This document shows positions 1-64,000 of a DNA stretch of 64,000 nucleotides, in pieces. Under the pieces are notes generated by a model that was given only the letters and a program-made list of their open reading frames with translations, was not told the DNA's origin and did not search any database. Source of the stretch: Verrucosispora sp. NA02020 (lineage in GTDB: Bacteria; Actinomycetota; Actinomycetes; Mycobacteriales; Micromonosporaceae); assembly GCF_013364215.1 (NCBI RefSeq), contig NZ_CP054923.1:248001-312000 (forward strand), written 5' to 3'. The translations under genes and the position numbers were made by a program. How positions within the stretch are numbered: position 1 is the stretch's first letter; every line of letters begins with the position of its first letter.

Positions 1-26
1 ACCGCGATGGTGAGGTGCAGGTTCAC
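1..26 (-). CDS. TadC-like secretion protein, 5' fragment only
   Basis: A GTG start at position 26 overlaps the TGA of the upstream TadB-like gene by four bases (GTGA) and reads M-N-L-H-L-T-I-A before leaving the window. In Tad loci the gene after tadB is normally tadC, a second GspF-type inner-membrane protein. The position, overlap and hydrophobic start fit that, but eight residues cannot prove the identity. Confidence 0.45.
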
Positions 27-925
27 GCCACCACCTCCCGGGGATCGGGGGCGGGCAGGAAGCGGGCCGGTCGCGGCGGCTGACTCATCGAGCGCACCCA
101 GGCCAGCAGGCCGACGAAGGCAGCGCCGAGCACCGCCATCACCACCTGGCCGAACGGCGTGTCGTACGGCTGCACGTATTCGCGGTTGAGCAGCCCGTAC
201 CCGATGGTGGCCAGGGTCATCCCGGTCAGGAAGCGGACCGCGAACCGGGGTTGGGTGCGCTTGGCCTCGATCTCGCGTCTGGTGGCGACCTCGGCGGACG
301 CCGCCGCGGCGATCGAGCCGAGGACGTCGCCGAGGCGTTCGCCCCGGTCGGTGAGGTGCAGGATGAGCGCCGCCACCACCTGGTCGCAGACCGGGTCGCC
401 GATGTCGTCGGCGAACGCCAGCAGGGCGGAGCGGGCCAGCCACCCGGCCTGGAGCCGGGCGGCGAGCAGGCGTATCTCCTCCTGGATCTCCTCCGGTGCG
501 GTGCCGACGGTGCCGATGATCGCCTGCTGGAGACCCTGCCCGGTGGAGGAGACGTCCTTGAGGCGGCGGGTCCACTCGCCGACCGCCTCGATCCGCGCGA
601 TCGCCCGCCGTTCCGCCCGGCCGACCGAGAAGAGCCACGGCGTACCGGGCACCGCCACGGCGACCAGCAGCCCGACCACCGGTAGCCCGGTCACCAGGAA
701 GGCCAGCGCGCCCGCGACCACCGCGCCGATCAGCAACGCCTGATGGGTCTGCTGTTCGCGCAGCGTGGTGCCGGAGCCACGCCACAGCCGGCTGAGTCCC
801 GGGCCCGCGCCGGGTGCCGGGCCGGGCGGGCGACGCGTGCCGACCAGCGCGACGACCGTGAGCACCAGCCCGGCCACACAGGCCGCCCCGGAGACCACCG
901 CGATGAGTTGGATGTTGTCGAGCAC
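23..925 (-). CDS. TadB-like type II secretion F-domain membrane protein
   Basis: A 300-residue integral membrane protein of the Tad/Flp pilus type. One hydrophobic segment sits near residues 8-28, a hydrophobic pair around residues 65-95, then a long soluble helical GspF-like region, and two closing membrane segments around residues 235-280. It would form the inner-membrane platform that works with the CpaF/TadA ATPase encoded immediately upstream (3 bp gap), and it overlaps the following tadC-like start by 4 bp. The family call rests on layout and operon position; there is no catalytic motif to check. Confidence 0.85.
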   Translation of the reverse strand: MLDNIQLIAVVSGAACVAGLVLTVVALVGTRRPPGPAPGAGPGLSRLWRGSGTTLREQQTHQALLIGAVVAGALAFLVTGLPVVGLLVAVAVPGTPWLFSVGRAERRAIARIEAVGEWTRRLKDVSSTGQGLQQAIIGTVGTAPEEIQEEIRLLAARLQAGWLARSALLAFADDIGDPVCDQVVAALILHLTDRGERLGDVLGSIAAAASAEVATRREIEAKRTQPRFAVRFLTGMTLATIGYGLLNREYVQPYDTPFGQVVMAVLGAAFVGLLAWVRSMSQPPRPARFLPAPDPREVVA

Positions 926-928
926 GGG

Positions 929-2458
929 TCACCGCCGCCCGAGTCGGGTCTGCTTGGGGCGTCGCCACGCGCCCTGGCCGGCCTCGATCCAGCGGCTGAG
1001 CAGCCGGGCGTCGTAGCCCACCCGCAGCAGTTGGCCGCGGACCCGTTCCGGCAGGTGCCGGGGGACGGCCCGGCCGTCCGGGCCCGGTCCGAACACCTGG
1101 GTGGTGGTGATGCGGCTGCTCTCGCCGACGCCGAGCACCTCCTCGACGTGCGACACGAACCGGTGCTTGCGGCCACCGATCCCGGTCTCGTCCTCCACGT
1201 TGACATAGACGATGAGGTCGAGGGCGTTGCCGGCCATCCGGCGGGCCTGGTCGACGGTCATCTCGCGGCCGTGCGCCAGCGCCAACTCGATGATCCGCTC
1301 GCTCACCCCAGCGGGGGTACGCGCGTGGATCGTGCACATCGACCCCCGGCTGGTGGTCATCGCCTGGAGCATCGGCACGATCTCCCGGGACCGCACCTCG
1401 CCGACGATGATCCGCAGCACACCCATCCGGAGCGAGACCGGGATCAGGTCGGCGATGCTCACCTCGCCCGCCGGGCGGCCGTCCGGCCCGCGTTCGCCGT
1501 GCCCCTCCCGCGCCTCGAAGCTCATCACCGCACGGTGCCGCTGACCGCGCCGGGCCGGTAGCAACTCCCGGCTCTCCTCCAGCAGCACGTACGGCTCGTC
1601 CTGCGGGATCTCGCTCATCAGCGCCCGGATGACCGTGGTCTTACCGGCACCGGCCAGCCCGGCGACCATGATGTTCAGTCCGGCGCGCATGGACGCGCGG
1701 AGGAAGTCCCGCAGCAGCGGGTCGACCATCTCGTCCAGGTCACCCCGCGCCCCGGTCAGGTCGTCCAGGGTCACGTCGAGCGTGTTGTGCTTGCGGATGA
1801 CCGCGTACGGGCGGTGGCTGACCAGGAACACGGCGGCCAACCGGCTGCCGTCGGGCAGTTGAAGGTCCAGGGTGGGCTTCGAGGTGGAGAGCGAACGCTC
1901 GGTGGCACCGGCCCGGCGGGCGGCCGCCTGGAGGATCTCCACCAGCTCGTCGTCGCTGTCCGCGATCGGGTCGGTCCAGTCCACGCCGCCGCCGTGCCGG
2001 GTGACGCGCACCTGGTCGCAGCCGAGGATGTGGACCTCCTCGATGCTGTCGTCGACGAGCAGCGTCTGGAGCCGACCGAGCCCGGCCAGCTCGGCGGTGA
2101 CCTGGTCGAGCAGCAGCCGCTCCTCGCCCGCGGCCATCGGCGTACCGGCCCGGCGCACCGAGTCGGCGTACTCGGCGACCAGTTCGACCGCGAGCCGGGC
2201 CCGCTCGGTGTCCTCCTCGTCGACGCTGAACTCCCGGCCGCGCTGCCAGCGGGTGAGCCGCTCGCTCAGCTCCCGGCGCAACTCGCGGACGACCTGGAAG
2301 TCCACCCGGGGCCGGGGCGGTGGCTCGGGTGCCGTCGGCGCGACGGGCGGCGGCGTCGGCGGATGCTGCCGCCCGTTGACCGGCGGCAGCGGGGGCGCGA
2401 TCGAGGTGGCGCCGGGTGGTAACCGGCGGGGGTCCGACGAGACCGGCTCAAATCGCAT
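929..2458 (-). CDS. CpaF/TadA-type secretion ATPase
   Basis: A 509-residue PilT/GspE-superfamily ATPase that powers Tad pilus assembly. The N-terminal ~80 residues are Pro-rich and probably disordered, followed by a helical region and the RecA-like core. Visible motifs are the Walker A GLAGAGKTT, an Asp/Glu-box region LLEESREL, and the Walker B/His-box stretch GEVRSREIV...TIHARTP. I take the ATG at 2458, where the conserved protein begins (MRFEPV); it overlaps the upstream CpaE-like gene by 11 bp. Reading can be extended 73 codons further upstream, but those residues have the Arg/Cys-rich look of an out-of-frame shadow of that gene. Confidence 0.93.
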   Translation of the reverse strand: MRFEPVSSDPRRLPPGATSIAPPLPPVNGRQHPPTPPPVAPTAPEPPPRPRVDFQVVRELRRELSERLTRWQRGREFSVDEEDTERARLAVELVAEYADSVRRAGTPMAAGEERLLLDQVTAELAGLGRLQTLLVDDSIEEVHILGCDQVRVTRHGGGVDWTDPIADSDDELVEILQAAARRAGATERSLSTSKPTLDLQLPDGSRLAAVFLVSHRPYAVIRKHNTLDVTLDDLTGARGDLDEMVDPLLRDFLRASMRAGLNIMVAGLAGAGKTTVIRALMSEIPQDEPYVLLEESRELLPARRGQRHRAVMSFEAREGHGERGPDGRPAGEVSIADLIPVSLRMGVLRIIVGEVRSREIVPMLQAMTTSRGSMCTIHARTPAGVSERIIELALAHGREMTVDQARRMAGNALDLIVYVNVEDETGIGGRKHRFVSHVEEVLGVGESSRITTTQVFGPGPDGRAVPRHLPERVRGQLLRVGYDARLLSRWIEAGQGAWRRPKQTRLGRR

Positions 2459-3248
2459 CCGGCACCCCCTGGGGCACCGGCCACGCCAATCGGGCCCGTC
2501 GCCGCTCCAGCAGCGCGCCGACCGGCACCTCGAGGCCCCGGGCCGCGCGCAGCAGCGGCCGGGACGCCCGGACGGTGCCGCCCAGGCTGAGCACCTCGGC
2601 GGTACGCGGATCGTGCGGCAACCGGGCGATGACCGGTGTGTGCAACGCCTTGCTGACCTCGGTCTTGCCGTGGCCACCCCCGACCAGCAGCAGCCGGAGC
2701 GTGCCGGGCTGCACCCGGTGTTCGGCGAAGTCCCGTTCGATGGTCTGGAGCATCGCGCGGGTGCCGGAGAGGTCGGGCAGTTGTGCCCGGCTCACCACCA
2801 GCACCACCGACGCGGCACGCAGCAGCGGCCACGGGGTGCCGACCACGTGCAGCCGGCCACAGTCGACAAGCACGTCGTACGGCGGGTCGCCGTGCTCCAG
2901 CCCGCCGAAGTAGTCGGCGAACCGCTGCCAGAGCGGGATGACGCTGCCGGCCTGGGCCGGGTCGACGACGCCGGGCAGCAGCAGCCGCTCGCGTCGGGGT
3001 GCGTCCAGGTCGACGAGTTGCGACCAGAACGTCGACTCCAGGCTGCCGTCGCGCAGCTCACCGACGGCCAGTTCGCCGATGCCCCGGGGGCCGTCGAGCG
3101 CACCGCCGAGGTAGCCGGCGAGCACCGAGCCGCCGGCCGGGTCGCACTCGGCCAGCACCAGCCGTCGATGCCAGCTCAACGCGCAGGCCAACGCGGTGGT
3201 GGTCACCCCCGGCGAGCCCTTGGCCGAGACCAGCGCGATGATCGCCAT
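2448..3248 (-). CDS. CpaE/MinD-like P-loop ATPase of the Tad locus
   Basis: A 266-residue protein starting MAIIALVSAKGSPGVTTT, a deviant Walker A (KGSPGVTTTA) typical of MinD/ParA/CpaE ATPases, followed by the AECDPAGGS stretch that corresponds to the family's switch region. Proteins of this type localise Tad/Flp machinery at the membrane or pole. It lies between the CpaB-like and CpaF genes, 2 bp after the former and overlapping the latter by 11 bp. It lacks the receiver domain of Caulobacter CpaE, as is usual for actinobacterial versions. Confidence 0.8.
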   Translation of the reverse strand: MAIIALVSAKGSPGVTTTALACALSWHRRLVLAECDPAGGSVLAGYLGGALDGPRGIGELAVGELRDGSLESTFWSQLVDLDAPRRERLLLPGVVDPAQAGSVIPLWQRFADYFGGLEHGDPPYDVLVDCGRLHVVGTPWPLLRAASVVLVVSRAQLPDLSGTRAMLQTIERDFAEHRVQPGTLRLLLVGGGHGKTEVSKALHTPVIARLPHDPRTAEVLSLGGTVRASRPLLRAARGLEVPVGALLERRRARLAWPVPQGVPDAI

Positions 3249-3250
3249 GC

Positions 3251-3919
3251 TCAGGCCGCCTTGGTCAGCACGACCGCGATCCGATCCTGGGCGGCCAGCG
3301 CCACCACCGCCGGTACGTCCCGAACGGCGAGTGCCAGATAGACCACGACCTCGTCCCGGCCCTCGGTGCTGACCGCGTCGGTGACGGTGGCGGTGAACCG
3401 GGTGGCGCTCGACGACGAGCCGCCGCTGCTGTTGCCGTCGTTGTTCGGGGTGCTCACCAGCAGGACCTGATCGCCGGGGCGGAGCTTCGGCGCGGGGACC
3501 TGGGCCGCGCGCAGCCCGAGGGCGAGCTGCTGCTGCCCGGGGCCGAGCAGCGGGTCGTCGGTGAGCTGGGCCATGGTCAGCAGCGTCCCCGGGGCGAGCG
3601 AGACGGCGGCCCGCATCCCGATCACCTCGGCGAGCCGGCCGGACGGCACCGGGTCGAGCCCCTGTCCACCGGCCACCTGCACGGCCACCAGGTCGTCCGC
3701 GCCGATCACGCTGCCCACCTCGACGGTCTGCGCCACGGCCAGGTAACTGCCCGTGGCGCGGACCGAGGTGATCGCGAAGGCCGAACCCAGCCCGCCGAGG
3801 GCGATCAGCAGGACGGCCAGGCCGAGCAGGCCGGGGCGTACCCGGCGCTGCCGGACCACCCGGGGTGGGGCGACCGGCGCGTCCACCGAAGGGTTGCCGT
3901 TGCGGGTCGCCACGCTCAT
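3251..3919 (-). CDS. CpaB/RcpC-like SAF-domain pilus assembly protein
   Basis: A 222-residue protein with a basic cytoplasmic N terminus (RQRRVRPGLL), one membrane helix near residues 30-50, and an SAF domain (VEVGSVIGADDLVAVQV then GMRAAVSLAPGTLLT). This is the layout of CpaB/RcpC, which guides pilus subunits outside the membrane. The ATG at 3919 forms an ATGA overlap with the upstream secreted-protein gene. A Ser/Asn-rich insert (GNSSGGSSSS) lies in the middle. The role is inferred from the SAF domain and operon position. Confidence 0.75.
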   Translation of the reverse strand: MSVATRNGNPSVDAPVAPPRVVRQRRVRPGLLGLAVLLIALGGLGSAFAITSVRATGSYLAVAQTVEVGSVIGADDLVAVQVAGGQGLDPVPSGRLAEVIGMRAAVSLAPGTLLTMAQLTDDPLLGPGQQQLALGLRAAQVPAPKLRPGDQVLLVSTPNNDGNSSGGSSSSATRFTATVTDAVSTEGRDEVVVYLALAVRDVPAVVALAAQDRIAVVLTKAA

Positions 3920-4890
3920 CGGGTCACCACCTGAAGCTCGTTGATCTGGATCTCGACCACACCGGTGGTGCGGGTGACGCCGGGGATGGTGCCGCTCCGG
4001 TCGCCGCCTTGCCACGTGACGTTCCAGTGCGTCGTCGCCTGCACCTCGTACGTGTCGGCTATCGGGTAGCCGCTGTGGTAGCCGCAGTCCGGGGACTTCT
4101 GGCCGGCGTGCCGACCATCCCGGTCGTACGCGGTGCCCGGGCCGTCGCAGGTGATCTTGACGTCGTTGCCCATGTCCCAGACGACCTCTTTGACCACGGC
4201 GCGGATACTGACCGTCAGGCCCCGGTCCGAGGCGGAGGCGGTCAGCGGGCCGAACTGGTTGGGCCCGCGTTCCGCCCACATCCAGACCGGCAGGCCGACC
4301 AGGCCGGGCCCGATGCTCTTCCGGGGGGCGACCCTGGCCCGGGGAGCGACGAGGCTGATCGAGGCGAACGCCCGGCGGGCCAACTCCTCCGGGTCCGGCG
4401 GGGCCCCGAAGCCGGGTGGCGCCTCCGGCAGTTGGACGGTCACCACCGAGCCGAGGTCACCGCCGTTGCAGGCGCGGGTGTACCACAGGTACCCCTCGTC
4501 GGCCTCCGGCTGCGGCTCCGCGAGCTTGTAGTAGCAACCGTCGTTGCTGTTGAACCAGCCCAGATCGTCGTCGTAGCAGGGGATGGTGCGTCCGTTCCAC
4601 TGGCAGACGCCACTGCCACCGCCCCCGTTGTTACCGCCGTTGTTGCCGCCGCCGCCGTTGTTGCCACCGTTGCCGGGGGTGCCCCGGTCGTCGTCCCAGA
4701 CGTTGCAGTTCGGCTGGGCGGGCGGGCACTCGGCACCGGGGTCGGCGTGCGCCGGCACCCCCGGCCCGGTGGTCAGCAGCAGGGCCAGGGCGCTGCCGAG
4801 CAGCGCGCGGCGGACCAGCCGACCAGGGGACTGCGTAAGCCCGACGGACTTCCGGGTTCGGCGGCTCCTGCCGACTCGCGCGGTCAGCAC
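3916..4890 (-). CDS. Secreted protein with Gly/Asn-rich linker, Tad-associated
   Basis: A 324-residue protein of unknown function. A basic N terminus and hydrophobic segment end in a signal-peptidase-like PAHADPG site near residue 50. A low-complexity stretch of GGN/GGNN repeats follows (about residues 72-93), then a Cys-containing region (six Cys between about residues 55 and 140) and a beta-rich C-terminal half. Homologues are often misannotated as ATP/GTP-binding proteins, but I see no P-loop. It sits between the lipoprotein and CpaB-like genes with 7-bp and 4-bp overlaps, so it is probably an extracytoplasmic component of the pilus system. Confidence 0.7.
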   Translation of the reverse strand: MLTARVGRSRRTRKSVGLTQSPGRLVRRALLGSALALLLTTGPGVPAHADPGAECPPAQPNCNVWDDDRGTPGNGGNNGGGGNNGGNNGGGGSGVCQWNGRTIPCYDDDLGWFNSNDGCYYKLAEPQPEADEGYLWYTRACNGGDLGSVVTVQLPEAPPGFGAPPDPEELARRAFASISLVAPRARVAPRKSIGPGLVGLPVWMWAERGPNQFGPLTASASDRGLTVSIRAVVKEVVWDMGNDVKITCDGPGTAYDRDGRHAGQKSPDCGYHSGYPIADTYEVQATTHWNVTWQGGDRSGTIPGVTRTTGVVEIQINELQVVTR

Positions 4891-5456
4891 GGCTGGTCCC
4901 GGTGGGCGGCACCGGCGCTGATCAGCCAGCGACCGTCGGGGTAGCGCATCGCGGTGGCGGTGGCCAGGTGCCGGGAGCCCCGGGTCCCGGGCACCGTCTT
5001 CTTCCCGTCGGAGCGGTAGACCAGCCGGTAGCCGGTCGCGTCGAGGCAGTCCTGAATCTCCACGGTGGGTGGTGCGGCGTCCAGGTTGACCGAGATCACC
5101 GTGGGATCGGAGCGGATCGTGCCGACGCTGACCGCATCGTTGTCGCGGGCCTTGCGCAGACTCAGCCGGACCCGGGTCAGCAGCGGGTCACCGAGGAAAC
5201 GGGTCAACTCCGGGTGCTGCGGGTCGCTGTGCCGGCTCGCCGTACGGGAGGCGGTGAGATAGCCGGTGTAGGCCGCCAGCGCAGCCTTCTCGGCGGCCTT
5301 CTCCTCGGCCACCCGTTGCGCGTCGGTCGGTGTCCCGCGTCGCTCGGACGCTGTCGCGGTGGTCGCTTCCTGAGCGCCACCGCAGGCGGTGGTCGTGCCG
5401 ACTGCCGCCACCGCGACCAGACCGGCCGTCCAGCGACTGAGCTGCCGTGCTCGCAC
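4884..5456 (-). CDS. Putative lipoprotein heading the Tad operon
   Basis: A 190-residue secreted protein. I choose the GTG at 5456 because a GGAGGG ribosome site lies about 8 bases upstream and the sequence then starts with a good signal peptide ending in TTACGG, a lipobox-like site at about Cys25. The mature part has an Ala/Lys/Glu-rich helix followed by a small alpha/beta region with two further Cys. No function is recognised; it looks like a nuclear-transport-factor-fold lipoprotein. Its 3' end overlaps the next Tad gene by 7 bp, so it is the first gene of the minus-strand operon. Confidence 0.65.
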   Translation of the reverse strand: MRARQLSRWTAGLVAVAAVGTTTACGGAQEATTATASERRGTPTDAQRVAEEKAAEKAALAAYTGYLTASRTASRHSDPQHPELTRFLGDPLLTRVRLSLRKARDNDAVSVGTIRSDPTVISVNLDAAPPTVEIQDCLDATGYRLVYRSDGKKTVPGTRGSRHLATATAMRYPDGRWLISAGAAHRDQPC

Positions 5457-6055
5457 CTTCGTGCCCTCCTCGGTGCTGATCCGGCGACCGCCGTCGCCGG
5501 CGTTTCCCAGGCGTGCGGTAGTGCGACCGGAGGGGCGTTCCCCGGTCCTGCCCGAATCGCAGCCGCATTTACCTGTTTGGATCTCTAGAAATGCACTGCC
5601 TGGCTGGTGATGCCCCCGTGGACATGGGTTGCGCCGCGTCCAAGGGGCGAGCATAAGCTGATGCCGGCCGATGCGACAGAGGCAATTCAACCGAACACGC
5701 TGAGTCATGGATGGTGGTGGTGTCGGGTGGTTACCGGTAGGTTGCGGGCGTCGGTCGCGACGCGCGGAGCGTCGGCCGGGCGCGGGCGATCGGCCACGCC
5801 CTTCCGTCGTTCGTGGAGCGGTCGATCAGCCGTTCGTCATGTGGCGGGAAATGGCATGTGGTCCGATCTGTCCCCGGTCATATCGGACCCGGGTTCGCGC
5901 CAATTGCATTCCATGGGAATTGCATCAGTCTCTCCGGCGCGTTTCGGCCGACACTCCGCGAGAGGCGGAGGAGTCCCGGCCCGACATTCGTGCCACCACC
6001 CGATCCGAGTGGACACACTACGGTCCGTGGTGGGCTCGACCGGGCAGTCTGCCGC
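5457..6055. other. Intergenic region between Tad operon and prepilin peptidase
   Basis: About 600 bp between divergent genes with no convincing ORF. It must carry promoters in both directions. An 8-bp direct repeat, AATTGCAT, occurs at 5902-5909 and 5918-5925 (centre spacing 16 bp) around a TTCCATGGGAA core, roughly 130-155 bp before the prepilin peptidase start; this may be a regulator site. I see no RNA gene. Confidence 0.4.
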
Positions 6056-6865
6056 ATGAGCCGGCACGACCCGAGCCCACCGGTCCGCGACCGGGCACCG
6101 GCCGACCACCGGCCACCGTCGGACGCCTCCACCACCCGCCGGCCGGGCCCGCGCCTCCTGGCCGCGCTGGCGATCACCCCACTGATGCGGTACGCGATCG
6201 CGCGCTTCGCCGTACCCGCCGAGGTCGGTAGCCGGGCCGGCTGCGACGCCTGCGGCGCCTCGATCAGCCTTGCCCGGCCGTGGCCTGCGCTCGGGCCGAC
6301 CGCCCGCTGCGCCGGATGCCGCGTGCGGGTCGGCGCGCCACCGGGCACCGTCGAGCTGGCCGCCGTGGGCGTCCTCGCCCTGCTGCTGCTGACCCGCCCG
6401 CCGGTCGCCGAACTGGCTGCCGCCGCGTGGTGGCTCGCCTTCGCGATCCCCCTGGTCTTCGTCGACCTCGCGGTGCACCGGCTGCCGGACCGGCTCACCT
6501 GGCCGGCCGCCGCCGGCACCTGGCTGCTGCTCGGCGTCGCCGCGCTGACCGGTGCCGGGGTCGCGCCCTGGTGGCGTGCCACCGCCGCCGGGCTCGGGCT
6601 GGCCCTCTTCTTCGCGGCCACCACGCTGCTGCTCGGTGCACGCGGATTCGGCATCGGCGACGCCAAGCTGGCGCTCGGCGCGGGCGCGTTGCTCGGCTGG
6701 TACGGCTGGAGCCTGCTCGTGACGGGACTGCTGCTCGCGCTGGTCCTCTCCGGCCTGGTGGCCTTGGTCCTGCTGGTCAGCGGCCGGGCCCGCTGGTCGA
6801 GCCACCTGCCGTTCGGGCCGTACCTGGTGCTCGGCACCCTGGGGGCGCTGCTGCTGGTGTGGTGA
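6056..6865 (+). CDS. A24-family prepilin peptidase
   Basis: A 269-residue membrane aspartyl protease that cleaves (and in the full-length family methylates) prepilins. A zinc-ribbon-like pair CDACG...CAGC lies near residues 60-90. The two catalytic aspartates fit the FVDLAVHRLPD segment after a membrane helix and the GIGDAKLALG segment (the GxGDxK motif). About six more hydrophobic helices follow. The ATG at 6056 (MSRHDPS) is preferred; upstream in-frame codons read intergenic DNA. It is divergent from the Tad operon and is very likely its processing peptidase. Confidence 0.88.
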   Translation: MSRHDPSPPVRDRAPADHRPPSDASTTRRPGPRLLAALAITPLMRYAIARFAVPAEVGSRAGCDACGASISLARPWPALGPTARCAGCRVRVGAPPGTVELAAVGVLALLLLTRPPVAELAAAAWWLAFAIPLVFVDLAVHRLPDRLTWPAAAGTWLLLGVAALTGAGVAPWWRATAAGLGLALFFAATTLLLGARGFGIGDAKLALGAGALLGWYGWSLLVTGLLLALVLSGLVALVLLVSGRARWSSHLPFGPYLVLGTLGALLLVW

Positions 6866-6947
6866 GTGGGCCGGCTCCTGGTGTGGTGCGGGGGCCGGCG
6901 GGGAAATGACGGTCCGCAGGGCTCGTCGTCGCACCCCAGGAGGCGCT

Positions 6948-9332
6948 GTGCAGAGCACCCCCGACCGGCCGTCATCGGCACCGGACGGCCGGTGGCGGAT
7001 CGTCCGTACCCAGGACGACCTCGACCGGCTCGGCGAGACCGAATCGATCTTCGCGTTGAGCAACGGCTGGGTCGGCTGGCGCGGGACCCTGGACGAGGGC
7101 GACCCCTGCGAGATGCCGGGCAGCTACCTCAACGGGTTCCACGAGCGGCGGGCGCTCGACTACCCCGAGGACGGGTACGCCTTTCCGCAGCTCAGCGACA
7201 CGCTGGTCAGCGTGCCGAACGCCACTCTCGTCCGGCTCTGGGTCGGCGGTGAACCGCTGGACGTCCGCACCGGCACGCTGCGCTCCCACGAGCAGGTGCT
7301 CGACCTGCGGGCCGGGGTGGTGGAGCGGGTCACCGAGTGGACCTCGCCCGCCGGGCACGGGGTGCGGGTCCGCAGCACCCGGCTGGTGTCGCTGCCACGT
7401 CGCCGGGTGGCCGCCCTCGACTGGACGGTGGAACCTCTGGACGAGGCGGTCGAACTGCGGATCTGCGCGGACCTGCTGGCCAACGAGCGGGTTCCGGAAC
7501 GCGACGACGACCCCCGGGCCGCGGCGACCATCCACGACCCGCTGGTCGCCGAGCATCACCACGCCGACGGCACCGACGGCGTCCTGGTGCACCGCACCGA
7601 GCACAGTGACCAGCGGATCGCCGTCGCCGTGGCACACCGGTTGTCAGCCCCCGACGAGATCGCCACCAGCACCGACGTCACCGAGGACCGGGTCCGGCTC
7701 ACCCTCACCGGGACGGTCGCGCCCGGTCGGCGGGTACGCCTCACCAAGTACGCGGCGTACGAGTGGGTGCCGGTCGACGGCACCGACGCCGAGGAACTCG
7801 CCGACCAGGTGACCGCCGAGGCGGACGCCGCCCGTGCGGCGGGCTTCGACAGCCTGCTCGCCGACCAGCGGGCCGCCCTCGACACCGCGTGGCAGACCGC
7901 CGACGTGGTGCTCGACGGCGACGAGGAACTGCAACAGGCCATCCGGTTCGCCATGTTCCACCTGATCCAGGCGGGCCGGCCGGACGGTGCGTTGAGCATC
8001 CCGGCCAAGGGGCTGACCGGCAACGGATACGACGGACACGTGCTCTGGGACACCGAGCAGTACGTGCTGCCGGTGCTGACGTACGTCGCCCCCGGGGTGG
8101 CCCGCTCGGCCCTGCTCTGGCGGTACGCGCACCTGCCCCAGGCACGGGAACGCGCGGCGGAGCTGCGGCTGACCGGCGCCACCTTCCCGTGGCGGACCAT
8201 CGGCGGTGAGGAGTGCTCCGGCTACTGGCCGGCCGGCACCGCCGGGCTGCACGTCAACGCCGACATCGCCGACGCGGTGCTGCGTCACGCCGCTGCCACC
8301 GGCGACGAGGAGTTCCGGGCCGGAGCCGGGCTGGAACTGCTGGTGGAGAGCGCCCGGCTGTGGCAGGGTTTCGGACACTTCACCGACGACGGCGGCTTCC
8401 ACGTCTACGGCGTCACCGGCCCGGACGAGTACGCCGCACTCGTCGACGACAACGCCTTCACCAACCTGATGGCCCGGCGGAACATGCGCGGTGCGGCGGA
8501 CGCCGTCGAGCGCTATCCGGAGGCGGCCGATCGGCTGGGGGTGGACCCGTCCGAGGTGGCTGCTTGGCGGGCGGCGGCCGACGCGATGGTGCTGCCGTAC
8601 GACGCCAAGCGCGGGGTGCACCAGCAGGCCGCCGGCTTCACCACCCAACCGGAGTGGAACTTCGACGACACCGGCGACGACGACTATCCGCTGCTGCTGA
8701 GCTTCCCCTACCTGGAGCTGTACCGCCGCCAGGTGGTCAAGCAGGCCGACCTGGTGCTGGCGATGCTGCGCTGCCCCGGGGAGTTCACCGCCGAGGAGAA
8801 GGCGGCCAACTTCGCCTACTACGAGGCGCGTACGGTCCGGGACTCGTCGCTGTCCGCCGCGCCGCAGGCGGTGCTCGCCGCCGAACTGGGTCACCTCGAC
8901 CTGGCGTACGACCTGTTCGCCGAGTCGGTGTTGCAGGACCTGTTGGACATCGGCGACAAGACGGGTGACGGATTGCACCTGGCGTCGCTGGGCGGCTCGT
9001 GGCTGGCCCTGGTGCAGGGCTTCGGCGGCATGCGCGACGACCGCGAGCTGCTCTCGTTCGACCCCCGGCTGCCGGACCGGATCGACCGGCTCGCGTTCAG
9101 CCTCTGCTGGCACGGGCACCGGCTGCTGGTCACCCTCACCGCCGACGAGGCCCGCTACGAGTTGCCCGACGCTCCCGCCGACGCCGCCGTCGAGCTGTGG
9201 CACCACGGCGAGCAGGTGCGGGTGGTCGCCGGTTCCCCGGCCCGCCGGCCGATGCCGACGGTGCCCGACTTCGGCGACGAGCCGACCGCACCTCCGGGCC
9301 GCCGACCCGCCCGCCGCGCCGCCGCCGACTGA
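6948..9332 (+). CDS. Glycoside hydrolase family 65 phosphorylase/hydrolase
   Basis: A 794-residue GH65 protein (maltose, trehalose or kojibiose phosphorylase type), which releases beta-glucose 1-phosphate from an alpha-glucoside. The N-terminal beta-sandwich covers about residues 20-300 and the (alpha/alpha)6 barrel follows. The VTGPDEYAALVDDNAFTN stretch carries the family's general-acid Glu in GPDEY, and a C-terminal beta-sheet domain ends in a disordered Arg/Pro tail. I choose GTG 6948 because an AGGAGG sits just upstream; an ATG at 6906 is possible. The exact substrate cannot be read from sequence. The gene ends 9 bp before a strong palindrome. Confidence 0.9.
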   Translation: MQSTPDRPSSAPDGRWRIVRTQDDLDRLGETESIFALSNGWVGWRGTLDEGDPCEMPGSYLNGFHERRALDYPEDGYAFPQLSDTLVSVPNATLVRLWVGGEPLDVRTGTLRSHEQVLDLRAGVVERVTEWTSPAGHGVRVRSTRLVSLPRRRVAALDWTVEPLDEAVELRICADLLANERVPERDDDPRAAATIHDPLVAEHHHADGTDGVLVHRTEHSDQRIAVAVAHRLSAPDEIATSTDVTEDRVRLTLTGTVAPGRRVRLTKYAAYEWVPVDGTDAEELADQVTAEADAARAAGFDSLLADQRAALDTAWQTADVVLDGDEELQQAIRFAMFHLIQAGRPDGALSIPAKGLTGNGYDGHVLWDTEQYVLPVLTYVAPGVARSALLWRYAHLPQARERAAELRLTGATFPWRTIGGEECSGYWPAGTAGLHVNADIADAVLRHAAATGDEEFRAGAGLELLVESARLWQGFGHFTDDGGFHVYGVTGPDEYAALVDDNAFTNLMARRNMRGAADAVERYPEAADRLGVDPSEVAAWRAAADAMVLPYDAKRGVHQQAAGFTTQPEWNFDDTGDDDYPLLLSFPYLELYRRQVVKQADLVLAMLRCPGEFTAEEKAANFAYYEARTVRDSSLSAAPQAVLAAELGHLDLAYDLFAESVLQDLLDIGDKTGDGLHLASLGGSWLALVQGFGGMRDDRELLSFDPRLPDRIDRLAFSLCWHGHRLLVTLTADEARYELPDAPADAAVELWHHGEQVRVVAGSPARRPMPTVPDFGDEPTAPPGRRPARRAAAD

Positions 9333-9341
9333 CGCGCACCG

Positions 9342-9399
9342 AGGTAAGGAGGGGTCCCCTGCTATGCACGAGGCGTTAGCAGGGGACCCCTCCTTACCT
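9342..9399. repeat. Perfect 23-bp inverted repeat, bidirectional terminator-like
   Basis: Arms 9342-9364 and 9377-9399 are perfectly complementary, with a 12-base loop TGCACGAGGCGT. The element lies between the convergent GH65 gene and the gene ending at 9394. The right arm supplies that gene's TAA stop (9394-9396). A second element with the same arm start (GTAAGGA), an almost identical loop and the same size lies at 46286-46343, so this is a dispersed repeat family as well as a likely terminator. Confidence 0.85.
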
Positions 9400-9846
9400 G
9401 CCGGTCATGCGCTGCCGTACGGCGGCCAGCTCGTCGAAGGCGTACGCCCAGTTGTGGCACTTGAAGCTGCGTAGTCCGTCGATCGGCGAGCGGCAGTCGG
9501 TGCAGCGGACGCCGGCGATGGCGGCGGGCAGGCCGGTGTTGACGTACCGGCGGTCGCCGAGGATCACGGTGGCGATCATCGCCGGATCGTGGACGCCCTT
9601 CAGCGCCGAGGCGACGATGTCGTACCAGGTGATCCGGCGACCGCAGGTGGGACAGTCCGGGTGGTCGCCGCTGACCCAGAGCGGTGCGCCGATGGTGCGC
9701 GGCGGCATACCGAGCAGCTTCTCGATCCGCCGGACGTCGGCTTCCGGGGTGGTCCACCGGTGCCGGCCGGGCAGCGACGCGGGTGAGTCGTAGACGGCCT
9801 GGAACAACGTGGGGTCGACCTCCACGGTCTCGCGTTCACTGGTCAT
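9394..9846 (-). CDS. Conserved hypothetical protein with two CxxC pairs
   Basis: A 150-residue soluble protein starting MTSERETVEVDPTLFQAV, with a GGAAGGG ribosome site before the ATG. CPTCGRR at about residues 64-70 and CTDCRSP near residue 114 look like a zinc-ribbon pair, followed by LRSFKCHNWAYAFDEL. No enzyme signature is recognised. The stop codon lies inside the arm of the 9342-9399 palindrome, so the element defines the end of the protein. Confidence 0.75.
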   Translation of the reverse strand: MTSERETVEVDPTLFQAVYDSPASLPGRHRWTTPEADVRRIEKLLGMPPRTIGAPLWVSGDHPDCPTCGRRITWYDIVASALKGVHDPAMIATVILGDRRYVNTGLPAAIAGVRCTDCRSPIDGLRSFKCHNWAYAFDELAAVRQRMTGR

Positions 9847-9965
9847 CGGCGTCCCTTCCGGTCGTCGGCGCCCCCACCGTGGTGGCCGGCGGGCGGCGGG
9901 CACAACCGGATCAACGACACGGCGGCCCGGCCGGTCCGCGCATCGGCGCGCCGCCGGCCGGACGT

Positions 9966-10167
9966 CTGCGGACGATGCGTCGCCTGGCCGCCCGCGCGGT
10001 GATGCTGCGCCACCCGTGGGCGCCCGGCCTGCTCGGCTCCCGCCCGACCGTGCCGTCCGGGGTGTACGCCTACTACGACCAGATCATCGCGACGTTGCGC
10101 GACGGCGGATTCTCGTACCGCATCGCCCATGCACGCGTTCGGCAGTCTCGCGCGGTCAGAGCGGTAG
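9966..10167 (+). pseudogene. Decayed TetR-family regulator, C-terminal remnant
   Basis: Reading from about 9966 gives LRTMRRLAARAVMLRHPW, then GLLGSRPTVPSG and YAYYDQIIATLRDGGFSYRIAH. This is the pattern of the TetR/AcrR C-terminal ligand domain (HPW...SRP...YY...LRDGGFS...H). The continuation expected in the family, MHAFGS, is present at 10129 but in another frame, reading to a TAG at 10165. There is no helix-turn-helix part upstream, and the 3' end is overrun by the convergent gene. So it is a truncated and frameshifted relic. The assignment rests on remembered family pattern. Confidence 0.6.
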
Positions 10168-10914
10168 CAGGCCCTCGGCCAGGCTCCGCTTCACCTGCCA
10201 CTCGCCCTCCGACCCGGTGGGCCAGGGAAAGCCGCCGCTGCCGAAGACCTGGTTCAGGTAGGCGACGAACGAGGTGGTCGTCTCCCCGACGAACAACCCG
10301 TCCACGCACCCGTCGGGCAGTACGAAGCCGTACGGCCCGCCACCGCTGGTGTTCTCCTTGTGCAGCCGGTCCGGCGCGACCGGGAGCACGAACACCCCCG
10401 GGTCCTCGTCGGTCGCCTGCTCCTCCTGCCAGTCGGCCCATTCCTCGTCGTAGTAGTCGCGCAGGGACGGTCCGTCCGGGTGGCGGGATCCCTCCAGCTC
10501 GATCACCAGCGGGTCGGCCGACGCCGAGGTGGGCCACTCCGGATGCGTGCCGACCAGCCAGACGTCGCCCACCAGCCGCACCCAGGAGCAGAGCGTCATC
10601 GGCACCGCGCCGAACCGGTCCCGCAGCCAGCCGGCGTACGCGTCGGCCTGCGCGGTCGGCGGGGCGTACGGGCACGACACCGGCGTCTCCTCGTCGTCGT
10701 TCTCGTGGAACCGGTAGCCGTCGGCGGTCAGCCGCGCCACCACGACCTCGACGTTCTGCCGGGCCCGACGGGCCATCTCGTCACAGACCGACTGCGCCTC
10801 CTCGACCAGCTCGGGGTGGAGCCGGATCGCGCTGCCCCACTGGTGCAGCTCGTGCCAGACCTGTTCCCGTTGGCCCCTGCGGTAGCGGCTGAGCCACTGC
10901 GGCGACGAGTTCAT
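10156..10914 (-). CDS. Hypothetical protein, acidic, possibly SMI1/immunity-like
   Basis: A 252-residue soluble protein starting at the ATG 10914 (MNSSPQWLSRYRRGQ). The N-terminal ~80 residues are helical. The rest is acidic with many aromatic residues (LRDYYDEEWADWQEEQ at about 160-175) and ends in an alternating beta/Gly region (GGGPYGFVLPDG). The style resembles SMI1/KNR4 (SUKH)-type or other small cytoplasmic immunity proteins, but I cannot name the family. It converges on the TetR remnant and overlaps its end by 12 bp. Confidence 0.6.
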   Translation of the reverse strand: MNSSPQWLSRYRRGQREQVWHELHQWGSAIRLHPELVEEAQSVCDEMARRARQNVEVVVARLTADGYRFHENDDEETPVSCPYAPPTAQADAYAGWLRDRFGAVPMTLCSWVRLVGDVWLVGTHPEWPTSASADPLVIELEGSRHPDGPSLRDYYDEEWADWQEEQATDEDPGVFVLPVAPDRLHKENTSGGGPYGFVLPDGCVDGLFVGETTTSFVAYLNQVFGSGGFPWPTGSEGEWQVKRSLAEGLLPL

Positions 10915-11412
10915 GGCCGCAGCATGGCGTACGCCTGCGACAGTCCGTCGGCTCGGCGCGCCGTGTGGCGGAACTCGCCGTCCACAAGGGACGAAAAGCG
11001 GTGCGCCGCCGGGATCGTCGGGCATCCGGCTCCCCCTTTCGGTCAATCAATGTTCACCGTTCGACGAAGGCCGATCATCAATTTGATCGATCACTTCTCG
11101 GGTCGCACGCATCGGTTTCCGAATATCTGCCGACCGGTCGGTCCAAAACGGTCTTATCGTCGCTGAGTTCGGCGTTCGGGAATCCGCTTTCCGGCCAGCC
11201 GTCCGCAGTGGTTCGTCGCGGCGGGGTGGTCGACGGGCGCGCGGCATCGGTGACGGTGGGCCCGCATCTTGCTTGCTGTGACCCATCTCTCCTGTTAGAG
11301 TGATCGCCTCGGGAGCGCTCCCACGAAACACGCCGGTAATCGGATCCACCGCGGGGACACGTAACAGGAATATTTGTGGGCCTAATTAGTGGAATCGAAT
11401 ACAGGGAAGCAC
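10915..11412. other. Intergenic region upstream of the two-component operon
   Basis: About 500 bp of lower-GC DNA without a supported gene. It contains a 12-bp perfect palindrome CCGACCGGTCGG at 11130-11141, an AT-rich near-palindrome around ATCAATTTGAT close to 11087, and the promoter/operator listed separately at 11273-11323. The promoter of the minus-strand gene starting at 10914 must also lie here. Confidence 0.4.
11273..11323 (+). promoter_or_regulatory. Sigma-70-like promoter with CebR/CelR-like operator
   Basis: TTGCTG (11273-11278) and TAGAGT (11296-11301) are separated by 17 bp, a good housekeeping-type promoter. Just downstream, 11310-11323 reads CGGGAGCGCTCCCA, matching 13 of 14 positions of the TGGGAGCGCTCCCA box bound by the LacI-family cellobiose regulators CebR/CelR in actinomycetes. 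It would overlap the transcription start. The next gene is the kinase at 11413. Confidence 0.55.
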
Positions 11413-12498
11413 GTGGGTGATCAGAAAAGTACGCACGACGGGCTGGCCGACGAGATCTTTCGGGAGCATCACCGGCGTCTGGAGTCGGCCTCGATCGCGC
11501 TGACCCGTAATGCGCCGGTCCTCGGTCAGTTGCGGCGCAACGTCCACGCGATCGTCACCGACGTGGCGGAGCAATTCGACCTGCCGGCGTCGGCGTTCGA
11601 CCCGTCCGCCGACGTCGACGGGATCGACGAAGTGGTCGACCACGCGCTGCTGCCCACCGAGATCGGCGTGGACCGGGCGCTGCGCAACATCCACCCGATC
11701 GAGTCGCTACGGGCCGCCGCGCTGCTCTTCGAGGTAGCGCTGCCGATCATCCTGCGCCGGTACGTCGTCACCGATCCGGCCCGGGTCGCGGCCATCGCCC
11801 TCGCCCTGCACGACGCCATCTCCCGGCGGGTGTCGCTCTCCTCGCTGGCCTACGTGAACTACCTGATCGAGAAGTTGCAGGCCTCGCGCCGCGAGGAGCG
11901 TCGCCGGATCGCCCGCGACCTGCACGACCGGCTCGGTCACTCGATCGGCCTCGCCCTGCAGAACCTCGACCTGTCCCGCCACTACGGCACCCACGACCGG
12001 CCCCGGGCCGACGCCAAGGTCGGCGCGGCGATGCACGAGATGAGGGAGGCCCTGCAGACCGTGCAGGAGCTGACCGCCGAACTGCGCCGCTCGTTCGGCG
12101 CGGACGGCATCGAGCCGGCCCTGCGCGGTTACCTCTCGGCCAGCGTGCCGGCCACCATCTCGACCGGGCTGACCGTCACCGGCGACGTCAAGGTCATGCC
12201 CCGCGAGGTCGGTGAGGAGCTGTACCTCATCCTGCGCGAGGCCGCCCGCAACGCGGTGCGGCACGGCGAGGCCACCGAGCTGCGCATCACGATCGTCGCC
12301 ACGGAGGACGCGATCAACGCCGAGGTGATCGACGACGGTCGTGGCTTCGACCTGATCGACGCCCAGACCGCCGGTTTCGGGCTCCGGTCCATGGCCGAGC
12401 GCGCCGACCTGCTCAACGGCAGGTTCACCATCACCTCCGCACCCGGCAGCGGCACCGTTGTCGCGGTCGAGGTGCCGCTCTACGGCCCGGAAGGATGA
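11413..12498 (+). CDS. NarL-type soluble sensor histidine kinase
   Basis: A protein of about 361 residues without membrane segments. An all-helical N-terminal half is followed by the HisKA_3 dimerisation/phosphoacceptor motif RRRIARDLHDRLGHSI (acceptor His in DLHD) and a HATPase_c domain with an N-box-like LREAARNAVRHGEA, a G1 box DDGRGFDL and GFGLRSMAERA. I prefer GTG 11413, preceded by AGGGAAG; GTG 11389 in the same frame adds eight residues. Its stop overlaps the regulator start (ATGA), so the two form a two-component pair. The stimulus is unknown; lack of membrane segments suggests a cytoplasmic signal. Confidence 0.88.
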   Translation: MGDQKSTHDGLADEIFREHHRRLESASIALTRNAPVLGQLRRNVHAIVTDVAEQFDLPASAFDPSADVDGIDEVVDHALLPTEIGVDRALRNIHPIESLRAAALLFEVALPIILRRYVVTDPARVAAIALALHDAISRRVSLSSLAYVNYLIEKLQASRREERRRIARDLHDRLGHSIGLALQNLDLSRHYGTHDRPRADAKVGAAMHEMREALQTVQELTAELRRSFGADGIEPALRGYLSASVPATISTGLTVTGDVKVMPREVGEELYLILREAARNAVRHGEATELRITIVATEDAINAEVIDDGRGFDLIDAQTAGFGLRSMAERADLLNGRFTITSAPGSGTVVAVEVPLYGPEG

Positions 12499-13169
12499 AC
12501 ACCCCGGACACCATCCGCGTGGCGGTGGTGGACGACCACAACCTGTTCCGTGAGGGCCTCAAGGAGGTGCTCGGCACGGACCCGACCATCCGGATCGTCG
12601 GTGAGGGCGGCAGTGGCCCGGAGGCGGTCGAGCTGGTCGTCGCCCACCAGCCGGACGTGTTGCTGCTGGACGTGGAGATGCCCGGGGCGGGGGTCACGGA
12701 GACCATCCGGCAGGTGCTGCACCAGCGCCGGGAGGTGCAGATCATCGTGCTCACCATGCACGACGACGCCGAGTTGGTCCGTGAGGTGCTGGAGGCGGGC
12801 GCCAGCGCGTACATGTTGAAGACGATCCTGCGCGACGAGTTGCTGGCGGCGGTCCGGTCGGTGCGCCGCCCGTCGGCGAACGTCCTGCTGGCGGTCTCGC
12901 GCGGCACGGTCGAGCAACTGGACCGCCGCCCGCCCGGCTCGGGCGGACCGGGCACGGCGCTGACCCAGCGCGAGCGGGAGGTCCTGGTCCTCGCCGCGAG
13001 CGCGCTGAGCAACCAGCAGATCGCCTCCCGGCTGCGTATCACCGAGGCCACCGTGAAGCGGCACCTGACCAACGCGTACGCCAAGCTCAACGCCGTGTCC
13101 CGGGTGGACGCCATCCGCAAGGCGGTCGCCCGCCGGATCATCTCCGACGGGCAACGGCTCTCCCGCTGA
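12495..13169 (+). CDS. NarL/LuxR-family response regulator
   Basis: A 224-residue regulator. The N-terminal receiver has VAVVDDH (acidic pair), the phospho-acceptor Asp59 in LLLDVEMPG, Thr in IIVLTMHDDAE, and Lys in YMLKTI. The C-terminal LuxR helix-turn-helix reads LTQREREVLVLA...NQQIASRL...TVKRHL. The ATG overlaps the kinase stop by 4 bp, giving a cotranscribed pair. All catalytic residues look intact. Confidence 0.93.
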   Translation: MNTPDTIRVAVVDDHNLFREGLKEVLGTDPTIRIVGEGGSGPEAVELVVAHQPDVLLLDVEMPGAGVTETIRQVLHQRREVQIIVLTMHDDAELVREVLEAGASAYMLKTILRDELLAAVRSVRRPSANVLLAVSRGTVEQLDRRPPGSGGPGTALTQREREVLVLAASALSNQQIASRLRITEATVKRHLTNAYAKLNAVSRVDAIRKAVARRIISDGQRLSR

Positions 13170-13206
13170 ACGGGCGGGACCGGCGACGGAACCGGCGGGC
13201 GGTCGC

Positions 13207-14118
13207 TCAGCTCGCGAGGCACTGGGCGATCACCGTCAGGTGCACGGCGTACTGGGTGACCATGAAGGCCCGGTAGGGGCGGCGTCGGCGGTTCCGGTCG
13301 CCGTGGCTGGTCCGGGTCAGCACGCAGACGCCCAGCACCACCGCACCGGCCAGCAACAGCCCGGCCGGCGGCACCAGGGTCGGCTCGGCGACGGCGACCG
13401 CAGCCAGTCCCGCCGCGACGAGCAGCGCGCCGGTCGCGAGCAGCCGGCGTGCGACGCGTTCGGGCAGCACGATCGGCAGGGTGTGTCGACCGGCCAGCCG
13501 GTCGCCGGCCACGTCCGGCAGGTCCTTCGTCATCCCCACCAGGCCCATCCAGAACGACAGGGCCACGGCCACCGCCACCGCCCGTGGGTCCGGTACGCCG
13601 CCACCGGCCGCGTACCAGCCGGCCAGGTAGGTGACCAGGCCGCCGGCCACCACCACGCCGACGAAGCCGGGCAGGTTGGACTTCTGCGGTCGGGGCGCCG
13701 CCGAGTAGAGCCAGCCGAGCGCCAACATGGCCGCCACCAGGACGGCGAAGCCGGGGGAGACCAGCAGGCCGAGGGCCATCGCGAGCAGGCTGAGGGCGGC
13801 CGCCGCCCCACCGGCGGAGGCGGCGGACAGCGCACCGGTGGCGAGCGGTCGGCCCGAGCCGTTGTGCCGGTCCTCGGTGCGGTCGCAGAGGCCGTTGAGC
13901 AGATACACCTGCCAGGTGGCGCAGAGCCAGGCCAGCGCGCCGATAGTCAGGTCCCGTACCGCGGTCGGATGAAATGGCGGTGCGGCCAGCAGCGCGCCCG
14001 TCAGGAAGCGGAGCTGGAAGACGGCCTGCACCACCGGCCGGCTCTCCGAGAATGAGAGGCCGACGACGCGGGACAGTGAACCGCCCGACAGCGGATCCGC
14101 AATCGACTGAACAGACAT
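13207..14118 (-). CDS. UbiA-superfamily prenyltransferase
   Basis: A 303-residue membrane protein with about eight hydrophobic helices. The first Asp-rich motif reads LLNGLCDRTEDRHNGSGRPL (N-x3-D-x3-D pattern, about residues 74-93) and the second reads KDLPDVAGDRLAGR (DxxDxxGD). These bind the Mg-prenyl diphosphate in UbiA enzymes, so an aromatic or hydrophobic acceptor is prenylated in the membrane. The ATG at 14118 has GAGGGG 6 bases upstream. It lies divergent from a LuxR gene and beside a biosynthetic operon, so it could belong to that cluster or to quinone metabolism. The substrate is unknown. Confidence 0.82.
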   Translation of the reverse strand: MSVQSIADPLSGGSLSRVVGLSFSESRPVVQAVFQLRFLTGALLAAPPFHPTAVRDLTIGALAWLCATWQVYLLNGLCDRTEDRHNGSGRPLATGALSAASAGGAAAALSLLAMALGLLVSPGFAVLVAAMLALGWLYSAAPRPQKSNLPGFVGVVVAGGLVTYLAGWYAAGGGVPDPRAVAVAVALSFWMGLVGMTKDLPDVAGDRLAGRHTLPIVLPERVARRLLATGALLVAAGLAAVAVAEPTLVPPAGLLLAGAVVLGVCVLTRTSHGDRNRRRRPYRAFMVTQYAVHLTVIAQCLAS

Positions 14119-14347
14119 CGGCGCCCCTCGAATAGCGAAAAATTATCGATGCGTCTATTCTCGGTCAGTCGGGTGGTAATTCGGCTCCGCCAACGACGGC
14201 AGTTACGTCTACTACTTTGGTCGTAGGTCGTCTGCCCCCTTCGCGCGGTGCGTGCACCACCTCCGTAGCTACCACTACTGCGGCCCATCCCGAATGTTTA
14301 TGGTGGCCCTGCGACGCTATTTCGACGAGCGGAAGCGAACGGGGGAA

Positions 14348-15013
14348 ATGGTGCAGCAGATGATCTGGCCGGTTATGTCCGCCGAATACCGGCCGGCAGT
14401 GCCGGCCGACGCCCTGACGATCGCCGTGGTGGTCGACAACGAGGTGACCCGGCGCGGGGTGGCAGCCGTCGTGCAGCAGGTGCCGGAGGTGCGGTTACGG
14501 GCCGGTCCGGACGGGGCGGACGTGGTCATCGCCTCGCCCCGGGCGCTGAGTCGCGCCGACTCGCTGCTGGGGCACGACGACGGGCGGCAGCACAAGCTCC
14601 TCGTGCTGCTCGACGAGCCGGACCAGGTGGACATCGTGCGCTGGCTGACGCCGGACGGCTACCTCCTGGCCACGGACCTCACCCCGGAGTCCCTGCACCT
14701 GGCGTTGACGCAGGTGGCCGACGGCCAGTTGGTGGTGCCCACCGAGTTGAGCCGGCACCTGCTCAGGTTGGCGACCGGCCGGACGAGACGGGACCGCGTC
14801 CGGGCACCGGTGCTCACCGCTCGCGAGCGGGAGACGCTGGCGCTGCTCGCCGAAGGGCTGAGCAACCGGCAGATCGGCCGTCGGCTCGGTGTCTCCGAAC
14901 ACGGCGCCAAAAGGCTGGTGGGCAACATCATGACCAAACTGGACTCACCGAACCGCACGCTCGCGGTGGCGATCGCCCTGCGGGAACGGCTGATCCAGGC
15001 CGAACCGGCGTAA
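14348..15013 (+). CDS. LuxR-type regulator with degenerate receiver domain
   Basis: About 221 residues from ATG 14348. The N-terminal domain has receiver-like strands (LTIAVVVDNEVTRRGVAAVV, LLVLLDEPDQ, DGYLLATDL), but the acidic phosphorylation pocket is missing: D-N replaces the DD pair and no Asp is seen at the acceptor position. The C-terminal HTH reads LTARERETLALLAEGLSNRQIGRRL. Upstream in-frame starts exist (14252, 14294) but that DNA looks intergenic. It is a candidate pathway regulator for the neighbouring biosynthetic operon, whose last gene its 3' end overlaps by 69 bp in antisense. Confidence 0.8.
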   Translation: MVQQMIWPVMSAEYRPAVPADALTIAVVVDNEVTRRGVAAVVQQVPEVRLRAGPDGADVVIASPRALSRADSLLGHDDGRQHKLLVLLDEPDQVDIVRWLTPDGYLLATDLTPESLHLALTQVADGQLVVPTELSRHLLRLATGRTRRDRVRAPVLTARERETLALLAEGLSNRQIGRRLGVSEHGAKRLVGNIMTKLDSPNRTLAVAIALRERLIQAEPA

Positions 15014-15721
15014 CCCCGGCCAGGTCCGCACCACCACCCGGTAGTCGGCGGTCCCGGTCAACGCGACCGACGCCAGGTGCCCGTCGCCGAGCGTGAGATC
15101 CCGCACCACCCACGGACCGGGCAGACCCGTCCCACCCCGGCACCGCAGGCCGCGACCGTACGGTTGCGATCCGGCGACCCGTACCCGGAGTCCCTGCACC
15201 AGCCGCCCACCGCTGGCCTTCACGCAGGCCTCCTTGCGGGTCCAGTAGCGGAGGTACCACCAGTCCTGGGCCGGACCGCGAGCGCGGCCGACCCGGGACG
15301 CCTCGCCCGGCGGGTAGAACCGCGTCGCCAGCCGACCCACCGGTGACGGCGTGCCGTCCAGGTCCGGCCGGGCGAGACGCTCCACGTCGACCCCGACCTC
15401 CCGGCCGGTGGTGACCGCCAGCAGGGCCAGGTCGGCCGAGTGCGTCAGGTTGACCTTCGTCTCCGGCTGTCCGAGCAGCGCCGGCTTACCGTGCCGCCCC
15501 CGGTGCCAGACCACCCCCTCCGGAGGTACGCCGAGATACCCGCCGAGGATCAACCGGCTGGTGGCGTGGGCGTGGACGTAGCGGCGGCGCACCCGGGCGT
15601 CGCCGAGCCGGTCGGCCCGGCGACGCTCGTGCGGGTCCAGCAGGTCAGCCGGATCCGGATCACCGGCGAGTGGACGGCCCAGCGGAATCCGCCAGACGTG
15701 GACGACGCCGTCGAGCCGCAT
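14945..15721 (-). CDS. Sfp-type 4'-phosphopantetheinyl transferase
   Basis: A 258-residue enzyme that transfers the phosphopantetheine arm from CoA to carrier proteins. Visible family motifs are RHGKPALL (about residue 77), VNLTHSADLALLAV, GVDVERL with the Mg-binding acidic residues, and WTRKEACVKASG. It is the last gene of the minus-strand operon and would activate the two carrier proteins encoded at 20982 and 24911. The ATG at 15721 overlaps the preceding stop; GTG 15724 is an alternative. The last ~23 codons lie antisense to the LuxR gene. Confidence 0.92.
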   Translation of the reverse strand: MRLDGVVHVWRIPLGRPLAGDPDPADLLDPHERRRADRLGDARVRRRYVHAHATSRLILGGYLGVPPEGVVWHRGRHGKPALLGQPETKVNLTHSADLALLAVTTGREVGVDVERLARPDLDGTPSPVGRLATRFYPPGEASRVGRARGPAQDWWYLRYWTRKEACVKASGGRLVQGLRVRVAGSQPYGRGLRCRGGTGLPGPWVVRDLTLGDGHLASVALTGTADYRVVVRTWPGLRRFGLDQPFPQGDRHRERAVR

Positions 15722-17076
15722 CACGGTGCTCCGGTGGCCGCCAGGACCCGTTCCTGCGCCGCCACCGTCACCAGCAACTCCTCGATCTCCCGCAGGATCC
15801 CGGCGGCGTCGTCGCGGCTGAGCCGGGCGGTGTCGGCCCGTACGGTCAGCTCCAGCCGGTCCGGCCCGTCCTCGATGACCTTGAGGAAGAAGGTCAGCTC
15901 GTCCACCTCGTACCCGGTGCCGAAGGTGAGTCGGCCGGTCGCCTGCGCGGCACGCAGCCGCTCGGCGGTCACCTCCTCGATCGGGCCCGTGTCCGGCCCG
16001 GCCTGTCGCAGGTCGTTGAAGTAGCAGGACGGGTCGGCGGTGGCGGCCAGCGTGCCGCGCAACGCGCTGATCGCCTGCCGGTCACTGATGCCGCTGCGGT
16101 ACGCCTTCATGGCCGTACCCCAGCAGCTCTTGACCAGCACGGCGAAGTCCTCGGCGGAGACGTCGATCGTGGCCGGCACGTCCTGCACCAGGTTGCCGAC
16201 GTAGCCCCGCAGCTCCGCCCGGTGCCGGTTGCCGGCGATCAGGGTCATCGGCACCCGGTCGTGGCCGGTACGCCGGCCGAGGACCTTCGCGGTGGCCGTG
16301 AGCAGCACGACGGAGCTGCCCGTGGCGTACCGGGTGGCGATGGCGTCCAGGGCCAGCTTGACCGCGCTGGTGCTGAGCGTCGCGACGGCGTACCGGGGGG
16401 ACTCCGGCTCCCGAGGGGTGAAGATCGCCGGTGGGGCGGTCGCCAGTTGCTCCCGCCAGTGGGCCAACGATCGTTCCTGGACCCGGCGCCCCGGTTCGCT
16501 CTGCTCGAACTCGGCCAACTCGACCGGCTGCATCGCGGGCGGCGGCAGTTCCTCGCCGGCCAGCAGCCGGGCCAGTTCGGCACCGATCACCCGGGTGCCC
16601 AGGTAGTCGGTGGCCGCGTGGGACACACAGGTGATCACCACTCGGGGTGCGCCGTCCAGCACACCGACGGCGGGCCGGATCGGCCACTGGGTCGTGTGGT
16701 CGAACCGGTGCCCCCGGACCTGTGCCTCCAGGTCGTCGACGAGCGCCCGTGGATCGGGATCCTCGGCGGTGGCCTCGCAGATCTCCACCGGCAGTTCCCC
16801 GGCGGCCATCACCTGCTGCATCAGGTCCCCGGCCGGATCGCGGTGGAAGAGGGTGCGCAGCGCCTCGTGCCGGCGGACCAGGGCGCCCAGCGCGGCGAGC
16901 ACGCCCGGCAGGTCCACCCCCTCGGGCACCGGGGTGAAGACCGTCGAGTTGTAGAAGGAGGTGTCCGGCATCTGCCGGTCGATGTCCACCCAGATGCTGC
17001 GCTGTCCCAGGGTGGCGGGGGCGAGTACGCCCCGCTCGCCGTCGATGCGTACCGCCTGCCGGGTCATTCGCGCCAT
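15721..17076 (-). CDS. Free-standing NRPS-type condensation domain protein
   Basis: A 451-residue protein covering one condensation domain and nothing else. The N terminus reads LGQRSIWVDIDRQMPDTSFYN, and the active-site region reads VITCVSHAATDYLGT: the second His (153) and Asp157 of HHxxxDG remain, the first His is Ser152 and the Gly is Tyr158. Such proteins form amide or ester bonds between carrier-bound acyl and amino groups. ATG 17076 has a strong AAGGAGG site and overlaps the MATE gene by 13 bp. It may join the fatty acyl-carrier and amine-carrier units made by this operon (inference). Confidence 0.8.
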   Translation of the reverse strand: MARMTRQAVRIDGERGVLAPATLGQRSIWVDIDRQMPDTSFYNSTVFTPVPEGVDLPGVLAALGALVRRHEALRTLFHRDPAGDLMQQVMAAGELPVEICEATAEDPDPRALVDDLEAQVRGHRFDHTTQWPIRPAVGVLDGAPRVVITCVSHAATDYLGTRVIGAELARLLAGEELPPPAMQPVELAEFEQSEPGRRVQERSLAHWREQLATAPPAIFTPREPESPRYAVATLSTSAVKLALDAIATRYATGSSVVLLTATAKVLGRRTGHDRVPMTLIAGNRHRAELRGYVGNLVQDVPATIDVSAEDFAVLVKSCWGTAMKAYRSGISDRQAISALRGTLAATADPSCYFNDLRQAGPDTGPIEEVTAERLRAAQATGRLTFGTGYEVDELTFFLKVIEDGPDRLELTVRADTARLSRDDAAGILREIEELLVTVAAQERVLAATGAP

Positions 17077-18422
17077 GCCGCCGCCTCCTTCTCGTCCTGG
17101 TCGTGGTCGGTGGTCTCCGGGGTCGGGGTGCCCGCTCGTCGGCGGACGAAGAGGACGGTGGCGAACACGGCGGCGATGCCGAACAGGTTGGCGATCGCGA
17201 TCGTCCAGTACAGCGGCTCCGGCCCACCGGCGGACCGGGCCAGGTAGCCGCCGACCGCCACGATGCCGCCGAAGTAGACGACGTTCAGGGCGATCGCGAG
17301 TGGCCCGCCGCCGACCTGCTCCAGCACGGTGAGCGCGGCGAGGACCAGGCCCATCAGCACGAAGGTGGGTGCGACGATGCCGAGGTAGCGGGACGCCTCG
17401 GCGGCCACCGCCGGGTCGGCCGCCGTCACCCGGGCCAGCCAGTCCCGGCCGGTCCACACCACCAGCGCGCAGACCACGTAGAACGCGGCGGTCACCTGGA
17501 GGCCGGCGCGCAGCACGCCCGGCATCCGGTGGCTCTCCCCGGCGCCCCGGTACTGGTTGGCGACGATCGCGGTGGCCGCGCCGATCGCCACACCGGCGAC
17601 GATCACCACGCTCTGCACCACGTACGCCACCGCGAAGCCGGACACCACGGTCGCGCCGAAGGCGCTCACCACCCAGGTCAGCGCGAAGTTGCTGGCGAAG
17701 ATCGCCACGTACGACGCGAAGACCGGCAGACCCACGCCGGCCAGCAGGCCGAACAGGTCGGGTCGCCAGGCCAGCGACGTGCCGGGCTGCCACACGCCGG
17801 TACGCCACAGCAGGTAGCCACCGAGCGCGCTGCCGACCACGCCGGACGCGGCGATGGCGATCGGCACCGACCAGAGGCCCAGGCCCAGACCGCCGGGCAG
17901 GCCGAGCGCGGCCACGCCGACGATCTCCACGGCGGCGGCGGCGAGGAGTACCGCCGCTCCCTCCCGGGGGCGTCCCGCGCCCCGCAGGGTGGCTCCGCAG
18001 AGCACCGACCCGAGCCCGAGCAGCGCGGCCAGGCAGACCCACCGGACGAACCACACGAAGTCGCTCTGCGCCCCCGGGTCGACCCCGAACAACTGACCCA
18101 TCCCGGGTGCGGCGAGTCCGAGCAGCAGCAGCACCACGACCGACGCCACGGCGCCGATCCGGGCGAACCCGGCCAGCGCCCGGATGCGGCTCCCGGCGTC
18201 GTCGCCGCTGAGCGCCGACGCGACCTGGTTCGGTACGGCGAGCCCGGCGTGCAGGGCGATGATCACGAACATGATCGGGGTGAACAGCGAGCGGATGTAG
18301 AGCGAGTCGTCGCCCATCCGGCTCATCAGGGCGACCACCACGAGTGGGACCAGGACGCCCACCAGGTCGCCGAGAACCATCGGCGAGGCCTGGCGCAGCA
18401 CCTGGCGGCGGTACTCAGTCAT
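17064..18422 (-). CDS. MATE-family efflux transporter
   Basis: A 452-residue membrane protein with about twelve hydrophobic helices in two related halves, typical MATE length and layout (LRQASPMVLGDLVGVLVPL at the start, loop and helix repeats around residue 240). It would export the product or intermediates using an ion gradient. It overlaps the upstream acyl-CoA dehydrogenase gene by 8 bp and the downstream condensation gene by 13 bp, so it is part of the biosynthetic operon. Confidence 0.88.
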   Translation of the reverse strand: MTEYRRQVLRQASPMVLGDLVGVLVPLVVVALMSRMGDDSLYIRSLFTPIMFVIIALHAGLAVPNQVASALSGDDAGSRIRALAGFARIGAVASVVVLLLLGLAAPGMGQLFGVDPGAQSDFVWFVRWVCLAALLGLGSVLCGATLRGAGRPREGAAVLLAAAAVEIVGVAALGLPGGLGLGLWSVPIAIAASGVVGSALGGYLLWRTGVWQPGTSLAWRPDLFGLLAGVGLPVFASYVAIFASNFALTWVVSAFGATVVSGFAVAYVVQSVVIVAGVAIGAATAIVANQYRGAGESHRMPGVLRAGLQVTAAFYVVCALVVWTGRDWLARVTAADPAVAAEASRYLGIVAPTFVLMGLVLAALTVLEQVGGGPLAIALNVVYFGGIVAVGGYLARSAGGPEPLYWTIAIANLFGIAAVFATVLFVRRRAGTPTPETTDHDQDEKEAAAWRE

Positions 18423-19566
18423 CGTCGAACCTGCCCTTGGTCAGTGCGTGACAGACGGTGAGCCGCTGCACGTTGCGGGTGCCCTCCATGAACTCGACCC
18501 CCCGGGCGTCGCGGGCCAGCTTGTCCAGCCAGGGATGCGCGAACCGGGACCCCGGGCCGAGGATCCGCAACGCCTGCTGGGTGGCCTCCTCGGCGAGCTG
18601 GGCGGCCTGCGCCTTCGCGGCCGAGGCGTAGTAGCCGTTGCGGGCGTCCCGGTCCACCTCGTGAGCGGCGCGCAGGATCAGTTGGCGTGTGGTGTGTACC
18701 CGATGACCCAGCCGGTCCAGCTCGTCGCGACCCCGTCCGGACTGCGATCGAGCATACTCGATGGCGGCCCGCGCGATCCCCAACGCGATGGCGGCCACCC
18801 CGGGGCGCAGCAGGTTGAACGTCCGCAACGCACTCCACATGCCGCGTGCCGAGGCCGGCAGATGGGCGCCGAGGATCCGGCCGGGCGCCACCGGTACGCC
18901 GTCGAGGCGGATCGCGCTGATCTGCGCGCCCCGCAGGCCGACGGTGTCCAGCGCCTGGGCGTGGTAGCCGGGAGCCGACGTCTCCACCAGCACCGCGACC
19001 ACCCCGAGCGGCCCCGAGCCGGTACGCGCGAAGACCGTGCCCACCTCGGCACGGGTGGCGTTGCCGACGTACCGCTTCTCGCCGTGCAGGGTCGCCGACC
19101 CGTCCGGCGCCTTGCGGAGCTGCGTGCTCAGCGACATCGCGTCGGAGCCGCGTGCCGGCTCGGTCAGGGCGAAGAACGTCCAGGTGGGACGCGACCGCAC
19201 CCGCCCGAAATACCACTCCTGCTGGGCCTCGTCGCCGAGCATCCCGACCAGCACGCCGGAGAGCGAGGCACCCGGTGAGGCCAGGAACATCCCCGCGTCG
19301 CCGAAGGCGATCTCCTCGGCGGCGACCACCCGCTCCACGGCGGTGCTGCCGTAGTACGTGTACCTGCCGATCCGCATCGGGTCCGGTTGCAGGTGCGCCG
19401 GGATCATCGTCTTCCCGACGTAGTCGATCGCGGGCAGGTCCAGGTGCCGATAGACGGTGTCCGGGTCGCGCTCCAGGTCGAAGGCGTACGGCCGCAGCTC
19501 CGCCGCCCACTCCCGGGCGTGCTCGCGCAGTACCCGCAGCCGGTCATCCGGCTCGATGATCGCCAT
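18415..19566 (-). CDS. Acyl-CoA dehydrogenase family flavoenzyme
   Basis: A 383-residue protein of standard ACAD length: helical N-terminal domain, beta domain (FFALTEPARGSDAMSLST flavin loop near residues 130-150), and C-terminal helical domain ending ARGVEFMEGTRNVQRL, with the catalytic-base Glu in MEGT retained. It should oxidise a carrier- or CoA-bound acyl chain at the alpha-beta position. ATG 19566 has GGAG upstream. Its start overlaps by 23 bp the gene for a detached ACAD C-terminal domain, suggesting that the two are made together. Confidence 0.88.
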   Translation of the reverse strand: MAIIEPDDRLRVLREHAREWAAELRPYAFDLERDPDTVYRHLDLPAIDYVGKTMIPAHLQPDPMRIGRYTYYGSTAVERVVAAEEIAFGDAGMFLASPGASLSGVLVGMLGDEAQQEWYFGRVRSRPTWTFFALTEPARGSDAMSLSTQLRKAPDGSATLHGEKRYVGNATRAEVGTVFARTGSGPLGVVAVLVETSAPGYHAQALDTVGLRGAQISAIRLDGVPVAPGRILGAHLPASARGMWSALRTFNLLRPGVAAIALGIARAAIEYARSQSGRGRDELDRLGHRVHTTRQLILRAAHEVDRDARNGYYASAAKAQAAQLAEEATQQALRILGPGSRFAHPWLDKLARDARGVEFMEGTRNVQRLTVCHALTKGRFDDD

Positions 19567-20110
19567 GGTCAACTCCGTCGAGGTACGCGTCGGCGAGCAG
19601 TTCGGACAGGTGCGCGATCCCGCCCGGCCCGTCGGTCAGGAAGCCGCCGGCACCGAGCAGCCGCAACGACGCGCGGTCGGCGTCGGTGAGCTGGCGGTGC
19701 AGGTAGGCGGCGAGGGAGGGGTCCGGGTCGTGCTCCAGTGCGTCGAGGACCGCGGCGACGCCCTGCTGCTCGGTGACGATCTCGGCGAGGCTGCCCTGGA
19801 CCAGTTGCTGCTGGATCAGCGGCACCCCACCGGTCGTCCGGCCGGTCAGGTACTCCCTGGCCTGGTCGAGCAGCCACTGCGAGACGCCGAGCCGCATCCA
19901 GGTCAGGCCGAGCACCCACCCGGCGGGCCGGTCGTCCGTCCCACCGGAGAGGTGCTGCCACCCCGGCGGGCGCAGCCCGTGTCCGCGCGGCCCGTGCACC
20001 GTCTCCGGTGCGCCGGTCGCGGTCAGCAACGCCGTCCAGCCCGCCACCAGGCCGTCCCGGCGGGCCACCGTCCGACAGTGGGCCAGCGTGACCACCGCCT
20101 GCGCGGTCAC
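19544..20110 (-). CDS. Stand-alone ACAD C-terminal-domain-like protein
   Basis: A 188-residue protein that looks like only the C-terminal helical domain of an acyl-CoA dehydrogenase. The pattern LGVSQWLLDQAREYLTGRTTGG...PLIQQQLVQGSLAEIVTE...LLGAGGFLTD matches the family's ALDxAxxYLxxR / QxVQxxLA / LLGGxGY signature. There is no N-terminal or beta domain, and the EGT catalytic stretch is absent (HLSELLADAYL). GTG 20110 forms a GTGA overlap with the gene before it. It may pair with the ACAD encoded next (18415-19566) or bind substrate without catalysis. Confidence 0.6.
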   Translation of the reverse strand: MTAQAVVTLAHCRTVARRDGLVAGWTALLTATGAPETVHGPRGHGLRPPGWQHLSGGTDDRPAGWVLGLTWMRLGVSQWLLDQAREYLTGRTTGGVPLIQQQLVQGSLAEIVTEQQGVAAVLDALEHDPDPSLAAYLHRQLTDADRASLRLLGAGGFLTDGPGGIAHLSELLADAYLDGVDHGDHRAG

Positions 20111-20979
20111 CACGTCGGGTCCCAGGCGAGCACGGTGAGGTAGCGCAGCACCGGGTCGTACTCGGCCAGCACGGTCCGGCCGGTGAGCTGCCGGGCGGTG
20201 GTCCAGATCCCGGTGCAGAGCGTGCCCCGCCCCACCCGGTGCACCCGCTCGGCCCGCAGCGCGACCTCGGCGGTGACCGGCACGTCGTAGCCGGCCACCA
20301 GCGCGAACGGCCGACCGTCGCGGGCCGAGATCTCGTCCAGGACGTCGACCAGCAGCGCCGCTGCCGCCGCCGGGTCGACCTCGGTGCGCTGACCGAGCAG
20401 CACGCCGGTCTCGCCGGGCGCGGTCGGTCGGAAGGCGTACGCCACCGCGACGTCCTCGGCCGGCACCCGCTCGGTCGCGTCCACCTCCCAGGGCAGGTTG
20501 CGCTGGTCGAGGACGACAAGGGCGGTACGCGCGTCGGCTGCCGCGTCGCGCAGGTGGTCGGCGGCCAGCCGCAGCGCGGTGAACGGCGCGGTGACGCCCT
20601 GGTCGCTGACGCAGAACACGGTCGGGCGACCGGGTGCCGCCTCGACCAGGTAGCACCCGGCCGAGGCCCGGGAGTCGATGTCCGGGGTGGCGAACGCGAG
20701 GACGATCCGGCGCAGCGTGTCCACGCCCGGGGTCAGCTCGGCCACCACCGTCGACGCCATCGTCGTGTACGAGGTGACCTGGGCCTTGGCGAGGAACTCC
20801 GGGTCGTAGGAGCGGCCGTAGGCGCCCACCATGTCGGCGAGGTAGCGGTCCAGGCCGTCGTCCTCGATCGGCCCGTTGCCGCGGAAGGTGCGGGCGGCGG
20901 ACGCCGCCGGCCGGACCGGCAGCTCCCGAAGGAGGCCGGTCCGGTCGGCGGCGAGCCGTGGTGCGACTGTGGTGAACAC
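20107..20979 (-). CDS. Thiolase-fold KASIII-like protein lacking the active Cys
   Basis: A 290-residue protein, shorter than a usual KASIII (~330). The central strand-helix VFCVSDQGVTAPFTALRLAADHL lines up with the KASIII nucleophile elbow (xxACSGFxYAL), but the Cys position appears to be Thr or Val, and no clear His/Asn pair is present near the C terminus. So it is probably non-catalytic for condensation, perhaps a partner of the other KASIII-like protein in this operon (23982-24914) or an acyltransferase. GTG 20979 starts 2 bp after the carrier-protein stop. Confidence 0.6.
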   Translation of the reverse strand: MFTTVAPRLAADRTGLLRELPVRPAASAARTFRGNGPIEDDGLDRYLADMVGAYGRSYDPEFLAKAQVTSYTTMASTVVAELTPGVDTLRRIVLAFATPDIDSRASAGCYLVEAAPGRPTVFCVSDQGVTAPFTALRLAADHLRDAAADARTALVVLDQRNLPWEVDATERVPAEDVAVAYAFRPTAPGETGVLLGQRTEVDPAAAAALLVDVLDEISARDGRPFALVAGYDVPVTAEVALRAERVHRVGRGTLCTGIWTTARQLTGRTVLAEYDPVLRYLTVLAWDPTW

Positions 20980-20981
20980 GG

Positions 20982-21272
20982 TCAGCGGCTCACGTGCTCG
21001 TTGACGTACTCGGAGAGGGTGGTGACGGTCTCGAAGTGCCGCTGCTCCAGGTCGTCCGGGTCGAACTCGGCACCGAGCTCGTTCTCCAGTTCGAGCAGCA
21101 ACTCCAGCACGCTGGTCGAGTCGAGCCCGAGGTCGTCGAAGAGCCGGGTGTCCGGGGTGATGGTGGCGACGTCCCGCTTGAGGACGGCGGCGAGTGCGGT
21201 GCGGACGCTGGCCACCACGGCCTCGTCCACCACCGGCGCCGGGGGCTGACCCTGCACAATCGTCTCGGTCAT
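20982..21272 (-). CDS. Acyl/aminoacyl carrier protein, BtrI-like
   Basis: A 96-residue carrier protein. The phosphopantetheine site is Ser52 in LFDDLGLDSTSVLELLLELE, followed by the acidic helix typical of ACPs. The ATG forms an ATGA overlap with the PLP decarboxylase gene. Adjacency to an ATP-grasp ligase and a decarboxylase mirrors the butirosin genes btrI, btrJ and btrK, where glutamate is loaded on the carrier and decarboxylated to a 4-aminobutyryl thioester. Here the amino acid is not known. Confidence 0.85.
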   Translation of the reverse strand: MTETIVQGQPPAPVVDEAVVASVRTALAAVLKRDVATITPDTRLFDDLGLDSTSVLELLLELENELGAEFDPDDLEQRHFETVTTLSEYVNEHVSR

Positions 21273-22606
21273 GACACGCGAATCCTTTCGTTCGAGGGGT
21301 GTCCGTTGCTGGTGACGGTCGACACGAGTCGGGCCGGTGCGGCCAGCTCGTCGTGCGTCGGCTGTCGGCTGAGCAGGTCCTCCGGGTCGTCCCGGTGCCG
21401 GACCAGGTAGGCGTGTCCCTCGTGGACCAGCACCTCGGCCGGGTAGCCGTGGCTGAGGAAGTGCACGGGGGAGGCGGTCGGCCCGTACGCCCCGGAGCGC
21501 AGCACCCCGATGAGGTCGCCGGGACGGACCGTCGGCAGCGGCACGTTCTTGCCGATGGTGTCGTTGGGCGTACAGAGCGGGCCGGTGACCTGCCACTCCG
21601 CCACGGCCGGCTCGGCCGGACGGTTGAGCAGGACCATCGGGTAGTTGCGCTTGACGAAGGAGCCGGTCCCGACGGCCGCCATGTGGTGGTTGGTGCCACC
21701 GTCGGCGACGGCGAAGCGCTGGCCCATCGACTCCTTGACGTAGCGGACGCCCACCACGTACACACCGGAGGGCGCGGTCAGGTACCGACCCAGCTCCATG
21801 ATCACGCGGGTGTCCGGGTGCCGGTCGCGGAACGCCTCCACCACCGGGTTCACCCGCTCGGCCACCAGGGCCGGGTCGAGGTCGGTCTCGCCCTCGAAGT
21901 ACGCCACGCCCAGCCCGCCGCCGATGTCGACCATCTCCAGCGGGAAGCCGTGCCGCAGCGCCAGCCGCTCGGCGAGCTCCAGGATCCGCGCGGTGTTCTC
22001 GGCGATGACCTCTTCGCTGAGGATGCGGGTGCCCAGGTAGGCGTGCACGCCCATCACCCGGATGTGGGGGTACGCGCCCAGGTCGGGCGCGGCGAGGAGC
22101 TGCGCCTCGTCGATGCCGAACTGGCGCGGCTTGCCGCCCATGGTCAGCCCGCCGCCCTTGACCGCGAACTCCGGGTTGACCCGGAGCGCGACCGGCGCGA
22201 CGACGTCGTGCTCGGCGGCCACCTCGTTGAGCAGTTCCAGCTCGCCGAAGGACTCGACGACCACCGCGTACACCTGCTCGCGCAGGCAGGCGGCCAACTC
22301 GTCGCGGCTCTTGCCGGGTCCGAGGAAGATGATGTCCCGGGGTGCCACCCCGGCCCGCCGCGCGGTGATCAGCTCGGTCAGCGACGACACCTCCGCGCAG
22401 GCGCCGTAGCCGTGCAGCACCGCGCAGACCGACAGGTTGGGATTGGCCTTCAGCGAGAAGAACATGTCCACGGCGGGGTGCAGGCGCTCCCGCAGGCCCT
22501 GGTACTGCCGCCGCAGCTGCTCGCCGTCGTAGACGAACATCGGCGTGCCGAATCGCTCGGCCAACTCGGTGATGCCGATGCCCTGCACCTCGTGCTCGGC
22601 GGTCAT
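21269..22606 (-). CDS. PLP-dependent fold-III decarboxylase, BtrK/DapDC-like
   Basis: A 445-residue alanine-racemase-fold decarboxylase. The PLP lysine is Lys53 in FFSLKANPN. CAEVSS, the glycine-rich phosphate loop VDIGGGLGV, and the C-terminal TGPLCTPNDTIGKN (Cys/Asp active-site strand) all fit the diaminopimelate/ornithine decarboxylase class. With the flanking carrier (ATGA overlap) and ATP-grasp gene (4-bp overlap) it most resembles BtrK, which decarboxylates a carrier-tethered glutamyl group. Diaminopimelate decarboxylase for lysine synthesis is an alternative the context argues against. Confidence 0.82.
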   Translation of the reverse strand: MTAEHEVQGIGITELAERFGTPMFVYDGEQLRRQYQGLRERLHPAVDMFFSLKANPNLSVCAVLHGYGACAEVSSLTELITARRAGVAPRDIIFLGPGKSRDELAACLREQVYAVVVESFGELELLNEVAAEHDVVAPVALRVNPEFAVKGGGLTMGGKPRQFGIDEAQLLAAPDLGAYPHIRVMGVHAYLGTRILSEEVIAENTARILELAERLALRHGFPLEMVDIGGGLGVAYFEGETDLDPALVAERVNPVVEAFRDRHPDTRVIMELGRYLTAPSGVYVVGVRYVKESMGQRFAVADGGTNHHMAAVGTGSFVKRNYPMVLLNRPAEPAVAEWQVTGPLCTPNDTIGKNVPLPTVRPGDLIGVLRSGAYGPTASPVHFLSHGYPAEVLVHEGHAYLVRHRDDPEDLLSRQPTHDELAAPARLVSTVTSNGHPSNERIRVS

Positions 22607-23973
22607 GATCCGGTCCTTTCGGTCAGGCCGGCGACCACGCCGGCCACGTGTTCGTCGAGCTGGCGCACCCGCTCCTCGGTCGGCGCGACGACCAGCGCGT
22701 AGAGCCGGCCGTCGAAGTCGCCGTCGCCACCGGCGGCGGCGTTGACCGTGGCGAAGTTGTTCACCAGGACGCCCTCCTCACCGGCCCGGGTGAGCAGGAC
22801 GTCGCCGAGCGCCCCGTGCAGCCGCTTGAACGGCAGCGGCTCGGGCAGTCGCAGCGGGTACTGCCGGGCCAGCGCCACCCAGCCGGCGGGGACGAAGCGC
22901 TCCTGCAACGGGAGCTGGTAGGTGGACATGTTGTTGCGGGCGTTGATCTCGGTGACCGGGAAGAGGCGCTCGTCGTCGCCGACCATCGCGTCGACGCCGA
23001 CCACTCCGACGTATCCGTCGGCGTGCAGCCGCTCGCCGAGCAGTCGGGCCGCGTCCCGGATCTCCGCCTCCTGGCGGTCGTCGAGCCGGGCCGGGATGCG
23101 GTGTCCCTTGTGCACGCCGGACTCGGTGATCGCCTCCTTGACGAAGTCGAACCGGACGTCGCCGTCGCGCCCCACGGTCATCTGGTAGTTGAGGTCGGCC
23201 CGCTTGGCCACGAACTCCTCCACCACCAGGGCGACCCGGTCGGAGCCGGTGGTGCGGGCCTTGCGGCTCACCATCCGGTCCATCTGGTCCAGCCGGCGCG
23301 GGTCGTCGACCACGACGATCCCCTTGCCGGAGACCCCGTACGCGTCCTTCACCACCACCCGGCGGCCGTCCGAGAGGATCTCCTTGGCCCAGGCGACCGC
23401 CGCCGACCACTCGGCGATCGTGACGCAACCCCGACCGGCCGGCTGCCGCAGGCCCACCTCGTCGGCGACCTGCCGGCTGTAGACCTTGCTGTTGACGGCC
23501 TTGCAGGTCTGTGCGGAGCTGCCGGCGATCCGGATGCCGGTGCGGGCGGCGATCTCCTCCTCCAGCACCGAGACGCCGTGCACCGACAGGTGCGCGCCCT
23601 GCTCCGCCCACTGGGCCATCCGGCGCAGCAGCTCGGAGTCGGCGAGTACGTCCTGGCTGACGGTGTGCTGCGGGTTCTGCGCCGACACGGTGTGGATCTC
23701 CGGCAGCTCGACGCCCAGGCCGGTCAGGAAGGCCAGGTAGTCGGGGTCGGGGGCGGCCTTGAGCAGCACCCGGTCACCCGCCCCGGCCAACAGCAGCGCG
23801 AACTCGTCCATCCGGTTCACCACCGCGCTGCCGGAGCCGAACGCCATCCGGGGCAGGCCCGGCTCGTCCTCGCCCCACACGTCCTCCACCTCGAAGTTGC
23901 CGAGGAAGACGAAACGCGCCTCCGGGTCGCCGGTCACCGCGGTCTTGAGCCGGGGTATGAACGGTGCGGTCAT
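22603..23973 (-). CDS. ATP-grasp ligase, BtrJ-like candidate
   Basis: A 456-residue ATP-grasp protein. A preATP-grasp N-terminal domain is followed by VVVKDAYGVSGKGIVVV (ATP-grasp lysine and Gly-rich loop, about residues 215-235), LVVEEFVAK, and the Mg-binding pair VVGVDAMVG and FPVTEINARNN (Glu and Asn). Such enzymes use ATP to make an acyl phosphate and join it to an amine or thiol. With an adjoining carrier and decarboxylase it is likely to load an amino acid on the carrier, as BtrJ does in butirosin synthesis. AGGAGG lies just upstream; ATG 23973 gives better spacing than 23976. Confidence 0.78.
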   Translation of the reverse strand: MTAPFIPRLKTAVTGDPEARFVFLGNFEVEDVWGEDEPGLPRMAFGSGSAVVNRMDEFALLLAGAGDRVLLKAAPDPDYLAFLTGLGVELPEIHTVSAQNPQHTVSQDVLADSELLRRMAQWAEQGAHLSVHGVSVLEEEIAARTGIRIAGSSAQTCKAVNSKVYSRQVADEVGLRQPAGRGCVTIAEWSAAVAWAKEILSDGRRVVVKDAYGVSGKGIVVVDDPRRLDQMDRMVSRKARTTGSDRVALVVEEFVAKRADLNYQMTVGRDGDVRFDFVKEAITESGVHKGHRIPARLDDRQEAEIRDAARLLGERLHADGYVGVVGVDAMVGDDERLFPVTEINARNNMSTYQLPLQERFVPAGWVALARQYPLRLPEPLPFKRLHGALGDVLLTRAGEEGVLVNNFATVNAAAGGDGDFDGRLYALVVAPTEERVRQLDEHVAGVVAGLTERTGS

Positions 23974-23981
23974 CATGCCTC

Positions 23982-24914
23982 CTAGTGCTCGAAGACCATG
24001 GCGGAGAAGGTCGCGCCGAGCCCGACGGCGACCATCAGGTAGCGGTCGCCCGGCGCGAGCCGCTCCAGTTCCAGGGCCGTCTGGTAGTTGATGAAGGAGT
24101 CGGCGCAGAAGCAGTGGCCGGTCGACGCGACGTTGTCCAGCAGCACCCGGTCCACCGGGTAACCGAGCTGCTTGCACAGCCGCACCCAGGAGAGCCGGTT
24201 CACGTTGTGCGGCAGGATCAGGTCCACGTCGGAGAGCGCGACACCGGCCTGCGCCACCGCCGCCATGACCACCTCGGCCAGACCGTCCTGATAGATCGCC
24301 TCGAACTCGGCGGCCCGCGCGGCGTCCATTCGCAGACCGGCGTTGAACTGCCCGTACGTCCGGGTGGCGTAGCCCAGCAGCCGGTCGTGGTCGCCGCTGA
24401 GCCCGACCAGGACGGCGGCCGAGCCCTCGCCCATGAAGGTGGTGTTCGGGATGAGCTGCGCGGTGGGGGTGAACGCCTTCTCCCCGGCGAAGACCAGGGC
24501 CAACGCGTCCGGGTCCCCGTCGGCGGCCAGCAGCTCACCGGCGAGGTGCACGGCGAGCAGCCCCGACGCGCAGGCGTGCTGGGTGACCGCGAACGAGACC
24601 GCGTGCTCCAGGCCGAGCGCGGTGCGGACCTGGTGCAGCGGGTTCTCCGGGTACGGCGCCACGGTCTGCAACGTGCGGGCCTGGAGCACGTACCGGACCT
24701 GGCTCTCGCGTCCGGTCAGCGCGGTCAGCTTGCCGGCCGCGTTGATCATCATCTGGGTCAGGTCGCCGTCCGGGTCGTAGCGCACCTCGGACAGGCCGTA
24801 GAAGCGGCGGAACGTCGCCACCTGCTTCGGGTCCATCGCCAGTCGGGCACCGATCTCCTCGATCGGTACGACCGCCGACGGAAGATAGGCGGAGACCGCC
24901 TCGATGGACGTCAC
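23982..24914 (-). CDS. 3-oxoacyl-ACP synthase III-like enzyme with altered triad
   Basis: A 310-residue KASIII-family protein. Cys115 sits in TQHACASGLLAVHLA, His236 in LPHNVNRLSW, and the usual Asn of GNTS is replaced: the segment reads ASTGHCFCADSFINY (His267). Such Cys-His-X triads occur in KASIII relatives that transfer acyl groups to O or N or use unusual substrates. GTG 24914 overlaps the carrier-protein gene by 4 bp. It could extend or transfer the acyl chain held on the carrier encoded next to it. Confidence 0.82.
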   Translation of the reverse strand: MTSIEAVSAYLPSAVVPIEEIGARLAMDPKQVATFRRFYGLSEVRYDPDGDLTQMMINAAGKLTALTGRESQVRYVLQARTLQTVAPYPENPLHQVRTALGLEHAVSFAVTQHACASGLLAVHLAGELLAADGDPDALALVFAGEKAFTPTAQLIPNTTFMGEGSAAVLVGLSGDHDRLLGYATRTYGQFNAGLRMDAARAAEFEAIYQDGLAEVVMAAVAQAGVALSDVDLILPHNVNRLSWVRLCKQLGYPVDRVLLDNVASTGHCFCADSFINYQTALELERLAPGDRYLMVAVGLGATFSAMVFEH

Positions 24915-25189
24915 CGGGCACCCGCGGGTTGTTGTCCGGCGATCAGTTCGGTCAGGTGCGCGGTCAGCTCGTCGATGGTCGGGTGGTCCCAGACCAGGGT
25001 CTCGCTGAGCCGCATGTCCAGGTGCGTCTCGATGTCGCCGCAGAGAGCGAGCGCATAGACCGAGTCCAGGCCGTACTCGGCGAGGCGGACGGTGGGGTCG
25101 ATCTCGTCCTCGGGCCGGCGCAGGTACTCCGCGACGCAGCGGGTCAACCAGGAACGCAGGTCGCCCGCGCCCTCGGCGGTGGATGCCAT
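24911..25189 (-). CDS. Acyl carrier protein (second, FAAL/ACAD-associated)
   Basis: A 92-residue carrier protein with the pantetheine Ser43 in LAEYGLDSVYALALC. I prefer ATG 25189, which has AGGAAGGA upstream; an in-frame ATG at 25240 would overlap the dehydrogenase stop (ATGA) and add 17 residues. It lies between two dehydrogenase genes and the KASIII-like gene and is the most likely acceptor of the fatty acyl adenylate made by the ligase at 28553. Confidence 0.85.
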   Translation of the reverse strand: MASTAEGAGDLRSWLTRCVAEYLRRPEDEIDPTVRLAEYGLDSVYALALCGDIETHLDMRLSETLVWDHPTIDELTAHLTELIAGQQPAGAR

Positions 25190-25236
25190 GTGGGTTTCCT
25201 TCCTCGGATGGTTGGCGGTGCGGACTGGCCTCCGGG

Positions 25237-26925
25237 TCATCCCGGCAGCGGTCGGCGGGACAGGTCGAAGCTGCGTCGCTCCGCGTGCCGGGCGGCCAGT
25301 TCCTGATAGAGCGGCTCGCGGTGGTCGCCGGCGCGGTCGTCGCCCGGACGGCCGAGGCTGCGGGCCAGCCGGTCCAGTGCCCCGGTGACCCAGGCCGGGT
25401 CGTCGTCCCGGGCCAGCCAGACGTTCAGGCAGGCCGAGGCGGCGAGCACGGTGGCGTACCGGGCGGGCAGGTCGAGCACCTCGACGCGGGCGTCCACGCC
25501 CAGGTCGGAGGGGTGCAGCGCGGCCCCCGCCTCGGCGAGGTCGCCGAGTTCGGCCGTGAACTGCCCGGCCAGCCGGCGGAGTCGCTGCTGCTCCGGCTCG
25601 TCGCCGGTGAGCCGGTCCACGGCCGCGCCCAGCGATCCGGCCAGGCCGTCCAGCCCGCCGGCGGAGACCCTTAGCCGCGCGAACGGCAGCTCGGGCAGTT
25701 CCTCGCCGATCCGGAACAGCGCCGGGTCGGCCGGCTCCGGATGCACCCAGCCGCGCCGCGCCAGCAGCGGCACCTGGGGAAGCATGGTGCCCAGGCAGGC
25801 GACACGGGCGGCGTGCCCGAACCCGGCCGGGGCCAGGTCGCGCAGCAGCTTCTGGAAGATCGCGTACCGGCCCTCGCGCAGGTAGAAGTGCGCCCCGAGC
25901 ACCAGGGAGAGCTGGTGCATCGCGTCCATCAGCCGCTTGCCCACCAGGTACTTCACGGCGGAGGCGTACATGCTGGTCTGGCCGGGCAGCAGGTGCAGCG
26001 CGCGGGCCGCGACCAGGCCGAGGCTGTCGCAGATCAGCAGATCCAGGTACGCGTCGACGAGCAGCCGCCGGACCTCGGGCTGGTCGGCGACGCGGTGGCC
26101 GTAGAGACGCCGGTCGGCGGCGAAGTCCATGGTCGACCGCAGACCCGAGTCGAGGACACCGGCGAGCATGCTGGGGATCGCGGTGCGGGTGAGCTGGAAC
26201 GAGCGCAGCGCGGTCTCGATGCCCTGACCGGGCCGACCCACCACCGCCTCGTCGTCCACCGGGCAGTCGGTGAACTCGATGCCGCCCAACTGCACGCCGC
26301 GCATGCCCACGCTCGGGTAGCGGGCCAGGTCACGCATCACGCCGTCCGGCAGCGTCTGCTTGTCGACCAGGATCTGCGAGTGGCTGCGGCTGCCCGGCCG
26401 CTCGTCGGTGCGGGCCAGCAGCACCAGCCCCCGTGCCCGCGTGACGTTGGTGACCACCTCCTTGCGTCCGGTCAGCCGCCACCCGCCGGTCGTGCCCGGC
26501 CGGGCCGCGAACTCGGCGCGGGAGAAGTCGTTGCCGTGCGCCAGTTCGTGGTAGGCCGAGGCGATCTTCTGGTTGGAGAGCAGCGTGTCGGCCACCCATC
26601 GGGTCTGCGTCGGTGAGCCGGCGGCCCAGACGTTGACCGACGAGATGAACGAGCTGACGCCGTAGCCGAGCCCCAGCGACGGGTCCCGCCGGAACACCGT
26701 CCGCAGCACCTGGATCAGGTCGTCGGCCCCGGCCAGCCGCCCGCCGTGGCGGCGTGGCACGAACTCGGCGTTGAGGCAGTACGCGTCGAGGGCGCGCTCG
26801 GCGGCGCCGAACACCTCGTCCTTCTCGTCGGCCACCAGCGCGGCCGTGCCGCCGAGCGGGTTGCCGTCGTCGGACGGGTCGCCGAGCAGGTGTTCCAGCT
26901 CGTCCAGCCGGGCGGGGGCCGTCAT
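25237..26925 (-). CDS. Large acyl-CoA dehydrogenase-like protein (562 aa)
   Basis: An ACAD-family protein with an extra ~170-residue C-terminal helical extension. The flavin-loop region reads ASAYHELAHGNDFSRAEFA (a variant of the usual T-E-P-x-x-G-S), then the central helix VLDSGLRSTMDFAADRRLYGHRVADQPEV. The C-terminal position that normally holds the catalytic Glu (EGT) reads AGFGHAARVA, so the base must be elsewhere or absent. ATG 26925 overlaps the upstream ACAD stop (ATGA). It probably acts on a carrier-bound chain together with its neighbour. Confidence 0.78.
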   Translation of the reverse strand: MTAPARLDELEHLLGDPSDDGNPLGGTAALVADEKDEVFGAAERALDAYCLNAEFVPRRHGGRLAGADDLIQVLRTVFRRDPSLGLGYGVSSFISSVNVWAAGSPTQTRWVADTLLSNQKIASAYHELAHGNDFSRAEFAARPGTTGGWRLTGRKEVVTNVTRARGLVLLARTDERPGSRSHSQILVDKQTLPDGVMRDLARYPSVGMRGVQLGGIEFTDCPVDDEAVVGRPGQGIETALRSFQLTRTAIPSMLAGVLDSGLRSTMDFAADRRLYGHRVADQPEVRRLLVDAYLDLLICDSLGLVAARALHLLPGQTSMYASAVKYLVGKRLMDAMHQLSLVLGAHFYLREGRYAIFQKLLRDLAPAGFGHAARVACLGTMLPQVPLLARRGWVHPEPADPALFRIGEELPELPFARLRVSAGGLDGLAGSLGAAVDRLTGDEPEQQRLRRLAGQFTAELGDLAEAGAALHPSDLGVDARVEVLDLPARYATVLAASACLNVWLARDDDPAWVTGALDRLARSLGRPGDDRAGDHREPLYQELAARHAERRSFDLSRRPLPG

Positions 26926-28556
26926 GACAGCTCCTTGAGGTCGTCGGTGAGCCGGTCGAAGGCGGCGGGGTCGGGCCGGTGACCGCCGATCCGGTCGACG
27001 ATCAGGGCCAGCGTGGCGGCCAGTTCCGGCCGGGCCGGCTCGGCGGACCACCGGTGCAGCACGGCGGCGGCGGCCAGGCACCACTCGTACCGTCGGGCCA
27101 GGTCGAACGCCTCGACGCCGGCCGTCACGCCCTGCGGCGGCAGGGCGGCCATCTCGTCGTGCAGCCGCTCGGCGGAGTCCAGGACGTACGCGGCGAGCCG
27201 CACCACGCTCTCCGGCGCCGTCGTGCGGACCTGCTCCACCAGGAAGGGCAGGCTCTGCACCAGGCTGCATCCGGTGCGGGAGAACAGCTCCAGGCGACCC
27301 GGGTCGGTGGGTGCGCCGACCTCGACGCCGTGCAGCCCTGCGCCGACCTCGACGCCCCGCAGCCCGGCGACGTCCCGGACCCGTTGCCGCCAGCCGGCCA
27401 CCAGACGCGGGAACTGGGTGATCAGCGAGTGCCGGTTGACGAAGGTGTTGCCGTCGAAGATGCCCACGATGCGGTGGTCCCGCTCCAGCTTCTGGAACGC
27501 GCCGTCGGCGTACACGGTGGTCAGGAACGCGCGGGCGCCGAGCAGCTCGCCGCACCGCGCGATCGCCTCGTCGACCAGGGTCGGCGCCAGCGCCTTCGCC
27601 ACCGCCGAGTAGACGCTCATCTCGCCGGTCAGCGCGCCGGCCGCCCGCCCGGCGAACAGCACCACCGACTCCGCCACCAGCGCGGCGGCGGAGATCTCCC
27701 CGAAGCTGCGCCGCACGTGCGGCAACTCGATCAGCCGACGACCGTAGAGCTCCCGCTCCCGCACGAACCGCAGGGTCAGCTCCCGGGCGTGGTCGACGGC
27801 GCCGAGCGAGAGCCCGGCCGCCATCACCCGGGTCAACTGGAGCGCCTTGAGCACGATCTCCAGGCCCGCACCGGGCCGCCCGACCAGCGCCTCGGGCGGC
27901 ACCACCGCACCGTCGAAGGCGAGGCCGCTGATGTCCGCGCCCCGGATGCCGTGCGTACGCGCCTTCGGCAACGTCCGGTAGCTGCCCGGGGCGAGCCGGT
28001 CCTTGTCGACCAGGAACAGGCTGTGGCCGCGTGCCCCGGCGTCGGCCGAGGTGCGGGCGAGCACGCAGACCGTCCCGGCCCGGGTGGCGTTGTTGATCGG
28101 CCACTTCTCGCCGTCCAGGCGGTACCCGTCCGGGCACTCGGTGGCGGTCAGCTCGCCGGCCACCAGGTCGCTGCCGTGCCCGCGCTCGGTCAGCGCCCAG
28201 GAGACCACCGCACCGGCCCGGATCCGCGCCCCGAGCCGCTCGGCCCGTTCCGGGTCACCGGCCACCCAGACGCAGACCGCGCCCAGGTAGGTCTTGGCGT
28301 GCGCGATCGCGGCGGTCAGGTCGTGCCGGGCGATCGTCCGGACCACCTCGACGAGCTGCGTGTGATCGGTCGACGCGCCGCCGAAGCGCGCCGGCACGTA
28401 CCAGTCGGGAACCCCCAGCTCGTCCAGCAGACGTACGGCGTCGGTGGGGAACGTCTCGGTCCGGTCCAGCTCGGCGACCCGGTCCGGGCGGAACGGCTCG
28501 GCCGTGGCCAGGGCGGCGTCCAGCAGGCCCGGCGAGATGGTGGTGACGGCGCTCAT
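26922..28556 (-). CDS. Large acyl-CoA dehydrogenase-like protein (544 aa)
   Basis: An ACAD-family protein paired with the 562-residue one. The N-terminal domain is followed by VVSWALTERGHGSDLVAGE (flavin loop with conserved T-E-x-x-x-G-S-D), then helices VDHARELTLRFVRERELYGRRLIELPHVRRS. At the usual catalytic-Glu site it reads VGIFDGNTFVN, so Glu is replaced by Asp. A ~150-residue C-terminal extension resembles that of its neighbour. The start overlaps the fatty acyl-AMP ligase stop (ATGA). Likely role: desaturation of the acyl-carrier, possibly as a heteromer with the 25237-26925 product. Confidence 0.8.
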   Translation of the reverse strand: MSAVTTISPGLLDAALATAEPFRPDRVAELDRTETFPTDAVRLLDELGVPDWYVPARFGGASTDHTQLVEVVRTIARHDLTAAIAHAKTYLGAVCVWVAGDPERAERLGARIRAGAVVSWALTERGHGSDLVAGELTATECPDGYRLDGEKWPINNATRAGTVCVLARTSADAGARGHSLFLVDKDRLAPGSYRTLPKARTHGIRGADISGLAFDGAVVPPEALVGRPGAGLEIVLKALQLTRVMAAGLSLGAVDHARELTLRFVRERELYGRRLIELPHVRRSFGEISAAALVAESVVLFAGRAAGALTGEMSVYSAVAKALAPTLVDEAIARCGELLGARAFLTTVYADGAFQKLERDHRIVGIFDGNTFVNRHSLITQFPRLVAGWRQRVRDVAGLRGVEVGAGLHGVEVGAPTDPGRLELFSRTGCSLVQSLPFLVEQVRTTAPESVVRLAAYVLDSAERLHDEMAALPPQGVTAGVEAFDLARRYEWCLAAAAVLHRWSAEPARPELAATLALIVDRIGGHRPDPAAFDRLTDDLKELS

Positions 28557-30325
28557 CGGGCCACCCCGGCCAGCTCACGATCCCGGTCGGTGGCGTCCAG
28601 GTGGGAGCGGACCTCCGGGGTGAGGTCGGCGTACGTGCCGGTGAGCGAGCCCTCCTGGAAGGCGCGACGGACCGCGACCCGCTGGATCTTGCCGCTGGTG
28701 GTCCGGGACACCCCGCCCGGGCGGACCAGCAGCACGCTCGCCTCCACGCCGAACTCGCGGGACAACCGGTGCCGCACCGCCGCCGAGATCCGGGCCAGCT
28801 CCTCCGGCGTCGCCCGGCCGGCCCGTACCTCGTGCACCAGGACCACCTGCTCCTCGGGCACCGGCACGCTGAACGCGGCTCCGACACCGAGCGCCAGCGC
28901 GGGATGCACGGTGCGCGCCTCGGCCTCCAGGTCCTGCGGATACAGGTTGCGGCCCCGGATGATCAGCAGCTCCTTGATCCGCCCGGAGATGTACAGCTCG
29001 TCGTCGAGGCGTACCCCGAGGTCGCCGGTGCGCAGGAAACCGCGCTCGCCACAGGCGGTCTCCGCGTCGAAGACGGCGGCCGTGGCCTCGGGGTTCTCCC
29101 AGTACCCGCGCGCGACGCTCGGTCCGCGCAGCCAGATCTCGCCCACCTCACCGTCGGGGAGCAGCACGTGGCGCTCCGGGTCGACGATGCGGATGTCCAT
29201 CTCGGACGTCGCGCCGCAGCCGACCAGGTCACGGGTGGCCTCGTCGGTGTCCGGCCCGACCGGTCGGGCCTGCCCCCGGCTTAGGTGCGCGGCGTCGACC
29301 CGGGTGATGCGGGGAAGCCGGTACTGCCCGACGCAGGAGACCGCAAGCGTCGCCTCGGCCAGCCCATAGCCGGGGCCGACCGCCTCCGGCCGCAGGCCGT
29401 AGGGCGCGAACCGGTCGCGGAAGCGGGCCAGCGTGCTCGCCTGGACCGGCTCGGCGCCGTTGACCGCGACCCGCCAACGGGACAGGTCCAGGCCGGCGAG
29501 CCTCTCCTCGGCGATCCGGTTCAGGCACATCTCGTAGGCGAAGTTGGGTGCCGGGGAGATCTGCACGTCGAAGCGGTCCACCAGGAACAACCAGCTCTGC
29601 GGGTGCCGCAGGAACACCGAGGCGGGCATGTGCACGGTGGTGCTGCCGACGTACAGCGGGGAGAGGAAGAGCCCGATCAGGCCGAAGTCGTGGTGCATCG
29701 GCAGCCAGCCGCCGTGCCGGGCGTCCGACGGCGCGCCGAGGATGCGCTGGTAGACCCCGGCGTTGTCGGCCAGGTTGCCGTGCGTCACCACGACGCCCCG
29801 GGGCTGGCTGGTGGACCCGGAGGTGTACTGGAGGAAGGCGATCCGGTCCGGGTCGTCGGGCAGGGCACGGAACTGTCCGACGTCGGGCAGCGCGGTCGCG
29901 TCGGTCACCAGACGCGGCAGGTCGCCCACCCCGGCCGCCTCCGCCCAGGTGGCCACGTCACCGGCCACCCGCTCCTCGGTGAGCAGGGCGGCGGCCCGCG
30001 CGTTGCGGACGATCGCGGTGAGCCGCTGGCTGCGGTGCTGCTGCCCGTCCGGCACCGGCACCACGATCGGGATCACGCCGGAGTACAGGCAGCCGAGGAC
30101 GGCGAGGGCCAACTGCGGGCCCGGCGGATAGAGCAGCATCGCCCGGTCGCCGGCGGCCAGCCGGTCCTGGAACAGCGCGCCGACCCGGCGGGCCGCGTCG
30201 TGGATCTGGGCGTACGAGTAGCTGATCGGGGCGTCGTCACGCATCGGGTCGGCCACGTAGGTGAACGCGGTCCGCTCGCCGAACTGCGCGACGTTGACCT
30301 CCATCCGGGCACTGAAGCTGGTCAC
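28553..30325 (-). CDS. Fatty acyl-AMP ligase (FAAL-type adenylating enzyme)
   Basis: A 590-residue ANL-superfamily enzyme. It has the AMP-binding P-loop LQYTSGSTSQPRGVVVTHGN, the FAAL-style start (FGERTAFTYV, ISYSYAQIHDAARRVGALF), WLPMHHDFGLIG, VNGAEPV, GPGYGLAEATLAVS and the hinge region GRIKELLIIRGRNLYPQDLE. It would activate a free fatty acid as the adenylate and pass it to a carrier protein. GTG 30325 overlaps the ferredoxin stop by 4 bp. It is the entry enzyme that supplies the acyl chain of this pathway. Confidence 0.9.
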   Translation of the reverse strand: MTSFSARMEVNVAQFGERTAFTYVADPMRDDAPISYSYAQIHDAARRVGALFQDRLAAGDRAMLLYPPGPQLALAVLGCLYSGVIPIVVPVPDGQQHRSQRLTAIVRNARAAALLTEERVAGDVATWAEAAGVGDLPRLVTDATALPDVGQFRALPDDPDRIAFLQYTSGSTSQPRGVVVTHGNLADNAGVYQRILGAPSDARHGGWLPMHHDFGLIGLFLSPLYVGSTTVHMPASVFLRHPQSWLFLVDRFDVQISPAPNFAYEMCLNRIAEERLAGLDLSRWRVAVNGAEPVQASTLARFRDRFAPYGLRPEAVGPGYGLAEATLAVSCVGQYRLPRITRVDAAHLSRGQARPVGPDTDEATRDLVGCGATSEMDIRIVDPERHVLLPDGEVGEIWLRGPSVARGYWENPEATAAVFDAETACGERGFLRTGDLGVRLDDELYISGRIKELLIIRGRNLYPQDLEAEARTVHPALALGVGAAFSVPVPEEQVVLVHEVRAGRATPEELARISAAVRHRLSREFGVEASVLLVRPGGVSRTTSGKIQRVAVRRAFQEGSLTGTYADLTPEVRSHLDATDRDRELAGVAR

Positions 30326-30540
30326 CGTTCACGCTCCTGCTGAGTCGTCTGAATCGAGATCGCTCGGTTGGGGCACAGGTGTGCGGCCTCCCGCACGGCC
30401 GGGACCCGGTCCGGCTCCGGCTCGGCCACCAGCAGCACGACCGTCCCGTGGTCGTCCTCGTCGAACACCTCCGGCGCGAGCCGGACGCAGTGCCCGGCGC
30501 CGAGACAGCGCTCCGCCGCGACGGTGAGCAGGACCGTCAT
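30322..30540 (-). CDS. [3Fe-4S]-type ferredoxin, P450 partner
   Basis: A 72-residue ferredoxin. RCLGAGHCVRLAPEVFD gives Cys12 and Cys18, and AHLCPNRAI gives the third Cys near residue 56, the three-Cys pattern of actinobacterial [3Fe-4S] ferredoxins that deliver electrons to cytochromes P450. It starts 4 bp after the P450 stop and overlaps the ligase gene by 4 bp. Confidence 0.92.
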   Translation of the reverse strand: MTVLLTVAAERCLGAGHCVRLAPEVFDEDDHGTVVLLVAEPEPDRVPAVREAAHLCPNRAISIQTTQQERER

Positions 30541-30544
30541 CGGG

Positions 30545-31738
30545 TCACCACCGCACCGGCAGCCGGCCGAGCCCGAACACCACGCCCTGCTTGACCGGGA
30601 CCTGCTCGACCGGTACGGCCAGGTGCAGCCCCGGGATCCGGGTGAACAGCGCCCGCAGCGCGATCAGCAGCTCCAGCCGTCCCAGGTGCTGGCCGACGCA
30701 CTGGTGGATGCCGAAGCCGAAGGTCAGGTGACCGCGTGCCGCCCGCCGTACGTCCAGCACGTCGGGGTCCGCGAACCGTTCCGCATCCCGGTTGGCCCCG
30801 GGGAGCAGCAGCACGATGCCCTCCCCGGCCCGGATCAGCTCGCCGTCCACCTCCAGGTCGGCGGTGGCGACGCGGACCGTGGCACCGGTGAGCGACAGGT
30901 ACCGCAGCAGCTCCTCGACCGCGTCCGGCCACCGCTCCGGCTCGGCCCGCAACAGGTCGAGCTGGGTACGCTCGGTGAGCAGAGTGAGCACGCTCATGCC
31001 CAGCGTGTTGACGGTGATGTCCTGTCCGGCGAGCACGATGGCGATGCCGAGGCCGGTCGCCTCCTCGACGGTCAGCTCGCCCTCGTCGATCCGCTCGACC
31101 AGATCCCGCAACTGGCCGTCCCGCAGCGTGTCCCGACCCTCGGTGAGCAGGTGGGTCAGGTAGCCGGTCATCGACCGGACCGGATTGAACCGCTTGTAGG
31201 TCACCGTCTGGAAGTGCGCGACGTCCGCCTCCGGCACCCCGAGCAGCCGACCCAGGACCTCCGCGACCAGCGGCTTGGCGAACACGTCGAGCAGGTCCAC
31301 CGGCGGCGACTCGGCCAGCATCCGGTCCAGGTAGGCGTCGGTGTACCGGACGATCTCCGGTTCCCAGGCGCTGATCCGCTTGTAGGTCAGGCTGGGCAGC
31401 ACCGCCCGCCGCTGCCGCGAGTGCGCCGGCGGATCGGTCCGCAGCAACGCCTCGATGGTCGCCGAACCGCTCTGCCGCAGCCCCGCCATGCCGGGCACCG
31501 GCACCGGCATGGCCGGCTGCCGGACGTCCACACTGGTGTCCGGGCTGGCCAGGATCGCCCGGGTCGCCGCGTACCCGGTGACGACCCAGACCGGACGGCC
31601 GTCGAACAGCCGCGCCCGGGTGACCGTCCCGCGCTCCCGCAGCTCCCGGTATTCCTCCGGCGGCTGGTACGGGCACTGACGCTTCAGGGGCAGCTCGGGT
31701 AGCTGCGTGATGTCTTCCGTGGCCACGGCTCTGCTCAC
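30545..31738 (-). CDS. Cytochrome P450 monooxygenase
   Basis: A 397-residue soluble bacterial P450. The heme loop is FGFGIHQCVGQHLG with Cys347 as thiolate ligand. The I-helix reads VLAGQDITVN, with Asp-Ile-Thr in place of the usual E/D-T-T. The ExxR helix fits EELLRYL. GTG 31738 has AGGGG upstream and gives a normal N terminus (VATEDITQLPELPLKRQCPYQPP); longer in-frame reading to 31813 is unlikely. It is the first gene of the operon and would hydroxylate or otherwise oxidise the acyl product. Confidence 0.93.
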   Translation of the reverse strand: MSRAVATEDITQLPELPLKRQCPYQPPEEYRELRERGTVTRARLFDGRPVWVVTGYAATRAILASPDTSVDVRQPAMPVPVPGMAGLRQSGSATIEALLRTDPPAHSRQRRAVLPSLTYKRISAWEPEIVRYTDAYLDRMLAESPPVDLLDVFAKPLVAEVLGRLLGVPEADVAHFQTVTYKRFNPVRSMTGYLTHLLTEGRDTLRDGQLRDLVERIDEGELTVEEATGLGIAIVLAGQDITVNTLGMSVLTLLTERTQLDLLRAEPERWPDAVEELLRYLSLTGATVRVATADLEVDGELIRAGEGIVLLLPGANRDAERFADPDVLDVRRAARGHLTFGFGIHQCVGQHLGRLELLIALRALFTRIPGLHLAVPVEQVPVKQGVVFGLGRLPVRW

Positions 31739-31763
31739 CGATACCGCCCCTCTCTCCCCCGCT

Positions 31764-31812
31764 TGTCTCATCGAAGACGAGTCTGCGGAGGTGAGAGAGT
31801 TTCGATAAGACA
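31764..31812. promoter_or_regulatory. Inverted repeat upstream of the biosynthetic operon
   Basis: TGTCTCATCGAA at 31764-31775 and TTCGATAAGACA at 31801-31812 form a 12-bp inverted repeat with one mismatch and a 25-bp spacer. It ends 26 bp upstream of the P450 start, in the region where the operon promoter must lie. The size and spacing suit a dimeric regulator binding two half-sites or a looped operator. Confidence 0.5.
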
Positions 31813-31835
31813 CCGCCGGGCGGCGGAAAGAGCGC

Positions 31836-31897
31836 CCGGCCGGGCATACCCGATCGGGTATGCCCGGCCGGTCAGGGTGGGTCGGCTCGGCCGACCC
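31836..31897 (-). terminator. Tandem hairpins, probable terminator
   Basis: A perfect 16-bp stem (31836-31851 with 31856-31871, loop GATC) is followed by an 8-bp stem (GGGTCGGC 31879-31886 with GCCGACCC 31890-31897, loop TCG). Read on the minus strand, both follow the gene that ends at 31926, and they insulate it from the operon promoter beyond. There is no T-run, as is common in actinomycetes. Confidence 0.7.
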
Positions 31898-31925
31898 CGC
31901 TACCTAGGGCGCGGGAGCCACTGGT

Positions 31926-34889
31926 TCAGCGGCGTACGGTCACCGCCTTGCTGGTCGACCTGCCGTCCACGTACCCCGCCTTGCGGGCGATCACCACGAC
32001 GGTCAGCTTCTTGTTGCGCATCGAGGACTTGAGCTTCAGCGTCTTCCCCGTCGCGCCCTTGATCACTTTGCCGTTGAGCCGCCACTCGTAACGGTAGGAG
32101 TCGACCTTCGGCGACCAGGTGCCGACCAGTGCCTTCACCGTCCGGCCCACCTTCGGGGTACCGCTGACCGACGGCTTCTTCGTCGCCTTCGACGCCTTAC
32201 CCTTGGCGACCACGGCCGATGCGGGTGAGGTGGCCACACCGGACGGATGGCCGGTACGCCTCGCGGTCACCGTGACGGTGAGCCGCTTGCCCACCACCGA
32301 CGGCGTGACCTTCAGGGACGCACCGGTCGCGCTCTTGATCGCGGTGCCGTTGGCCGACCACTGATAGGCGTACGAGGTGGGGGCCGGGCTCCACGTGCCG
32401 GGTGCCGCCTTCACCGTCGAGCCGACCGCGAGGGTGCCCGAGATCGACGGCTTCTTCGTCGCCGTCGGCGGTGCGGGAGCCGGAGGCGGCGGGGGCGGCG
32501 GCGGGGCGAGTCGTGGGCCGGCGACGGTCAGGGCGGGACCCACGCCGTCAGCGGGCTGGGCGGTCAACGTCCACGCGAAGGCACCGTCGGCCAGCGGCCT
32601 ACCGGCGGAGTCCCGGCCGTCCCAGGCCACCCGCAGCAGGCCCCGGACCGACGAGCCGGACAGCGTACGCAGGGCGGTGCCCGCCGCGTCACGGACGACG
32701 AACTGCCAGGAGGCGGCGGGCTTCGACAGCCACCACTGACCGGACCAGGCATCGGTCTCGTCGGACACGGTCGAGTCGATCACGCTCAACGCCGATGCCG
32801 GGATGCCGGTCGGCACGATGTGGACCTGCTGCCGCCGGTCGGCGTACGCGACCGCGCCGCCGAACCGGTCCACGGTCCAGGCGGTACGCGGTGCGGCACC
32901 CGGACCGAGGTCGTCCGCGTCCACCAGCGTCCGGGCCGGGCGCTGGCCGTTCAGGTCGACCAGCCGGAGCCCGCCGTTCACCTGCTCGACCAGGTAGCCG
33001 TCGCCGAGCAGCACGTCACGTGCCGGGGCGGGCAGGTGGCGCTTGGCCACCCGGTCCCAGACACCCGAGCCCCGCTCGCTGTACGTGTAGTCCACGCACG
33101 CCCAGTACACCCAGCGCCCCACGGCCTGCAGCCGGGTGGCCGAGCATCCGTTGCTGGTGGTGAAACTCTCCAGGACGGTGCCGGTGGGAAGCTGGGTGGC
33201 GGTCACCACACCGGAGGCGGCCGAGCCGCTCCACAGCGTCGAACCCCAGACGGCGGCCCCGACGAATGACCGGTTCTGGAGCACGACACCCGCCGCCCCG
33301 GGCCGGAACTCGCCGATGTACTGGGTGCTGTACGTGCCACCGTCGATCACCGCGTACCGACCGGAGAGGTCGATGAGCCTCGGGGCGAAGTGCTTCGTCT
33401 CGATGCTCGGGCCCGACGCGGCGGACCCGTTCGCGTACAACATCGTCACGTCGCGGTAGGTCGCATTGGCGCGACCGTGATGGCCGGTGCCGTCGGCGAA
33501 CATCGTGATGCAGCGGGGGTTGTCGGACGTGCCGCAGGAGCCGTCGCGGCCACCGACCAGCGCGTCCCGGGTGGCGCGCTCGACGGCCGGTACGCCCCCG
33601 CCGGTCGGCGTGGTCAACCAGGTGCTGCGGTAGGTGCCGAGGAAGTCGCTGGGACTGTAGATGGTGCTGTTGTCGGCCGTGCTGAGGATGCCGCTGCCGA
33701 GCGCGAGCCCGTGGATCTGCGCCGGCACCGGCTGCACCGACGTGATCCGGTGCCGGGTGACCGAGCCGTCCGGGGTCGGCGAGATCCGCCAGATCCCCCA
33801 GTCCAGGTCGCCCTCCTCGACGTACTCCCGCGCACCCGCCACCAGGGCGGACCCGTCCGGTGCCTGGACGATCTGGTGCGCGGCCGGGTTCATGACCGTG
33901 GCCGGGCGTCGCGTTCCGTCGACGCGCTCGGCCCAGAGCCGCTGCCCACGATAGATGTTGTTGCCCGTGGCGATCGGATCGACCGAGAGCAGGCTCGCAC
34001 CGACCAGCCCGTGCGCGGCCTGGTAGTTGAGGTGGCCCGTGGTGACCGTGTGGGTCGGTGCCGAGAAGTCCTCCCGGTCCAGGACGTCCAGTAGGGAACG
34101 CCCGCTGCGCAGCCTCAGGATCGACTCGGTGGCGAGCCGGAAGCCGCTCACCTCCCAAGCGTCGAACGGGTCGAGCCGGTCCGGAAGCCGGGTGAAGACA
34201 CCGCTGGCGACGTCGATCAGGCCCCACTTGCGCCACTCGTCGACCGGATCGGCGAGCCGGTAGCGAACGATGACGGAACGGGCGTCGGCGTCCTCGACCG
34301 CAGCCTCCGTCACACCATCGGGAAAGCCGGAGACCGGCCTCTCGACGCCGTCCCGGAGCAGGTGGTACGCCAGGTCGTCGGTGCGGGTCAGAATGGTGTC
34401 ACCGAAGGTGCCCTGGTAGGACCGTCCCTCGGGCAACGTCACCGTGCGGCCGTTCGAGGCACCCCGCAGCAGCGTCACCCGTGGCGACGGCTCGGCCGAA
34501 TAGACGGCCACCGTGTCCGAACCCGCCCCGTACCAACCAGGGTGGAACGAGGGGGCCGACGGCCACCAGCCTCGGAAGTCGTACTGCACCGGTGCGGGCA
34601 GCCGCTGGTCGAGCGCGGTGGTCGTGCCGTTTGCGTACACCGTCCACAACAGACGGTCGTCACCCTCCTGTGCCCACAGGAATCCGGTGTCGCCGGCGTT
34701 GAGGATCCGGGTGGCGCGCGGGATGGCCCGCGCCTCGGCGGGCAGCACCAACTCCGCAGTCGGCTCGGGGGAGGCGGCGATCGCCGTGCCGGGCACTGCG
34801 GCGAGCGTGCCGACGAGGCACATCGTCAAGGTCAGAACAGTCGAGATCCGCGCCGTACGCACGGCCGGCAGTTGCCCGGTCAGGGCCAC
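31926..34889 (-). CDS. Large secreted protein with C-terminal Ig-like repeats
   Basis: A 987-residue exported protein. GTG 34889 has GGAGGAG upstream and is followed by a signal peptide ending GTAIAAS near residue 38. Residues ~40-700 are a beta-rich region of repeated short strands, propeller-like. Next comes a FlgD-type Ig module (VRDAAGTALRTLSGSSVRG... WDGRDSAGRPLADGAFAW), a Pro-rich linker, then two Ig-like repeats of about 85 residues, each starting ATKKPS(I/V)SGT and containing GTWSP and YxYxW. It has no visible catalytic motif or cell-wall anchor. Probably a surface-binding or structural protein. Confidence 0.75.
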   Translation of the reverse strand: MALTGQLPAVRTARISTVLTLTMCLVGTLAAVPGTAIAASPEPTAELVLPAEARAIPRATRILNAGDTGFLWAQEGDDRLLWTVYANGTTTALDQRLPAPVQYDFRGWWPSAPSFHPGWYGAGSDTVAVYSAEPSPRVTLLRGASNGRTVTLPEGRSYQGTFGDTILTRTDDLAYHLLRDGVERPVSGFPDGVTEAAVEDADARSVIVRYRLADPVDEWRKWGLIDVASGVFTRLPDRLDPFDAWEVSGFRLATESILRLRSGRSLLDVLDREDFSAPTHTVTTGHLNYQAAHGLVGASLLSVDPIATGNNIYRGQRLWAERVDGTRRPATVMNPAAHQIVQAPDGSALVAGAREYVEEGDLDWGIWRISPTPDGSVTRHRITSVQPVPAQIHGLALGSGILSTADNSTIYSPSDFLGTYRSTWLTTPTGGGVPAVERATRDALVGGRDGSCGTSDNPRCITMFADGTGHHGRANATYRDVTMLYANGSAASGPSIETKHFAPRLIDLSGRYAVIDGGTYSTQYIGEFRPGAAGVVLQNRSFVGAAVWGSTLWSGSAASGVVTATQLPTGTVLESFTTSNGCSATRLQAVGRWVYWACVDYTYSERGSGVWDRVAKRHLPAPARDVLLGDGYLVEQVNGGLRLVDLNGQRPARTLVDADDLGPGAAPRTAWTVDRFGGAVAYADRRQQVHIVPTGIPASALSVIDSTVSDETDAWSGQWWLSKPAASWQFVVRDAAGTALRTLSGSSVRGLLRVAWDGRDSAGRPLADGAFAWTLTAQPADGVGPALTVAGPRLAPPPPPPPPAPAPPTATKKPSISGTLAVGSTVKAAPGTWSPAPTSYAYQWSANGTAIKSATGASLKVTPSVVGKRLTVTVTARRTGHPSGVATSPASAVVAKGKASKATKKPSVSGTPKVGRTVKALVGTWSPKVDSYRYEWRLNGKVIKGATGKTLKLKSSMRNKKLTVVVIARKAGYVDGRSTSKAVTVRR

Positions 34890-35109
34890 CGTCTCCTCCT
34901 CGGAAACCACAAGAAAAGTGGTGCGGAGAAAGGACACCATCGGATCGGCAGACGTGCTGCCCGGTGTCCCCACGCATCTGAGGGCGGCAGCATAGCAAGA
35001 AGCCGATCTTGGTGGTGCCCCGTTGCCGCTGGTTAGCCGGCTCTCCGCGTGGCGCGGGACGGCACGGACGGGCCGAGAGGATGTCGGTCGTCGTGGTTAG
35101 GGTGCTGCC

Positions 35110-35634
35110 GTGGAAGAGAGCCGTCGTAGCCTGCCCGCAGCGCTGGCCGAAGCGCACGCGGGGGAATTCGACTACCGCGACGGAGCCGGCGTCGACTTCG
35201 AGCCGTACCCGCAGTTCCTGGACCCGGACGAGACCGCCGACTGGTGGCGCTCCTGGACCGGCAACCCCGAGCTGGACGGGGCCGAGTACCGCGTCTTCGG
35301 GCAGGACGGCACCGGTGGCTACGCCGCGTTCTGGCTGGTCCGCGCCGGTGAGCCGATCGAACGACAGCCGGTGGTGTTCCTCGGATCGGAGGGCGAGACC
35401 GGGGTCGTGGCGCCGGACCTGGGGAGCTACCTGTGGCTGCTGGCGGACGGATTCGGTCCGTGGGAGGCGGCGCAGTACCCGGAGCACGAGCACGAGCCGC
35501 AGCCGGACGCGCGCCTCACCGAGATAGCACAGCGCTTCGCGCCGGATCGCCGTCGATCGGCGGACGAGGTGGTCGCGGCGGCGCGGGCGGAGTTCCCCGA
35601 CTTCGACACGCAGATCGACGCCCTCTGCCGTTAG
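35110..35634 (+). CDS. SMI1/KNR4 (SUKH)-like protein
   Basis: A 174-residue acidic protein from GTG 35110. The middle region, with YRVFGQDGTGGYAAFWLV, QPVVFLGSEGETGVVAPDLGSYLWLLADGFGPW, has the strand/loop pattern of SUKH proteins, which often act as immunity proteins to secreted toxins. No toxin gene is visible nearby. The ribosome site is weak. Function is inferred from pattern only. Confidence 0.6.
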   Translation: MEESRRSLPAALAEAHAGEFDYRDGAGVDFEPYPQFLDPDETADWWRSWTGNPELDGAEYRVFGQDGTGGYAAFWLVRAGEPIERQPVVFLGSEGETGVVAPDLGSYLWLLADGFGPWEAAQYPEHEHEPQPDARLTEIAQRFAPDRRRSADEVVAAARAEFPDFDTQIDALCR

Positions 35635-36298
35635 CGCGTGTGAACAGGCCATAGTGTCGCTTGACTATGGGAGTAGCGCGGCGTAACGGTCGGTCAACTC
35701 TCGCTCGGTCGTGTCGCCCTGCTCAAGGTCCGCGAACGTTTGGCGAAGCGCTGTATCAGGTGATCACCAATCGTCGTGAGCATGGCAGCCTCCCACGAGA
35801 ACCGACTAAGCCCGAACCAGCCGACCGTCCGACGAGCCACCGCTCCGGACGGTACCCGCATCGAGCCGAGGACGAGGACGCCAAAGCTCTGGCAGGTGCC
35901 CCAGCCGGGTCTGTCTCCGCTGTTAGCACCGAGAAACTCTGCGTACCCCAGGAGGGTTGCCCGGTGTCAGTTTGTGGGAACCTCCGCCGACGAGTAGGTG
36001 CTTGCCAGGCCCCGGTATCGGGGCTGGTCCTGCATCGCGGCCTGAAACCTCCTACAAAAACTCTGCACCGCTCGGGCACCTGCACTGTCTGACCGCCTCG
36101 TTTGCCGTCTCGTCTCCCAGCGGGACCCACCAAGAGGTCGCAACCTACGGCAAATCGTGGTACCACACGTAAGCCGTGAGCAGTCGTATGATTACGTCTG
36201 GTCGAACTGGTGATCGAAAGATCACAGATGAGTGTCACACCTGAGGACTGCGGCCAGGGTGCCGATAGGCTGCAGTAGTGATGGGCGAGGAGGGAAGC
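35635..36298. other. Intergenic left flank of the methyltransferase island
   Basis: About 660 bp with no supported gene. A short hairpin CCATAG...CTATGG lies at 35649-35670 just after the SUKH-like gene. On the minus strand around 35677-35750 a short reading frame (TFADLEQGDTTERELTDRYA) looks protein-like but is interrupted by a stop upstream, possibly a relic. TGATC-GAAA-GATCA at 36211-36224 is a perfect 5-bp-arm repeat about 75 bp before the methyltransferase start and could be an operator. Base composition shifts to lower GC from about 36180. Confidence 0.4.
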
Positions 36299-37429
36299 AT
36301 GGAGAGCGCGCCCATCCGGGCAGCGGAGTTCTTTGCCGGGATCGGTCTCGTCCGAACCGCCCTTGAGCGGGTGAAAGGCGCTCAGGTGCAAGTGGTGTGG
36401 GCAAACGACATTAAGCAGGCCAAGCGCGATGCCTATGCCGCCAACTTTCCAGATGCCGAAGAGCACTTCGTCGTTCGTGATATACGCGAGGTTGAGGCTT
36501 CGGACCTGCCAGCGGGGATCGAACTGGCAACGAGCAGCTTCCCGTGCATTGACCTCTCGCTGGCTGGCAATAGGCGTGGCCTGTCTGGTGAGCAGTCGGG
36601 GATGTTCTGGGAGTTTACAAAGGTCATGAAGGGTTTGTCGCCCCGGCCGCCGGTGATTCTCCTTGAAAATGTCTATGGGTTTGCTACCAGTCGTGGCGGC
36701 GCGGACCTCGCGGCCGCATTGGAAAGCTTATCGAAGCTCGACTATTCACTGGACGTGATTGCGATCGACGCCCGGCACTTCGTGCCGCAGTCTCGACCGA
36801 GGATGTTTATTGTCGGCATTCAGAAAAACATGCTGCCGAGTCGAGTAAGGAAAGGACTTCCGGCGGTCACCGACTCGCGTCCCGCCTGGGTACAGGCCAT
36901 TCACGGCAAGCACCGTCAGGCGTTAGATATGCACTACATGGACCTCCCGCCCTTGCCCGAGGGGCCGCAGGACCTGGATGGCTTCGTTGAGGTGGATGTC
37001 GCAGCGAGCCTTTGGTGGGGTGAGGATCGAGTGGACGCTTTCGTCAGGTCTCTTAGCGACGTTCAGAGAGCCCGATTCGAGACTCTTCTCGCGGGGGATG
37101 CGACCAGTTATCGAACTGCCTACCGCCGCACTAGGCGGGGGGTGGCGATGTGGGAACTGCGTAAGGACGGCATCGCGGGGTGCCTCCGGACCACCGGAGG
37201 TGGATCAAGCAAGCAGGCGCTAGTCCAACTGGGCAAAGGTCAAATATCGATTCGGTGGATGACTCCACGGGAGTACGCCAATCTCATGGGTGCCCATGAG
37301 TATAAACTCCTTGCCGGAACGCCGAATCAGCAACTCTTCGGTTTTGGTGACGCTGTCGTGGTTGACGTTATTGAGTGGATTGGCAACAATTACCTTCTGC
37401 CGATCCTGCGTCCGACCTGTGTGGAGTGA
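36299..37429 (+). CDS. DNA (cytosine-5-)-methyltransferase
   Basis: A 376-residue C5-cytosine methyltransferase. Motif I is FFAGIG (residues 11-16, SAM binding). Motif IV is SSFPCIDLS with the catalytic Cys83, motif VI is LLENV (123-125 ENV), motif VIII is RPRMFIVG. A variable target-recognition region follows, and motifs IX-X appear as RWMTPREYANLMG and FGFGDAVVVDVIEWI. ATG 36299 has GAGGAGGG upstream. Codon use is less GC-biased than the neighbours, suggesting horizontal transfer. It is followed after 25 bp by a Vsr gene. The target sequence cannot be predicted. Confidence 0.95.
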   Translation: MESAPIRAAEFFAGIGLVRTALERVKGAQVQVVWANDIKQAKRDAYAANFPDAEEHFVVRDIREVEASDLPAGIELATSSFPCIDLSLAGNRRGLSGEQSGMFWEFTKVMKGLSPRPPVILLENVYGFATSRGGADLAAALESLSKLDYSLDVIAIDARHFVPQSRPRMFIVGIQKNMLPSRVRKGLPAVTDSRPAWVQAIHGKHRQALDMHYMDLPPLPEGPQDLDGFVEVDVAASLWWGEDRVDAFVRSLSDVQRARFETLLAGDATSYRTAYRRTRRGVAMWELRKDGIAGCLRTTGGGSSKQALVQLGKGQISIRWMTPREYANLMGAHEYKLLAGTPNQQLFGFGDAVVVDVIEWIGNNYLLPILRPTCVE

Positions 37430-37454
37430 CGCTAGCTCACTTAAAAGAAAAACG

Positions 37455-37883
37455 ATGACAATGCCTCCCACGCCACCACCGTCATCAGCTTCGCGCGCTA
37501 TGAGGTCAAATAGGAGCGCTAATACAAAGCCTGAGCTAGCCCTCCGGCAAGAACTCTTCCGCCGAGGGCTTCGTTACCGAGTCGGCTATCGAATCTCACT
37601 TCTAGAACGCGCGGTCCGGCCAGATATCGTCTTCACGCGACGCAAAGTGGCAGTTTTTGTAGACGGTTGCTTCTGGCACGGATGCCCGATCCATTGCCGG
37701 ATGCCGTCCGATCCGAGTGGATATTGGCACCAGAAGATTGATCGCAACCGAAAGCGTGACTTGGCAGTTGATGAGATGCTGCGCGCTGCGGGCTGGACCA
37801 TATTCCGGGTCTGGGAACACGAGCCCGCGAACGAAGCGGCGGGAGCCATCCATGCTGCACTAAATCAAGAGGTAAGCACGTAG
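37455..37883 (+). CDS. Very short patch repair endonuclease (Vsr)
   Basis: A 142-residue nuclease that nicks at T:G mismatches left by deamination of methylated cytosine. The family pattern is clear: RSANTKPELALRQELFRRGLRYRV, then RPDIVFTRRKVAVFVDGCFWHGCP (catalytic Asp and His-Cys zinc region), GYWHQKIDRNRKRD and AAGWTIFRVWEHE. ATG 37455 is used; ATG 37461 is also possible and neither has a strong ribosome site. It lies 25 bp after the cytosine methyltransferase, its usual partner. Confidence 0.92.
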   Translation: MTMPPTPPPSSASRAMRSNRSANTKPELALRQELFRRGLRYRVGYRISLLERAVRPDIVFTRRKVAVFVDGCFWHGCPIHCRMPSDPSGYWHQKIDRNRKRDLAVDEMLRAAGWTIFRVWEHEPANEAAGAIHAALNQEVST

Positions 37884-38122
37884 GCGTCATCGATCACCTT
37901 TGCCAGCGGTGCCCGATGGCGAATCTGTGCGAGGCACACGAGGCGTTAGGCCAGGTCGGATTGCCGACACTCGGCTACGGCCCATAGCTCCTACCTGGGC
38001 TTCCGCTGCCAAGATGCGGCTCCGCAGGCTCGCCGTACCGTGCCCGACCCTCACTATCAGCAAGCCTAGCCTTTAGACTCCTGCTCCCGATCATGGTGAC
38101 AGAAGAGGTAGAGGGGTGCCCA

Positions 38123-38899
38123 GTGGCTAGTCGTGGCGTCGCGTCATACAACGAGCCGGATCACAACCCGCCGTCGAAGGCCTCGCTGCCGACTGAGTTC
38201 GTCCAGGGCTTCAGACGGTTACTGAAGGACGCGATGGGGTCTGTGGACACCGCGAGCGGCAAGGCGCTCGGCAACTGCATCGGCGTCTACGCCTTCTACG
38301 ATTACGATGCCGAGCCGATCTACGTCGGGCAGACGTGGTTGAAGTTCAGAGATCGCATCGGCCGGCACTTGACCGGCCAGCGAAGCGATACGCTGGCGTA
38401 TCGGATTCTCGACCCCTTCGAGGTCGCAGAGTTGGAGTTCTGGCCAACCGAGCACTTGGGCAACGACCCCGACAAGCAGGCGAAGCTGAACGCGATCGAG
38501 TACTCGGTATATCGCCGAGCGATCGACCAGTCGAAGTACCGGGCAATCTTGAACGAAAAGATCCCCCCGACCTCCGAACTCGTCGAGCTACCGCCCTCGT
38601 ATCGCTTCAACTTGATCCCCGAAGACCTTCGAGAAGACCGCGAGCACCCGGACGTCCGCATCGCTCGTCGTGCCGAGACCTTGGCTAGGGTGTCGGCCGT
38701 TGCTCACGAGCGTGGCGAGGTCTCGCCTGGTCTGCGGCGCGTCATCGTAATCCAAGCCGTCCGTCTCGCTGACCTGGCAGCCGCGCGGCTGGCCTTCGCA
38801 GAAGGTCGATCCCGGCCAGCTCCTAACTCAATCGACGTGCACGCGCTAGTCGGGAACGTCCTTCGGGAGTCCACTGCGGGCGACGTCTCCGACGAGTAG
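38123..38899 (+). CDS. GIY-YIG nuclease family protein, candidate restriction enzyme
   Basis: A 258-residue protein. The GIY-YIG core is visible as IGVYAFYDYDAEPIYVGQ (about residues 53-70), an Arg-rich helix FRDRIGRH (about 75-82), the catalytic Glu126 in LNAIEYSVYRR and Asn144 in AILNEK, so all key residues are present. The ~100-residue C-terminal part is helical and unfamiliar. GTG 38123 has AGAGGGG upstream; ATG 38093 would add ten residues. Following a methyltransferase and Vsr, it is the best candidate for the endonuclease of a restriction-modification system, but a DNA-repair nuclease is possible. Confidence 0.72.
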   Translation: MASRGVASYNEPDHNPPSKASLPTEFVQGFRRLLKDAMGSVDTASGKALGNCIGVYAFYDYDAEPIYVGQTWLKFRDRIGRHLTGQRSDTLAYRILDPFEVAELEFWPTEHLGNDPDKQAKLNAIEYSVYRRAIDQSKYRAILNEKIPPTSELVELPPSYRFNLIPEDLREDREHPDVRIARRAETLARVSAVAHERGEVSPGLRRVIVIQAVRLADLAAARLAFAEGRSRPAPNSIDVHALVGNVLRESTAGDVSDE

Positions 38900-39204
38900 C
38901 GCCTGTCAGCGCTCCGCTGCCCGATCGATACCGGCGACCAAGCCGCAACAAGCCACGTGAAATCCGCCCGAACCCGGCAGGCGCGACGTGAACTAACAGT
39001 GCCAGTTCGGCTTCGTCATGGAAGATCTACACGGTGGTGTCCTCGGCGGCCACCTGCGACGCGCTCAAGCGGCTCGGCAGCGCACTGACCGATGAGGCGG
39101 CTACTGCGGCGGGAAGTTTCCACCGACCAAGATCGGAGCTGAGTTGTGCCCTCGTTGTGCCCGATGATCTTTGCTTGACGTTACCGCAGTTCATGGGGGG
39201 TGTG
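38900..39204. other. Intergenic right flank of the island, next to tRNA-Lys
   Basis: About 305 bp without a supported gene. The frame around 39016-39140 (WKIYTVVSSAATCDALKRLG) looks protein-like for about 40 codons, then runs into the tRNA; it may be a relic of a mobile-element gene, but I cannot assign it. I found no repeat of the tRNA 3' end within the island, so attachment sites are not visible. Confidence 0.35.
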
Positions 39205-39279
39205 TGGTGGGCCGCCAGGGACTCGAACCCTGAACCTATGGATTAAAAGTCCACAGCTCTGCCATTGAGCTAGCGGCCC
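39205..39279 (-). tRNA. tRNA-Lys(TTT)
   Basis: On the minus strand a full cloverleaf can be drawn: acceptor stem GGGCCGC/GCGGCCC, D arm GCTC...GAGC, anticodon stem GTGGA/TCCAT with loop CTTTTAA (anticodon TTT, Lys), T arm CAGGG TTCGAGT CCCTG. Discriminator base A is followed by a genomically encoded CCA (39207-39205). Without CCA it is 72 nt. Confidence 0.95.
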
Positions 39280-39413
39280 GCGCGCTCAGGTTACCGGACA
39301 CTGCGCGGATCGGGCTCGCGGCTGTCGAGCAGCCGTCGATGACTGCCCGGTGGCCGGGTGGTGCCGGGTTGGCAGGATCGGCTCGGGCATCGGTTCGACA
39401 GGGGGAGGCGAGC

Positions 39414-39899
39414 GTGCCGGAAGGCGTACGGGTCGTGGTGCTGGCCGGGGGTGTGGCGGCCACGGGGCTGGTGGCGGGGTTGTTCTTCGCGTACGCCTGC
39501 TCGGTCATGCCGGGGTTGGCGGCGACCGACGATCGGACGCTGGTCGGCACCATGCAGTCGATCAACCGGAAGATCGTCAACGGCTGGTTCATCTCGGTGT
39601 TCCTGGGTGGGCCGGTGCTGGTGGCGGTGGCGGTCGTCGGGTACTTCGGTGACGGCGGTGCGGTGCTGTGGTGGCTGGTCGCCGCGCTGGTCCTGCATCT
39701 GGTGACGCTCGGTGTAACGGCGCGGTGCAACGTGCCGCTCAATGATCAGTTGGACGCCGCCGGGTCGGTCGACGGGATCACCGACCTGGCGGCGATCCGG
39801 CGTCGGTTCGAGGTGCCGTGGGTGCGCTGGAACCTGGTTCGGACGGGCAGTTCGGTCGGGGCCTTCGCCAGCATGATCGGCGCGCTGCTGGCCCGGTAG
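39414..39899 (+). CDS. DUF1772-family membrane protein
   Basis: A 161-residue membrane protein with four hydrophobic helices (VVVLAGGVAATGLVAGLFF, then LGGPVLVAVAVVGYF, LWWLVAALVLHLVTLGV, and a C-terminal SSVGAFASMIGALL). The FAYACSVMPGL segment and the NVPLND motif are typical of the DUF1772 / anthrone-oxygenase-like family. GTG 39414 is chosen for its GGGGGAGG ribosome site. Function is unknown; it precedes an epimerase gene by 124 bp. Confidence 0.75.
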   Translation: MPEGVRVVVLAGGVAATGLVAGLFFAYACSVMPGLAATDDRTLVGTMQSINRKIVNGWFISVFLGGPVLVAVAVVGYFGDGGAVLWWLVAALVLHLVTLGVTARCNVPLNDQLDAAGSVDGITDLAAIRRRFEVPWVRWNLVRTGSSVGAFASMIGALLAR

Positions 39900-40023
39900 C
39901 GGACCCCGCGCACGCGGGACGTCGGCCGGGTGGGGCCGCGACCGCCGGGGCCGCGCACGGGAGCGCCGCCGGTCGGGAGCCAGGTGGACGCGTGGAAAGC
40001 GACTGACCGGGTACGGACCGGAC

Positions 40024-41106
40024 ATGCGGATCGTGGTGGTGGGCGCGAGCGGCAACATGGGTACGGCACTGCTGCGCCGGTTGTGGCGTGAGCGCGGTGT
40101 GGAGATCGTCGGGGTGGCGCGGCGGCTGCCGCACGCGGGGGCCGGTGAGCCGTACGCGGGGGTGCGGTGGCACTCGTGCGACATCGGGCGGGCCGGTGCC
40201 GTTGACGAGTTGACCGAGGTGTTCTCCGGGGCGGACGCGGTGGTGCACCTGGCCTGGCAGATCCAGCCCAGCCACGACCAGCAGGTGTTGCGGCGTACCA
40301 ATGTGGGTGGCAGCCGGAATATCGTGGACGCGGTGCTGCGGGCGGGCGTACCGGCGCTGGTGTACGCGTCGTCGGTGGGGGCGTACGCGCCGGGGCCGAA
40401 GAACCTGCCGATCAGCGAGCGGTGGCCGGCGACCGGGGTGGCCGAGTCGTCGTACAGCCGGGACAAGGCGGTGGTGGAGGAGATGCTCGACGGGGTCGAG
40501 CGGACCCGTCCGGAGCTTCGGGTGGTACGCCTGCGGCCGGGGTTGATCTTCCAGCGGGAGGCGGGTACGGAGATCAGCCGTTACTTCCTGGGGCCACTGG
40601 TGCCGGTGCGGCTGCTCCGGTTCGGGCGGCTGCCGTTGGTGCCGGCCAACCGCCGGCTGCGGATGCAGGCGGTGCACGCCGACGACGTGGCCGACGCGTA
40701 CGCCCGGGCGATTCTGGGTGACGCGCGCGGCGCCTTCAACGTCGCCGCGGACCCGGTGTTGACGCCGGAGCTGGTGGCCCGGCACTTCCACGGCTGGACG
40801 GTGCCGGTGGCCGCCCCGGTGCTGCGGACGGCTGCCGCGCTGACCTGGCGGGCCCGGCTGCAACCGGTCGACGCGGGGTGGGTCGAGCTGGCGTTGAGCG
40901 CGCCACTGATGTCCAGCGAGCGCGCCGAGACCGAGCTGGGCTGGCGGCCACGCGTGGACGCGGTCACCGCGCTCAAGGAGTTGGTGGCGGGCATGGCGGA
41001 GCGCGCCCACACGGCCAGTCCGCCGCTCTCCGCCGCCCCCGACCTGCCCGGCCGTCCCGCCGCCCTCCTCAAGGCCCGCCCCGCCGGCCAGGGCAACCCC
41101 TACTGA
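40024..41106 (+). CDS. NAD-dependent epimerase/dehydratase (extended SDR)
   Basis: A 360-residue Rossmann-fold protein. The nucleotide loop is VVVGASGNMGTALL (GxxGxxG). The SDR active-site Tyr-Lys pair fits SSYSRDKAVVEEML after the YASSVGAYAPG Ser strand. The C-terminal part (about residues 230-330) is the substrate domain. Substrate is unknown; sugar nucleotide or hydroxysteroid-like compounds are typical. It converges with the lipoprotein gene 1 bp away. Confidence 0.85.
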   Translation: MRIVVVGASGNMGTALLRRLWRERGVEIVGVARRLPHAGAGEPYAGVRWHSCDIGRAGAVDELTEVFSGADAVVHLAWQIQPSHDQQVLRRTNVGGSRNIVDAVLRAGVPALVYASSVGAYAPGPKNLPISERWPATGVAESSYSRDKAVVEEMLDGVERTRPELRVVRLRPGLIFQREAGTEISRYFLGPLVPVRLLRFGRLPLVPANRRLRMQAVHADDVADAYARAILGDARGAFNVAADPVLTPELVARHFHGWTVPVAAPVLRTAAALTWRARLQPVDAGWVELALSAPLMSSERAETELGWRPRVDAVTALKELVAGMAERAHTASPPLSAAPDLPGRPAALLKARPAGQGNPY

Positions 41107-41107
41107 C

Positions 41108-42334
41108 TCAGCGGATGGTGGAGGCGGTGATGGTGGGGCCGGAGCCGGCGCCCTGGTAGAAGATGCCGGGGTGGGTCTGGAAGCCGTGGCTGGGGTTGCG
41201 GCGCAGGGTCGACTTCTCGATGCGCAACGTGCCGGTGCGGTTGTTGCTGACGAAGAAGATCGCCCCGCCGCCCTCCTTGGCGTCGTTCCCCTCGATCAGG
41301 GTGCCGGCGACGCGGACCGAGAATTCGTTTCCGTCGGCGTAGATCGCGCCGCCGCTGCCGCCGCCGGGAGTGCCGGAGCGGGCCGGGTTGGCGCCGGTGC
41401 CGACGGCCGCGTTGTCCCGCAGCACGCTGTTCAGGATGACCCAGGAGACGCCGATGCTGCTCAGTGCGCCGCCGTTGGCGCAGGTGCCGCCGGTGAAGGT
41501 GCTGTCGACCACGTACACCGGTTGGCCGTCGTGCTGGTCGAGCACCCGGATGGCGGCGCCGCCCACGTCGGGGCCGGTGCGGTCGCAGCGGTTGCCGACG
41601 AAGTGCGAGTCGACCACCTTGAGCCGCCCGCCGCGCACGAAGATCGCGCCACCGCCGCCACCGTCGACGCGCTGGCCGGTGGCGTCGCCGTCGGCGAAGG
41701 TCAGGTTCTGCACGGTGAGCTGCGGGTGGTCCTGGTTCTGGCAGCGCGCGGTGGTCCAGCCCTGGAGCGGGTCGCAGGTGTTCATGTAGAGGATGCGGCG
41801 CTTGCCCTGCCCGCTGAGCGTGATCTTGCCGCCGCCGTCCAGCACCACCTTCGGGCCGTTGGCGTTGCGGACCTTCGCGGTCGCCGCCATCGTGATGGTC
41901 ACCGGGTCGGGGCCGCAGTCGAAGGTGATGATCCCGCCGGCCGCGACCGCCCGCACCACCGCTGCCGAGGTGCAACTGGCCGGGGTGCCGTCACCGATGG
42001 TGCGGGTCGGGTTCGAGGTGTCGACGGCCTGGGCCACGGCGGGCACGGGGGCCGCGTCGGCCGGGGGCGCGCTGTCGCGTACGCCCGGGTTGTCGGCCGA
42101 CCGGGTCGGGTCGGCACCGGCGGCGGGGGTGCCGAGCGCGGCGTTGCCGGACGGGCTGGTCTCGGCGCTCTGGTGCTGTCCGGGCGGTGCCTCGGAGGTC
42201 GGCTCGGCGGGATCGCCGCCGGCCGGCTGCTGGACGCTGCGCGGGTCGACGCGGGGTACGGACGGGCCGCCGCAGCCGGTCAGACCGACGGCGACACCGA
42301 GCGCGACCACGGGAGCGAGGGATCTGAGACGCAC
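41108..42334 (-). CDS. Lipoprotein with right-handed beta-helix (pectate-lyase-like fold)
   Basis: A 408-residue lipoprotein. The signal peptide ends in the lipobox VGLTGCGG (Cys21). A Pro/Ser/Ala-rich linker follows to about residue 100. Repeated beta-helix coils follow: short strands with Asn/Gly/Val turns such as VVLDGGGKITLSG, LTVQNLTFADGDA, LKVVDSHFVGNRC, VYVVDSTFTGGTC. No catalytic set of a known lyase is obvious, so it may bind or degrade polysaccharide at the cell surface. Confidence 0.8.
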   Translation of the reverse strand: MRLRSLAPVVALGVAVGLTGCGGPSVPRVDPRSVQQPAGGDPAEPTSEAPPGQHQSAETSPSGNAALGTPAAGADPTRSADNPGVRDSAPPADAAPVPAVAQAVDTSNPTRTIGDGTPASCTSAAVVRAVAAGGIITFDCGPDPVTITMAATAKVRNANGPKVVLDGGGKITLSGQGKRRILYMNTCDPLQGWTTARCQNQDHPQLTVQNLTFADGDATGQRVDGGGGGAIFVRGGRLKVVDSHFVGNRCDRTGPDVGGAAIRVLDQHDGQPVYVVDSTFTGGTCANGGALSSIGVSWVILNSVLRDNAAVGTGANPARSGTPGGGSGGAIYADGNEFSVRVAGTLIEGNDAKEGGGAIFFVSNNRTGTLRIEKSTLRRNPSHGFQTHPGIFYQGAGSGPTITASTIR

Positions 42335-42357
42335 CAGGTGATGCTAGAGCCTGCGCG

Positions 42358-42383
42358 GGGGTCCGCGACCGGTCGCGGACCCC
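42358..42383 (-). terminator. 26-bp perfect palindrome, probable terminator
   Basis: GGGGTCCGCGACC at 42358-42370 is immediately followed by its exact complement at 42371-42383, able to form a strong hairpin with a 4-base loop. It lies 11 bp beyond the end of the ABC permease gene, in the gap before the lipoprotein gene start. Confidence 0.75.
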
Positions 42384-42393
42384 GTGGTGACTC

Positions 42394-43086
42394 TCAGGTG
42401 ATGGGTACGTGGTGCAGGTGCCGGCGGCGGCGCAGCCGGACACTGAACACCCCTGCCACGGTCACGGTCAGCAGCAGCGTCACCGCCAGCCCGTGCAGGA
42501 CGCCCCGGGCCAGGTAGCCGTCGTCGGCGTGGTCCACCGCCCAGGTGGCGATCTCCCGGCTGGACCAGAACGGGGTGAGCTTCGCGCCCTGACTGGCCGG
42601 GTCGAGCAGCATCTGCATCGCCACCACGGTGAGCAACAGCAGGGTGCCCTCCAGTTCGCGGGGCAGCAGCGCGCCGATCAACATGCCGAACGGCGCGGCC
42701 ACCATCACGCAGCAGAGCATCGCCACGGCGATCCCGGCGTACCGCAGGTTGGTCGTGTCGAGCACGGTGAGCAGGAAGAACGGCACCGCGACGGTCAGTC
42801 CGAGCGCCCACAGGCCGAGCATCCGGCCGAGGTACAGATGGTGCGGCCGGTAACCGGCGAGCCGGAGCCGGGGTTCCAGCTCGCGGGCGGCGCTGGTGGC
42901 GAAGAGCGCGGCGGTGCTGACCGCCCAACTGATGCCGAGGAACAGCGCCCGGATCGACTGCCCGACGTGCGAGTCCCGCCGGATCATCCAGAAGACCAAC
43001 GGCATCAACAACAGGAGCAGGAGTACGCCCCGACGACGCGCCAGTTCCCGCAACGTCATCTCGGCGACGGTGAACAGCCGCTTCAC
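42394..43086 (-). CDS. ABC-type transporter permease
   Basis: A 230-residue membrane protein with six hydrophobic helices, starting MKRLFTVAEMTLRELARRRG, typical of small ABC-2 type permeases (drug or lipid export). It overlaps the ATPase gene by 4 bp. The substrate is not deducible. A PadR gene heads the operon. Confidence 0.82.
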   Translation of the reverse strand: MKRLFTVAEMTLRELARRRGVLLLLLLMPLVFWMIRRDSHVGQSIRALFLGISWAVSTAALFATSAARELEPRLRLAGYRPHHLYLGRMLGLWALGLTVAVPFFLLTVLDTTNLRYAGIAVAMLCCVMVAAPFGMLIGALLPRELEGTLLLLTVVAMQMLLDPASQGAKLTPFWSSREIATWAVDHADDGYLARGVLHGLAVTLLLTVTVAGVFSVRLRRRRHLHHVPIT

Positions 43087-43901
43087 GCCCGACCTCCCTG
43101 CTCGGCGGAGGTCAGGTCGAGCACGATGTCGACCCGGTCGAGTTGGTTGAGCAGGTGCGTCACCACCACGATGGCCTTCCCCTCGTCGCGCAGCCGGGTC
43201 AACTGGTCCCAGAGGTTGACGTAACTGCCCTGGTCGAAGCCCTGGTACGGCTCGTCGAGCAGCAGCACGTCCGGTTGGGCGAGGGTGGACATGGTCAGGT
43301 TCAGCTTCTGGCGCGTACCGCCGGAGAGGTGCCGGGCGAGCACGGTGCCCTCGGCGTCCCAGCCGAGGTTCCGGGCCGCCGCCCGACCGGCCTGCCGGGC
43401 CGGACCACGGGCCACACCCTGACCGGCGCCGACCAGCACGAAGTGCTCGTCGGGGAGCAGGAAGTCGGCGGTGCCGCCCTGCTGGGGGCAGTAGCCGAGC
43501 CGGCCGGAGACGGTCACCTCACCGCTGTCCGGTGAGATCAACCCGGCGCAGATCCGCAGGAAGGTGCTCTTGCCGCAGCCGTTCGCGCCGACCACGGCGG
43601 CGATCTGCCCGGCGCGTACGGTCAGCGAGGCGTCCCGCAGCACCGGATGCCGCCCGTACCGCTTGGTGATGCCCTTGGCGGACAAGCGCACCGGCCCGGG
43701 ACGCGGGCCGGGCGCGGTGCCGATGCTCTCCACGATCGCGGCGGCGTACGTCTGCGGCGGGCCGAAGACCTGCCACGGGTCACCGCCGCCCTCGCGCAGG
43801 TGTGTGGCGGCCTCGGCGACCACGTGCCGGGCGGCGTCGGTCGCCACCCGCCGCCTGTGCAACTCGGCCGCGAACCCCCGCAGCCAGTCGTCGACGTTCA
43901 C
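43083..43901 (-). CDS. ABC transporter ATP-binding protein with N-terminal extension
   Basis: A 272-residue ATPase. The N-terminal ~70 residues are a small helical region (VDDWLRGFAAELHRRR), then the ABC core: Walker A VGANGCGKST, Q-loop region GYCPQQGGTADF, signature LSGGTRQKLN, Walker B DVLLLDEPYQG, and His-switch VVVVTHLLNQ. It pairs with the permease downstream and overlaps the PadR gene by 4 bp. Confidence 0.9.
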   Translation of the reverse strand: MNVDDWLRGFAAELHRRRVATDAARHVVAEAATHLREGGGDPWQVFGPPQTYAAAIVESIGTAPGPRPGPVRLSAKGITKRYGRHPVLRDASLTVRAGQIAAVVGANGCGKSTFLRICAGLISPDSGEVTVSGRLGYCPQQGGTADFLLPDEHFVLVGAGQGVARGPARQAGRAAARNLGWDAEGTVLARHLSGGTRQKLNLTMSTLAQPDVLLLDEPYQGFDQGSYVNLWDQLTRLRDEGKAIVVVTHLLNQLDRVDIVLDLTSAEQGGRA

Positions 43902-44236
43902 CCCTCGACCCCCTTCGAGACGATGTCGGTCACCGGCGCCACGAACGTCAGCCAGGCGTTACCGCCATTGTGCAGCGCCGCCCGCCCGTCGTCGGTGAGC
44001 TGGTAGTACTTGCGGGCCGGACCCGACCCGCCCTCCCGCCACTGCGCGGTGACCAGACCGGTGCGCTGCAATCGCAGCAGCACCGGATAGAGCGTGCCGC
44101 CCTGGATCGGTCCGACGCCCGCGGCGTCGAGCGACTGGGCGAGCTGGTAGCCGTAGGACTCGCCCTCGCGCAGCAGGGCCAGCACGCAGAGGTCGAGCAC
44201 ACCTCGCAGCCACTGCCCACGACGATCGGGATCCAC
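43898..44236 (-). CDS. PadR-family transcriptional regulator
   Basis: A 112-residue winged-helix regulator (WLRGVLDLCVLALLREGESYGYQLAQSL, GTLYPVLLRLQRTGLV, YYQLTDDGRAAL). GTG 44236 gives the usual PadR length. The stop overlaps the ATPase gene by 4 bp, so it regulates its own operon. Repeats CTACCTAG directly upstream are candidate binding sites. Confidence 0.9.
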   Translation of the reverse strand: MDPDRRGQWLRGVLDLCVLALLREGESYGYQLAQSLDAAGVGPIQGGTLYPVLLRLQRTGLVTAQWREGGSGPARKYYQLTDDGRAALHNGGNAWLTFVAPVTDIVSKGVEG

Positions 44237-44255
44237 CCGCCGAACCCTAGTGGCG

Positions 44256-44280
44256 CTACCTAGATGGCACAACTACCTAG
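44256..44280. promoter_or_regulatory. Direct repeat CTACCTAG, candidate PadR operator
   Basis: CTACCTAG occurs at 44256-44263 and again at 44273-44280, 17 bp apart, with a partial copy (CCCTAG) at 44245-44250, all within 45 bp upstream of the PadR start. The half-site reads CTAGGTAG on the minus strand. The position suits auto-repression. Confidence 0.4.
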
Positions 44281-44330
44281 TTGCGCACAGCGGCACCTCG
44301 GGACCACGGTGGTGCCTCGGTCCTGGCGGT

Positions 44331-44357
44331 GCCTCGGGACCACGGAGGTCCCGAGGC
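44331..44357 (-). terminator. Hairpin after the PP2C gene
   Basis: GCCTCGGGACC (44331-44341) and GGTCCCGAGGC (44347-44357) form a perfect 11-bp stem with loop ACGGA, ending 9 bp from the stop of the phosphatase gene. A duplicated partial copy (CCTCGGGACCACGG) precedes it around 44297-44310, showing a local tandem repeat. Confidence 0.65.
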
Positions 44358-44366
44358 GGTGGCGGG

Positions 44367-45086
44367 TCAGCTCGGCACGACGTCGGAGATCACCACGGTG
44401 ACGTTGTCCGGCGCGCCGGCCTGGTGGGCGAGCTTCACCAACTGCTCACCGCACTGGTGGCGGTCGGTGTGCAGGCTCAGGGCGGCGGCGATCGCGTCGT
44501 CGGTCACATAGTCCGAGAGCCCGTCACTGCAGAGCAGCAGCCGGTCGCCGGCCGCCACGTTCACCGAGCCCATCGTCGGCGGCGCGTCCGCGCCCTGCAC
44601 CGCACGGGTCACCAGCGACCGCTGCGGATGGTGCCGGGCCTGCTCCCGGGTCAACGTGCCCTGGTCGACGAGCGCCTGCACGAACGTGTCGTCCCGGGTC
44701 AACTGCCGCAGCCGGCCCTCCCGCAGCAGATAGCAGCGCGAGTCGCCGACCTGCGCCAACACCAGCGTGTCCCCGGCGAGCAGGGCCGCCGTGAGCGTCG
44801 TGCCCATGCCGTCCCGGGCGGGCTCGGCGGCGATCGCCGCGTGAATACGTTGGTTGGCGGTGCTCACCACGGCCCGTAGCGAGTCGGTGGCGGCGTCCGG
44901 TGCGGTGGGCGGGATCAACTCGTCCAGGATCCGGATGACGATCTCGCTGGCGACCTCACCGGCGGGCAGCCCACCCATGCCGTCGGCCACCGCGACGAGG
45001 CGCTCACCAGCGAGCGCGGAGTCCTCGTTGTTGGTGCGGACCAGGCCGATGTCGTTGAGGATGGCCGAGCGGAGGATCAGCGTCAT
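44367..45086 (-). CDS. PP2C-family Ser/Thr protein phosphatase
   Basis: A 239-residue soluble phosphatase. Metal-binding motifs are visible: RTNNEDS, VAVADGMGGLPAGEVAS, GTTLTAALL, VGDSRCYLL, LCSDGLSDYVTDD and APDNVTVV. It would dephosphorylate Ser/Thr-kinase targets. It stands alone in the minus direction, divergent from the AAA-LuxR regulator with a 62-bp gap. Confidence 0.92.
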   Translation of the reverse strand: MTLILRSAILNDIGLVRTNNEDSALAGERLVAVADGMGGLPAGEVASEIVIRILDELIPPTAPDAATDSLRAVVSTANQRIHAAIAAEPARDGMGTTLTAALLAGDTLVLAQVGDSRCYLLREGRLRQLTRDDTFVQALVDQGTLTREQARHHPQRSLVTRAVQGADAPPTMGSVNVAAGDRLLLCSDGLSDYVTDDAIAAALSLHTDRHQCGEQLVKLAHQAGAPDNVTVVISDVVPS

Positions 45087-45121
45087 GGGTCAAGCTTGCC
45101 AAGAACACCCTTCCCGCGTCT

Positions 45122-45139
45122 CTACGCACTACTGCGTAG
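45122..45139. promoter_or_regulatory. Perfect 7-bp-arm inverted repeat before the AAA-LuxR gene
   Basis: CTACGCA (45122-45128), spacer CTAC, TGCGTAG (45133-45139) lies in the 62-bp gap between the divergent PP2C and AAA-LuxR genes and 9 bp before the latter's ATG. A likely operator, possibly for the LuxR protein itself. Confidence 0.5.
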
Positions 45140-45148
45140 GGTTGAGGA

Positions 45149-46291
45149 ATGTTGCCGATGTCCATGGTCGGGCGCGCCGACGAGCTGGCTGAGCTGGGCC
45201 GAGTGTGGTCCACCGTGGCTGGTCGGAGGCGTCGAACACCGGCCGTCGTGGTCGTCACCGGCGGCGCGGGCGTCGGCAAGAGCCTGTTGGTCGCCGCCGC
45301 GCTGGACGAACTCACCCCACGACCGGCGATGGTGCTCAGCGGCGCCGCCCGGGTGCACAGTCCGGCACCGTACGACTGGCTGGCCGCCGTGCTCAGCGGA
45401 CGCGACCCCGACCGGCTCGACCTGCCGGCCGACACCGTGCCGCCGGACGCGCTGGCCTGGCTCGCCCAACAACCCACCGCGCCACGCGAGCGCTACGCCC
45501 CCGGCACGCTGCTGCGCCTCGCCGTACGTGCCGTCCGGGCGCTGGTCGGCACCGGCCCGGCCGTCCTCGTGGTCGAGGATCTGCACGCGCTCGACCCGGC
45601 CAGCCTCAACCTGATCGGCGAACTCGCCACCGCCCCCGGACTGCCCGCCCTGCTGGTGGTGGCGACCCGACCCGCCGCGCACGCGGTCGCCCCGGAACTC
45701 GCCGGCCGCACCCTGGCCCGGCTCTGCGGCGTACCCGGGGCGGTGCGCCAGCACCTCGGGCCGCTGCGCCCGGTCGAGGTGGCCGAGGTGCTGACCCAGG
45801 TGTACGCCGGCCACCCGCTGCCCGGTCGACTGGTACGCGGCGTCTGGCGGAGCACCGGCGGCAACCCGTACGCGCTCACCGAGCTGCTCGCCGCGTACGC
45901 CGGACAGCCACCCGAGGCGCTGCTCGCCCCGGTCGACGTCCCGCCCGCGTTCGACGGACGGCCTCGGCCTGCCCGTCGAGGTGTGCCGCCGTTCGACGCC
46001 GACGGTGGGCGGGCGGCGTCGGGGCTGTCGCGTATGCCGGAGTCGTCGGGGGCGTCGGCGGGCGGCACCGGACTGTCGGCCGAGTTGACCGGGCGGGAGG
46101 TGGAGGTGCTCGACTGCCTGGTCGCCGGGATGTCCAACAAGCAGGTGGCGAGCGCCCTGGGCATCTCGGTGCGGACGGTCACCGTGCACGTGTCCAACCT
46201 GCTGCGCAAGACCGGCTCGGCCTCGCGTACCGAGGTGGCGCTCTGGGCGGTACGCCAACGGCTCGCCGAACCCACCCCCGCCGAGATGTAA
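45149..46291 (+). CDS. AAA-ATPase LuxR-family regulator, short LAL type
   Basis: A 380-residue regulator. The N-terminal P-loop VVVVTGGAGVGKSLLVAA (Walker A) and VLVVEDLHALDPASL (Walker B) form an AAA/NACHT-like ATPase. The C-terminal LuxR HTH reads LTGREVEVLDCLVAGMSNKQVASALGISVRTVTVHV. It lacks the long TPR middle of full-length LAL regulators (800-1000 residues). The TAA stop is supplied by the palindromic repeat at 46286-46343. Confidence 0.85.
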   Translation: MLPMSMVGRADELAELGRVWSTVAGRRRRTPAVVVVTGGAGVGKSLLVAAALDELTPRPAMVLSGAARVHSPAPYDWLAAVLSGRDPDRLDLPADTVPPDALAWLAQQPTAPRERYAPGTLLRLAVRAVRALVGTGPAVLVVEDLHALDPASLNLIGELATAPGLPALLVVATRPAAHAVAPELAGRTLARLCGVPGAVRQHLGPLRPVEVAEVLTQVYAGHPLPGRLVRGVWRSTGGNPYALTELLAAYAGQPPEALLAPVDVPPAFDGRPRPARRGVPPFDADGGRAASGLSRMPESSGASAGGTGLSAELTGREVEVLDCLVAGMSNKQVASALGISVRTVTVHVSNLLRKTGSASRTEVALWAVRQRLAEPTPAEM

Positions 46292-46343
46292 GGAAGGGAC
46301 CCTTCCTATACACGAGGCGTTAGCAGGGGGCCCTTCCTTACAT
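46286..46343. repeat. Imperfect 23-bp inverted repeat, second family copy
   Basis: Arms 46286-46308 and 46321-46343 match at 20 of 23 positions, loop TACACGAGGCGT (12 bases). Both convergent genes end inside it: the arm ATGTAAGGA gives each a final Met and TAA stop (46289-46291 plus strand, 46340-46338 minus strand). Loop and outer arm sequence match the 9342-9399 element, so both are members of one dispersed repeat. Confidence 0.85.
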
Positions 46344-46880
46344 CCGGGGGTAGCGCAGGAGCAGGCTTGCGGCCACCTCCTCGTCGCCCACGGCGGCGTA
46401 GAGGTGCGGCACGTCGGACGTCCAGCGCAGGTGGCCACCGGCGGCGACGGTCAGCGGCGCGTCGACCGGGCCGGCGCGCAGCACCCCGGCGAAGACGGTC
46501 ACGTGCTCGGTCACCCCGGGTTGGTGCGCGGGGGAGAGCTGGCCGGGGCCGGGCGCCACCCGCATCCGGTACAGCTCGTACGTCGCGTCCGAGTCGTCGA
46601 AGACCTCCAGCAGCGTCGCGCTGACCGCCGCGCCGCGTACGGTCGGCCCGGCCGACGGCCCGGAGAGCACGGCGGTCAGCGGTACGCCGAGCTGCGCGGT
46701 GATCGCGTACAACGTCTCCAGGGTGGGGTTGCGGACGCCGTTCTCCAGTCCGGAGAGCGTCGCCTTGCCCACTCCCGCCAGCCGGGACAGCGCGGAGAGC
46801 GAGATGCCGCGCGCCTCGCGGAGGGCGCGGACCCGCTGGCCGATCGCGGCGGTGTCCGAATCTGGTGGTGGCTGCGACAT
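46338..46880 (-). CDS. XRE-family regulator with C-terminal cupin domain
   Basis: A 180-residue regulator. The N-terminal helix-turn-helix reads RVRALREARGISLSALSRLAGVGKATLSGLENG, and the C-terminal half is a small beta-barrel cupin (PGQLSPAHQPGVTEHVTVFAGVL, HLRWTSDVPH). Such proteins sense a small ligand. It is divergent from the BenE-type transporter with only 60 bp between starts, a regulator/transporter arrangement. Its stop is provided by the palindromic repeat. Confidence 0.9.
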   Translation of the reverse strand: MSQPPPDSDTAAIGQRVRALREARGISLSALSRLAGVGKATLSGLENGVRNPTLETLYAITAQLGVPLTAVLSGPSAGPTVRGAAVSATLLEVFDDSDATYELYRMRVAPGPGQLSPAHQPGVTEHVTVFAGVLRAGPVDAPLTVAAGGHLRWTSDVPHLYAAVGDEEVAASLLLRYPRM

Positions 46881-46904
46881 CCCGATATGGTGCTACACGC
46901 CGCT

Positions 46905-46920
46905 GTTCCGTAAACGGAAC
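46905..46920. promoter_or_regulatory. Perfect palindrome GTTCCGTAAACGGAAC
   Basis: GTTCCGT-AA-ACGGAAC at 46905-46920 is a perfect 7-bp-arm inverted repeat in the 60-bp gap between the divergent XRE-cupin and BenE genes, 20 bp before the transporter start. It is the obvious binding site for the XRE regulator and would control both genes. Confidence 0.7.
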
Positions 46921-46940
46921 GGTCGGGAAGGGGTGGGGTC

Positions 46941-48182
46941 ATGGCGGGACGGACACAGCCGATCCTCGCGGGGGTGGTGACCGCGCTGGTCGGGTTCGCC
47001 AGCTCGTTCACGGTGGTGCTTGCCGGGCTGCGCGCGGCCGGCGCGAGCGAGGCGCAGGCCGCCTCCGGGCTGCTCGTCCTCTGCGTCGCCTCCGGGCTCT
47101 GCGCCGTCTGGCTCGGCCTGCGGCACCGGATGCCGCTGAGCATCGCCTGGTCCACGCCCGGCGCGGCGCTGCTCATCGCGACCGGCCCGGTGCCCGGCGG
47201 GTGGCCGGTCGCCGTCGGCGCGTTCCTCGTCTCGGGCCTGCTCATCGTCGCCGCCGGCCTGTTCCCGGCCCTCGGCCGCGCCGTCGCCGCGATACCCAAA
47301 CCCATCGCCGGGGCGATGCTCGCCGGGGTGTTGCTGCCGCTCTGCACCGCACCGGTACGCGCCCTCGTCGACGTGCCGCACCTCGCCGCGCCGGTGCTGG
47401 TCTCCTGGTTGGTGCTGCACCGCTTCGCCCGGCGTTGGGCGGTCCCCGGGGCACTGGTGGTCGCCGCCGTCGCGATCGCGCTGACCACGTCGGGCGGTGG
47501 CACCGGTGGACTGCGGCCGGTGTTCACGCTGACCATGCCGGCGTGGAGCCTGTCGGCGCTGATCGGTGTGGCACTGCCGCTGTTCCTGGTGACCATGGCC
47601 GCGCAGAACGTGCCCGGCACCGCCGTCCTGGTCGGCTACGGTTACCGGCCCCCGCTCGGCTCGGCGCTGCGGACCACGGGACTGGCCAGCATGGCCGTGG
47701 CGCCCGCCGGTGGTCACGCGGTCAACCTGGCGGCGATCACCGCCGCGCTGGCTGCCGGACCGGACGCGCACCCCGACCCGGACCGCCGCTGGATCGCCTC
47801 GGTGACCGCCGGCATCGGGCTGGCGATGCTCGGATTGGGTGCCGGTGCGGTCACCACGCTCGTCGGTTGGGCGCCACCCGTACTGATCGAGGCGGTCGCC
47901 GGACTGGCTCTGCTCGGCGCGCTGGCCACCGCCCTGACCGCGGCGCTGGCCGATCCCACGGCCCGGGAGGCCGCCGTGGTGACCCTGGTGGTCACCGCCT
48001 CCGGGGTGTCGCTGATCGGCATCGGCGGCGCCTTCTGGGGCCTGGTGGCCGGCTGCCTGATGTTCCTGATCTTCCGTCCCCGCCGCCCCACGCCGACGCT
48101 GTCGACCCCGGTCACCGAACCCGACCGGCCTGCTGCCGCGCCCGCCCCGACCGCCGGGTCCGTCCCGACTCAGACGTCGTGA
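46941..48182 (+). CDS. BenE-family benzoate/H+ symporter-like transporter
   Basis: A 413-residue membrane protein with about eleven hydrophobic helices. The family pattern includes GFASSFTVVLAGLRAAGA at the start, MPLSIAWSTPGAALL, and FPALGRAVAAIPKPIAGAMLAGVLL. BenE members move benzoate or related aromatic acids or purine-like compounds with protons. The divergent XRE-cupin regulator is the likely controller. The ligand is not deducible. Confidence 0.85.
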   Translation: MAGRTQPILAGVVTALVGFASSFTVVLAGLRAAGASEAQAASGLLVLCVASGLCAVWLGLRHRMPLSIAWSTPGAALLIATGPVPGGWPVAVGAFLVSGLLIVAAGLFPALGRAVAAIPKPIAGAMLAGVLLPLCTAPVRALVDVPHLAAPVLVSWLVLHRFARRWAVPGALVVAAVAIALTTSGGGTGGLRPVFTLTMPAWSLSALIGVALPLFLVTMAAQNVPGTAVLVGYGYRPPLGSALRTTGLASMAVAPAGGHAVNLAAITAALAAGPDAHPDPDRRWIASVTAGIGLAMLGLGAGAVTTLVGWAPPVLIEAVAGLALLGALATALTAALADPTAREAAVVTLVVTASGVSLIGIGGAFWGLVAGCLMFLIFRPRRPTPTLSTPVTEPDRPAAAPAPTAGSVPTQTS

Positions 48183-48198
48183 GCGGGCCGAGGCGGGG

Positions 48199-48573
48199 TC
48201 AGTCCTCCGGAGGGAGGTCGGCGGCGAGGACGTCGAGCCGAACCTCTCCGTCGACGACGGTGTTGATCTGGTCGGCCAGTACGTAGACGGCACCGGTGGG
48301 GACCAGTTCGGTGGAGACCTTCAGGTAACCGGTGCGCAGCAGGCGGGCGGCCAGGTCCGCAGGAACGTCGGGTTCCTCCGTGGCGGCGGACTCGATCAAC
48401 TCGTCCAGGCTGCTGCCAGGGTCGGCGGTGGGCGCCTGCACGGTCACGGCGTTCGGGTCACCGCGCTGGACCAGGTCCACCGTGCCGACGTCGAGGCCGG
48501 CGGCGTCCACCACCCGCATGCCGGTGGTGACCCGCGAGACGGTGGTCTGTTGATCGATGCCCTGCTGCTCCAT
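48199..48573 (-). CDS. PRC-barrel-like hypothetical protein
   Basis: A 124-residue acidic protein. The N-terminal part TTGMRVVDAAGLDVGTVDLVQRGDPNAVTV resembles a PRC-barrel / DUF2171-type beta-barrel that tethers other proteins. The C-terminal half (ARLLRTGYLKVSTELVPTGAVYVLADQI) looks like a second strand set. Function unknown. Confidence 0.65.
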   Translation of the reverse strand: MEQQGIDQQTTVSRVTTGMRVVDAAGLDVGTVDLVQRGDPNAVTVQAPTADPGSSLDELIESAATEEPDVPADLAARLLRTGYLKVSTELVPTGAVYVLADQINTVVDGEVRLDVLAADLPPED

Positions 48574-48649
48574 ACTCCGCGCGGTTCCCGCCCCCCACTG
48601 CTCCTAAACCACCCACCCCGTCCGGTACGCCCCACCCCTCCGCCTTGTC

Positions 48650-48704
48650 GATCAAGAAGTTCGGGTCGCGTTCGCGGCGGTGGCGAGACGAAAACTTCTT
48701 GATC
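48650..48704. repeat. Inverted repeat with GATCAAGAAGTT arms
   Basis: GATCAAGAAGTT at 48650-48661 and its exact complement at 48693-48704 form 12-bp perfect arms with a 31-base spacer. It lies between two minus-strand genes; the right arm supplies the TGA stop of the downstream-listed gene (48703-48705). Similar TTGATCAAGAAGTT elements are, to my recollection, common in Micromonospora intergenic DNA. Confidence 0.65.
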
Positions 48705-48972
48705 AACCCGGGCTGGGGGTGGAGGGTGGGGGGGAGGGCCAGGGGGATGGGGGGCGGGGGGATAGTTCGCGCCAGGTGTCGGGGCCCTGGAGCAGTGCGC
48801 GTACCGTCTCCTCGGCGTCGTCGACGGTGTCGTACTCGTAGAACCGGGATGCGCCCTCGGCCCCGCCGGCACGCTGTTCCACGTACCAGCGATCGGCGTC
48901 CGCCCGGAGGAAGACGTCCCGTCGGGCCAGCCGCCCCCATTTCCCGTTCCACCAGTGCTTTCGCTGCTCCAT
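48703..48972 (-). CDS. Small hypothetical protein with Pro-rich tail
   Basis: An 89-residue protein. Residues 1-66 (MEQRKHWWNGKWGRLARRDV... FYEYDTVDDAEETVRALLQG) look like a normal small soluble domain with a WY-rich strand pattern. The tail PRPPSPWPSPPPSTPSPG reads through a C-rich tract and ends in the arm of the 48650-48704 repeat, so the original stop was probably lost or replaced. Function unknown. Confidence 0.65.
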   Translation of the reverse strand: MEQRKHWWNGKWGRLARRDVFLRADADRWYVEQRAGGAEGASRFYEYDTVDDAEETVRALLQGPDTWRELSPRPPSPWPSPPPSTPSPG

Positions 48973-49053
48973 GGCGGGACTCTATCGAACATGTGTTCGA
49001 CATGGAGCGGCCCCTGCGGGATTCCCACAGGGGCCGATGTGCGGGTGCCGGGT

Positions 49054-49527
49054 TCAGCGCCCGGTGGGCGGTTCCTCCCGGCGGCCGAGCACGTCGTCCA
49101 GGGCGCCGCGCTGCTGGGCCGGGGTGGTCCGGCCGGAGGCGACCAGGGCGTCCCGGATCTCGGTGAGCAGCTTGACCTCCTCGCTCGGTGCCGAGGGCGG
49201 CGGCTCCTCGCCCCGCTTGCGGCGCTCGGCCAGCTTGTTCATCGGGAAGACGACCAGGAAGTACAGCGCCGCCGCGGTGAGCAGGAACGTGATCAGCGCG
49301 TTGACGAAGGCGACCCAGTCGAACGGGATGCCCTCGATCGTCGGTGCGGTGCCCTCTAGGCCCTTGTCGCTTCCGGTGATCAGCACCACGAAGACGCGGA
49401 TCAGCGGTTCCAGGAACGACTTGGTGAGCTGCGTGACCACGCCGGTGAACGCGGCGCCGATGACGACGCCGACCGCGAGGTCGACGACGTTGCCGCGCAT
49501 GATGAAGTCTTTGAAGCCCTTGAGCAT
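49054..49527 (-). CDS. mscL: Large-conductance mechanosensitive channel MscL
   Basis: A 157-residue channel. The family start MLKGFKDFIMRGNVVDLAVGVVIGAAF is textbook for MscL (N-terminal helix and first membrane helix with the Gly-rich gate), then a periplasmic loop and the second helix FVNALITFLLTAAALYFLVV followed by a cytoplasmic helix EEVKLLTEIRDAL. Releases solutes on osmotic downshock. The periplasmic loop is slightly longer than in E. coli. Confidence 0.95.
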   Translation of the reverse strand: MLKGFKDFIMRGNVVDLAVGVVIGAAFTGVVTQLTKSFLEPLIRVFVVLITGSDKGLEGTAPTIEGIPFDWVAFVNALITFLLTAAALYFLVVFPMNKLAERRKRGEEPPPSAPSEEVKLLTEIRDALVASGRTTPAQQRGALDDVLGRREEPPTGR

Positions 49528-49566
49528 CCGTACTCCTGAGGTGTCCGGTTTTTCGTCGAGGACAAC

Positions 49567-50247
49567 CTATGCCTTGGGTGCGGACTCCAGGAAAGCACCG
49601 GCCTCCCGGGCCGCCAGCTCCGGGTCGCCGGCCCGGATGGCGGCCACCAGGCGGGCGTGGTCGACGTGCCGGTCCGGTGTCAGGGCGTCACCCATGGCCT
49701 GCGCGACGGTGCTGCGCAGGGCGGTCGCGACCGAGGCGTAGAGCTCGGCGAGCATGCCGTTGTGCGCCGCCGCGACGACGGCGGTGTGCAGCGCGACGTC
49801 GGCCTCCACGAACTCGGCGACCTCGCCGCCGCGCCAGGCCGCCTCGCGGGCCGCCAGCGCGGCGTCGAGGGCGGCCAGGTCCTCGGCGGTACGTCGGCGC
49901 GCGGCGAGCCGGGCGGCCTCCACCTCGAAGGCACGGCGTACCTCGATCACCTCGGTCATCCGGTCGTCGGTGAGGCGGCGGGCCACCACGGGTGCCAGTT
50001 CGTCGGTGGAGAGCACGTACGTCCCGGAGCCCTGCCGGCACTCCAGCACTCCGGCGTGGGCCAGGGCCCGGACCGCCTCGCGGACCGTGTTGCGCCCCAC
50101 GCCGAGATCCTCGACGAGTTGCGGCTCGGTCGGGATGCGGCTGCCCACCGGCCATTCGCCGGCCATGATCCGTCGCCGCAGTCGAGTGATGGTCTCGTTC
50201 GTCCGTCGGCCCCGGGGCGGGACGGCGGAATCAATCGCTGGTGGCAC
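49567..50247 (-). CDS. GntR/FadR-family transcriptional regulator
   Basis: A 226-residue regulator. The winged helix reads ITRLRRRIMAGEWPVGSRIPTEPQLVEDLGVGRNTVREAVRALAHAGVLECRQGSGTYV, followed by an FCD-type all-helical ligand domain with metal-ligand-like residues (DVALHTAVVAAAHN). Divergent from an MFS transporter with 50 bp between the starts, so it probably controls that gene. GTG start at 50247. Confidence 0.88.
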   Translation of the reverse strand: MPPAIDSAVPPRGRRTNETITRLRRRIMAGEWPVGSRIPTEPQLVEDLGVGRNTVREAVRALAHAGVLECRQGSGTYVLSTDELAPVVARRLTDDRMTEVIEVRRAFEVEAARLAARRRTAEDLAALDAALAAREAAWRGGEVAEFVEADVALHTAVVAAAHNGMLAELYASVATALRSTVAQAMGDALTPDRHVDHARLVAAIRAGDPELAAREAGAFLESAPKA

Positions 50248-50297
50248 TGGTTACAGCCACTCGCCGAAATTCATCCCATGATTGTAGGTTCGAGGTC

Positions 50298-51611
50298 ATG
50301 ACTCCGCCAGCCGCCGGCACCCCCGCCACCACTGCACCGACCGCCGGCGCCGCACCCGCTGCGACCGGGACCGCTGACGCCGGAAACCCGGTGGGCGGGG
50401 CGGATCGGGCGCGTGCCGGGTGGCTGCTGCTGGTCGGGATGCTGCTGGTGGCGCTGAACCTGCGGGCCGCGATGACCAGCCTCGGCGCACTGCTCGACGA
50501 GGTACGCGTCGGGTTGGCGCTCTCCGGCGCGATGGCGGGCGCCGTCACGACCCTGCCGGCCGTGGCGTTCGCCGGGTTGGGTGCGACCACGCCGTGGCTG
50601 GTCCGGCGGCTCTCCGCCCCGCGACTGCTGGTGCTGGCGATGATCGCGCTCACCGTCGGGCAGGTGCTGCGGGTGGTGACCGGGTCCGCCGTGGTGTTCC
50701 TGGCCACCAGCGCGCTCGCGCTGGCCGGGATCGCGGTGGCGAACATCCTGCTGCCGATGCTGGTCAAGCAACACTTCCCGCACCGGACCGGCCTGGTCAC
50801 CGGGGTGTACATGATGACGTTGACGGTGGGGGCGACGGCGGCTGCCGCCGCTGCGGTGCCGGTGGCGCACGCCTTCGGCTCGTGGCGGGCCGGACTGGGT
50901 GTCTGGGCGGCGCTCGCGGCGGTGGCCGTACTCCCGTGGTTGCCGGCGGCGCTGCGGACCGGTGGGGCCGCGCGGCGGTCGGGTCGGCACGGCGGGCGGG
51001 CGCGTCTGCGGATCAGTCCCGCGCGCACCCGGCTCGGCTGGGCGATGGCGCTCTATTTCGGCGCGCAGTCGCTGAGCGCGTACGCGATCATGGGCTGGCT
51101 GGCCGTGCTGTTCCGGGACGCCGGTTTCCGGCCGCAGGACGCCGGCCTGCTGCTGGCCGGGGTGACCGCGCTCGGGGTGCCGATCGCGCTGCTGATGCCG
51201 ACGCTGGCCGGTCGGCTGAGCGACCTGCGGCTGCTGGTGCTGGCGTTGACCGCCGCCTCCAGCGTGGCCTATCTGGGGCTGGCGTTCGCGCCGCGTGGCG
51301 GGGCGGTGCTCTGGGTGGTGCTGCTGGCGTTGGGGCAGGGTGCCTTCCCGCTCATCCTGGCCACCATCGGGCTGCGGGCGCGTACGGCCGACGGGACGGT
51401 CGCGTTGTCGGCCTTCACGCAGAGCGTCGGGTACCTCATCGCGGCGCTCGGGCCGCTGCTGGTCGGGATCCTGCACGAGTCCACCGGTGGGTGGACGGCA
51501 CCCCTGGGCTTCCTGCTGGTCGCACTCGCCGTGCAGACCGGGGCAGGAATCGTCATCGCTCGCCCTCGGTACATCGAGGACGAGCGAGGCCCGGCCGTGG
51601 CCGGTGGGTAG
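50298..51611 (+). CDS. CynX/NimT-family MFS transporter
   Basis: A 437-residue MFS protein with twelve hydrophobic helices. The conserved LNLRAAMTSLGALLDEVRVGL near residue 50 is characteristic of the cyanate/nitroimidazole (CynX/NimT) branch. ATG 50298 (MTPPAAG) is used; the longer in-frame start at 50241 lies inside the GntR gene. The N-terminal ~35 residues are Ala/Thr/Pro-rich and probably disordered. Substrate unknown. Confidence 0.85.
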   Translation: MTPPAAGTPATTAPTAGAAPAATGTADAGNPVGGADRARAGWLLLVGMLLVALNLRAAMTSLGALLDEVRVGLALSGAMAGAVTTLPAVAFAGLGATTPWLVRRLSAPRLLVLAMIALTVGQVLRVVTGSAVVFLATSALALAGIAVANILLPMLVKQHFPHRTGLVTGVYMMTLTVGATAAAAAAVPVAHAFGSWRAGLGVWAALAAVAVLPWLPAALRTGGAARRSGRHGGRARLRISPARTRLGWAMALYFGAQSLSAYAIMGWLAVLFRDAGFRPQDAGLLLAGVTALGVPIALLMPTLAGRLSDLRLLVLALTAASSVAYLGLAFAPRGGAVLWVVLLALGQGAFPLILATIGLRARTADGTVALSAFTQSVGYLIAALGPLLVGILHESTGGWTAPLGFLLVALAVQTGAGIVIARPRYIEDERGPAVAGG

Positions 51612-51621
51612 CGCGGTGGGG

Positions 51622-51975
51622 TCAGGAGGAGGTGGTGGGTTCCCCCGCGACCGCCTCGTCGACCGTCGGATAGGTGTGCAGGACCTCCACGAGGCCACTC
51701 ACCTCGAGGATGCGCAGCACGCCGCGTTGTGGCGCGGCCAACCGGACCACCCCGCCGGCCTCGTCGGAGCTGTTCTTCGCGCGGACGAACACCGACAGAC
51801 CGGTGGAATCGCAGAACGAGACATCCGACAGGTCGAACACGAGGCGGCTGCGCCCCTTGTCGAGCAGGTCGGTGATCTGGTCCTGCAGTTGCGGTGCGGT
51901 GGCCATGTCCAGTTCACCTGCGACCGACACCACGACCACGTCGCCGCGTTGCTCCGTGTGCACCGTCAGGGACAT
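51622..51975 (-). CDS. STAS-domain anti-sigma factor antagonist
   Basis: A 117-residue SpoIIAA/RsbV-type protein. The phospho-acceptor is Ser57 in VSFCDSTGLSVF. ATG 51975 has AGGAGGT 7 bases upstream. It would bind a serine-kinase anti-sigma factor when unphosphorylated and release a sigma factor. It is divergent from the RsbR/S/T operon starting at 52141 and converges with the MFS gene; the operon's phosphatases are obvious candidates to act on it. Confidence 0.9.
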   Translation of the reverse strand: MSLTVHTEQRGDVVVVSVAGELDMATAPQLQDQITDLLDKGRSRLVFDLSDVSFCDSTGLSVFVRAKNSSDEAGGVVRLAAPQRGVLRILEVSGLVEVLHTYPTVDEAVAGEPTTSS

Positions 51976-52140
51976 ATGCCAGACCTCCTGTTTATCGGAG
52001 GAACGGTATCCCACGCCGGGCCCGGTACGCAGAACGGGAGCACGATGAGGTGGCCCCCGTCATTCCCTTGCTTCGTGACAAGTAGTTTGTGGGTCCGCGG
52101 TGATAGAGTCCGGCCGGTCCAGGTCTAGGGGGGTAGTGCG

Positions 52141-53001
52141 ATGGCGTTGAGCGCTGACGAGAGTGGCCGCTTGGCGGACCTGCTCACCGGTCAGGCCGGA
52201 CAGGTCGTCCAGCGGTGGACCGAGGTCCTCGCCGCCCAGTTGCGGGGCCGACTCAGCCAGGCCGAACTGGTCCGGCAGGTGCAGGAGATGCACCGGGTGC
52301 TGGTGGACGCGCTCGGCAAGGGCGTGGGCGACCTCGCCGCCGAGGAGGCCACCGAGCTGCGGGCCGTGCTCGCCGAGGTCTCCCGTGGGCAGGCCCGGCA
52401 GGGCTTCACCGCCAGCGAGACCGCCAGCAGCGTGTTCGCCCTCAAGGAGGCCCTGCTGACGGTCATGGAGACCGATCAGGGCACCGGAACGCTGCGCGAC
52501 TTCGTCGCCTTCTCGGCGCTGGTCGACCAGATGGGCCTCTTCACCTTCGAGACCTACGTCCGCACCCGCGAGAGCCTGATCGCCGACCAGGCGGAGCAAC
52601 TGCTGGAGCTCTCCACCCCGGTGGTCAAGCTCTGGGAGGGCGTGGTGGCGGTGCCGCTGGTCGGCACGCTCGACTCGGCCCGCGCCCAGGTGGTGATGGA
52701 GCGGCTGCTACAGACCCTGGTCGACACCGGCTCGCCGTACGCGATCATCGACATCACCGGCGTACCGGCGGTCGACACCCAGGTCGCCCAGCACATCCTG
52801 AAGACCGTGGTGGCGGCCCGCCTGATGGGCGCCGACTGCATCATCTCCGGCATCCGGCCGCAGATCGCCCAGACCATCGTCGCGCTCGGCATCGAGTTCG
52901 GCGACATCGCCACCAAGGCGAGCCTCGCCGACGCGCTGCGGCACGTGCTGCGGCTCACCGGCGTCGAGGCGAACCGGCGACAGACCCGCCGGGAGGTCTG
53001 A
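52141..53001 (+). CDS. RsbR-like stressosome protein
   Basis: A 286-residue protein. An N-terminal helical domain (about 1-150, QRWTEVLAAQLRGRLSQAELVRQ) resembles the RsbR non-heme globin-like sensor region. The STAS domain follows from EGVVAVPLVGTLDSARAQVVMERLL, with the ITGVPAVDTQVAQHI strand carrying a Thr/Asp phospho-site region. First gene of a six-gene operon; the stop overlaps the RsbS start by one base. Confidence 0.88.
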   Translation: MALSADESGRLADLLTGQAGQVVQRWTEVLAAQLRGRLSQAELVRQVQEMHRVLVDALGKGVGDLAAEEATELRAVLAEVSRGQARQGFTASETASSVFALKEALLTVMETDQGTGTLRDFVAFSALVDQMGLFTFETYVRTRESLIADQAEQLLELSTPVVKLWEGVVAVPLVGTLDSARAQVVMERLLQTLVDTGSPYAIIDITGVPAVDTQVAQHILKTVVAARLMGADCIISGIRPQIAQTIVALGIEFGDIATKASLADALRHVLRLTGVEANRRQTRREV

Positions 53002-53417
53002 TGGAGCGGGTGCCGATTCTCAAGATCGGCGACATCCTGCTGGTCTCCATCCAGCTCGACATGTCCGACCAGACGGCCGTGGCCCTCCAGGAGGACCTGG
53101 CCGAGCGGATCGTCGCCACCGGCTGTCACGGCGTGATCATCGACATCACCGCCCTGGACATCGTCGACTCCTTCGTCGGCCGGATGCTCTCCACCATCGC
53201 CTCCATCTCCCGGGTGCTCGATGCCGAGACGGTGGTGGTCGGGATGCGTCCGGCGGTCGCCATCACCCTGGTCGAGCTGGGCCTGTCGCTCAACGGCATC
53301 CGGACCGCCCTGAACGTCGAGCGCGGGATGGAACTCATCGCGGCCGACCGCGCCGACGACCTCCACGACGACGACTTCCACGACGGGGCGGATCCCGAGC
53401 CGACGGCGTCGTCATGA
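53001..53417 (+). CDS. RsbS-like STAS protein
   Basis: A 138-residue single STAS domain. MERVPILKIGDILLVSIQ and the phospho-Ser57 site DIVDSFVGRMLS are typical of RsbS, the stressosome scaffold that holds the RsbT kinase. The C-terminal tail is acidic (DDLHDDDFHDGADPE). It overlaps RsbT by 4 bp. Confidence 0.92.
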   Translation: MERVPILKIGDILLVSIQLDMSDQTAVALQEDLAERIVATGCHGVIIDITALDIVDSFVGRMLSTIASISRVLDAETVVVGMRPAVAITLVELGLSLNGIRTALNVERGMELIAADRADDLHDDDFHDGADPEPTASS

Positions 53418-53833
53418 CCAGCGGTGTCGACCTGGGGCGTCCCCAGGCGCAGACGGTCGGCAGCGACGAGGACGTGGTCCGCGTCCGGCAACTGGTGCGT
53501 ACCGTGGCGGTGGCGGTCAAGCTGTCGCTGGTCGACCAGACCAAGGTGGTCACCGCGGCCAGCGAGCTGGCCCGGAACACACTGGTGTACGGCGGTGGCG
53601 GCACGGTCGAGGTCTCCAAAGTCGACAACGGCCGCAGGTCCGGCATCACGATCGTCTTCGCGGACGACGGTCCGGGCATCGTCGACCTGGACCTCGCCCT
53701 GACCGACGGCTACACCACCGGCGGCGGCCTCGGTCTCGGCCTGAGCGGTGCCCGCCGGCTGGTGGACGAGTTCGACATCCAGACCGCGCCCGGGCAGGGC
53801 ACCCGGATCACGATCACCAAGTGGTCCCGGTGA
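53414..53833 (+). CDS. RsbT-like serine-protein kinase
   Basis: A 139-residue GHKL ATPase: N-box ASELARNTLVYGGGG, G1 box VFADDGPGI, G2 GGLGLGLSGARRLVDEF. In the B. subtilis model RsbT phosphorylates RsbR and RsbS and then activates the RsbU phosphatase. Here the next genes encode PP2C phosphatases. GTGA overlap with the next gene. Confidence 0.92.
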   Translation: MTSGVDLGRPQAQTVGSDEDVVRVRQLVRTVAVAVKLSLVDQTKVVTAASELARNTLVYGGGGTVEVSKVDNGRRSGITIVFADDGPGIVDLDLALTDGYTTGGGLGLGLSGARRLVDEFDIQTAPGQGTRITITKWSR

Positions 53834-54843
53834 CCGCCGCGCCGGTCTCCGACCGGGGCACCTGGTACCGCGTGGAGAACGGCAGCACCGGCAGTGCGGT
53901 GCGGCGGGCGGCCGAGCGCCTGGGGAATGAACTGGCGCTGCCCGAGGGCCGGATCGCCGACCTGGCCATCGTCGCCGCCGAGCTGACCAGCAATCTGATC
54001 AAGCACGCCGACGACGGTATGCTGCTGCTCCGGCCGGTACGCCGCGAGATGGACGCCGGGGTCGAGCTGATCGCCCTGGACTCCGGTCCGGGCATGGCCG
54101 ACCTGGCGCAGTCCGCGCGGGACGGGCACTCCACCACCGGCACCCTCGGCATCGGTCTGGGCGCGATCGTGCGCCAGGCGAGCTGGTTCGACGCGTACTC
54201 CTGGCCCGGCCGGGGCACCGTTATCGCGGTACGCGTGTTCGGGGGCGCGGACACCGACCTGCCCTGGGTCGGCGGGCTGACCCGGCCGCTGGCCGGCGAG
54301 ACGGTCTGTGGGGACGGTTACGCCTGGCGGGTCGTGGGCGATCGCCGTCAGGTGCTGGTCACCGACGGTCTCGGGCACGGCCCGCTGGCCGGGGCGGCCA
54401 CCGACGCCGCGCTCGCCGCGTTCCGTGGTGCCCCGGCCGCCGCCCCGGCCGAGGTCGTCGCCCACCTGCACCGCTCGCTGTCGCACACCCGTGGTGCCGC
54501 GCTCGCGGTGGCCGAGCCGGACCCGGCGGGGGCGCTGTTGCGGTACGCCGGGTTGGGCAACATCAGCGGCGTGGTCATCGACGCGGATGGCCGGCGGCGT
54601 GGCCTGGTCTCGCTGCCCGGAATCGCCGGGCACCAGCGGCCCACGATCCGGCAGTACGACTACCCGTTCGGCCCGGACAGCCTGCTGGTGATGCACTCCG
54701 ACGGGGTGGTGGACCGCTGGCGGATCGAGGACTATCCCGGCCTCGTCGGGCGGTCGCCGCTGGTGACGGCCGCCACGTTGCTGCGCGACGCCGGGACCCG
54801 ACGCGACGACGCCGGAGTACTGGTGGCAAGGTCCTGGTCATGA
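53830..54843 (+). CDS. Fused RsbT/RsbW-like ATPase and PP2C (RsbX-like) phosphatase
   Basis: A 337-residue protein with two modules. Residues ~1-130 form a GHKL ATPase (ELTSNLIKHADDG N-box, LDSGPGM, LGIGLGAIVRQ). Residues ~150-337 form an SpoIIE/RsbX-type PP2C phosphatase (VTDGLGHGPLAGAATDAALAAF, YAGLGNISGVVIDA, MHSDGVVDRW). GTG 53830 gives a 4-bp overlap; GTG 53821 is also in frame. It could phosphorylate and dephosphorylate stressosome proteins, resetting the signal. Confidence 0.85.
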   Translation: MTAAPVSDRGTWYRVENGSTGSAVRRAAERLGNELALPEGRIADLAIVAAELTSNLIKHADDGMLLLRPVRREMDAGVELIALDSGPGMADLAQSARDGHSTTGTLGIGLGAIVRQASWFDAYSWPGRGTVIAVRVFGGADTDLPWVGGLTRPLAGETVCGDGYAWRVVGDRRQVLVTDGLGHGPLAGAATDAALAAFRGAPAAAPAEVVAHLHRSLSHTRGAALAVAEPDPAGALLRYAGLGNISGVVIDADGRRRGLVSLPGIAGHQRPTIRQYDYPFGPDSLLVMHSDGVVDRWRIEDYPGLVGRSPLVTAATLLRDAGTRRDDAGVLVARSWS

Positions 54844-56189
54844 CCACCGCCTCGCTGATGCAGATGGCGCTCCGGGTCGAACAGGACATCTTCGTGGTCC
54901 GCCAGCGTGGCCGCGAGGTGGCCGGCGTACTCGGCCTGGAGCACCAGGACCAGGTCCGGATCGCCACCGCGATCAGCGAGGTCGCCCGGGACCTGTTGCG
55001 GGCCGTCGGCGGGGCGGACGTGGTCTTCGCCGTCGCCGACACCGTGGACGGCCGTCACCACCTGCGCGTCGACCTCGTTCCGGTGGCGCCGCTGCCGGAC
55101 GGGCGCTACCAGCCCGAGTCCGGCGCGGTGGCGCGTCTGGTGGACACACTCGGCGTGGTTGCCGAGGAGCAAGTTACGGTCGTCAGGATGTCGCGACGGA
55201 TCCCGGCCACCGCTGCGGCGCTCACCCCCGAGCGCCTCGCCCAGTTGCGCGCCCGACTCGCCGAGAGCGCGCCGGGCACGGCGGAGGAGGAGCTCGCCAC
55301 CCAGAACACCCAGCTCATCGCCGCCCTCGACGAGGTACGCACCCAGCGCGACGAGCTGGCCCGGCTCAACGAGGAACTGGAACAGACCAACCAAGGTGTG
55401 ATGGCGCTGTACCACCAGCTCACCGACGAGCTGGAGGCGACGAACACGGGCGTCGTGGCGCTCTACGCCGAGTTGGACGAGAAGTCGGCGCAGTTGCGTG
55501 CCGCGAGCGAGTCCAAGACGCGGTTCCTGGCGAACGTCAGCCACGAGCTGCGGGCCCCGGTCACCGCGATCATCGGGCTGGCCCGGCTGTTGGGCGACTC
55601 CGCCTCCGACCCGCTCACCAGCGAGCAGGAGCGCCAGGTCGGCCTGATCCGTGGCTCCGCCTCGGATCTGCTGTCCCTGGTCAACGAGTTGCTCGACCTG
55701 GCCAAGGCGGAGTCCGGCCGGATCGAGCCGGCCATGGCGGACGTCGACCTCAAGGCCCTTTTCGGACAGTTGCGGGGCACCCTGCGGGCGCTGCCCACCG
55801 CCGGTGACGTGGCGCTGGTGGTGGAGGAGCCGCCGGCACCTGCCACGCTGCGGACCGACGAGGTGCTGCTCGCCCAGGTGCTGCGCAACCTGCTGCACAA
55901 CGGGTTGAAGTTCACCGCCGAGGGTGAGGTGCGGCTGCGCGCCGAGCAGCACGACGGTGGCTGGCGACTCTCCGTGTCGGACACCGGGGCGGGCATCCCT
56001 GCCGAGCTGCACGAGCGGGTGTTCGAGGAGTTCTACCAGGCACCCGGCCCGACGCGGACCGGCGGCACCGGCCTCGGCCTGCCGTACGCCCGGCGGCTGG
56101 TGACCCTGCTCGGCGGCACCCTCGACCTGGCCAGCGAAACCGGCCGGGGCAGCACCTTCACGGTCTCGCTGCCGGCGGACGGAGTCTGA
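54840..56189 (+). CDS. Sensor histidine kinase with N-terminal RsbT-like domain
   Basis: A 449-residue cytoplasmic kinase. Residues 1-120 resemble an RsbT-type domain (FVVRQRGREVAGVLGL...VRIATAISEVARDLL) whose ATP-site motifs are degenerate. A coiled coil follows (about 145-225, repeats of ELxxxN), then HisKA with the phospho-His235 in LANVSHELRAP and HATPase_c (VLRNLLHNGLKFT, DTGAGIP, GTGLGLPYARRLV). It links partner switching to phosphorelay signalling. Overlaps its neighbours by 4 bp and 0-1 bp. Confidence 0.88.
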   Translation: MTTASLMQMALRVEQDIFVVRQRGREVAGVLGLEHQDQVRIATAISEVARDLLRAVGGADVVFAVADTVDGRHHLRVDLVPVAPLPDGRYQPESGAVARLVDTLGVVAEEQVTVVRMSRRIPATAAALTPERLAQLRARLAESAPGTAEEELATQNTQLIAALDEVRTQRDELARLNEELEQTNQGVMALYHQLTDELEATNTGVVALYAELDEKSAQLRAASESKTRFLANVSHELRAPVTAIIGLARLLGDSASDPLTSEQERQVGLIRGSASDLLSLVNELLDLAKAESGRIEPAMADVDLKALFGQLRGTLRALPTAGDVALVVEEPPAPATLRTDEVLLAQVLRNLLHNGLKFTAEGEVRLRAEQHDGGWRLSVSDTGAGIPAELHERVFEEFYQAPGPTRTGGTGLGLPYARRLVTLLGGTLDLASETGRGSTFTVSLPADGV

Positions 56190-56190
56190 C

Positions 56191-57726
56191 GTGGACGGCG
56201 CCGCGACAGTTCTCGTGGTCGACGACAGCCGGACCAAGCGCTACCTGTTGGTGAGCTGGTTGACCCGGGCCGGTTTCACCGTGCTCGAAGCCGAGACGGG
56301 CGGCGAGGCGTTGCGTCGCGTCGGGGTCGACCCGGTCGACCTGGTGGTGCTCGACGTCCGGCTGTCGGACATGAGTGGCTTCGAGGTCTGCGAGCAGATC
56401 AAGGCGGCGCACCCGGCGCTACCGGTGATCCACGTCTCCGCGCACGCGATCGACACCGCCGACCGCACCCAGGGGCTGACCCGGGGGGCGGACGCCTACC
56501 TGGCGGAGCCGATCGAGCCGGAGGAACTGATCGCCACCGCCCACGCGGTGCTGCGCTACTACCAGGCGCGACAACGGGCCGAACTGCTCGCCGAACGCCT
56601 CACCGGGTTGGCCGACACCACCCTGGCGGTGCACTCCGCGCCGAACTTCGCCCGGCTGCTGGAATCGGCGGCGGCGGGAGCCGCCGAGATCTTCAAGAGC
56701 CCGGCCGCAGTGGTCGCCGAGACCTTCGACGGTGACTGCCTGGCCGGGGTCTCCACCGGTCCCGGTGCCGGGGGCCGCATCGTGCCCTGGGTGGTCGACG
56801 ACACCGGCGTACCGACCGGCACCGTCGTCTCCGTACAGGATCCCGCCGACTGGGCGCTCGCCGACTGGCCGACCGACGACACGGTCACGGTGGCCGCCGC
56901 CCGGCTGCGCGAGGACCGCGCGCCGATCTACATCGTGGTCCCCACCGGCACCCAGACCGCCCGTACGCCGGTGCTGGTCCAGCTCGCGCAGGCGGTGGCG
57001 TCGGCGGCGGAGGCACAGCGCTCCTTCGACGAGGAGCACCGGATCGCGGTGACCCTGCAACGCAGCCTCCTGCCACGGCGCATCCCCGAGATCGCCGGGC
57101 TCGACCTGGCCGTCCGGTACGAGCCGGCCAGCGCCCGGACCGAGGTGGGCGGCGACTTCTACGAGCTGGTGATGCTCGACGGCCACCTGCTGCTGGCCAT
57201 CGGCGACGTGGCGGGCCACTCGCTGCACGCGGCGACGGTGATGGCCGAGCTGCGGCACGCGGTGCGGGCGTACGCGGTGGAGGGACACCAGCCGGGCGAG
57301 ATCCTGCACCGGGTCAACGAGTTGATGCGGACGTTGCTGCCCGACGAGCTGGCGACCATCTGTGTGCTGCTGCTGGACCCGTCCACCGGACACGTCCGGC
57401 TGGCCAGTGCCGGGCACCTGCCGCCGCTGATCAATCAGGACGGCAAGGTCGAGTACGTGCAGCACTCCGCGCCGCTGCTCGGCGTACGCGCGCCCCGTCC
57501 GGCGGATCTGGAGTTCGTCCTGCCGGCCGGCGCGACGATGGTCTTCTACACCGACGGGTTGATCGAACGGCGGGACGCCACCATCGACGACGGACTGGCC
57601 GCCCTGTCGGTCAGTGCGTCCCGGGTGGACGACGACCTGGACCGCTTCTGCGAGCGCCTGCTCGTCGAACTCGCCCCGCACGAGATCCAGGACGACGTCG
57701 CCGTCGTCGCCCTCCGCCGCCGCTGA
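56191..57726 (+). CDS. Receiver-PP2C phosphatase (RsbU/RsbP-like response regulator)
   Basis: A 511-residue protein from GTG 56191. The receiver has VLVVDDSRTKR and acceptor Asp55 in LVVLDVRLSDMSGF. A GAF-like middle region follows (~130-280). The C-terminal SpoIIE-type PP2C domain reads EVGGDFYELVMLDGHLLLAIGDVAGHS, ASAGHLPPLI, FYTDGLIERR. Phosphorylation by the upstream kinase should control dephosphorylation of a STAS antagonist, possibly that of 51622-51975. Confidence 0.92.
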   Translation: MDGAATVLVVDDSRTKRYLLVSWLTRAGFTVLEAETGGEALRRVGVDPVDLVVLDVRLSDMSGFEVCEQIKAAHPALPVIHVSAHAIDTADRTQGLTRGADAYLAEPIEPEELIATAHAVLRYYQARQRAELLAERLTGLADTTLAVHSAPNFARLLESAAAGAAEIFKSPAAVVAETFDGDCLAGVSTGPGAGGRIVPWVVDDTGVPTGTVVSVQDPADWALADWPTDDTVTVAAARLREDRAPIYIVVPTGTQTARTPVLVQLAQAVASAAEAQRSFDEEHRIAVTLQRSLLPRRIPEIAGLDLAVRYEPASARTEVGGDFYELVMLDGHLLLAIGDVAGHSLHAATVMAELRHAVRAYAVEGHQPGEILHRVNELMRTLLPDELATICVLLLDPSTGHVRLASAGHLPPLINQDGKVEYVQHSAPLLGVRAPRPADLEFVLPAGATMVFYTDGLIERRDATIDDGLAALSVSASRVDDDLDRFCERLLVELAPHEIQDDVAVVALRRR

Positions 57727-57735
57727 GGCGTCGAT

Positions 57736-57957
57736 CTACCCCTGCTCGTCGTCGTCCGCCTGGCGTGGCTGGCGGTACCGGCGGATGTACTCCTCGACGT
57801 CAGCGCGTAGCCAGATCTTGCCGACCGACAGGACCTGGTACGGCTGCGGGAAGTTCGGATGCGCGGCGATCTGGCGGAAGCGGGATCGGCCTACACCGAG
57901 CATCGCCAGGATCTCGCCAGCGGCCACCAGAGGCCCTGGCCCACGGTCCTTGCCCAT
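57736..57957 (-). CDS. AlpA-like helix-turn-helix (excisionase-type) protein
   Basis: A 73-residue MerR/AlpA-type DNA-binding protein (VAAGEILAMLGVGRSRFRQIAAHPNFPQPYQVLSVGKIWLRADVEEYI). Such genes are common in integrated elements but also as stand-alone regulators in actinomycetes. A TTGACA hexamer on the minus strand lies about 30 bp upstream of the ATG. It converges with the phosphatase operon. Confidence 0.8.
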   Translation of the reverse strand: MGKDRGPGPLVAAGEILAMLGVGRSRFRQIAAHPNFPQPYQVLSVGKIWLRADVEEYIRRYRQPRQADDDEQG

Positions 57958-58146
57958 GCCAAGGAAGGTAGGCGCACGGTAGCCTGTCAATAGGGTCGCG
58001 CATGAGTGGGTACACCTTTGGGGGCGCGCCAATGTTGACAGGGGGGTCGGTGTTGGGTTGGGATCGGGGTAGGCCCCTCGGCTGCTGGAGGCCGAGCCCG
58101 GCGGCCGAGGGCTTGCCGCCCGTCCCACCCCCGGGAGGAGCCCCGA

Positions 58147-58389
58147 ATGGCGCAACGGCACGCCCCCGTCAGACCCCTCTGGTTCTGTGCCGCCTGTGCG
58201 CACGGTTGGCCGTGTGCGCCGGCCCGAGTCGAGTTGGCGGCCGACTACGGTCCAGGTCGACTGCTCGCGCTGGACATGGCCGACCTGCTCACCGAGGCGA
58301 CCGCCGACCTGACCCGGCTCGGAGCGCCACCCGAGCCGCTGTACTTCTACGTCCGGTTCCTCGGCTGGGTCCGCAATCCGCCCCGATGA
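58147..58389 (+). CDS. Small Cys/Trp-rich conserved protein
   Basis: An 80-residue protein that starts 7 bases after a GGAGG site. It begins HAPVRPLWFCAACAHGWPCAPARVELAADYG, i.e. a PxWxCxxC...WPCAxAR pattern, and ends FYVRFLGWVRNPP. Small actinobacterial proteins with this pattern are widespread beside regulators, function unknown. A TTGACA hexamer occurs upstream at 58035. Confidence 0.7.
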   Translation: MAQRHAPVRPLWFCAACAHGWPCAPARVELAADYGPGRLLALDMADLLTEATADLTRLGAPPEPLYFYVRFLGWVRNPPR

Positions 58390-58451
58390 CCGCTCACGCC
58401 GCCGACCAAGACCCCCTGGCGGGCCTCCGTCGGCGGCGAGTGGCGACGCGG

Positions 58452-59285
58452 TCAGTGTCGCCGGGAAGATGGCCGAGCGCGATCCTGGTCGGCGTACGCG
58501 CCGGGGGAGACGCCGGTGACGGCGGTGAAGTCGCGGATCAGGTGTGCCTGGTCGCTGTAGCCGAGTTCGGCGGCGAGGGCGGCCCAGTCGGGTGTGTTGC
58601 CCGCCGCTCGCTCGATCGCCTCGTGCAGCCGGTAGCGGCGGATCATCCACGTCGGGCCGACACCGATCTGGCTGAGGAAGAGGCGTTGCAGTCGGCGGAC
58701 TGAGAGACCGTTGTCGCGGGCGAACCCGTCGACCCGCCGTACGTTCCGGTCGGTCCGGATCGCCTCGGCCAGCCGCATCGCCTCGTCGGTGACCGGGGCG
58801 GGCCGGGGTTCCCAGCCGGTCAGAAGGTCGTCGAGGGCGCGGCAGCGGGCGGCATCCGTACCGGCGCAGATCGCCGGGCTCGGTGCGGCGGCCGGCGGCC
58901 AGTGGTCGGCCAAGTCCGCGAACGACCGGCGTCGGCCCGTCAACTCCACCATCGGGCGACGCCAGAACGGGTGGAAGCCGCCCGGCCGGAACTGGATACC
59001 GCAGACCTGCCCGGTGTCGGCGAGTGTGGTCGAGAAGAGGCTCAGGCCGGGCCCGGCCACCTCGGCGTGTTCCGGACCGTCACCCTCGCGTGCGAACACC
59101 ACGTTGACCGCTGGGTGCGCCACTACCCGCTGCTCGAACGGCTCGGTCAGAGCCCAGTCGACGAGCCAGTAGTGCTCGACCCATGGGCGTAGCGGTGCGG
59201 CGGGCAGGTGCCGACGGAAGCGGACCCGTCGCATCAGCCCGGCCGGTTCGAGAATGCCCCGGCTGTCCCCGCGCAGCTGTCGCAT
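58452..59285 (-). CDS. AraC-family transcriptional regulator
   Basis: A 277-residue regulator. The N-terminal ~150 residues (LRPWVEHYWLVDWAL, GIQFRPGGFHPFW) match the DUF6597-type sensing domain. Two helix-turn-helix motifs lie at the C terminus (VRRVDGFARDNGLSVRRLQRLFLSQIG and WAALAAELGYSDQAHLIRDFTAVTGVSPGAY). Divergent from the TIGR03086 gene, starts 31 bp apart; it probably controls it. Confidence 0.88.
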   Translation of the reverse strand: MRQLRGDSRGILEPAGLMRRVRFRRHLPAAPLRPWVEHYWLVDWALTEPFEQRVVAHPAVNVVFAREGDGPEHAEVAGPGLSLFSTTLADTGQVCGIQFRPGGFHPFWRRPMVELTGRRRSFADLADHWPPAAAPSPAICAGTDAARCRALDDLLTGWEPRPAPVTDEAMRLAEAIRTDRNVRRVDGFARDNGLSVRRLQRLFLSQIGVGPTWMIRRYRLHEAIERAAGNTPDWAALAAELGYSDQAHLIRDFTAVTGVSPGAYADQDRARPSSRRH

Positions 59286-59316
59286 TTCTTCAAGACCACC
59301 CTCATACGCTGCCCAT

Positions 59317-59883
59317 ATGGCGACTCAGACTAGCGATCTCCTGGCGCTGGCGGCGCCGCGTACGGTGGCGGTGGTGCGGGCGGTCCGGGACGACCAACTG
59401 CACCTGCCGACGCCCTGCCGGGACTACGCCGTCCGCGATCTGCTCAACCATCTGTACGACGTGGTGGTCGCCTTCCAGGCGCTCGCCGCCCGGGAGCAGG
59501 TGACCTTCGCCGCCAAGCCCGATCACCTGGGTCAGGGCTGGCGGGACCGGTTCGAGGCGGAGACCCGTCGACTGGTCGCGGCATGGTCGGACCCGGCCAG
59601 CGAGGAGGGTGTCTCGCCGGGGATGGGGATGCCGCAGCCCGTGGTCGGCGGCATGGCGCTGCTCGACCTCACCGTGCACGGTTGGGACCTGGCGGTCGCC
59701 ACCGGCCAGCCGTACGAGGCGGCCCCGCAGACGGTACCGGTGTTGCGCGAGTTGGTCGCACAGCTCGGCGCGCAGGGCCGCCAGATGGGTGTCTTCGCCG
59801 AGGAAGTGACCGCTGGCCCCGCCCTGCCGGAGCTGTCCCGGCTACTTGGAGCGACCGGACGGGACTCGGCGTGGAGTGCTTGA
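59317..59883 (+). CDS. TIGR03086 family (DinB/maleylpyruvate isomerase-like) protein
   Basis: A 188-residue helical-bundle metal-binding protein. LHLPTPCRDYAVRDLLNHLYDVV carries the first His, and LTVHGWDLAVATGQPYE carries the HGWD motif, typical of TIGR03086 proteins. These may be mycothiol-dependent isomerases or hydrolases. It precedes the PadR/ABC unit by 32 bp. Confidence 0.85.
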   Translation: MATQTSDLLALAAPRTVAVVRAVRDDQLHLPTPCRDYAVRDLLNHLYDVVVAFQALAAREQVTFAAKPDHLGQGWRDRFEAETRRLVAAWSDPASEEGVSPGMGMPQPVVGGMALLDLTVHGWDLAVATGQPYEAAPQTVPVLRELVAQLGAQGRQMGVFAEEVTAGPALPELSRLLGATGRDSAWSA

Positions 59884-59890
59884 CGGCAGC

Positions 59891-59907
59891 TATTCGCTGA
59901 GTGAATA
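59891..59907. promoter_or_regulatory. 17-bp palindrome over the PadR start
   Basis: TATTCGCTGAGTGAATA at 59891-59907 is an inverted repeat in which 7 of 8 base pairs match. It ends 9 bp before the PadR GTG and is the natural autoregulatory operator. Confidence 0.6.
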
Positions 59908-59915
59908 GTGGGCTG

Positions 59916-60452
59916 GTGTCCACGCCGCACGTTCTGCTCGGGCTGCTCGCCACCGGCACCATGCACGGATACGAGCTGAAGCGGGCGTACGACGAGCGGT
60001 TGCCGCAGGCCCGCCCGTTGGCGTTCGGGCAGGTCTACGCGACGATCAACCGGCTGCTCCGCGACGGTCTGGTGGTCCCGGCGGGGCAGGAACGCCTCGC
60101 CGGACCGGACCGCACCGCCTACGCGCTGACCGACGAGGGACGGGCGGCACTGGACCAGTGGCTGGGCAGCGTCGAGCCACCCATGCCGCACGTCAACAGC
60201 GCGCTGTTCGCCAAGGTGGTGGTGGCGCTCCTGGACGCCGACGCGGACCGGGCCCGGACATACCTCGTCGCGCAGCGGCGGGCCCACACCGATCGGCTGC
60301 GCGAGCTGACCGCGCTCAAAACGGCACCGGAGGCCACCGTCGACGACGTCGTGGCAGCCGACTACGCCATCGCCCATCTCGACGCCGACCTGCGCTGGCT
60401 GCGCACCACCCTGGAGCGGGTCGCCGACTGGCACCGGGAGGTGCACTCGTGA
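59916..60452 (+). CDS. PadR-family transcriptional regulator
   Basis: A 178-residue two-domain PadR regulator. The winged helix (LLGLLATGTMHGYELKRAYDERLP, FGQVYATINRLLRDGLV, YALTDEGRAALDQWL) is followed by a C-terminal helical domain (about 85-175). GTG 59916 gives the standard N terminus; GTG 59901 also exists. GTGA overlap with the ABC ATPase gene. Confidence 0.9.
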   Translation: MSTPHVLLGLLATGTMHGYELKRAYDERLPQARPLAFGQVYATINRLLRDGLVVPAGQERLAGPDRTAYALTDEGRAALDQWLGSVEPPMPHVNSALFAKVVVALLDADADRARTYLVAQRRAHTDRLRELTALKTAPEATVDDVVAADYAIAHLDADLRWLRTTLERVADWHREVHS

Positions 60453-61150
60453 CGCAACTTCAGGCACGCGCGCTGGTCAAGTCGTACGGGCCGACACCCG
60501 CACTGCGGGGCCTCACCCTCGACGTCGCCGAGGGCGAGATCGTCGCGGTGACCGGGCCGAGCGGCTGCGGCAAGTCGACCCTGCTGCACTGCCTGGCGGG
60601 CATCCTGCGGCCCGACGCCGGTGAGGTGACCTGGCGGGACCACCGCATCGACACCTGGTCCGAGGCGGCCCGGTCGCGCCTGCGGCGTACCGAGTTCGGA
60701 GTGTTGTTCCAGTTCGGTCAGCTCGTCCCGGAGCTGACCGCGGCGGAGAACGTCGCGCTTCCGCTGCTGCTCGCCGGCACGGGGCGGCGAGCAGCGCGGA
60801 CGGCGGCGCTCACCTGGCTCGACCGGTTGGGCGTGGCGGACTGCGCCGACGTGCGGCCGGGCGAGATGTCCGGCGGGCAACAGCAGCGCTGCGCCACCGC
60901 ACGAGCCCTCGTCACCGAGCCACGGGTGCTCTTCGCCGACGAGCCGACCGGGGCGCTGGACTCGCTCACCGGCGAGCAGGTGCTCACCACACTCGTCCGG
61001 CTCACCCGCGAGCAGGGCACGGCGGTGGTGCTGGTGACCCACGAGCCCAGGATCGCCGCGTACGCCGACCGCGAGATCGTGATGCGCGACGGCGTCATCG
61101 ACCACACCGGTCTGGGGCTGGACGCGCCGCTGACCGGCGGCGCGCGGTGA
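60449..61150 (+). CDS. LolD/MacB-type ABC transporter ATPase
   Basis: A 233-residue ATPase: Walker A GPSGCGKST, Q-loop FQFGQLVPELT, signature MSGGQQQRCATARAL, Walker B VLFADEPTGALD, H-switch VVLVTHEP. The GALD and QQQR features mark the MacB/LolD group that works with FtsX-type permeases. GTG 60449 and overlap with the permease at 61147. Confidence 0.93.
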   Translation: MTQLQARALVKSYGPTPALRGLTLDVAEGEIVAVTGPSGCGKSTLLHCLAGILRPDAGEVTWRDHRIDTWSEAARSRLRRTEFGVLFQFGQLVPELTAAENVALPLLLAGTGRRAARTAALTWLDRLGVADCADVRPGEMSGGQQQRCATARALVTEPRVLFADEPTGALDSLTGEQVLTTLVRLTREQGTAVVLVTHEPRIAAYADREIVMRDGVIDHTGLGLDAPLTGGAR

Positions 61151-62661
61151 GACCGGGGACGCTGGCCCGGCTGGCCCTGGCCGGCAACCGCACCGACGCC
61201 GCCCGGGTGGTCCTGACCGCGCTGAGCGCCACCCTGGCCGCCCTCGCCGGGCTGGCGGCGATGACCGTGCTGGCCATCGAGAAGCCACCGGGCCACGACT
61301 GGGAGCAGTCCCAGCAGTACGCGAACGCGCTGCTGCGCGAGCCGGGGCTGCGCGGCGGCACCGCCTTCGCGCTGCTGCTGCTGGCCGTACCCGTGCTGGC
61401 CCTGGCGGGGCAGAGTGCCCGGCTCGGCGCCCCGGCCCGGGACCGCCGCCTGGCCGCCCTGCGGTTGGCCGGCGCGACCCCGGGTCAGGTCACCCGGGTC
61501 GCGATGCTGGAGACCGGCCTCGCCGCGCTGGTCGGGACGCTTGTCGGCCTGGCGGTGTACCTCGGCGGGCGGGAACTGCTGCACCGCCCGGACGCCCAGG
61601 GTCAGCTCACCCTGCCCACCGACGTCCTGCCCTCGGTGCCGGCGATCGCGGCGGTGACGCTGGGGCTGCCGCTGCTCGCGGCGGTGGGCACCGCGTTGCT
61701 GCTGCGCCGGGTCGCCACCACACCGCTGGGCGTGTTCCGGCGGGCCGGTCGGACCCGGTCACCCCAACCCTGGCCGGCACTGTTCATCGGCGGTGGTGTG
61801 GTGGTGACCGCGTTGGCCGAGCCGCTGCGGGAGGCAGTCGAGGGCGTCGACACGGACTGGATCGCGATCCTGTTGGCCCTCGGTCTCCTCGCCGTCGTGA
61901 CGGGGGTGGTGCTCGGGACCGGATGGCTGTCGCACGCCGCCGGGCGGCTGCTGCACCGCCTCGCCCGAGGTCCGGCGACGCTGCTGGCCGCGCGACGGCT
62001 GACCGACGACCCGTGGACCAGCAGCCGCACCTTCGCGGCGCTGCTGGCCAGCGTCCTCATCGGTGCCGGTGCGGCGGCGTTCCGGGCCTACTTCCAGCTC
62101 CGGCAACGGATCGAACAGGAGGAGAGCCTGGCCGCCGGATACGTCGGCGACGACCGGTCCTTCTATCTGAACACCATGGACCTGGTCGACCTGGCGGTCC
62201 TCGTGGCGGTCGTCATCGCCACGGCGGGCCTGCTGGTCACGCTGGTGGAGGGCATCGTCTCCCGCCGCCGGGCGTACGCCGCGCTGGTGGCCACCGGGGT
62301 GCCCCGGACCACCATCGGCACCTCGATCCTGGTCCAGGTGCTCGCGCCGGTGGTGCCCGCCGTGCTGCTCACGGTCGGCGTCGGGTACGCGATCGGGCGG
62401 CTGTTCACCGGCGACGTGGTCAGCGGCGGCTACACCCAGGAGGTGTGCCGGGCGCGCGCGGAACTGTGTGACGACCCGGCCACCCGCCCGCTGCACGTCG
62501 AACTCGTGCCGGTCGAGAGCGTGGTCCGCACGCCGGACGTACCCCTGGAGCAGCTCGCGCTGGTCGGCGGCGGTGCGCTGCTCGCGGTGCTGGTCACGGT
62601 CGGGCTGGGGCTGCTGTTCCTGCGGGCCAACACCGCGATGGAGGAACTACGAACCACCTGA
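61147..62661 (+). CDS. FtsX-domain ABC permease
   Basis: A 504-residue permease. Multiple helices: one near residue 20, two around 75-160, more near 215-260, and a final FtsX-type module around 340-490 (YAALVATGVPRTTIGTSILVQVLAPVVP). An extracellular loop contains two Cys (EVCRARAELCDD). Together with the ATPase it forms an export or mechanotransmission complex under the PadR regulator. Confidence 0.88.
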   Translation: MRPGTLARLALAGNRTDAARVVLTALSATLAALAGLAAMTVLAIEKPPGHDWEQSQQYANALLREPGLRGGTAFALLLLAVPVLALAGQSARLGAPARDRRLAALRLAGATPGQVTRVAMLETGLAALVGTLVGLAVYLGGRELLHRPDAQGQLTLPTDVLPSVPAIAAVTLGLPLLAAVGTALLLRRVATTPLGVFRRAGRTRSPQPWPALFIGGGVVVTALAEPLREAVEGVDTDWIAILLALGLLAVVTGVVLGTGWLSHAAGRLLHRLARGPATLLAARRLTDDPWTSSRTFAALLASVLIGAGAAAFRAYFQLRQRIEQEESLAAGYVGDDRSFYLNTMDLVDLAVLVAVVIATAGLLVTLVEGIVSRRRAYAALVATGVPRTTIGTSILVQVLAPVVPAVLLTVGVGYAIGRLFTGDVVSGGYTQEVCRARAELCDDPATRPLHVELVPVESVVRTPDVPLEQLALVGGGALLAVLVTVGLGLLFLRANTAMEELRTT

Positions 62662-62674
62662 GACGGCGTCCGCC

Positions 62675-62704
62675 ATGGCCCAGGGCAGGCGCGCCCTGGG
62701 CCAT
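62675..62704. terminator. 12-bp stem hairpin between convergent genes
   Basis: ATGGCCCAGGGC (62675-62686) and GCCCTGGGCCAT (62693-62704) form a perfect 12-bp stem with a 6-base loop, in the gap between the ABC permease and the convergent oligopeptidase gene. A likely bidirectional terminator. Confidence 0.75.
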
Positions 62705-62733
62705 GAGCGGCCGGTGGCCGGATGACGGGACGG

Positions 62734-64000
62734 TCAGGCGCGGCCGAGTCGGTCCAGGGTCCAGGCGTTGACGAACGCCTCCTCCCGCCAGGCGTCGTAG
62801 CGACCGCTGGGCCCGCCGTGGCCCGCCTCCATCTCGGTCTTGAGCAGGTATTCGCCCTGCGGCGCGACGGCCCGCAGCCGGGCGATCCACTTCGCCGGCT
62901 CGTGATAGAGCACCCGGGTGTCGTTGAGGCTGGTCATCGCCAGGATCGCGGGGTAGTCGCGGTCGGCCACGTTCTCGTACGGGGTGTACGACTTCATGTA
63001 GGCGTACACCTCCGGGTCGGCGAGCGGGTTGCCCCACTCCTCCCACTCGGTGACGGTCAACGGCAGCGACGGGTCGAGGATCGTGCTGAGCGCGTCCACG
63101 AACGGCACCTGCGCGACGATGGCGGTGAACGCGTCCGGCGCCAGGTTGGCCACCGCGCCCATCAGCAGCCCGCCAGCCGATCCGCCCCGGGCGAGCAGCC
63201 GGTCCGACGACGTCCAGCCCGCCTTGGCCAGGTGCCGGGCGCAGGCGACGAAATCGGTGAAGGTGTTCTTCTTGGCCAGCAGTTTGCCGTGTTCGTACCA
63301 GCTCCGGCCCAGCTCGCCGCCGCCCCGGATGTGGGCCACCGCGAAGATCACTCCACGGTCCAGCAGGGACAGCCGGCCGACCGAGAACCAGGGGTCCATG
63401 CTGGCCTCGTACGAGCCGTACCCGTAGATCACGCAGGGTGCGGAGCCGTCGCGGGGGGTGTCCCGGCGGCAGACCAGCGAGATCGGCACCTTGGTGCCGT
63501 CGTCGGCCAGCGCCCAGTCCCGGTGCTGCTCGTAGTCCTCTGGGCGGTACTCCCGCCCGTCCGGTCCGGGCAGCACCGGTCGCCGCCGCAGCAGCGTCAT
63601 CTCGCGGGTCACCAGGTCGTAGTCGTACACCGAGTCCGGGGTGACCAGCGAGGTGTAGCGCAGGCGTACCCGCCCGGTGCGGTACTCCGGGTTCGAGTCC
63701 AGCCCGACCGTGTGCAGCAGCTCCGGGAACGCGATGTCGTGCCCGTCGCCGCCGCCGACCGGCAGCACCCGCAACCCGGTGAGCCCGTTGGCGCGCAGCG
63801 TCACGACCAGGTGGTCGGCGAAGGCGTCGACGGCCTCCAGCCGGGTGCCGGGGGAGTGCGCGATCAGCGGCACCCAGTCGCCCGGGGCGTCGGCCGAGGT
63901 GTACGCCAGCGCGAAGTCCTCCGCGCCGTCGTTGTGCAGGATCAGGAACCGGTGCCCGTGGTGTTCCACCGAGTACTCGACGCCCTGCCGGCGGGGGGCG
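62734..64000 (-). CDS. S9A prolyl oligopeptidase, N-terminally cut by the window
   Basis: The C-terminal 422 residues of a prolyl oligopeptidase / oligopeptidase B-type serine peptidase. The nucleophile is in ARGGSAGGLLMGAV, the acid fits TSLNDTRVLY, and the His is in EMEAGHGGPSGRYD. The residues upstream of the in-frame GTG at 63969 (GVEYS) continue the reading frame to the window edge, so the start lies outside. Confidence 0.92.
   Translation of the reverse strand, partial: APRRQGVEYSVEHHGHRFLILHNDGAEDFALAYTSADAPGDWVPLIAHSPGTRLEAVDAFADHLVVTLRANGLTGLRVLPVGGGDGHDIAFPELLHTVGLDSNPEYRTGRVRLRYTSLVTPDSVYDYDLVTREMTLLRRRPVLPGPDGREYRPEDYEQHRDWALADDGTKVPISLVCRRDTPRDGSAPCVIYGYGSYEASMDPWFSVGRLSLLDRGVIFAVAHIRGGGELGRSWYEHGKLLAKKNTFTDFVACARHLAKAGWTSSDRLLARGGSAGGLLMGAVANLAPDAFTAIVAQVPFVDALSTILDPSLPLTVTEWEEWGNPLADPEVYAYMKSYTPYENVADRDYPAILAMTSLNDTRVLYHEPAKWIARLRAVAPQGEYLLKTEMEAGHGGPSGRYDAWREEAFVNAWTLDRLGRA

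Follow-up and report, generated by a model that had tools for sequence, protein, structure and literature searches.

In 2020 the authors of the bolagladin study described dehydro-beta-alanine as very rare and named the enamidonins as the sole other example (PMC7756342). In bolagladin biosynthesis aspartate is bound to a free acyl carrier protein (ACP) and decarboxylated by a BtrK homologue, and a proposed N-acylation by KASIII and desaturation by an acyl-CoA dehydrogenase (ACAD) then yield dehydro-beta-alanine; BolN, termed BtrK-like, is required for bolagladin, and mutants lacking the ACAD gene bolQ make dihydro-bolagladins (PMC7756342). According to the accessible parts of the source, the autucedine/enamidonin lipopeptides contain dehydro-beta-alanine together with two diaminopropionates, and for autucedine a 3-oxoacyl-ACP synthase has been proposed as the enzyme that attaches acyl groups to dehydro-beta-alanyl-ACP (PMC11204786, citing Org. 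Lett. 2022, 24, 5535). In the AFC-BC11 pathway, AfcP decarboxylates carrier-bound aspartate in vitro, the KASIII-like AfcL hands the beta-alanyl chain to Lys-CoA, and the fatty acyl-AMP ligase (FAAL) AfcA itself acylates the beta-alanyl amine (PMC12186527). Starter modules of the FAAL-ACAD-ACAD-ACP type are known from rotihibin, taromycin and malacidin, of which the latter two contain 2,4-diene chains (PMC8552735, PMC9113097).

Our analysis of a stretch of 64,000 nucleotides of Verrucosispora sp. NA02020 (the window) revealed a minus-strand operon at 14945..31738. All 16 genes that a first-pass annotation had assigned to it are present:

30545..31738, minus strand: cytochrome P450, 397 aa, GTG start (matches to NCBIfam P450 models below cut-off, pentalenolactone synthase scoring best with E 5.4e-50; also in M. 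phaseoli locus L041)
30322..30540, minus strand: ferredoxin, 72 aa (Pfam Fer4_15, E 5.3e-11)
28553..30325, minus strand: FAAL (AMP-binding; matches to FAALs in the PDB, the best at E 3.2e-122, and, below cut-offs, to NCBIfam models of the FAAL type)
26922..28556, minus strand: ACAD1, large ACAD-like protein (Pfam)
25237..26925, minus strand: ACAD2, large ACAD-like protein (Pfam, on the longer ORF; NCBIfam)
24911..25189, minus strand: ACP1, acyl carrier protein (Pfam PP-binding, on the 109-aa form)
23982..24914, minus strand: KS1, KASIII-like, with Cys115, His236 and His267 (Pfam ACP_syn_III_C; FabH alignment)
22603..23973, minus strand: ATP-grasp ligase that includes a Pre-ATP-grasp domain and is proposed to load ACP2 (Pfam PF18604, E 2.7e-15; cassette synteny)
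21269..22606, minus strand: BtrK-type PLP decarboxylase (best PDB match BtrK)
20982..21272, minus strand: ACP2, second carrier, with Ser52 (NCBIfam ACP models)
20107..20979, minus strand: KS2, KASIII fold lacking the catalytic Cys, proposed to pair with KS1 (model and fold searches)
19544..20110, minus strand: ACAD C-terminal domain encoded on its own, proposed to pair with the small ACAD (Pfam; model and Foldseek)
18415..19566, minus strand: small ACAD, catalytic Glu361 (Pfam)
17064..18422, minus strand: MATE-family transporter (Pfam MatE, E 3.7e-17)
15721..17076, minus strand: free-standing condensation (C) domain, HxxxD motif SHAATD (Pfam Condensation, E 3.2e-22; alignment)
14945..15724, minus strand: 4'-phosphopantetheinyl transferase (Pfam ACPS, E 5.4e-10)

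The gene content, folds, conserved residues and synteny of this operon are established, and the same 16 genes form an operon in Micromonospora phaseoli. The gene set resembles the bolagladin and autucedine routes minus the large peptide-making enzyme and is common to many actinobacteria. Its product most likely combines an unsaturated fatty acid with an aspartate-derived dehydro-beta-alanine unit.

FAAL, ACAD, ACAD and ACP follow each other in this order in the operon, and the acyl module that had been read from them held up, resembling the published dienoyl starter modules. A Pfam scan of the 16 products detected no NRPS, and hence no NRPS starter C domain that could be the recipient of the module. 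ACAD1 carries Asp in place of the catalytic Glu of most ACADs (17/17 rows), and in ACAD2 an acid is absent at this position (17/17 rows, in a simple register); these counts, like those given below for KS1, ACP2 and the small ACAD, refer to rows passing length and score filters, with repeats included. In the first step of the scheme that we propose, the FAAL would put a fatty acid on ACP1, where ACAD1 and ACAD2 would introduce double bonds, the likely outcome being a 2,4-dienoyl chain.

Seven further genes, encoding KASIII, ATP-grasp, BtrK-like decarboxylase, ACP, pseudo-KASIII, ACAD C-domain and ACAD, form a cassette that we followed through other genomes. Loci were chosen for their resemblance to the ATP-grasp protein of the window: 218 public stretches matched, and the best 80 of them were used. 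A family sample of 150 genomes contributed 18 more stretches, spread over 16 genomes other than that of the window, and the window's own genome supplied 2. From 99 loci, 19 were removed (4 same-genome repeats and 15 shorter than 19 kb), leaving a synteny set of 80, in which 64 loci encode all seven cassette genes, 56 have them in one fixed order, and 6 have the first five without the ACAD C-domain and the small ACAD. Judging from record titles, the cassette occurs in 23 actinobacterial genera among the best 80 of the 218 matching stretches. A search of plasmids with the ATP-grasp protein gave 3 records, and a search with KS1 gave 1379 relatives, the 120 listed carrying generic names alone. For neighbourhood counts we used 28 FAAL and 57 FAAL-free KS1 loci, recounted from 29 and 60 by leaving out the window's own second copy, which is not clustered, and 3 repeats. 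SbnA-type diaminopropionate genes adjoin the cassette in 19/57 FAAL-free loci and in 0/28 FAAL loci (SbnA and SbnB identities were confirmed on one representative each), a distribution that fits the diaminopropionate-containing enamidonin type. The sister loci of the window's cassette encode SbnA/SbnB and NRPS-like genes, the latter family being identified by visual inspection and by weak matches of 6 members to adenylation profiles rather than by Pfam, and the record of one relative carries an NRPS annotation. A Burkholderia cenocepacia locus gave FAAL, KS1-like and decarboxylase matches, but at E 0.01 none to the profiles of KS2, the ACAD C-domain, the small ACAD and ATP-grasp; in Rahnella the C-domain and ATP-grasp profiles were unmatched. 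These observations, like the 6 loci that stop after the first five genes, speak against the scheme proposed here. In Tritonibacter, decarboxylase and ACAD are fused in one protein. About 9 kb upstream of the Tritonibacter decarboxylase lies a gene annotated as 'GAK system ATP-grasp enzyme', which did not match the ATP-grasp profile.

A BtrK-type decarboxylase, an ATP-grasp protein and a second ACP, a grouping noted before, proved to lie in one conserved block. BtrK is the best PDB match of the decarboxylase (E 4.2e-94; next family E 9.6e-51), decarboxylase and ACP genes are adjacent in at least 62 loci (order strings), and the ACP2 serine is kept in 87/87 rows. By sequence, this is a BtrK/VinO-type decarboxylase with a free ACP and corresponds to the decarboxylase of the butirosin BtrIJK triad. 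The best PDB matches of the ATP-grasp protein are peptide ligases (31.9 and 23 bits), which counts against the scheme. The FAAL is the only AMP-binding match among the 16 products. Since a VinN-type adenylating loader is thus absent and an ATP-grasp gene lies in the cassette, we regard the operon as a functional variant and not as a BolO-type member. In the second step the ATP-grasp protein would load L-aspartate via its side-chain carboxyl on ACP2, and the BtrK-type enzyme would remove the alpha-carboxyl to give beta-alanyl-ACP2. The first-pass annotation had followed butirosin, whose substrate is glutamate and whose loader BtrJ is likewise of the ATP-grasp class. On a butirosin-like model the gamma-carboxyl of glutamate would be loaded, the decarboxylase would form 4-aminobutyryl-ACP2 and the small ACAD an N-acyl-4-aminocrotonyl unit. 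BtrK, the closest solved structure, acts on a glutamyl carrier according to the accessible part of the source (PMC7756342), which speaks for glutamate. By analogy, however, aspartate is the likelier substrate, as it is used by the published ACAD/KASIII-containing relatives, and we consider the glutamate route unlikely. A methylaspartate mutase gene upstream of KS1 in one clade of 5 loci (from the tree, with Pfam on one member) would also suit an acid of the aspartate type, although an NRPS may be what it supplies.

Two KASIII homologues are encoded, KS1 recognised by sequence and KS2 by fold. Cys115, His236 and His267 of KS1 are all present in 85/85 rows, while KS2 has a Cys at the matching column in 1/79 rows and at the next column in 13 (profile alignment, with a modest probability of 76%). 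KS1 and KS2 co-occur in 71/71 KS1 loci and are both absent from the 9/9 others. The free C domain, to which the joining of acyl chain and amino acid had been ascribed, was matched in only 20/71 KS1 loci, by an insensitive one-sequence profile in loci of about 20 kb. Because of this co-occurrence, the rare C-domain matches and the published proposals of N-acylation by KASIII homologues, we consider the KS1-KS2 pair more likely to be the joining enzyme. In the third step the pair would take the acyl group from ACP1 onto the KS1 cysteine and N-acylate the beta-alanyl amine. The C domain retains an intact HxxxD motif, here as well as in M. phaseoli, C-C bond formation is the usual activity of KASIII enzymes, and the KS2 fold also resembles PqsBC chains; all this would suit a C domain that joins the ACP1 acyl group to the ACP2 amine, with the KASIII pair serving C-C condensation or another step, but given the counts and proposals above we hold this to be improbable. 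More improbable still is that KS1 and KS2 merely shuttle the acyl group between carriers while the FAAL or the C domain forms the amide. The KASIII-family protein AzsD does move a group between carrier proteins, alongside the ACAD AzsF, and AfcA shows that a FAAL can acylate a beta-alanyl amine, so that by analogy step 3 may be independent of KS1/KS2; against shuttling, both are retained where loci show no FAAL match.

The small ACAD has the catalytic Glu in 76/76 rows. In the fourth step it would act with its C-domain partner to give N-acyl-dehydro-beta-alanyl-ACP2, the order of steps 3 and 4 being interchangeable. Desaturation of the acyl group, once ascribed to the dehydrogenases in general, fits the two large ACADs, whereas the third ACAD with its partner most likely desaturates the amino-acid part. 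Most likely ACP2 finally holds the N-acyl-dehydro-beta-alanine made through the KASIII pair, and the C domain would offload it to an acceptor. In this fifth and weakest step the acyl group would pass to a soluble amine or alcohol, with tailoring by P450/ferredoxin and export by MATE. Against the scheme, a C-domain match was obtained in only 12/28 FAAL loci. An aminocyclitol may serve as acceptor in related loci, as suggested by neighbouring genes: near the 28 FAAL loci we found GFO/IDH oxidoreductase (7), class-III aminotransferase (4) and inositol-phosphate synthase (3), each family tested on one representative, and inositol monophosphatase near 2 FAAL-type loci. No such aminocyclitol-type genes were found beside the window's own operon. 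For the class-III aminotransferase of a related locus the host genome gave 16 matches, at most 39% identical and all outside the window. A family termed c24 occurs in 14/28 FAAL loci and 0/57 other KS1 loci; its sole PDB match is a 2-phospho-lactate guanylyltransferase, and a search of the host genome, run without a positive control, gave no match.

We infer all five chemical steps from these data. The acyl-dehydro-beta-alanyl unit of steps 2 to 4 is probable, and the complete scheme, in which a lipid enamide is assembled without any NRPS, is a tentative proposal with slightly less than even chances. It is rather doubtful that the operon represents an NRPS-free actinobacterial class defined by side-chain loading of aspartate by ATP-grasp in place of an adenylating enzyme, amide formation by a heterodimeric KASIII with a dead partner, enamide formation by a split heterodimeric ACAD and C-domain offloading to a small acceptor. 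If the scheme holds, the cassette would mark the dehydro-beta-alanine unit and split peptide-type from lipid-type users, making the chemistry directly minable; aminoacyl carriers loaded through the side chain would then be accessible by ATP-grasp enzymes, and KASIII and ACAD would each provide a candidate pair of active and inactive enzymes.

Three other known types were rejected, as far as the accessible parts of their descriptions go. The cispentacin-type PKS pathway has a loader for 2-oxoglutarate as well as a KS-CYF pair (PMC10698177), and ACP2 scored below the AmcB cut-off (34.7 vs 80 bits). Solanimycin contains dehydro-alpha-alanine (PMC10204066), and the P450 and MATE matches to its models were far below cut-off. 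Vicenistatin-type macrolactams share the decarboxylase logic (PMC11284099), but the operon has no PKS.

The first-pass annotation knew of no described cluster with this combination, which is only partly true: both halves of the operon have been described separately, and for the two together we found no paper in the open-access literature. The FAAL-ACAD-ACAD-ACP gene order is identical to that of the rotihibin starter module, and in the taromycin and malacidin modules, too, a pair of ACAD genes separates FAAL from ACP; in these systems an NRPS receives the chain from the ACP, whereas here the KASIII-type cassette comes next. With butirosin (BtrI/BtrJ/BtrK) the operon shares a BtrK-type decarboxylase, a carrier and an ATP-grasp protein, the last at the level of the ATP-grasp fold family only; to our knowledge butirosin involves neither an ACAD nor a KASIII. 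AFC-BC11 of the Burkholderia cepacia complex resembles it in carrier chemistry free of NRPS C domains, a FAAL, on-carrier decarboxylation of aspartate and a KASIII-like acyltransferase, and differs in its VinN-type adenylating loader AfcQ, three dehydro-beta-alanines, single carrier, Lys terminus and lack of a C domain. The Streptomyces products autucedine, enamidonin and olenamidonin share the acyl-linked dehydro-beta-alanine and the proposed 3-oxoacyl-ACP synthase ligase, as far as the accessible part of the source goes; the olenamidonins show UV absorption near 266 nm and an enamide coupling of 14 Hz. Diaminopropionate synthases and NRPS are absent from the 16 genes and the scanned neighbouring genes of the window, and the operon adds a FAAL, two large ACADs, a C domain and a P450 to that type. 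Bolagladin from Burkholderia gladioli (BolC, BolM, BolN, BolO, BolP, BolQ) has in common with the operon a free ACP, a BtrK-like decarboxylase, two KASIII homologues, an ACAD and a proposed N-acyl-dehydro-beta-alanyl starter. Its loader is the adenylating, VinN-like BolO instead of a putative ATP-grasp loader, its fatty acid comes from a citrate-primed FAS instead of the predicted FAAL loading, and an NRPS acts downstream. Candidate pairs of active and inactive KASIII and ACAD proteins further distinguish the operon from the described systems.

Our analysis bore out both the existence and the coordinates of a 16-gene minus-strand operon proposed in the first-pass annotation, in a host genome of 7.28 Mb on 2 contigs, where the window spans contig positions 248001-312000. 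Its genes are listed here in transcription order, with several of the NCBIfam matches behind the family calls lying under curated cut-offs.

14945..31738, minus strand: P450, ferredoxin, fatty acyl-AMP ligase (FAAL), two large ACADs (ACAD1, ACAD2), first carrier (ACP1), KASIII-like protein (KS1), ATP-grasp ligase (ATPg), BtrK-type PLP decarboxylase (DC), second carrier (ACP2), KASIII-like protein without catalytic Cys (KS2), ACAD C-domain (ACADC), small ACAD (ACADs), MATE, C domain, PPTase

Downstream (11389-15013) lie genes for a histidine kinase (Pfam), a UbiA-family prenyltransferase and a plus-strand LuxR-type regulator, the last running 69 nt into the 3' end of the PPTase gene; upstream, on the operon's strand (31926-34973), a gene encodes a ~1000-aa protein containing a FlgD Ig-like domain. 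The whole window falls inside the first copy of an exact direct repeat of 76,729 bp (contig positions 240346-317074 and 389959-466687, 149,613 bp apart), so that the operon is present twice, through either a real recent duplication or an assembly artefact. A third, diverged cassette on the same contig (2863600-2883500; ATP-grasp 46% identical) includes a divergent C-domain protein and gave no FAAL match.

A sample of 150 genomes from this family contained ATPg relatives (44-61% identity) in 16 genomes besides the host; the larger tally of 99 genomes with any match mainly reflects short hits on other ATP-grasp enzymes. Among public genomes 218 stretches matched ATPg, and the best 80 of these were fetched. 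Micromonospora phaseoli carries all 16 genes in identical order, and the two large ACADs occur in loci of 16 relatives. Profile mapping delimited a conserved cassette, KS1-ATPg-DC-ACP2-KS2-ACADC-ACADs. Among the 80 loci that were 19 kb or longer, 56 keep this exact order on a single strand and 64 have the complete set; the remaining 16 had only the first five genes (6), lacked DC (1), or kept ATPg plus DC (1) or ATPg only (8). As loci were picked by ATPg similarity, these counts are not population frequencies. Nine Amycolatopsis loci (L045, L047, L050, L055, L057, L071, L074, L078, L095) hold a related ATP-grasp gene beside ACP, KS-type, SDR, SbnA/SbnB-type and NRPS-like genes, with no KS1, decarboxylase or KS2 match.

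KS1 retains Cys115, His236 and His267 in 85/85 rows, His267 taking the place of FabH's Asn in the alignment; in KS2 the matched column is Cys in 1/79. The ACADs Glu (76/76) and ACP2 Ser (87/87) are invariant; by register, ACAD1 has Asp and ACAD2 no acid in all 17 rows each. Modelling predicted a KASIII fold for KS2 and matched ACADC to the C-terminal part of ACADs.

The fatty-acid half of the operon follows an already described pattern. Rotihibin has FAAL-ACAD-ACAD-ACP in identical order (PMC8552735), and in taromycin and malacidin, with 2,4-diene chains, two ACAD genes are reported between FAAL and ACP (PMC9113097).

For the amino-acid half, the bolagladin pathway is the best guide to mechanism. 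There, Asp is proposed to be loaded on BolC via its beta-carboxyl, BtrK-like BolN would decarboxylate it (deletion abolished product, without rescue by beta-alanine), the KASIII homologue BolM or BolP is the proposed N-acylation enzyme, and BolQ would desaturate the residue, its deletion giving dihydro-bolagladins (PMC7756342). In the reported AFC-BC11 route, AfcP decarboxylates carrier-bound Asp in vitro, KASIII-like AfcL transfers the chain to Lys-CoA, and the amine is acylated by FAAL (PMC12186527). A KASIII-family protein can also act as a mere carrier-to-carrier shuttle (PMC10445470). Olenamidonin/autucedine, the actinobacterial case, combines dehydro-beta-alanine with Phe-Dpr-Dpr-Gly, a 3-oxoacyl-ACP synthase being the proposed ligase of the acyl group (PMC11204786); SbnA/SbnB sister loci of the cassette fit this residue pattern. 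We infer the substrate of ATPg. Rahnella aceris and Tritonibacter mobilis plasmid loci carry KS1-, KS2-, DC-, ACP2- and ACADs-like genes plus adenylating enzymes, with no match to the ATPg profile. In Tritonibacter, which also has an ACADC-like protein (38 bits), decarboxylase and ACAD are fused in one annotated polypeptide (L142:16001-18439), which ties the two steps together.

Cassette settings did not overlap in the sampled loci: SbnA-type (19/57), SbnB-type (13/57) and NRPS-like (18/57) genes accompany FAAL-free KS1 loci and were found in 0/28 FAAL loci, SbnA and SbnB exceeding curated cut-offs in the one representative tested per family. A quick ATPg tree (95 rows; SH-aLRT) joined the window to M. 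phaseoli (99) and next Glycomyces fuscus (96). Placing the FAAL+ACAD setting on it takes 6 changes, of which well-supported branches force at least 3, so this setting was apparently gained or lost repeatedly. One clade (L027, L098, L100, L103, L115) has methylaspartate mutase E, class-II tRNA-synthetase-like and glutamate-synthase-like genes immediately upstream of KS1 (families assigned by Pfam in L027). L070, L077, L111 and similar Streptomyces/Kitasatospora loci have an AICARFT/IMPCHase-family gene (~520 aa; Pfam on L077) just upstream of KS1, perhaps merely a housekeeping neighbour. GFO/IDH oxidoreductase (7/28), class-III aminotransferase (4/28) and inositol-phosphate synthase (3/28) genes near FAAL loci hint at an aminocyclitol acceptor there; these inositol-type genes may instead be housekeeping neighbours, and none was seen beside the operon among the window genes scanned.

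The earlier scheme had a free C domain join a fatty acyl group on one carrier to a decarboxylated amino acid on the other. We keep its use of two carriers and would revise three points: which enzyme joins the halves, what the third ACAD does, and which amino acid is used. The operon would operate in the manner of the bolagladin and autucedine machinery for dehydro-beta-alanine. It has, however, neither a VinN-type loader nor an NRPS, and is therefore a variant of that machinery rather than identical to it.
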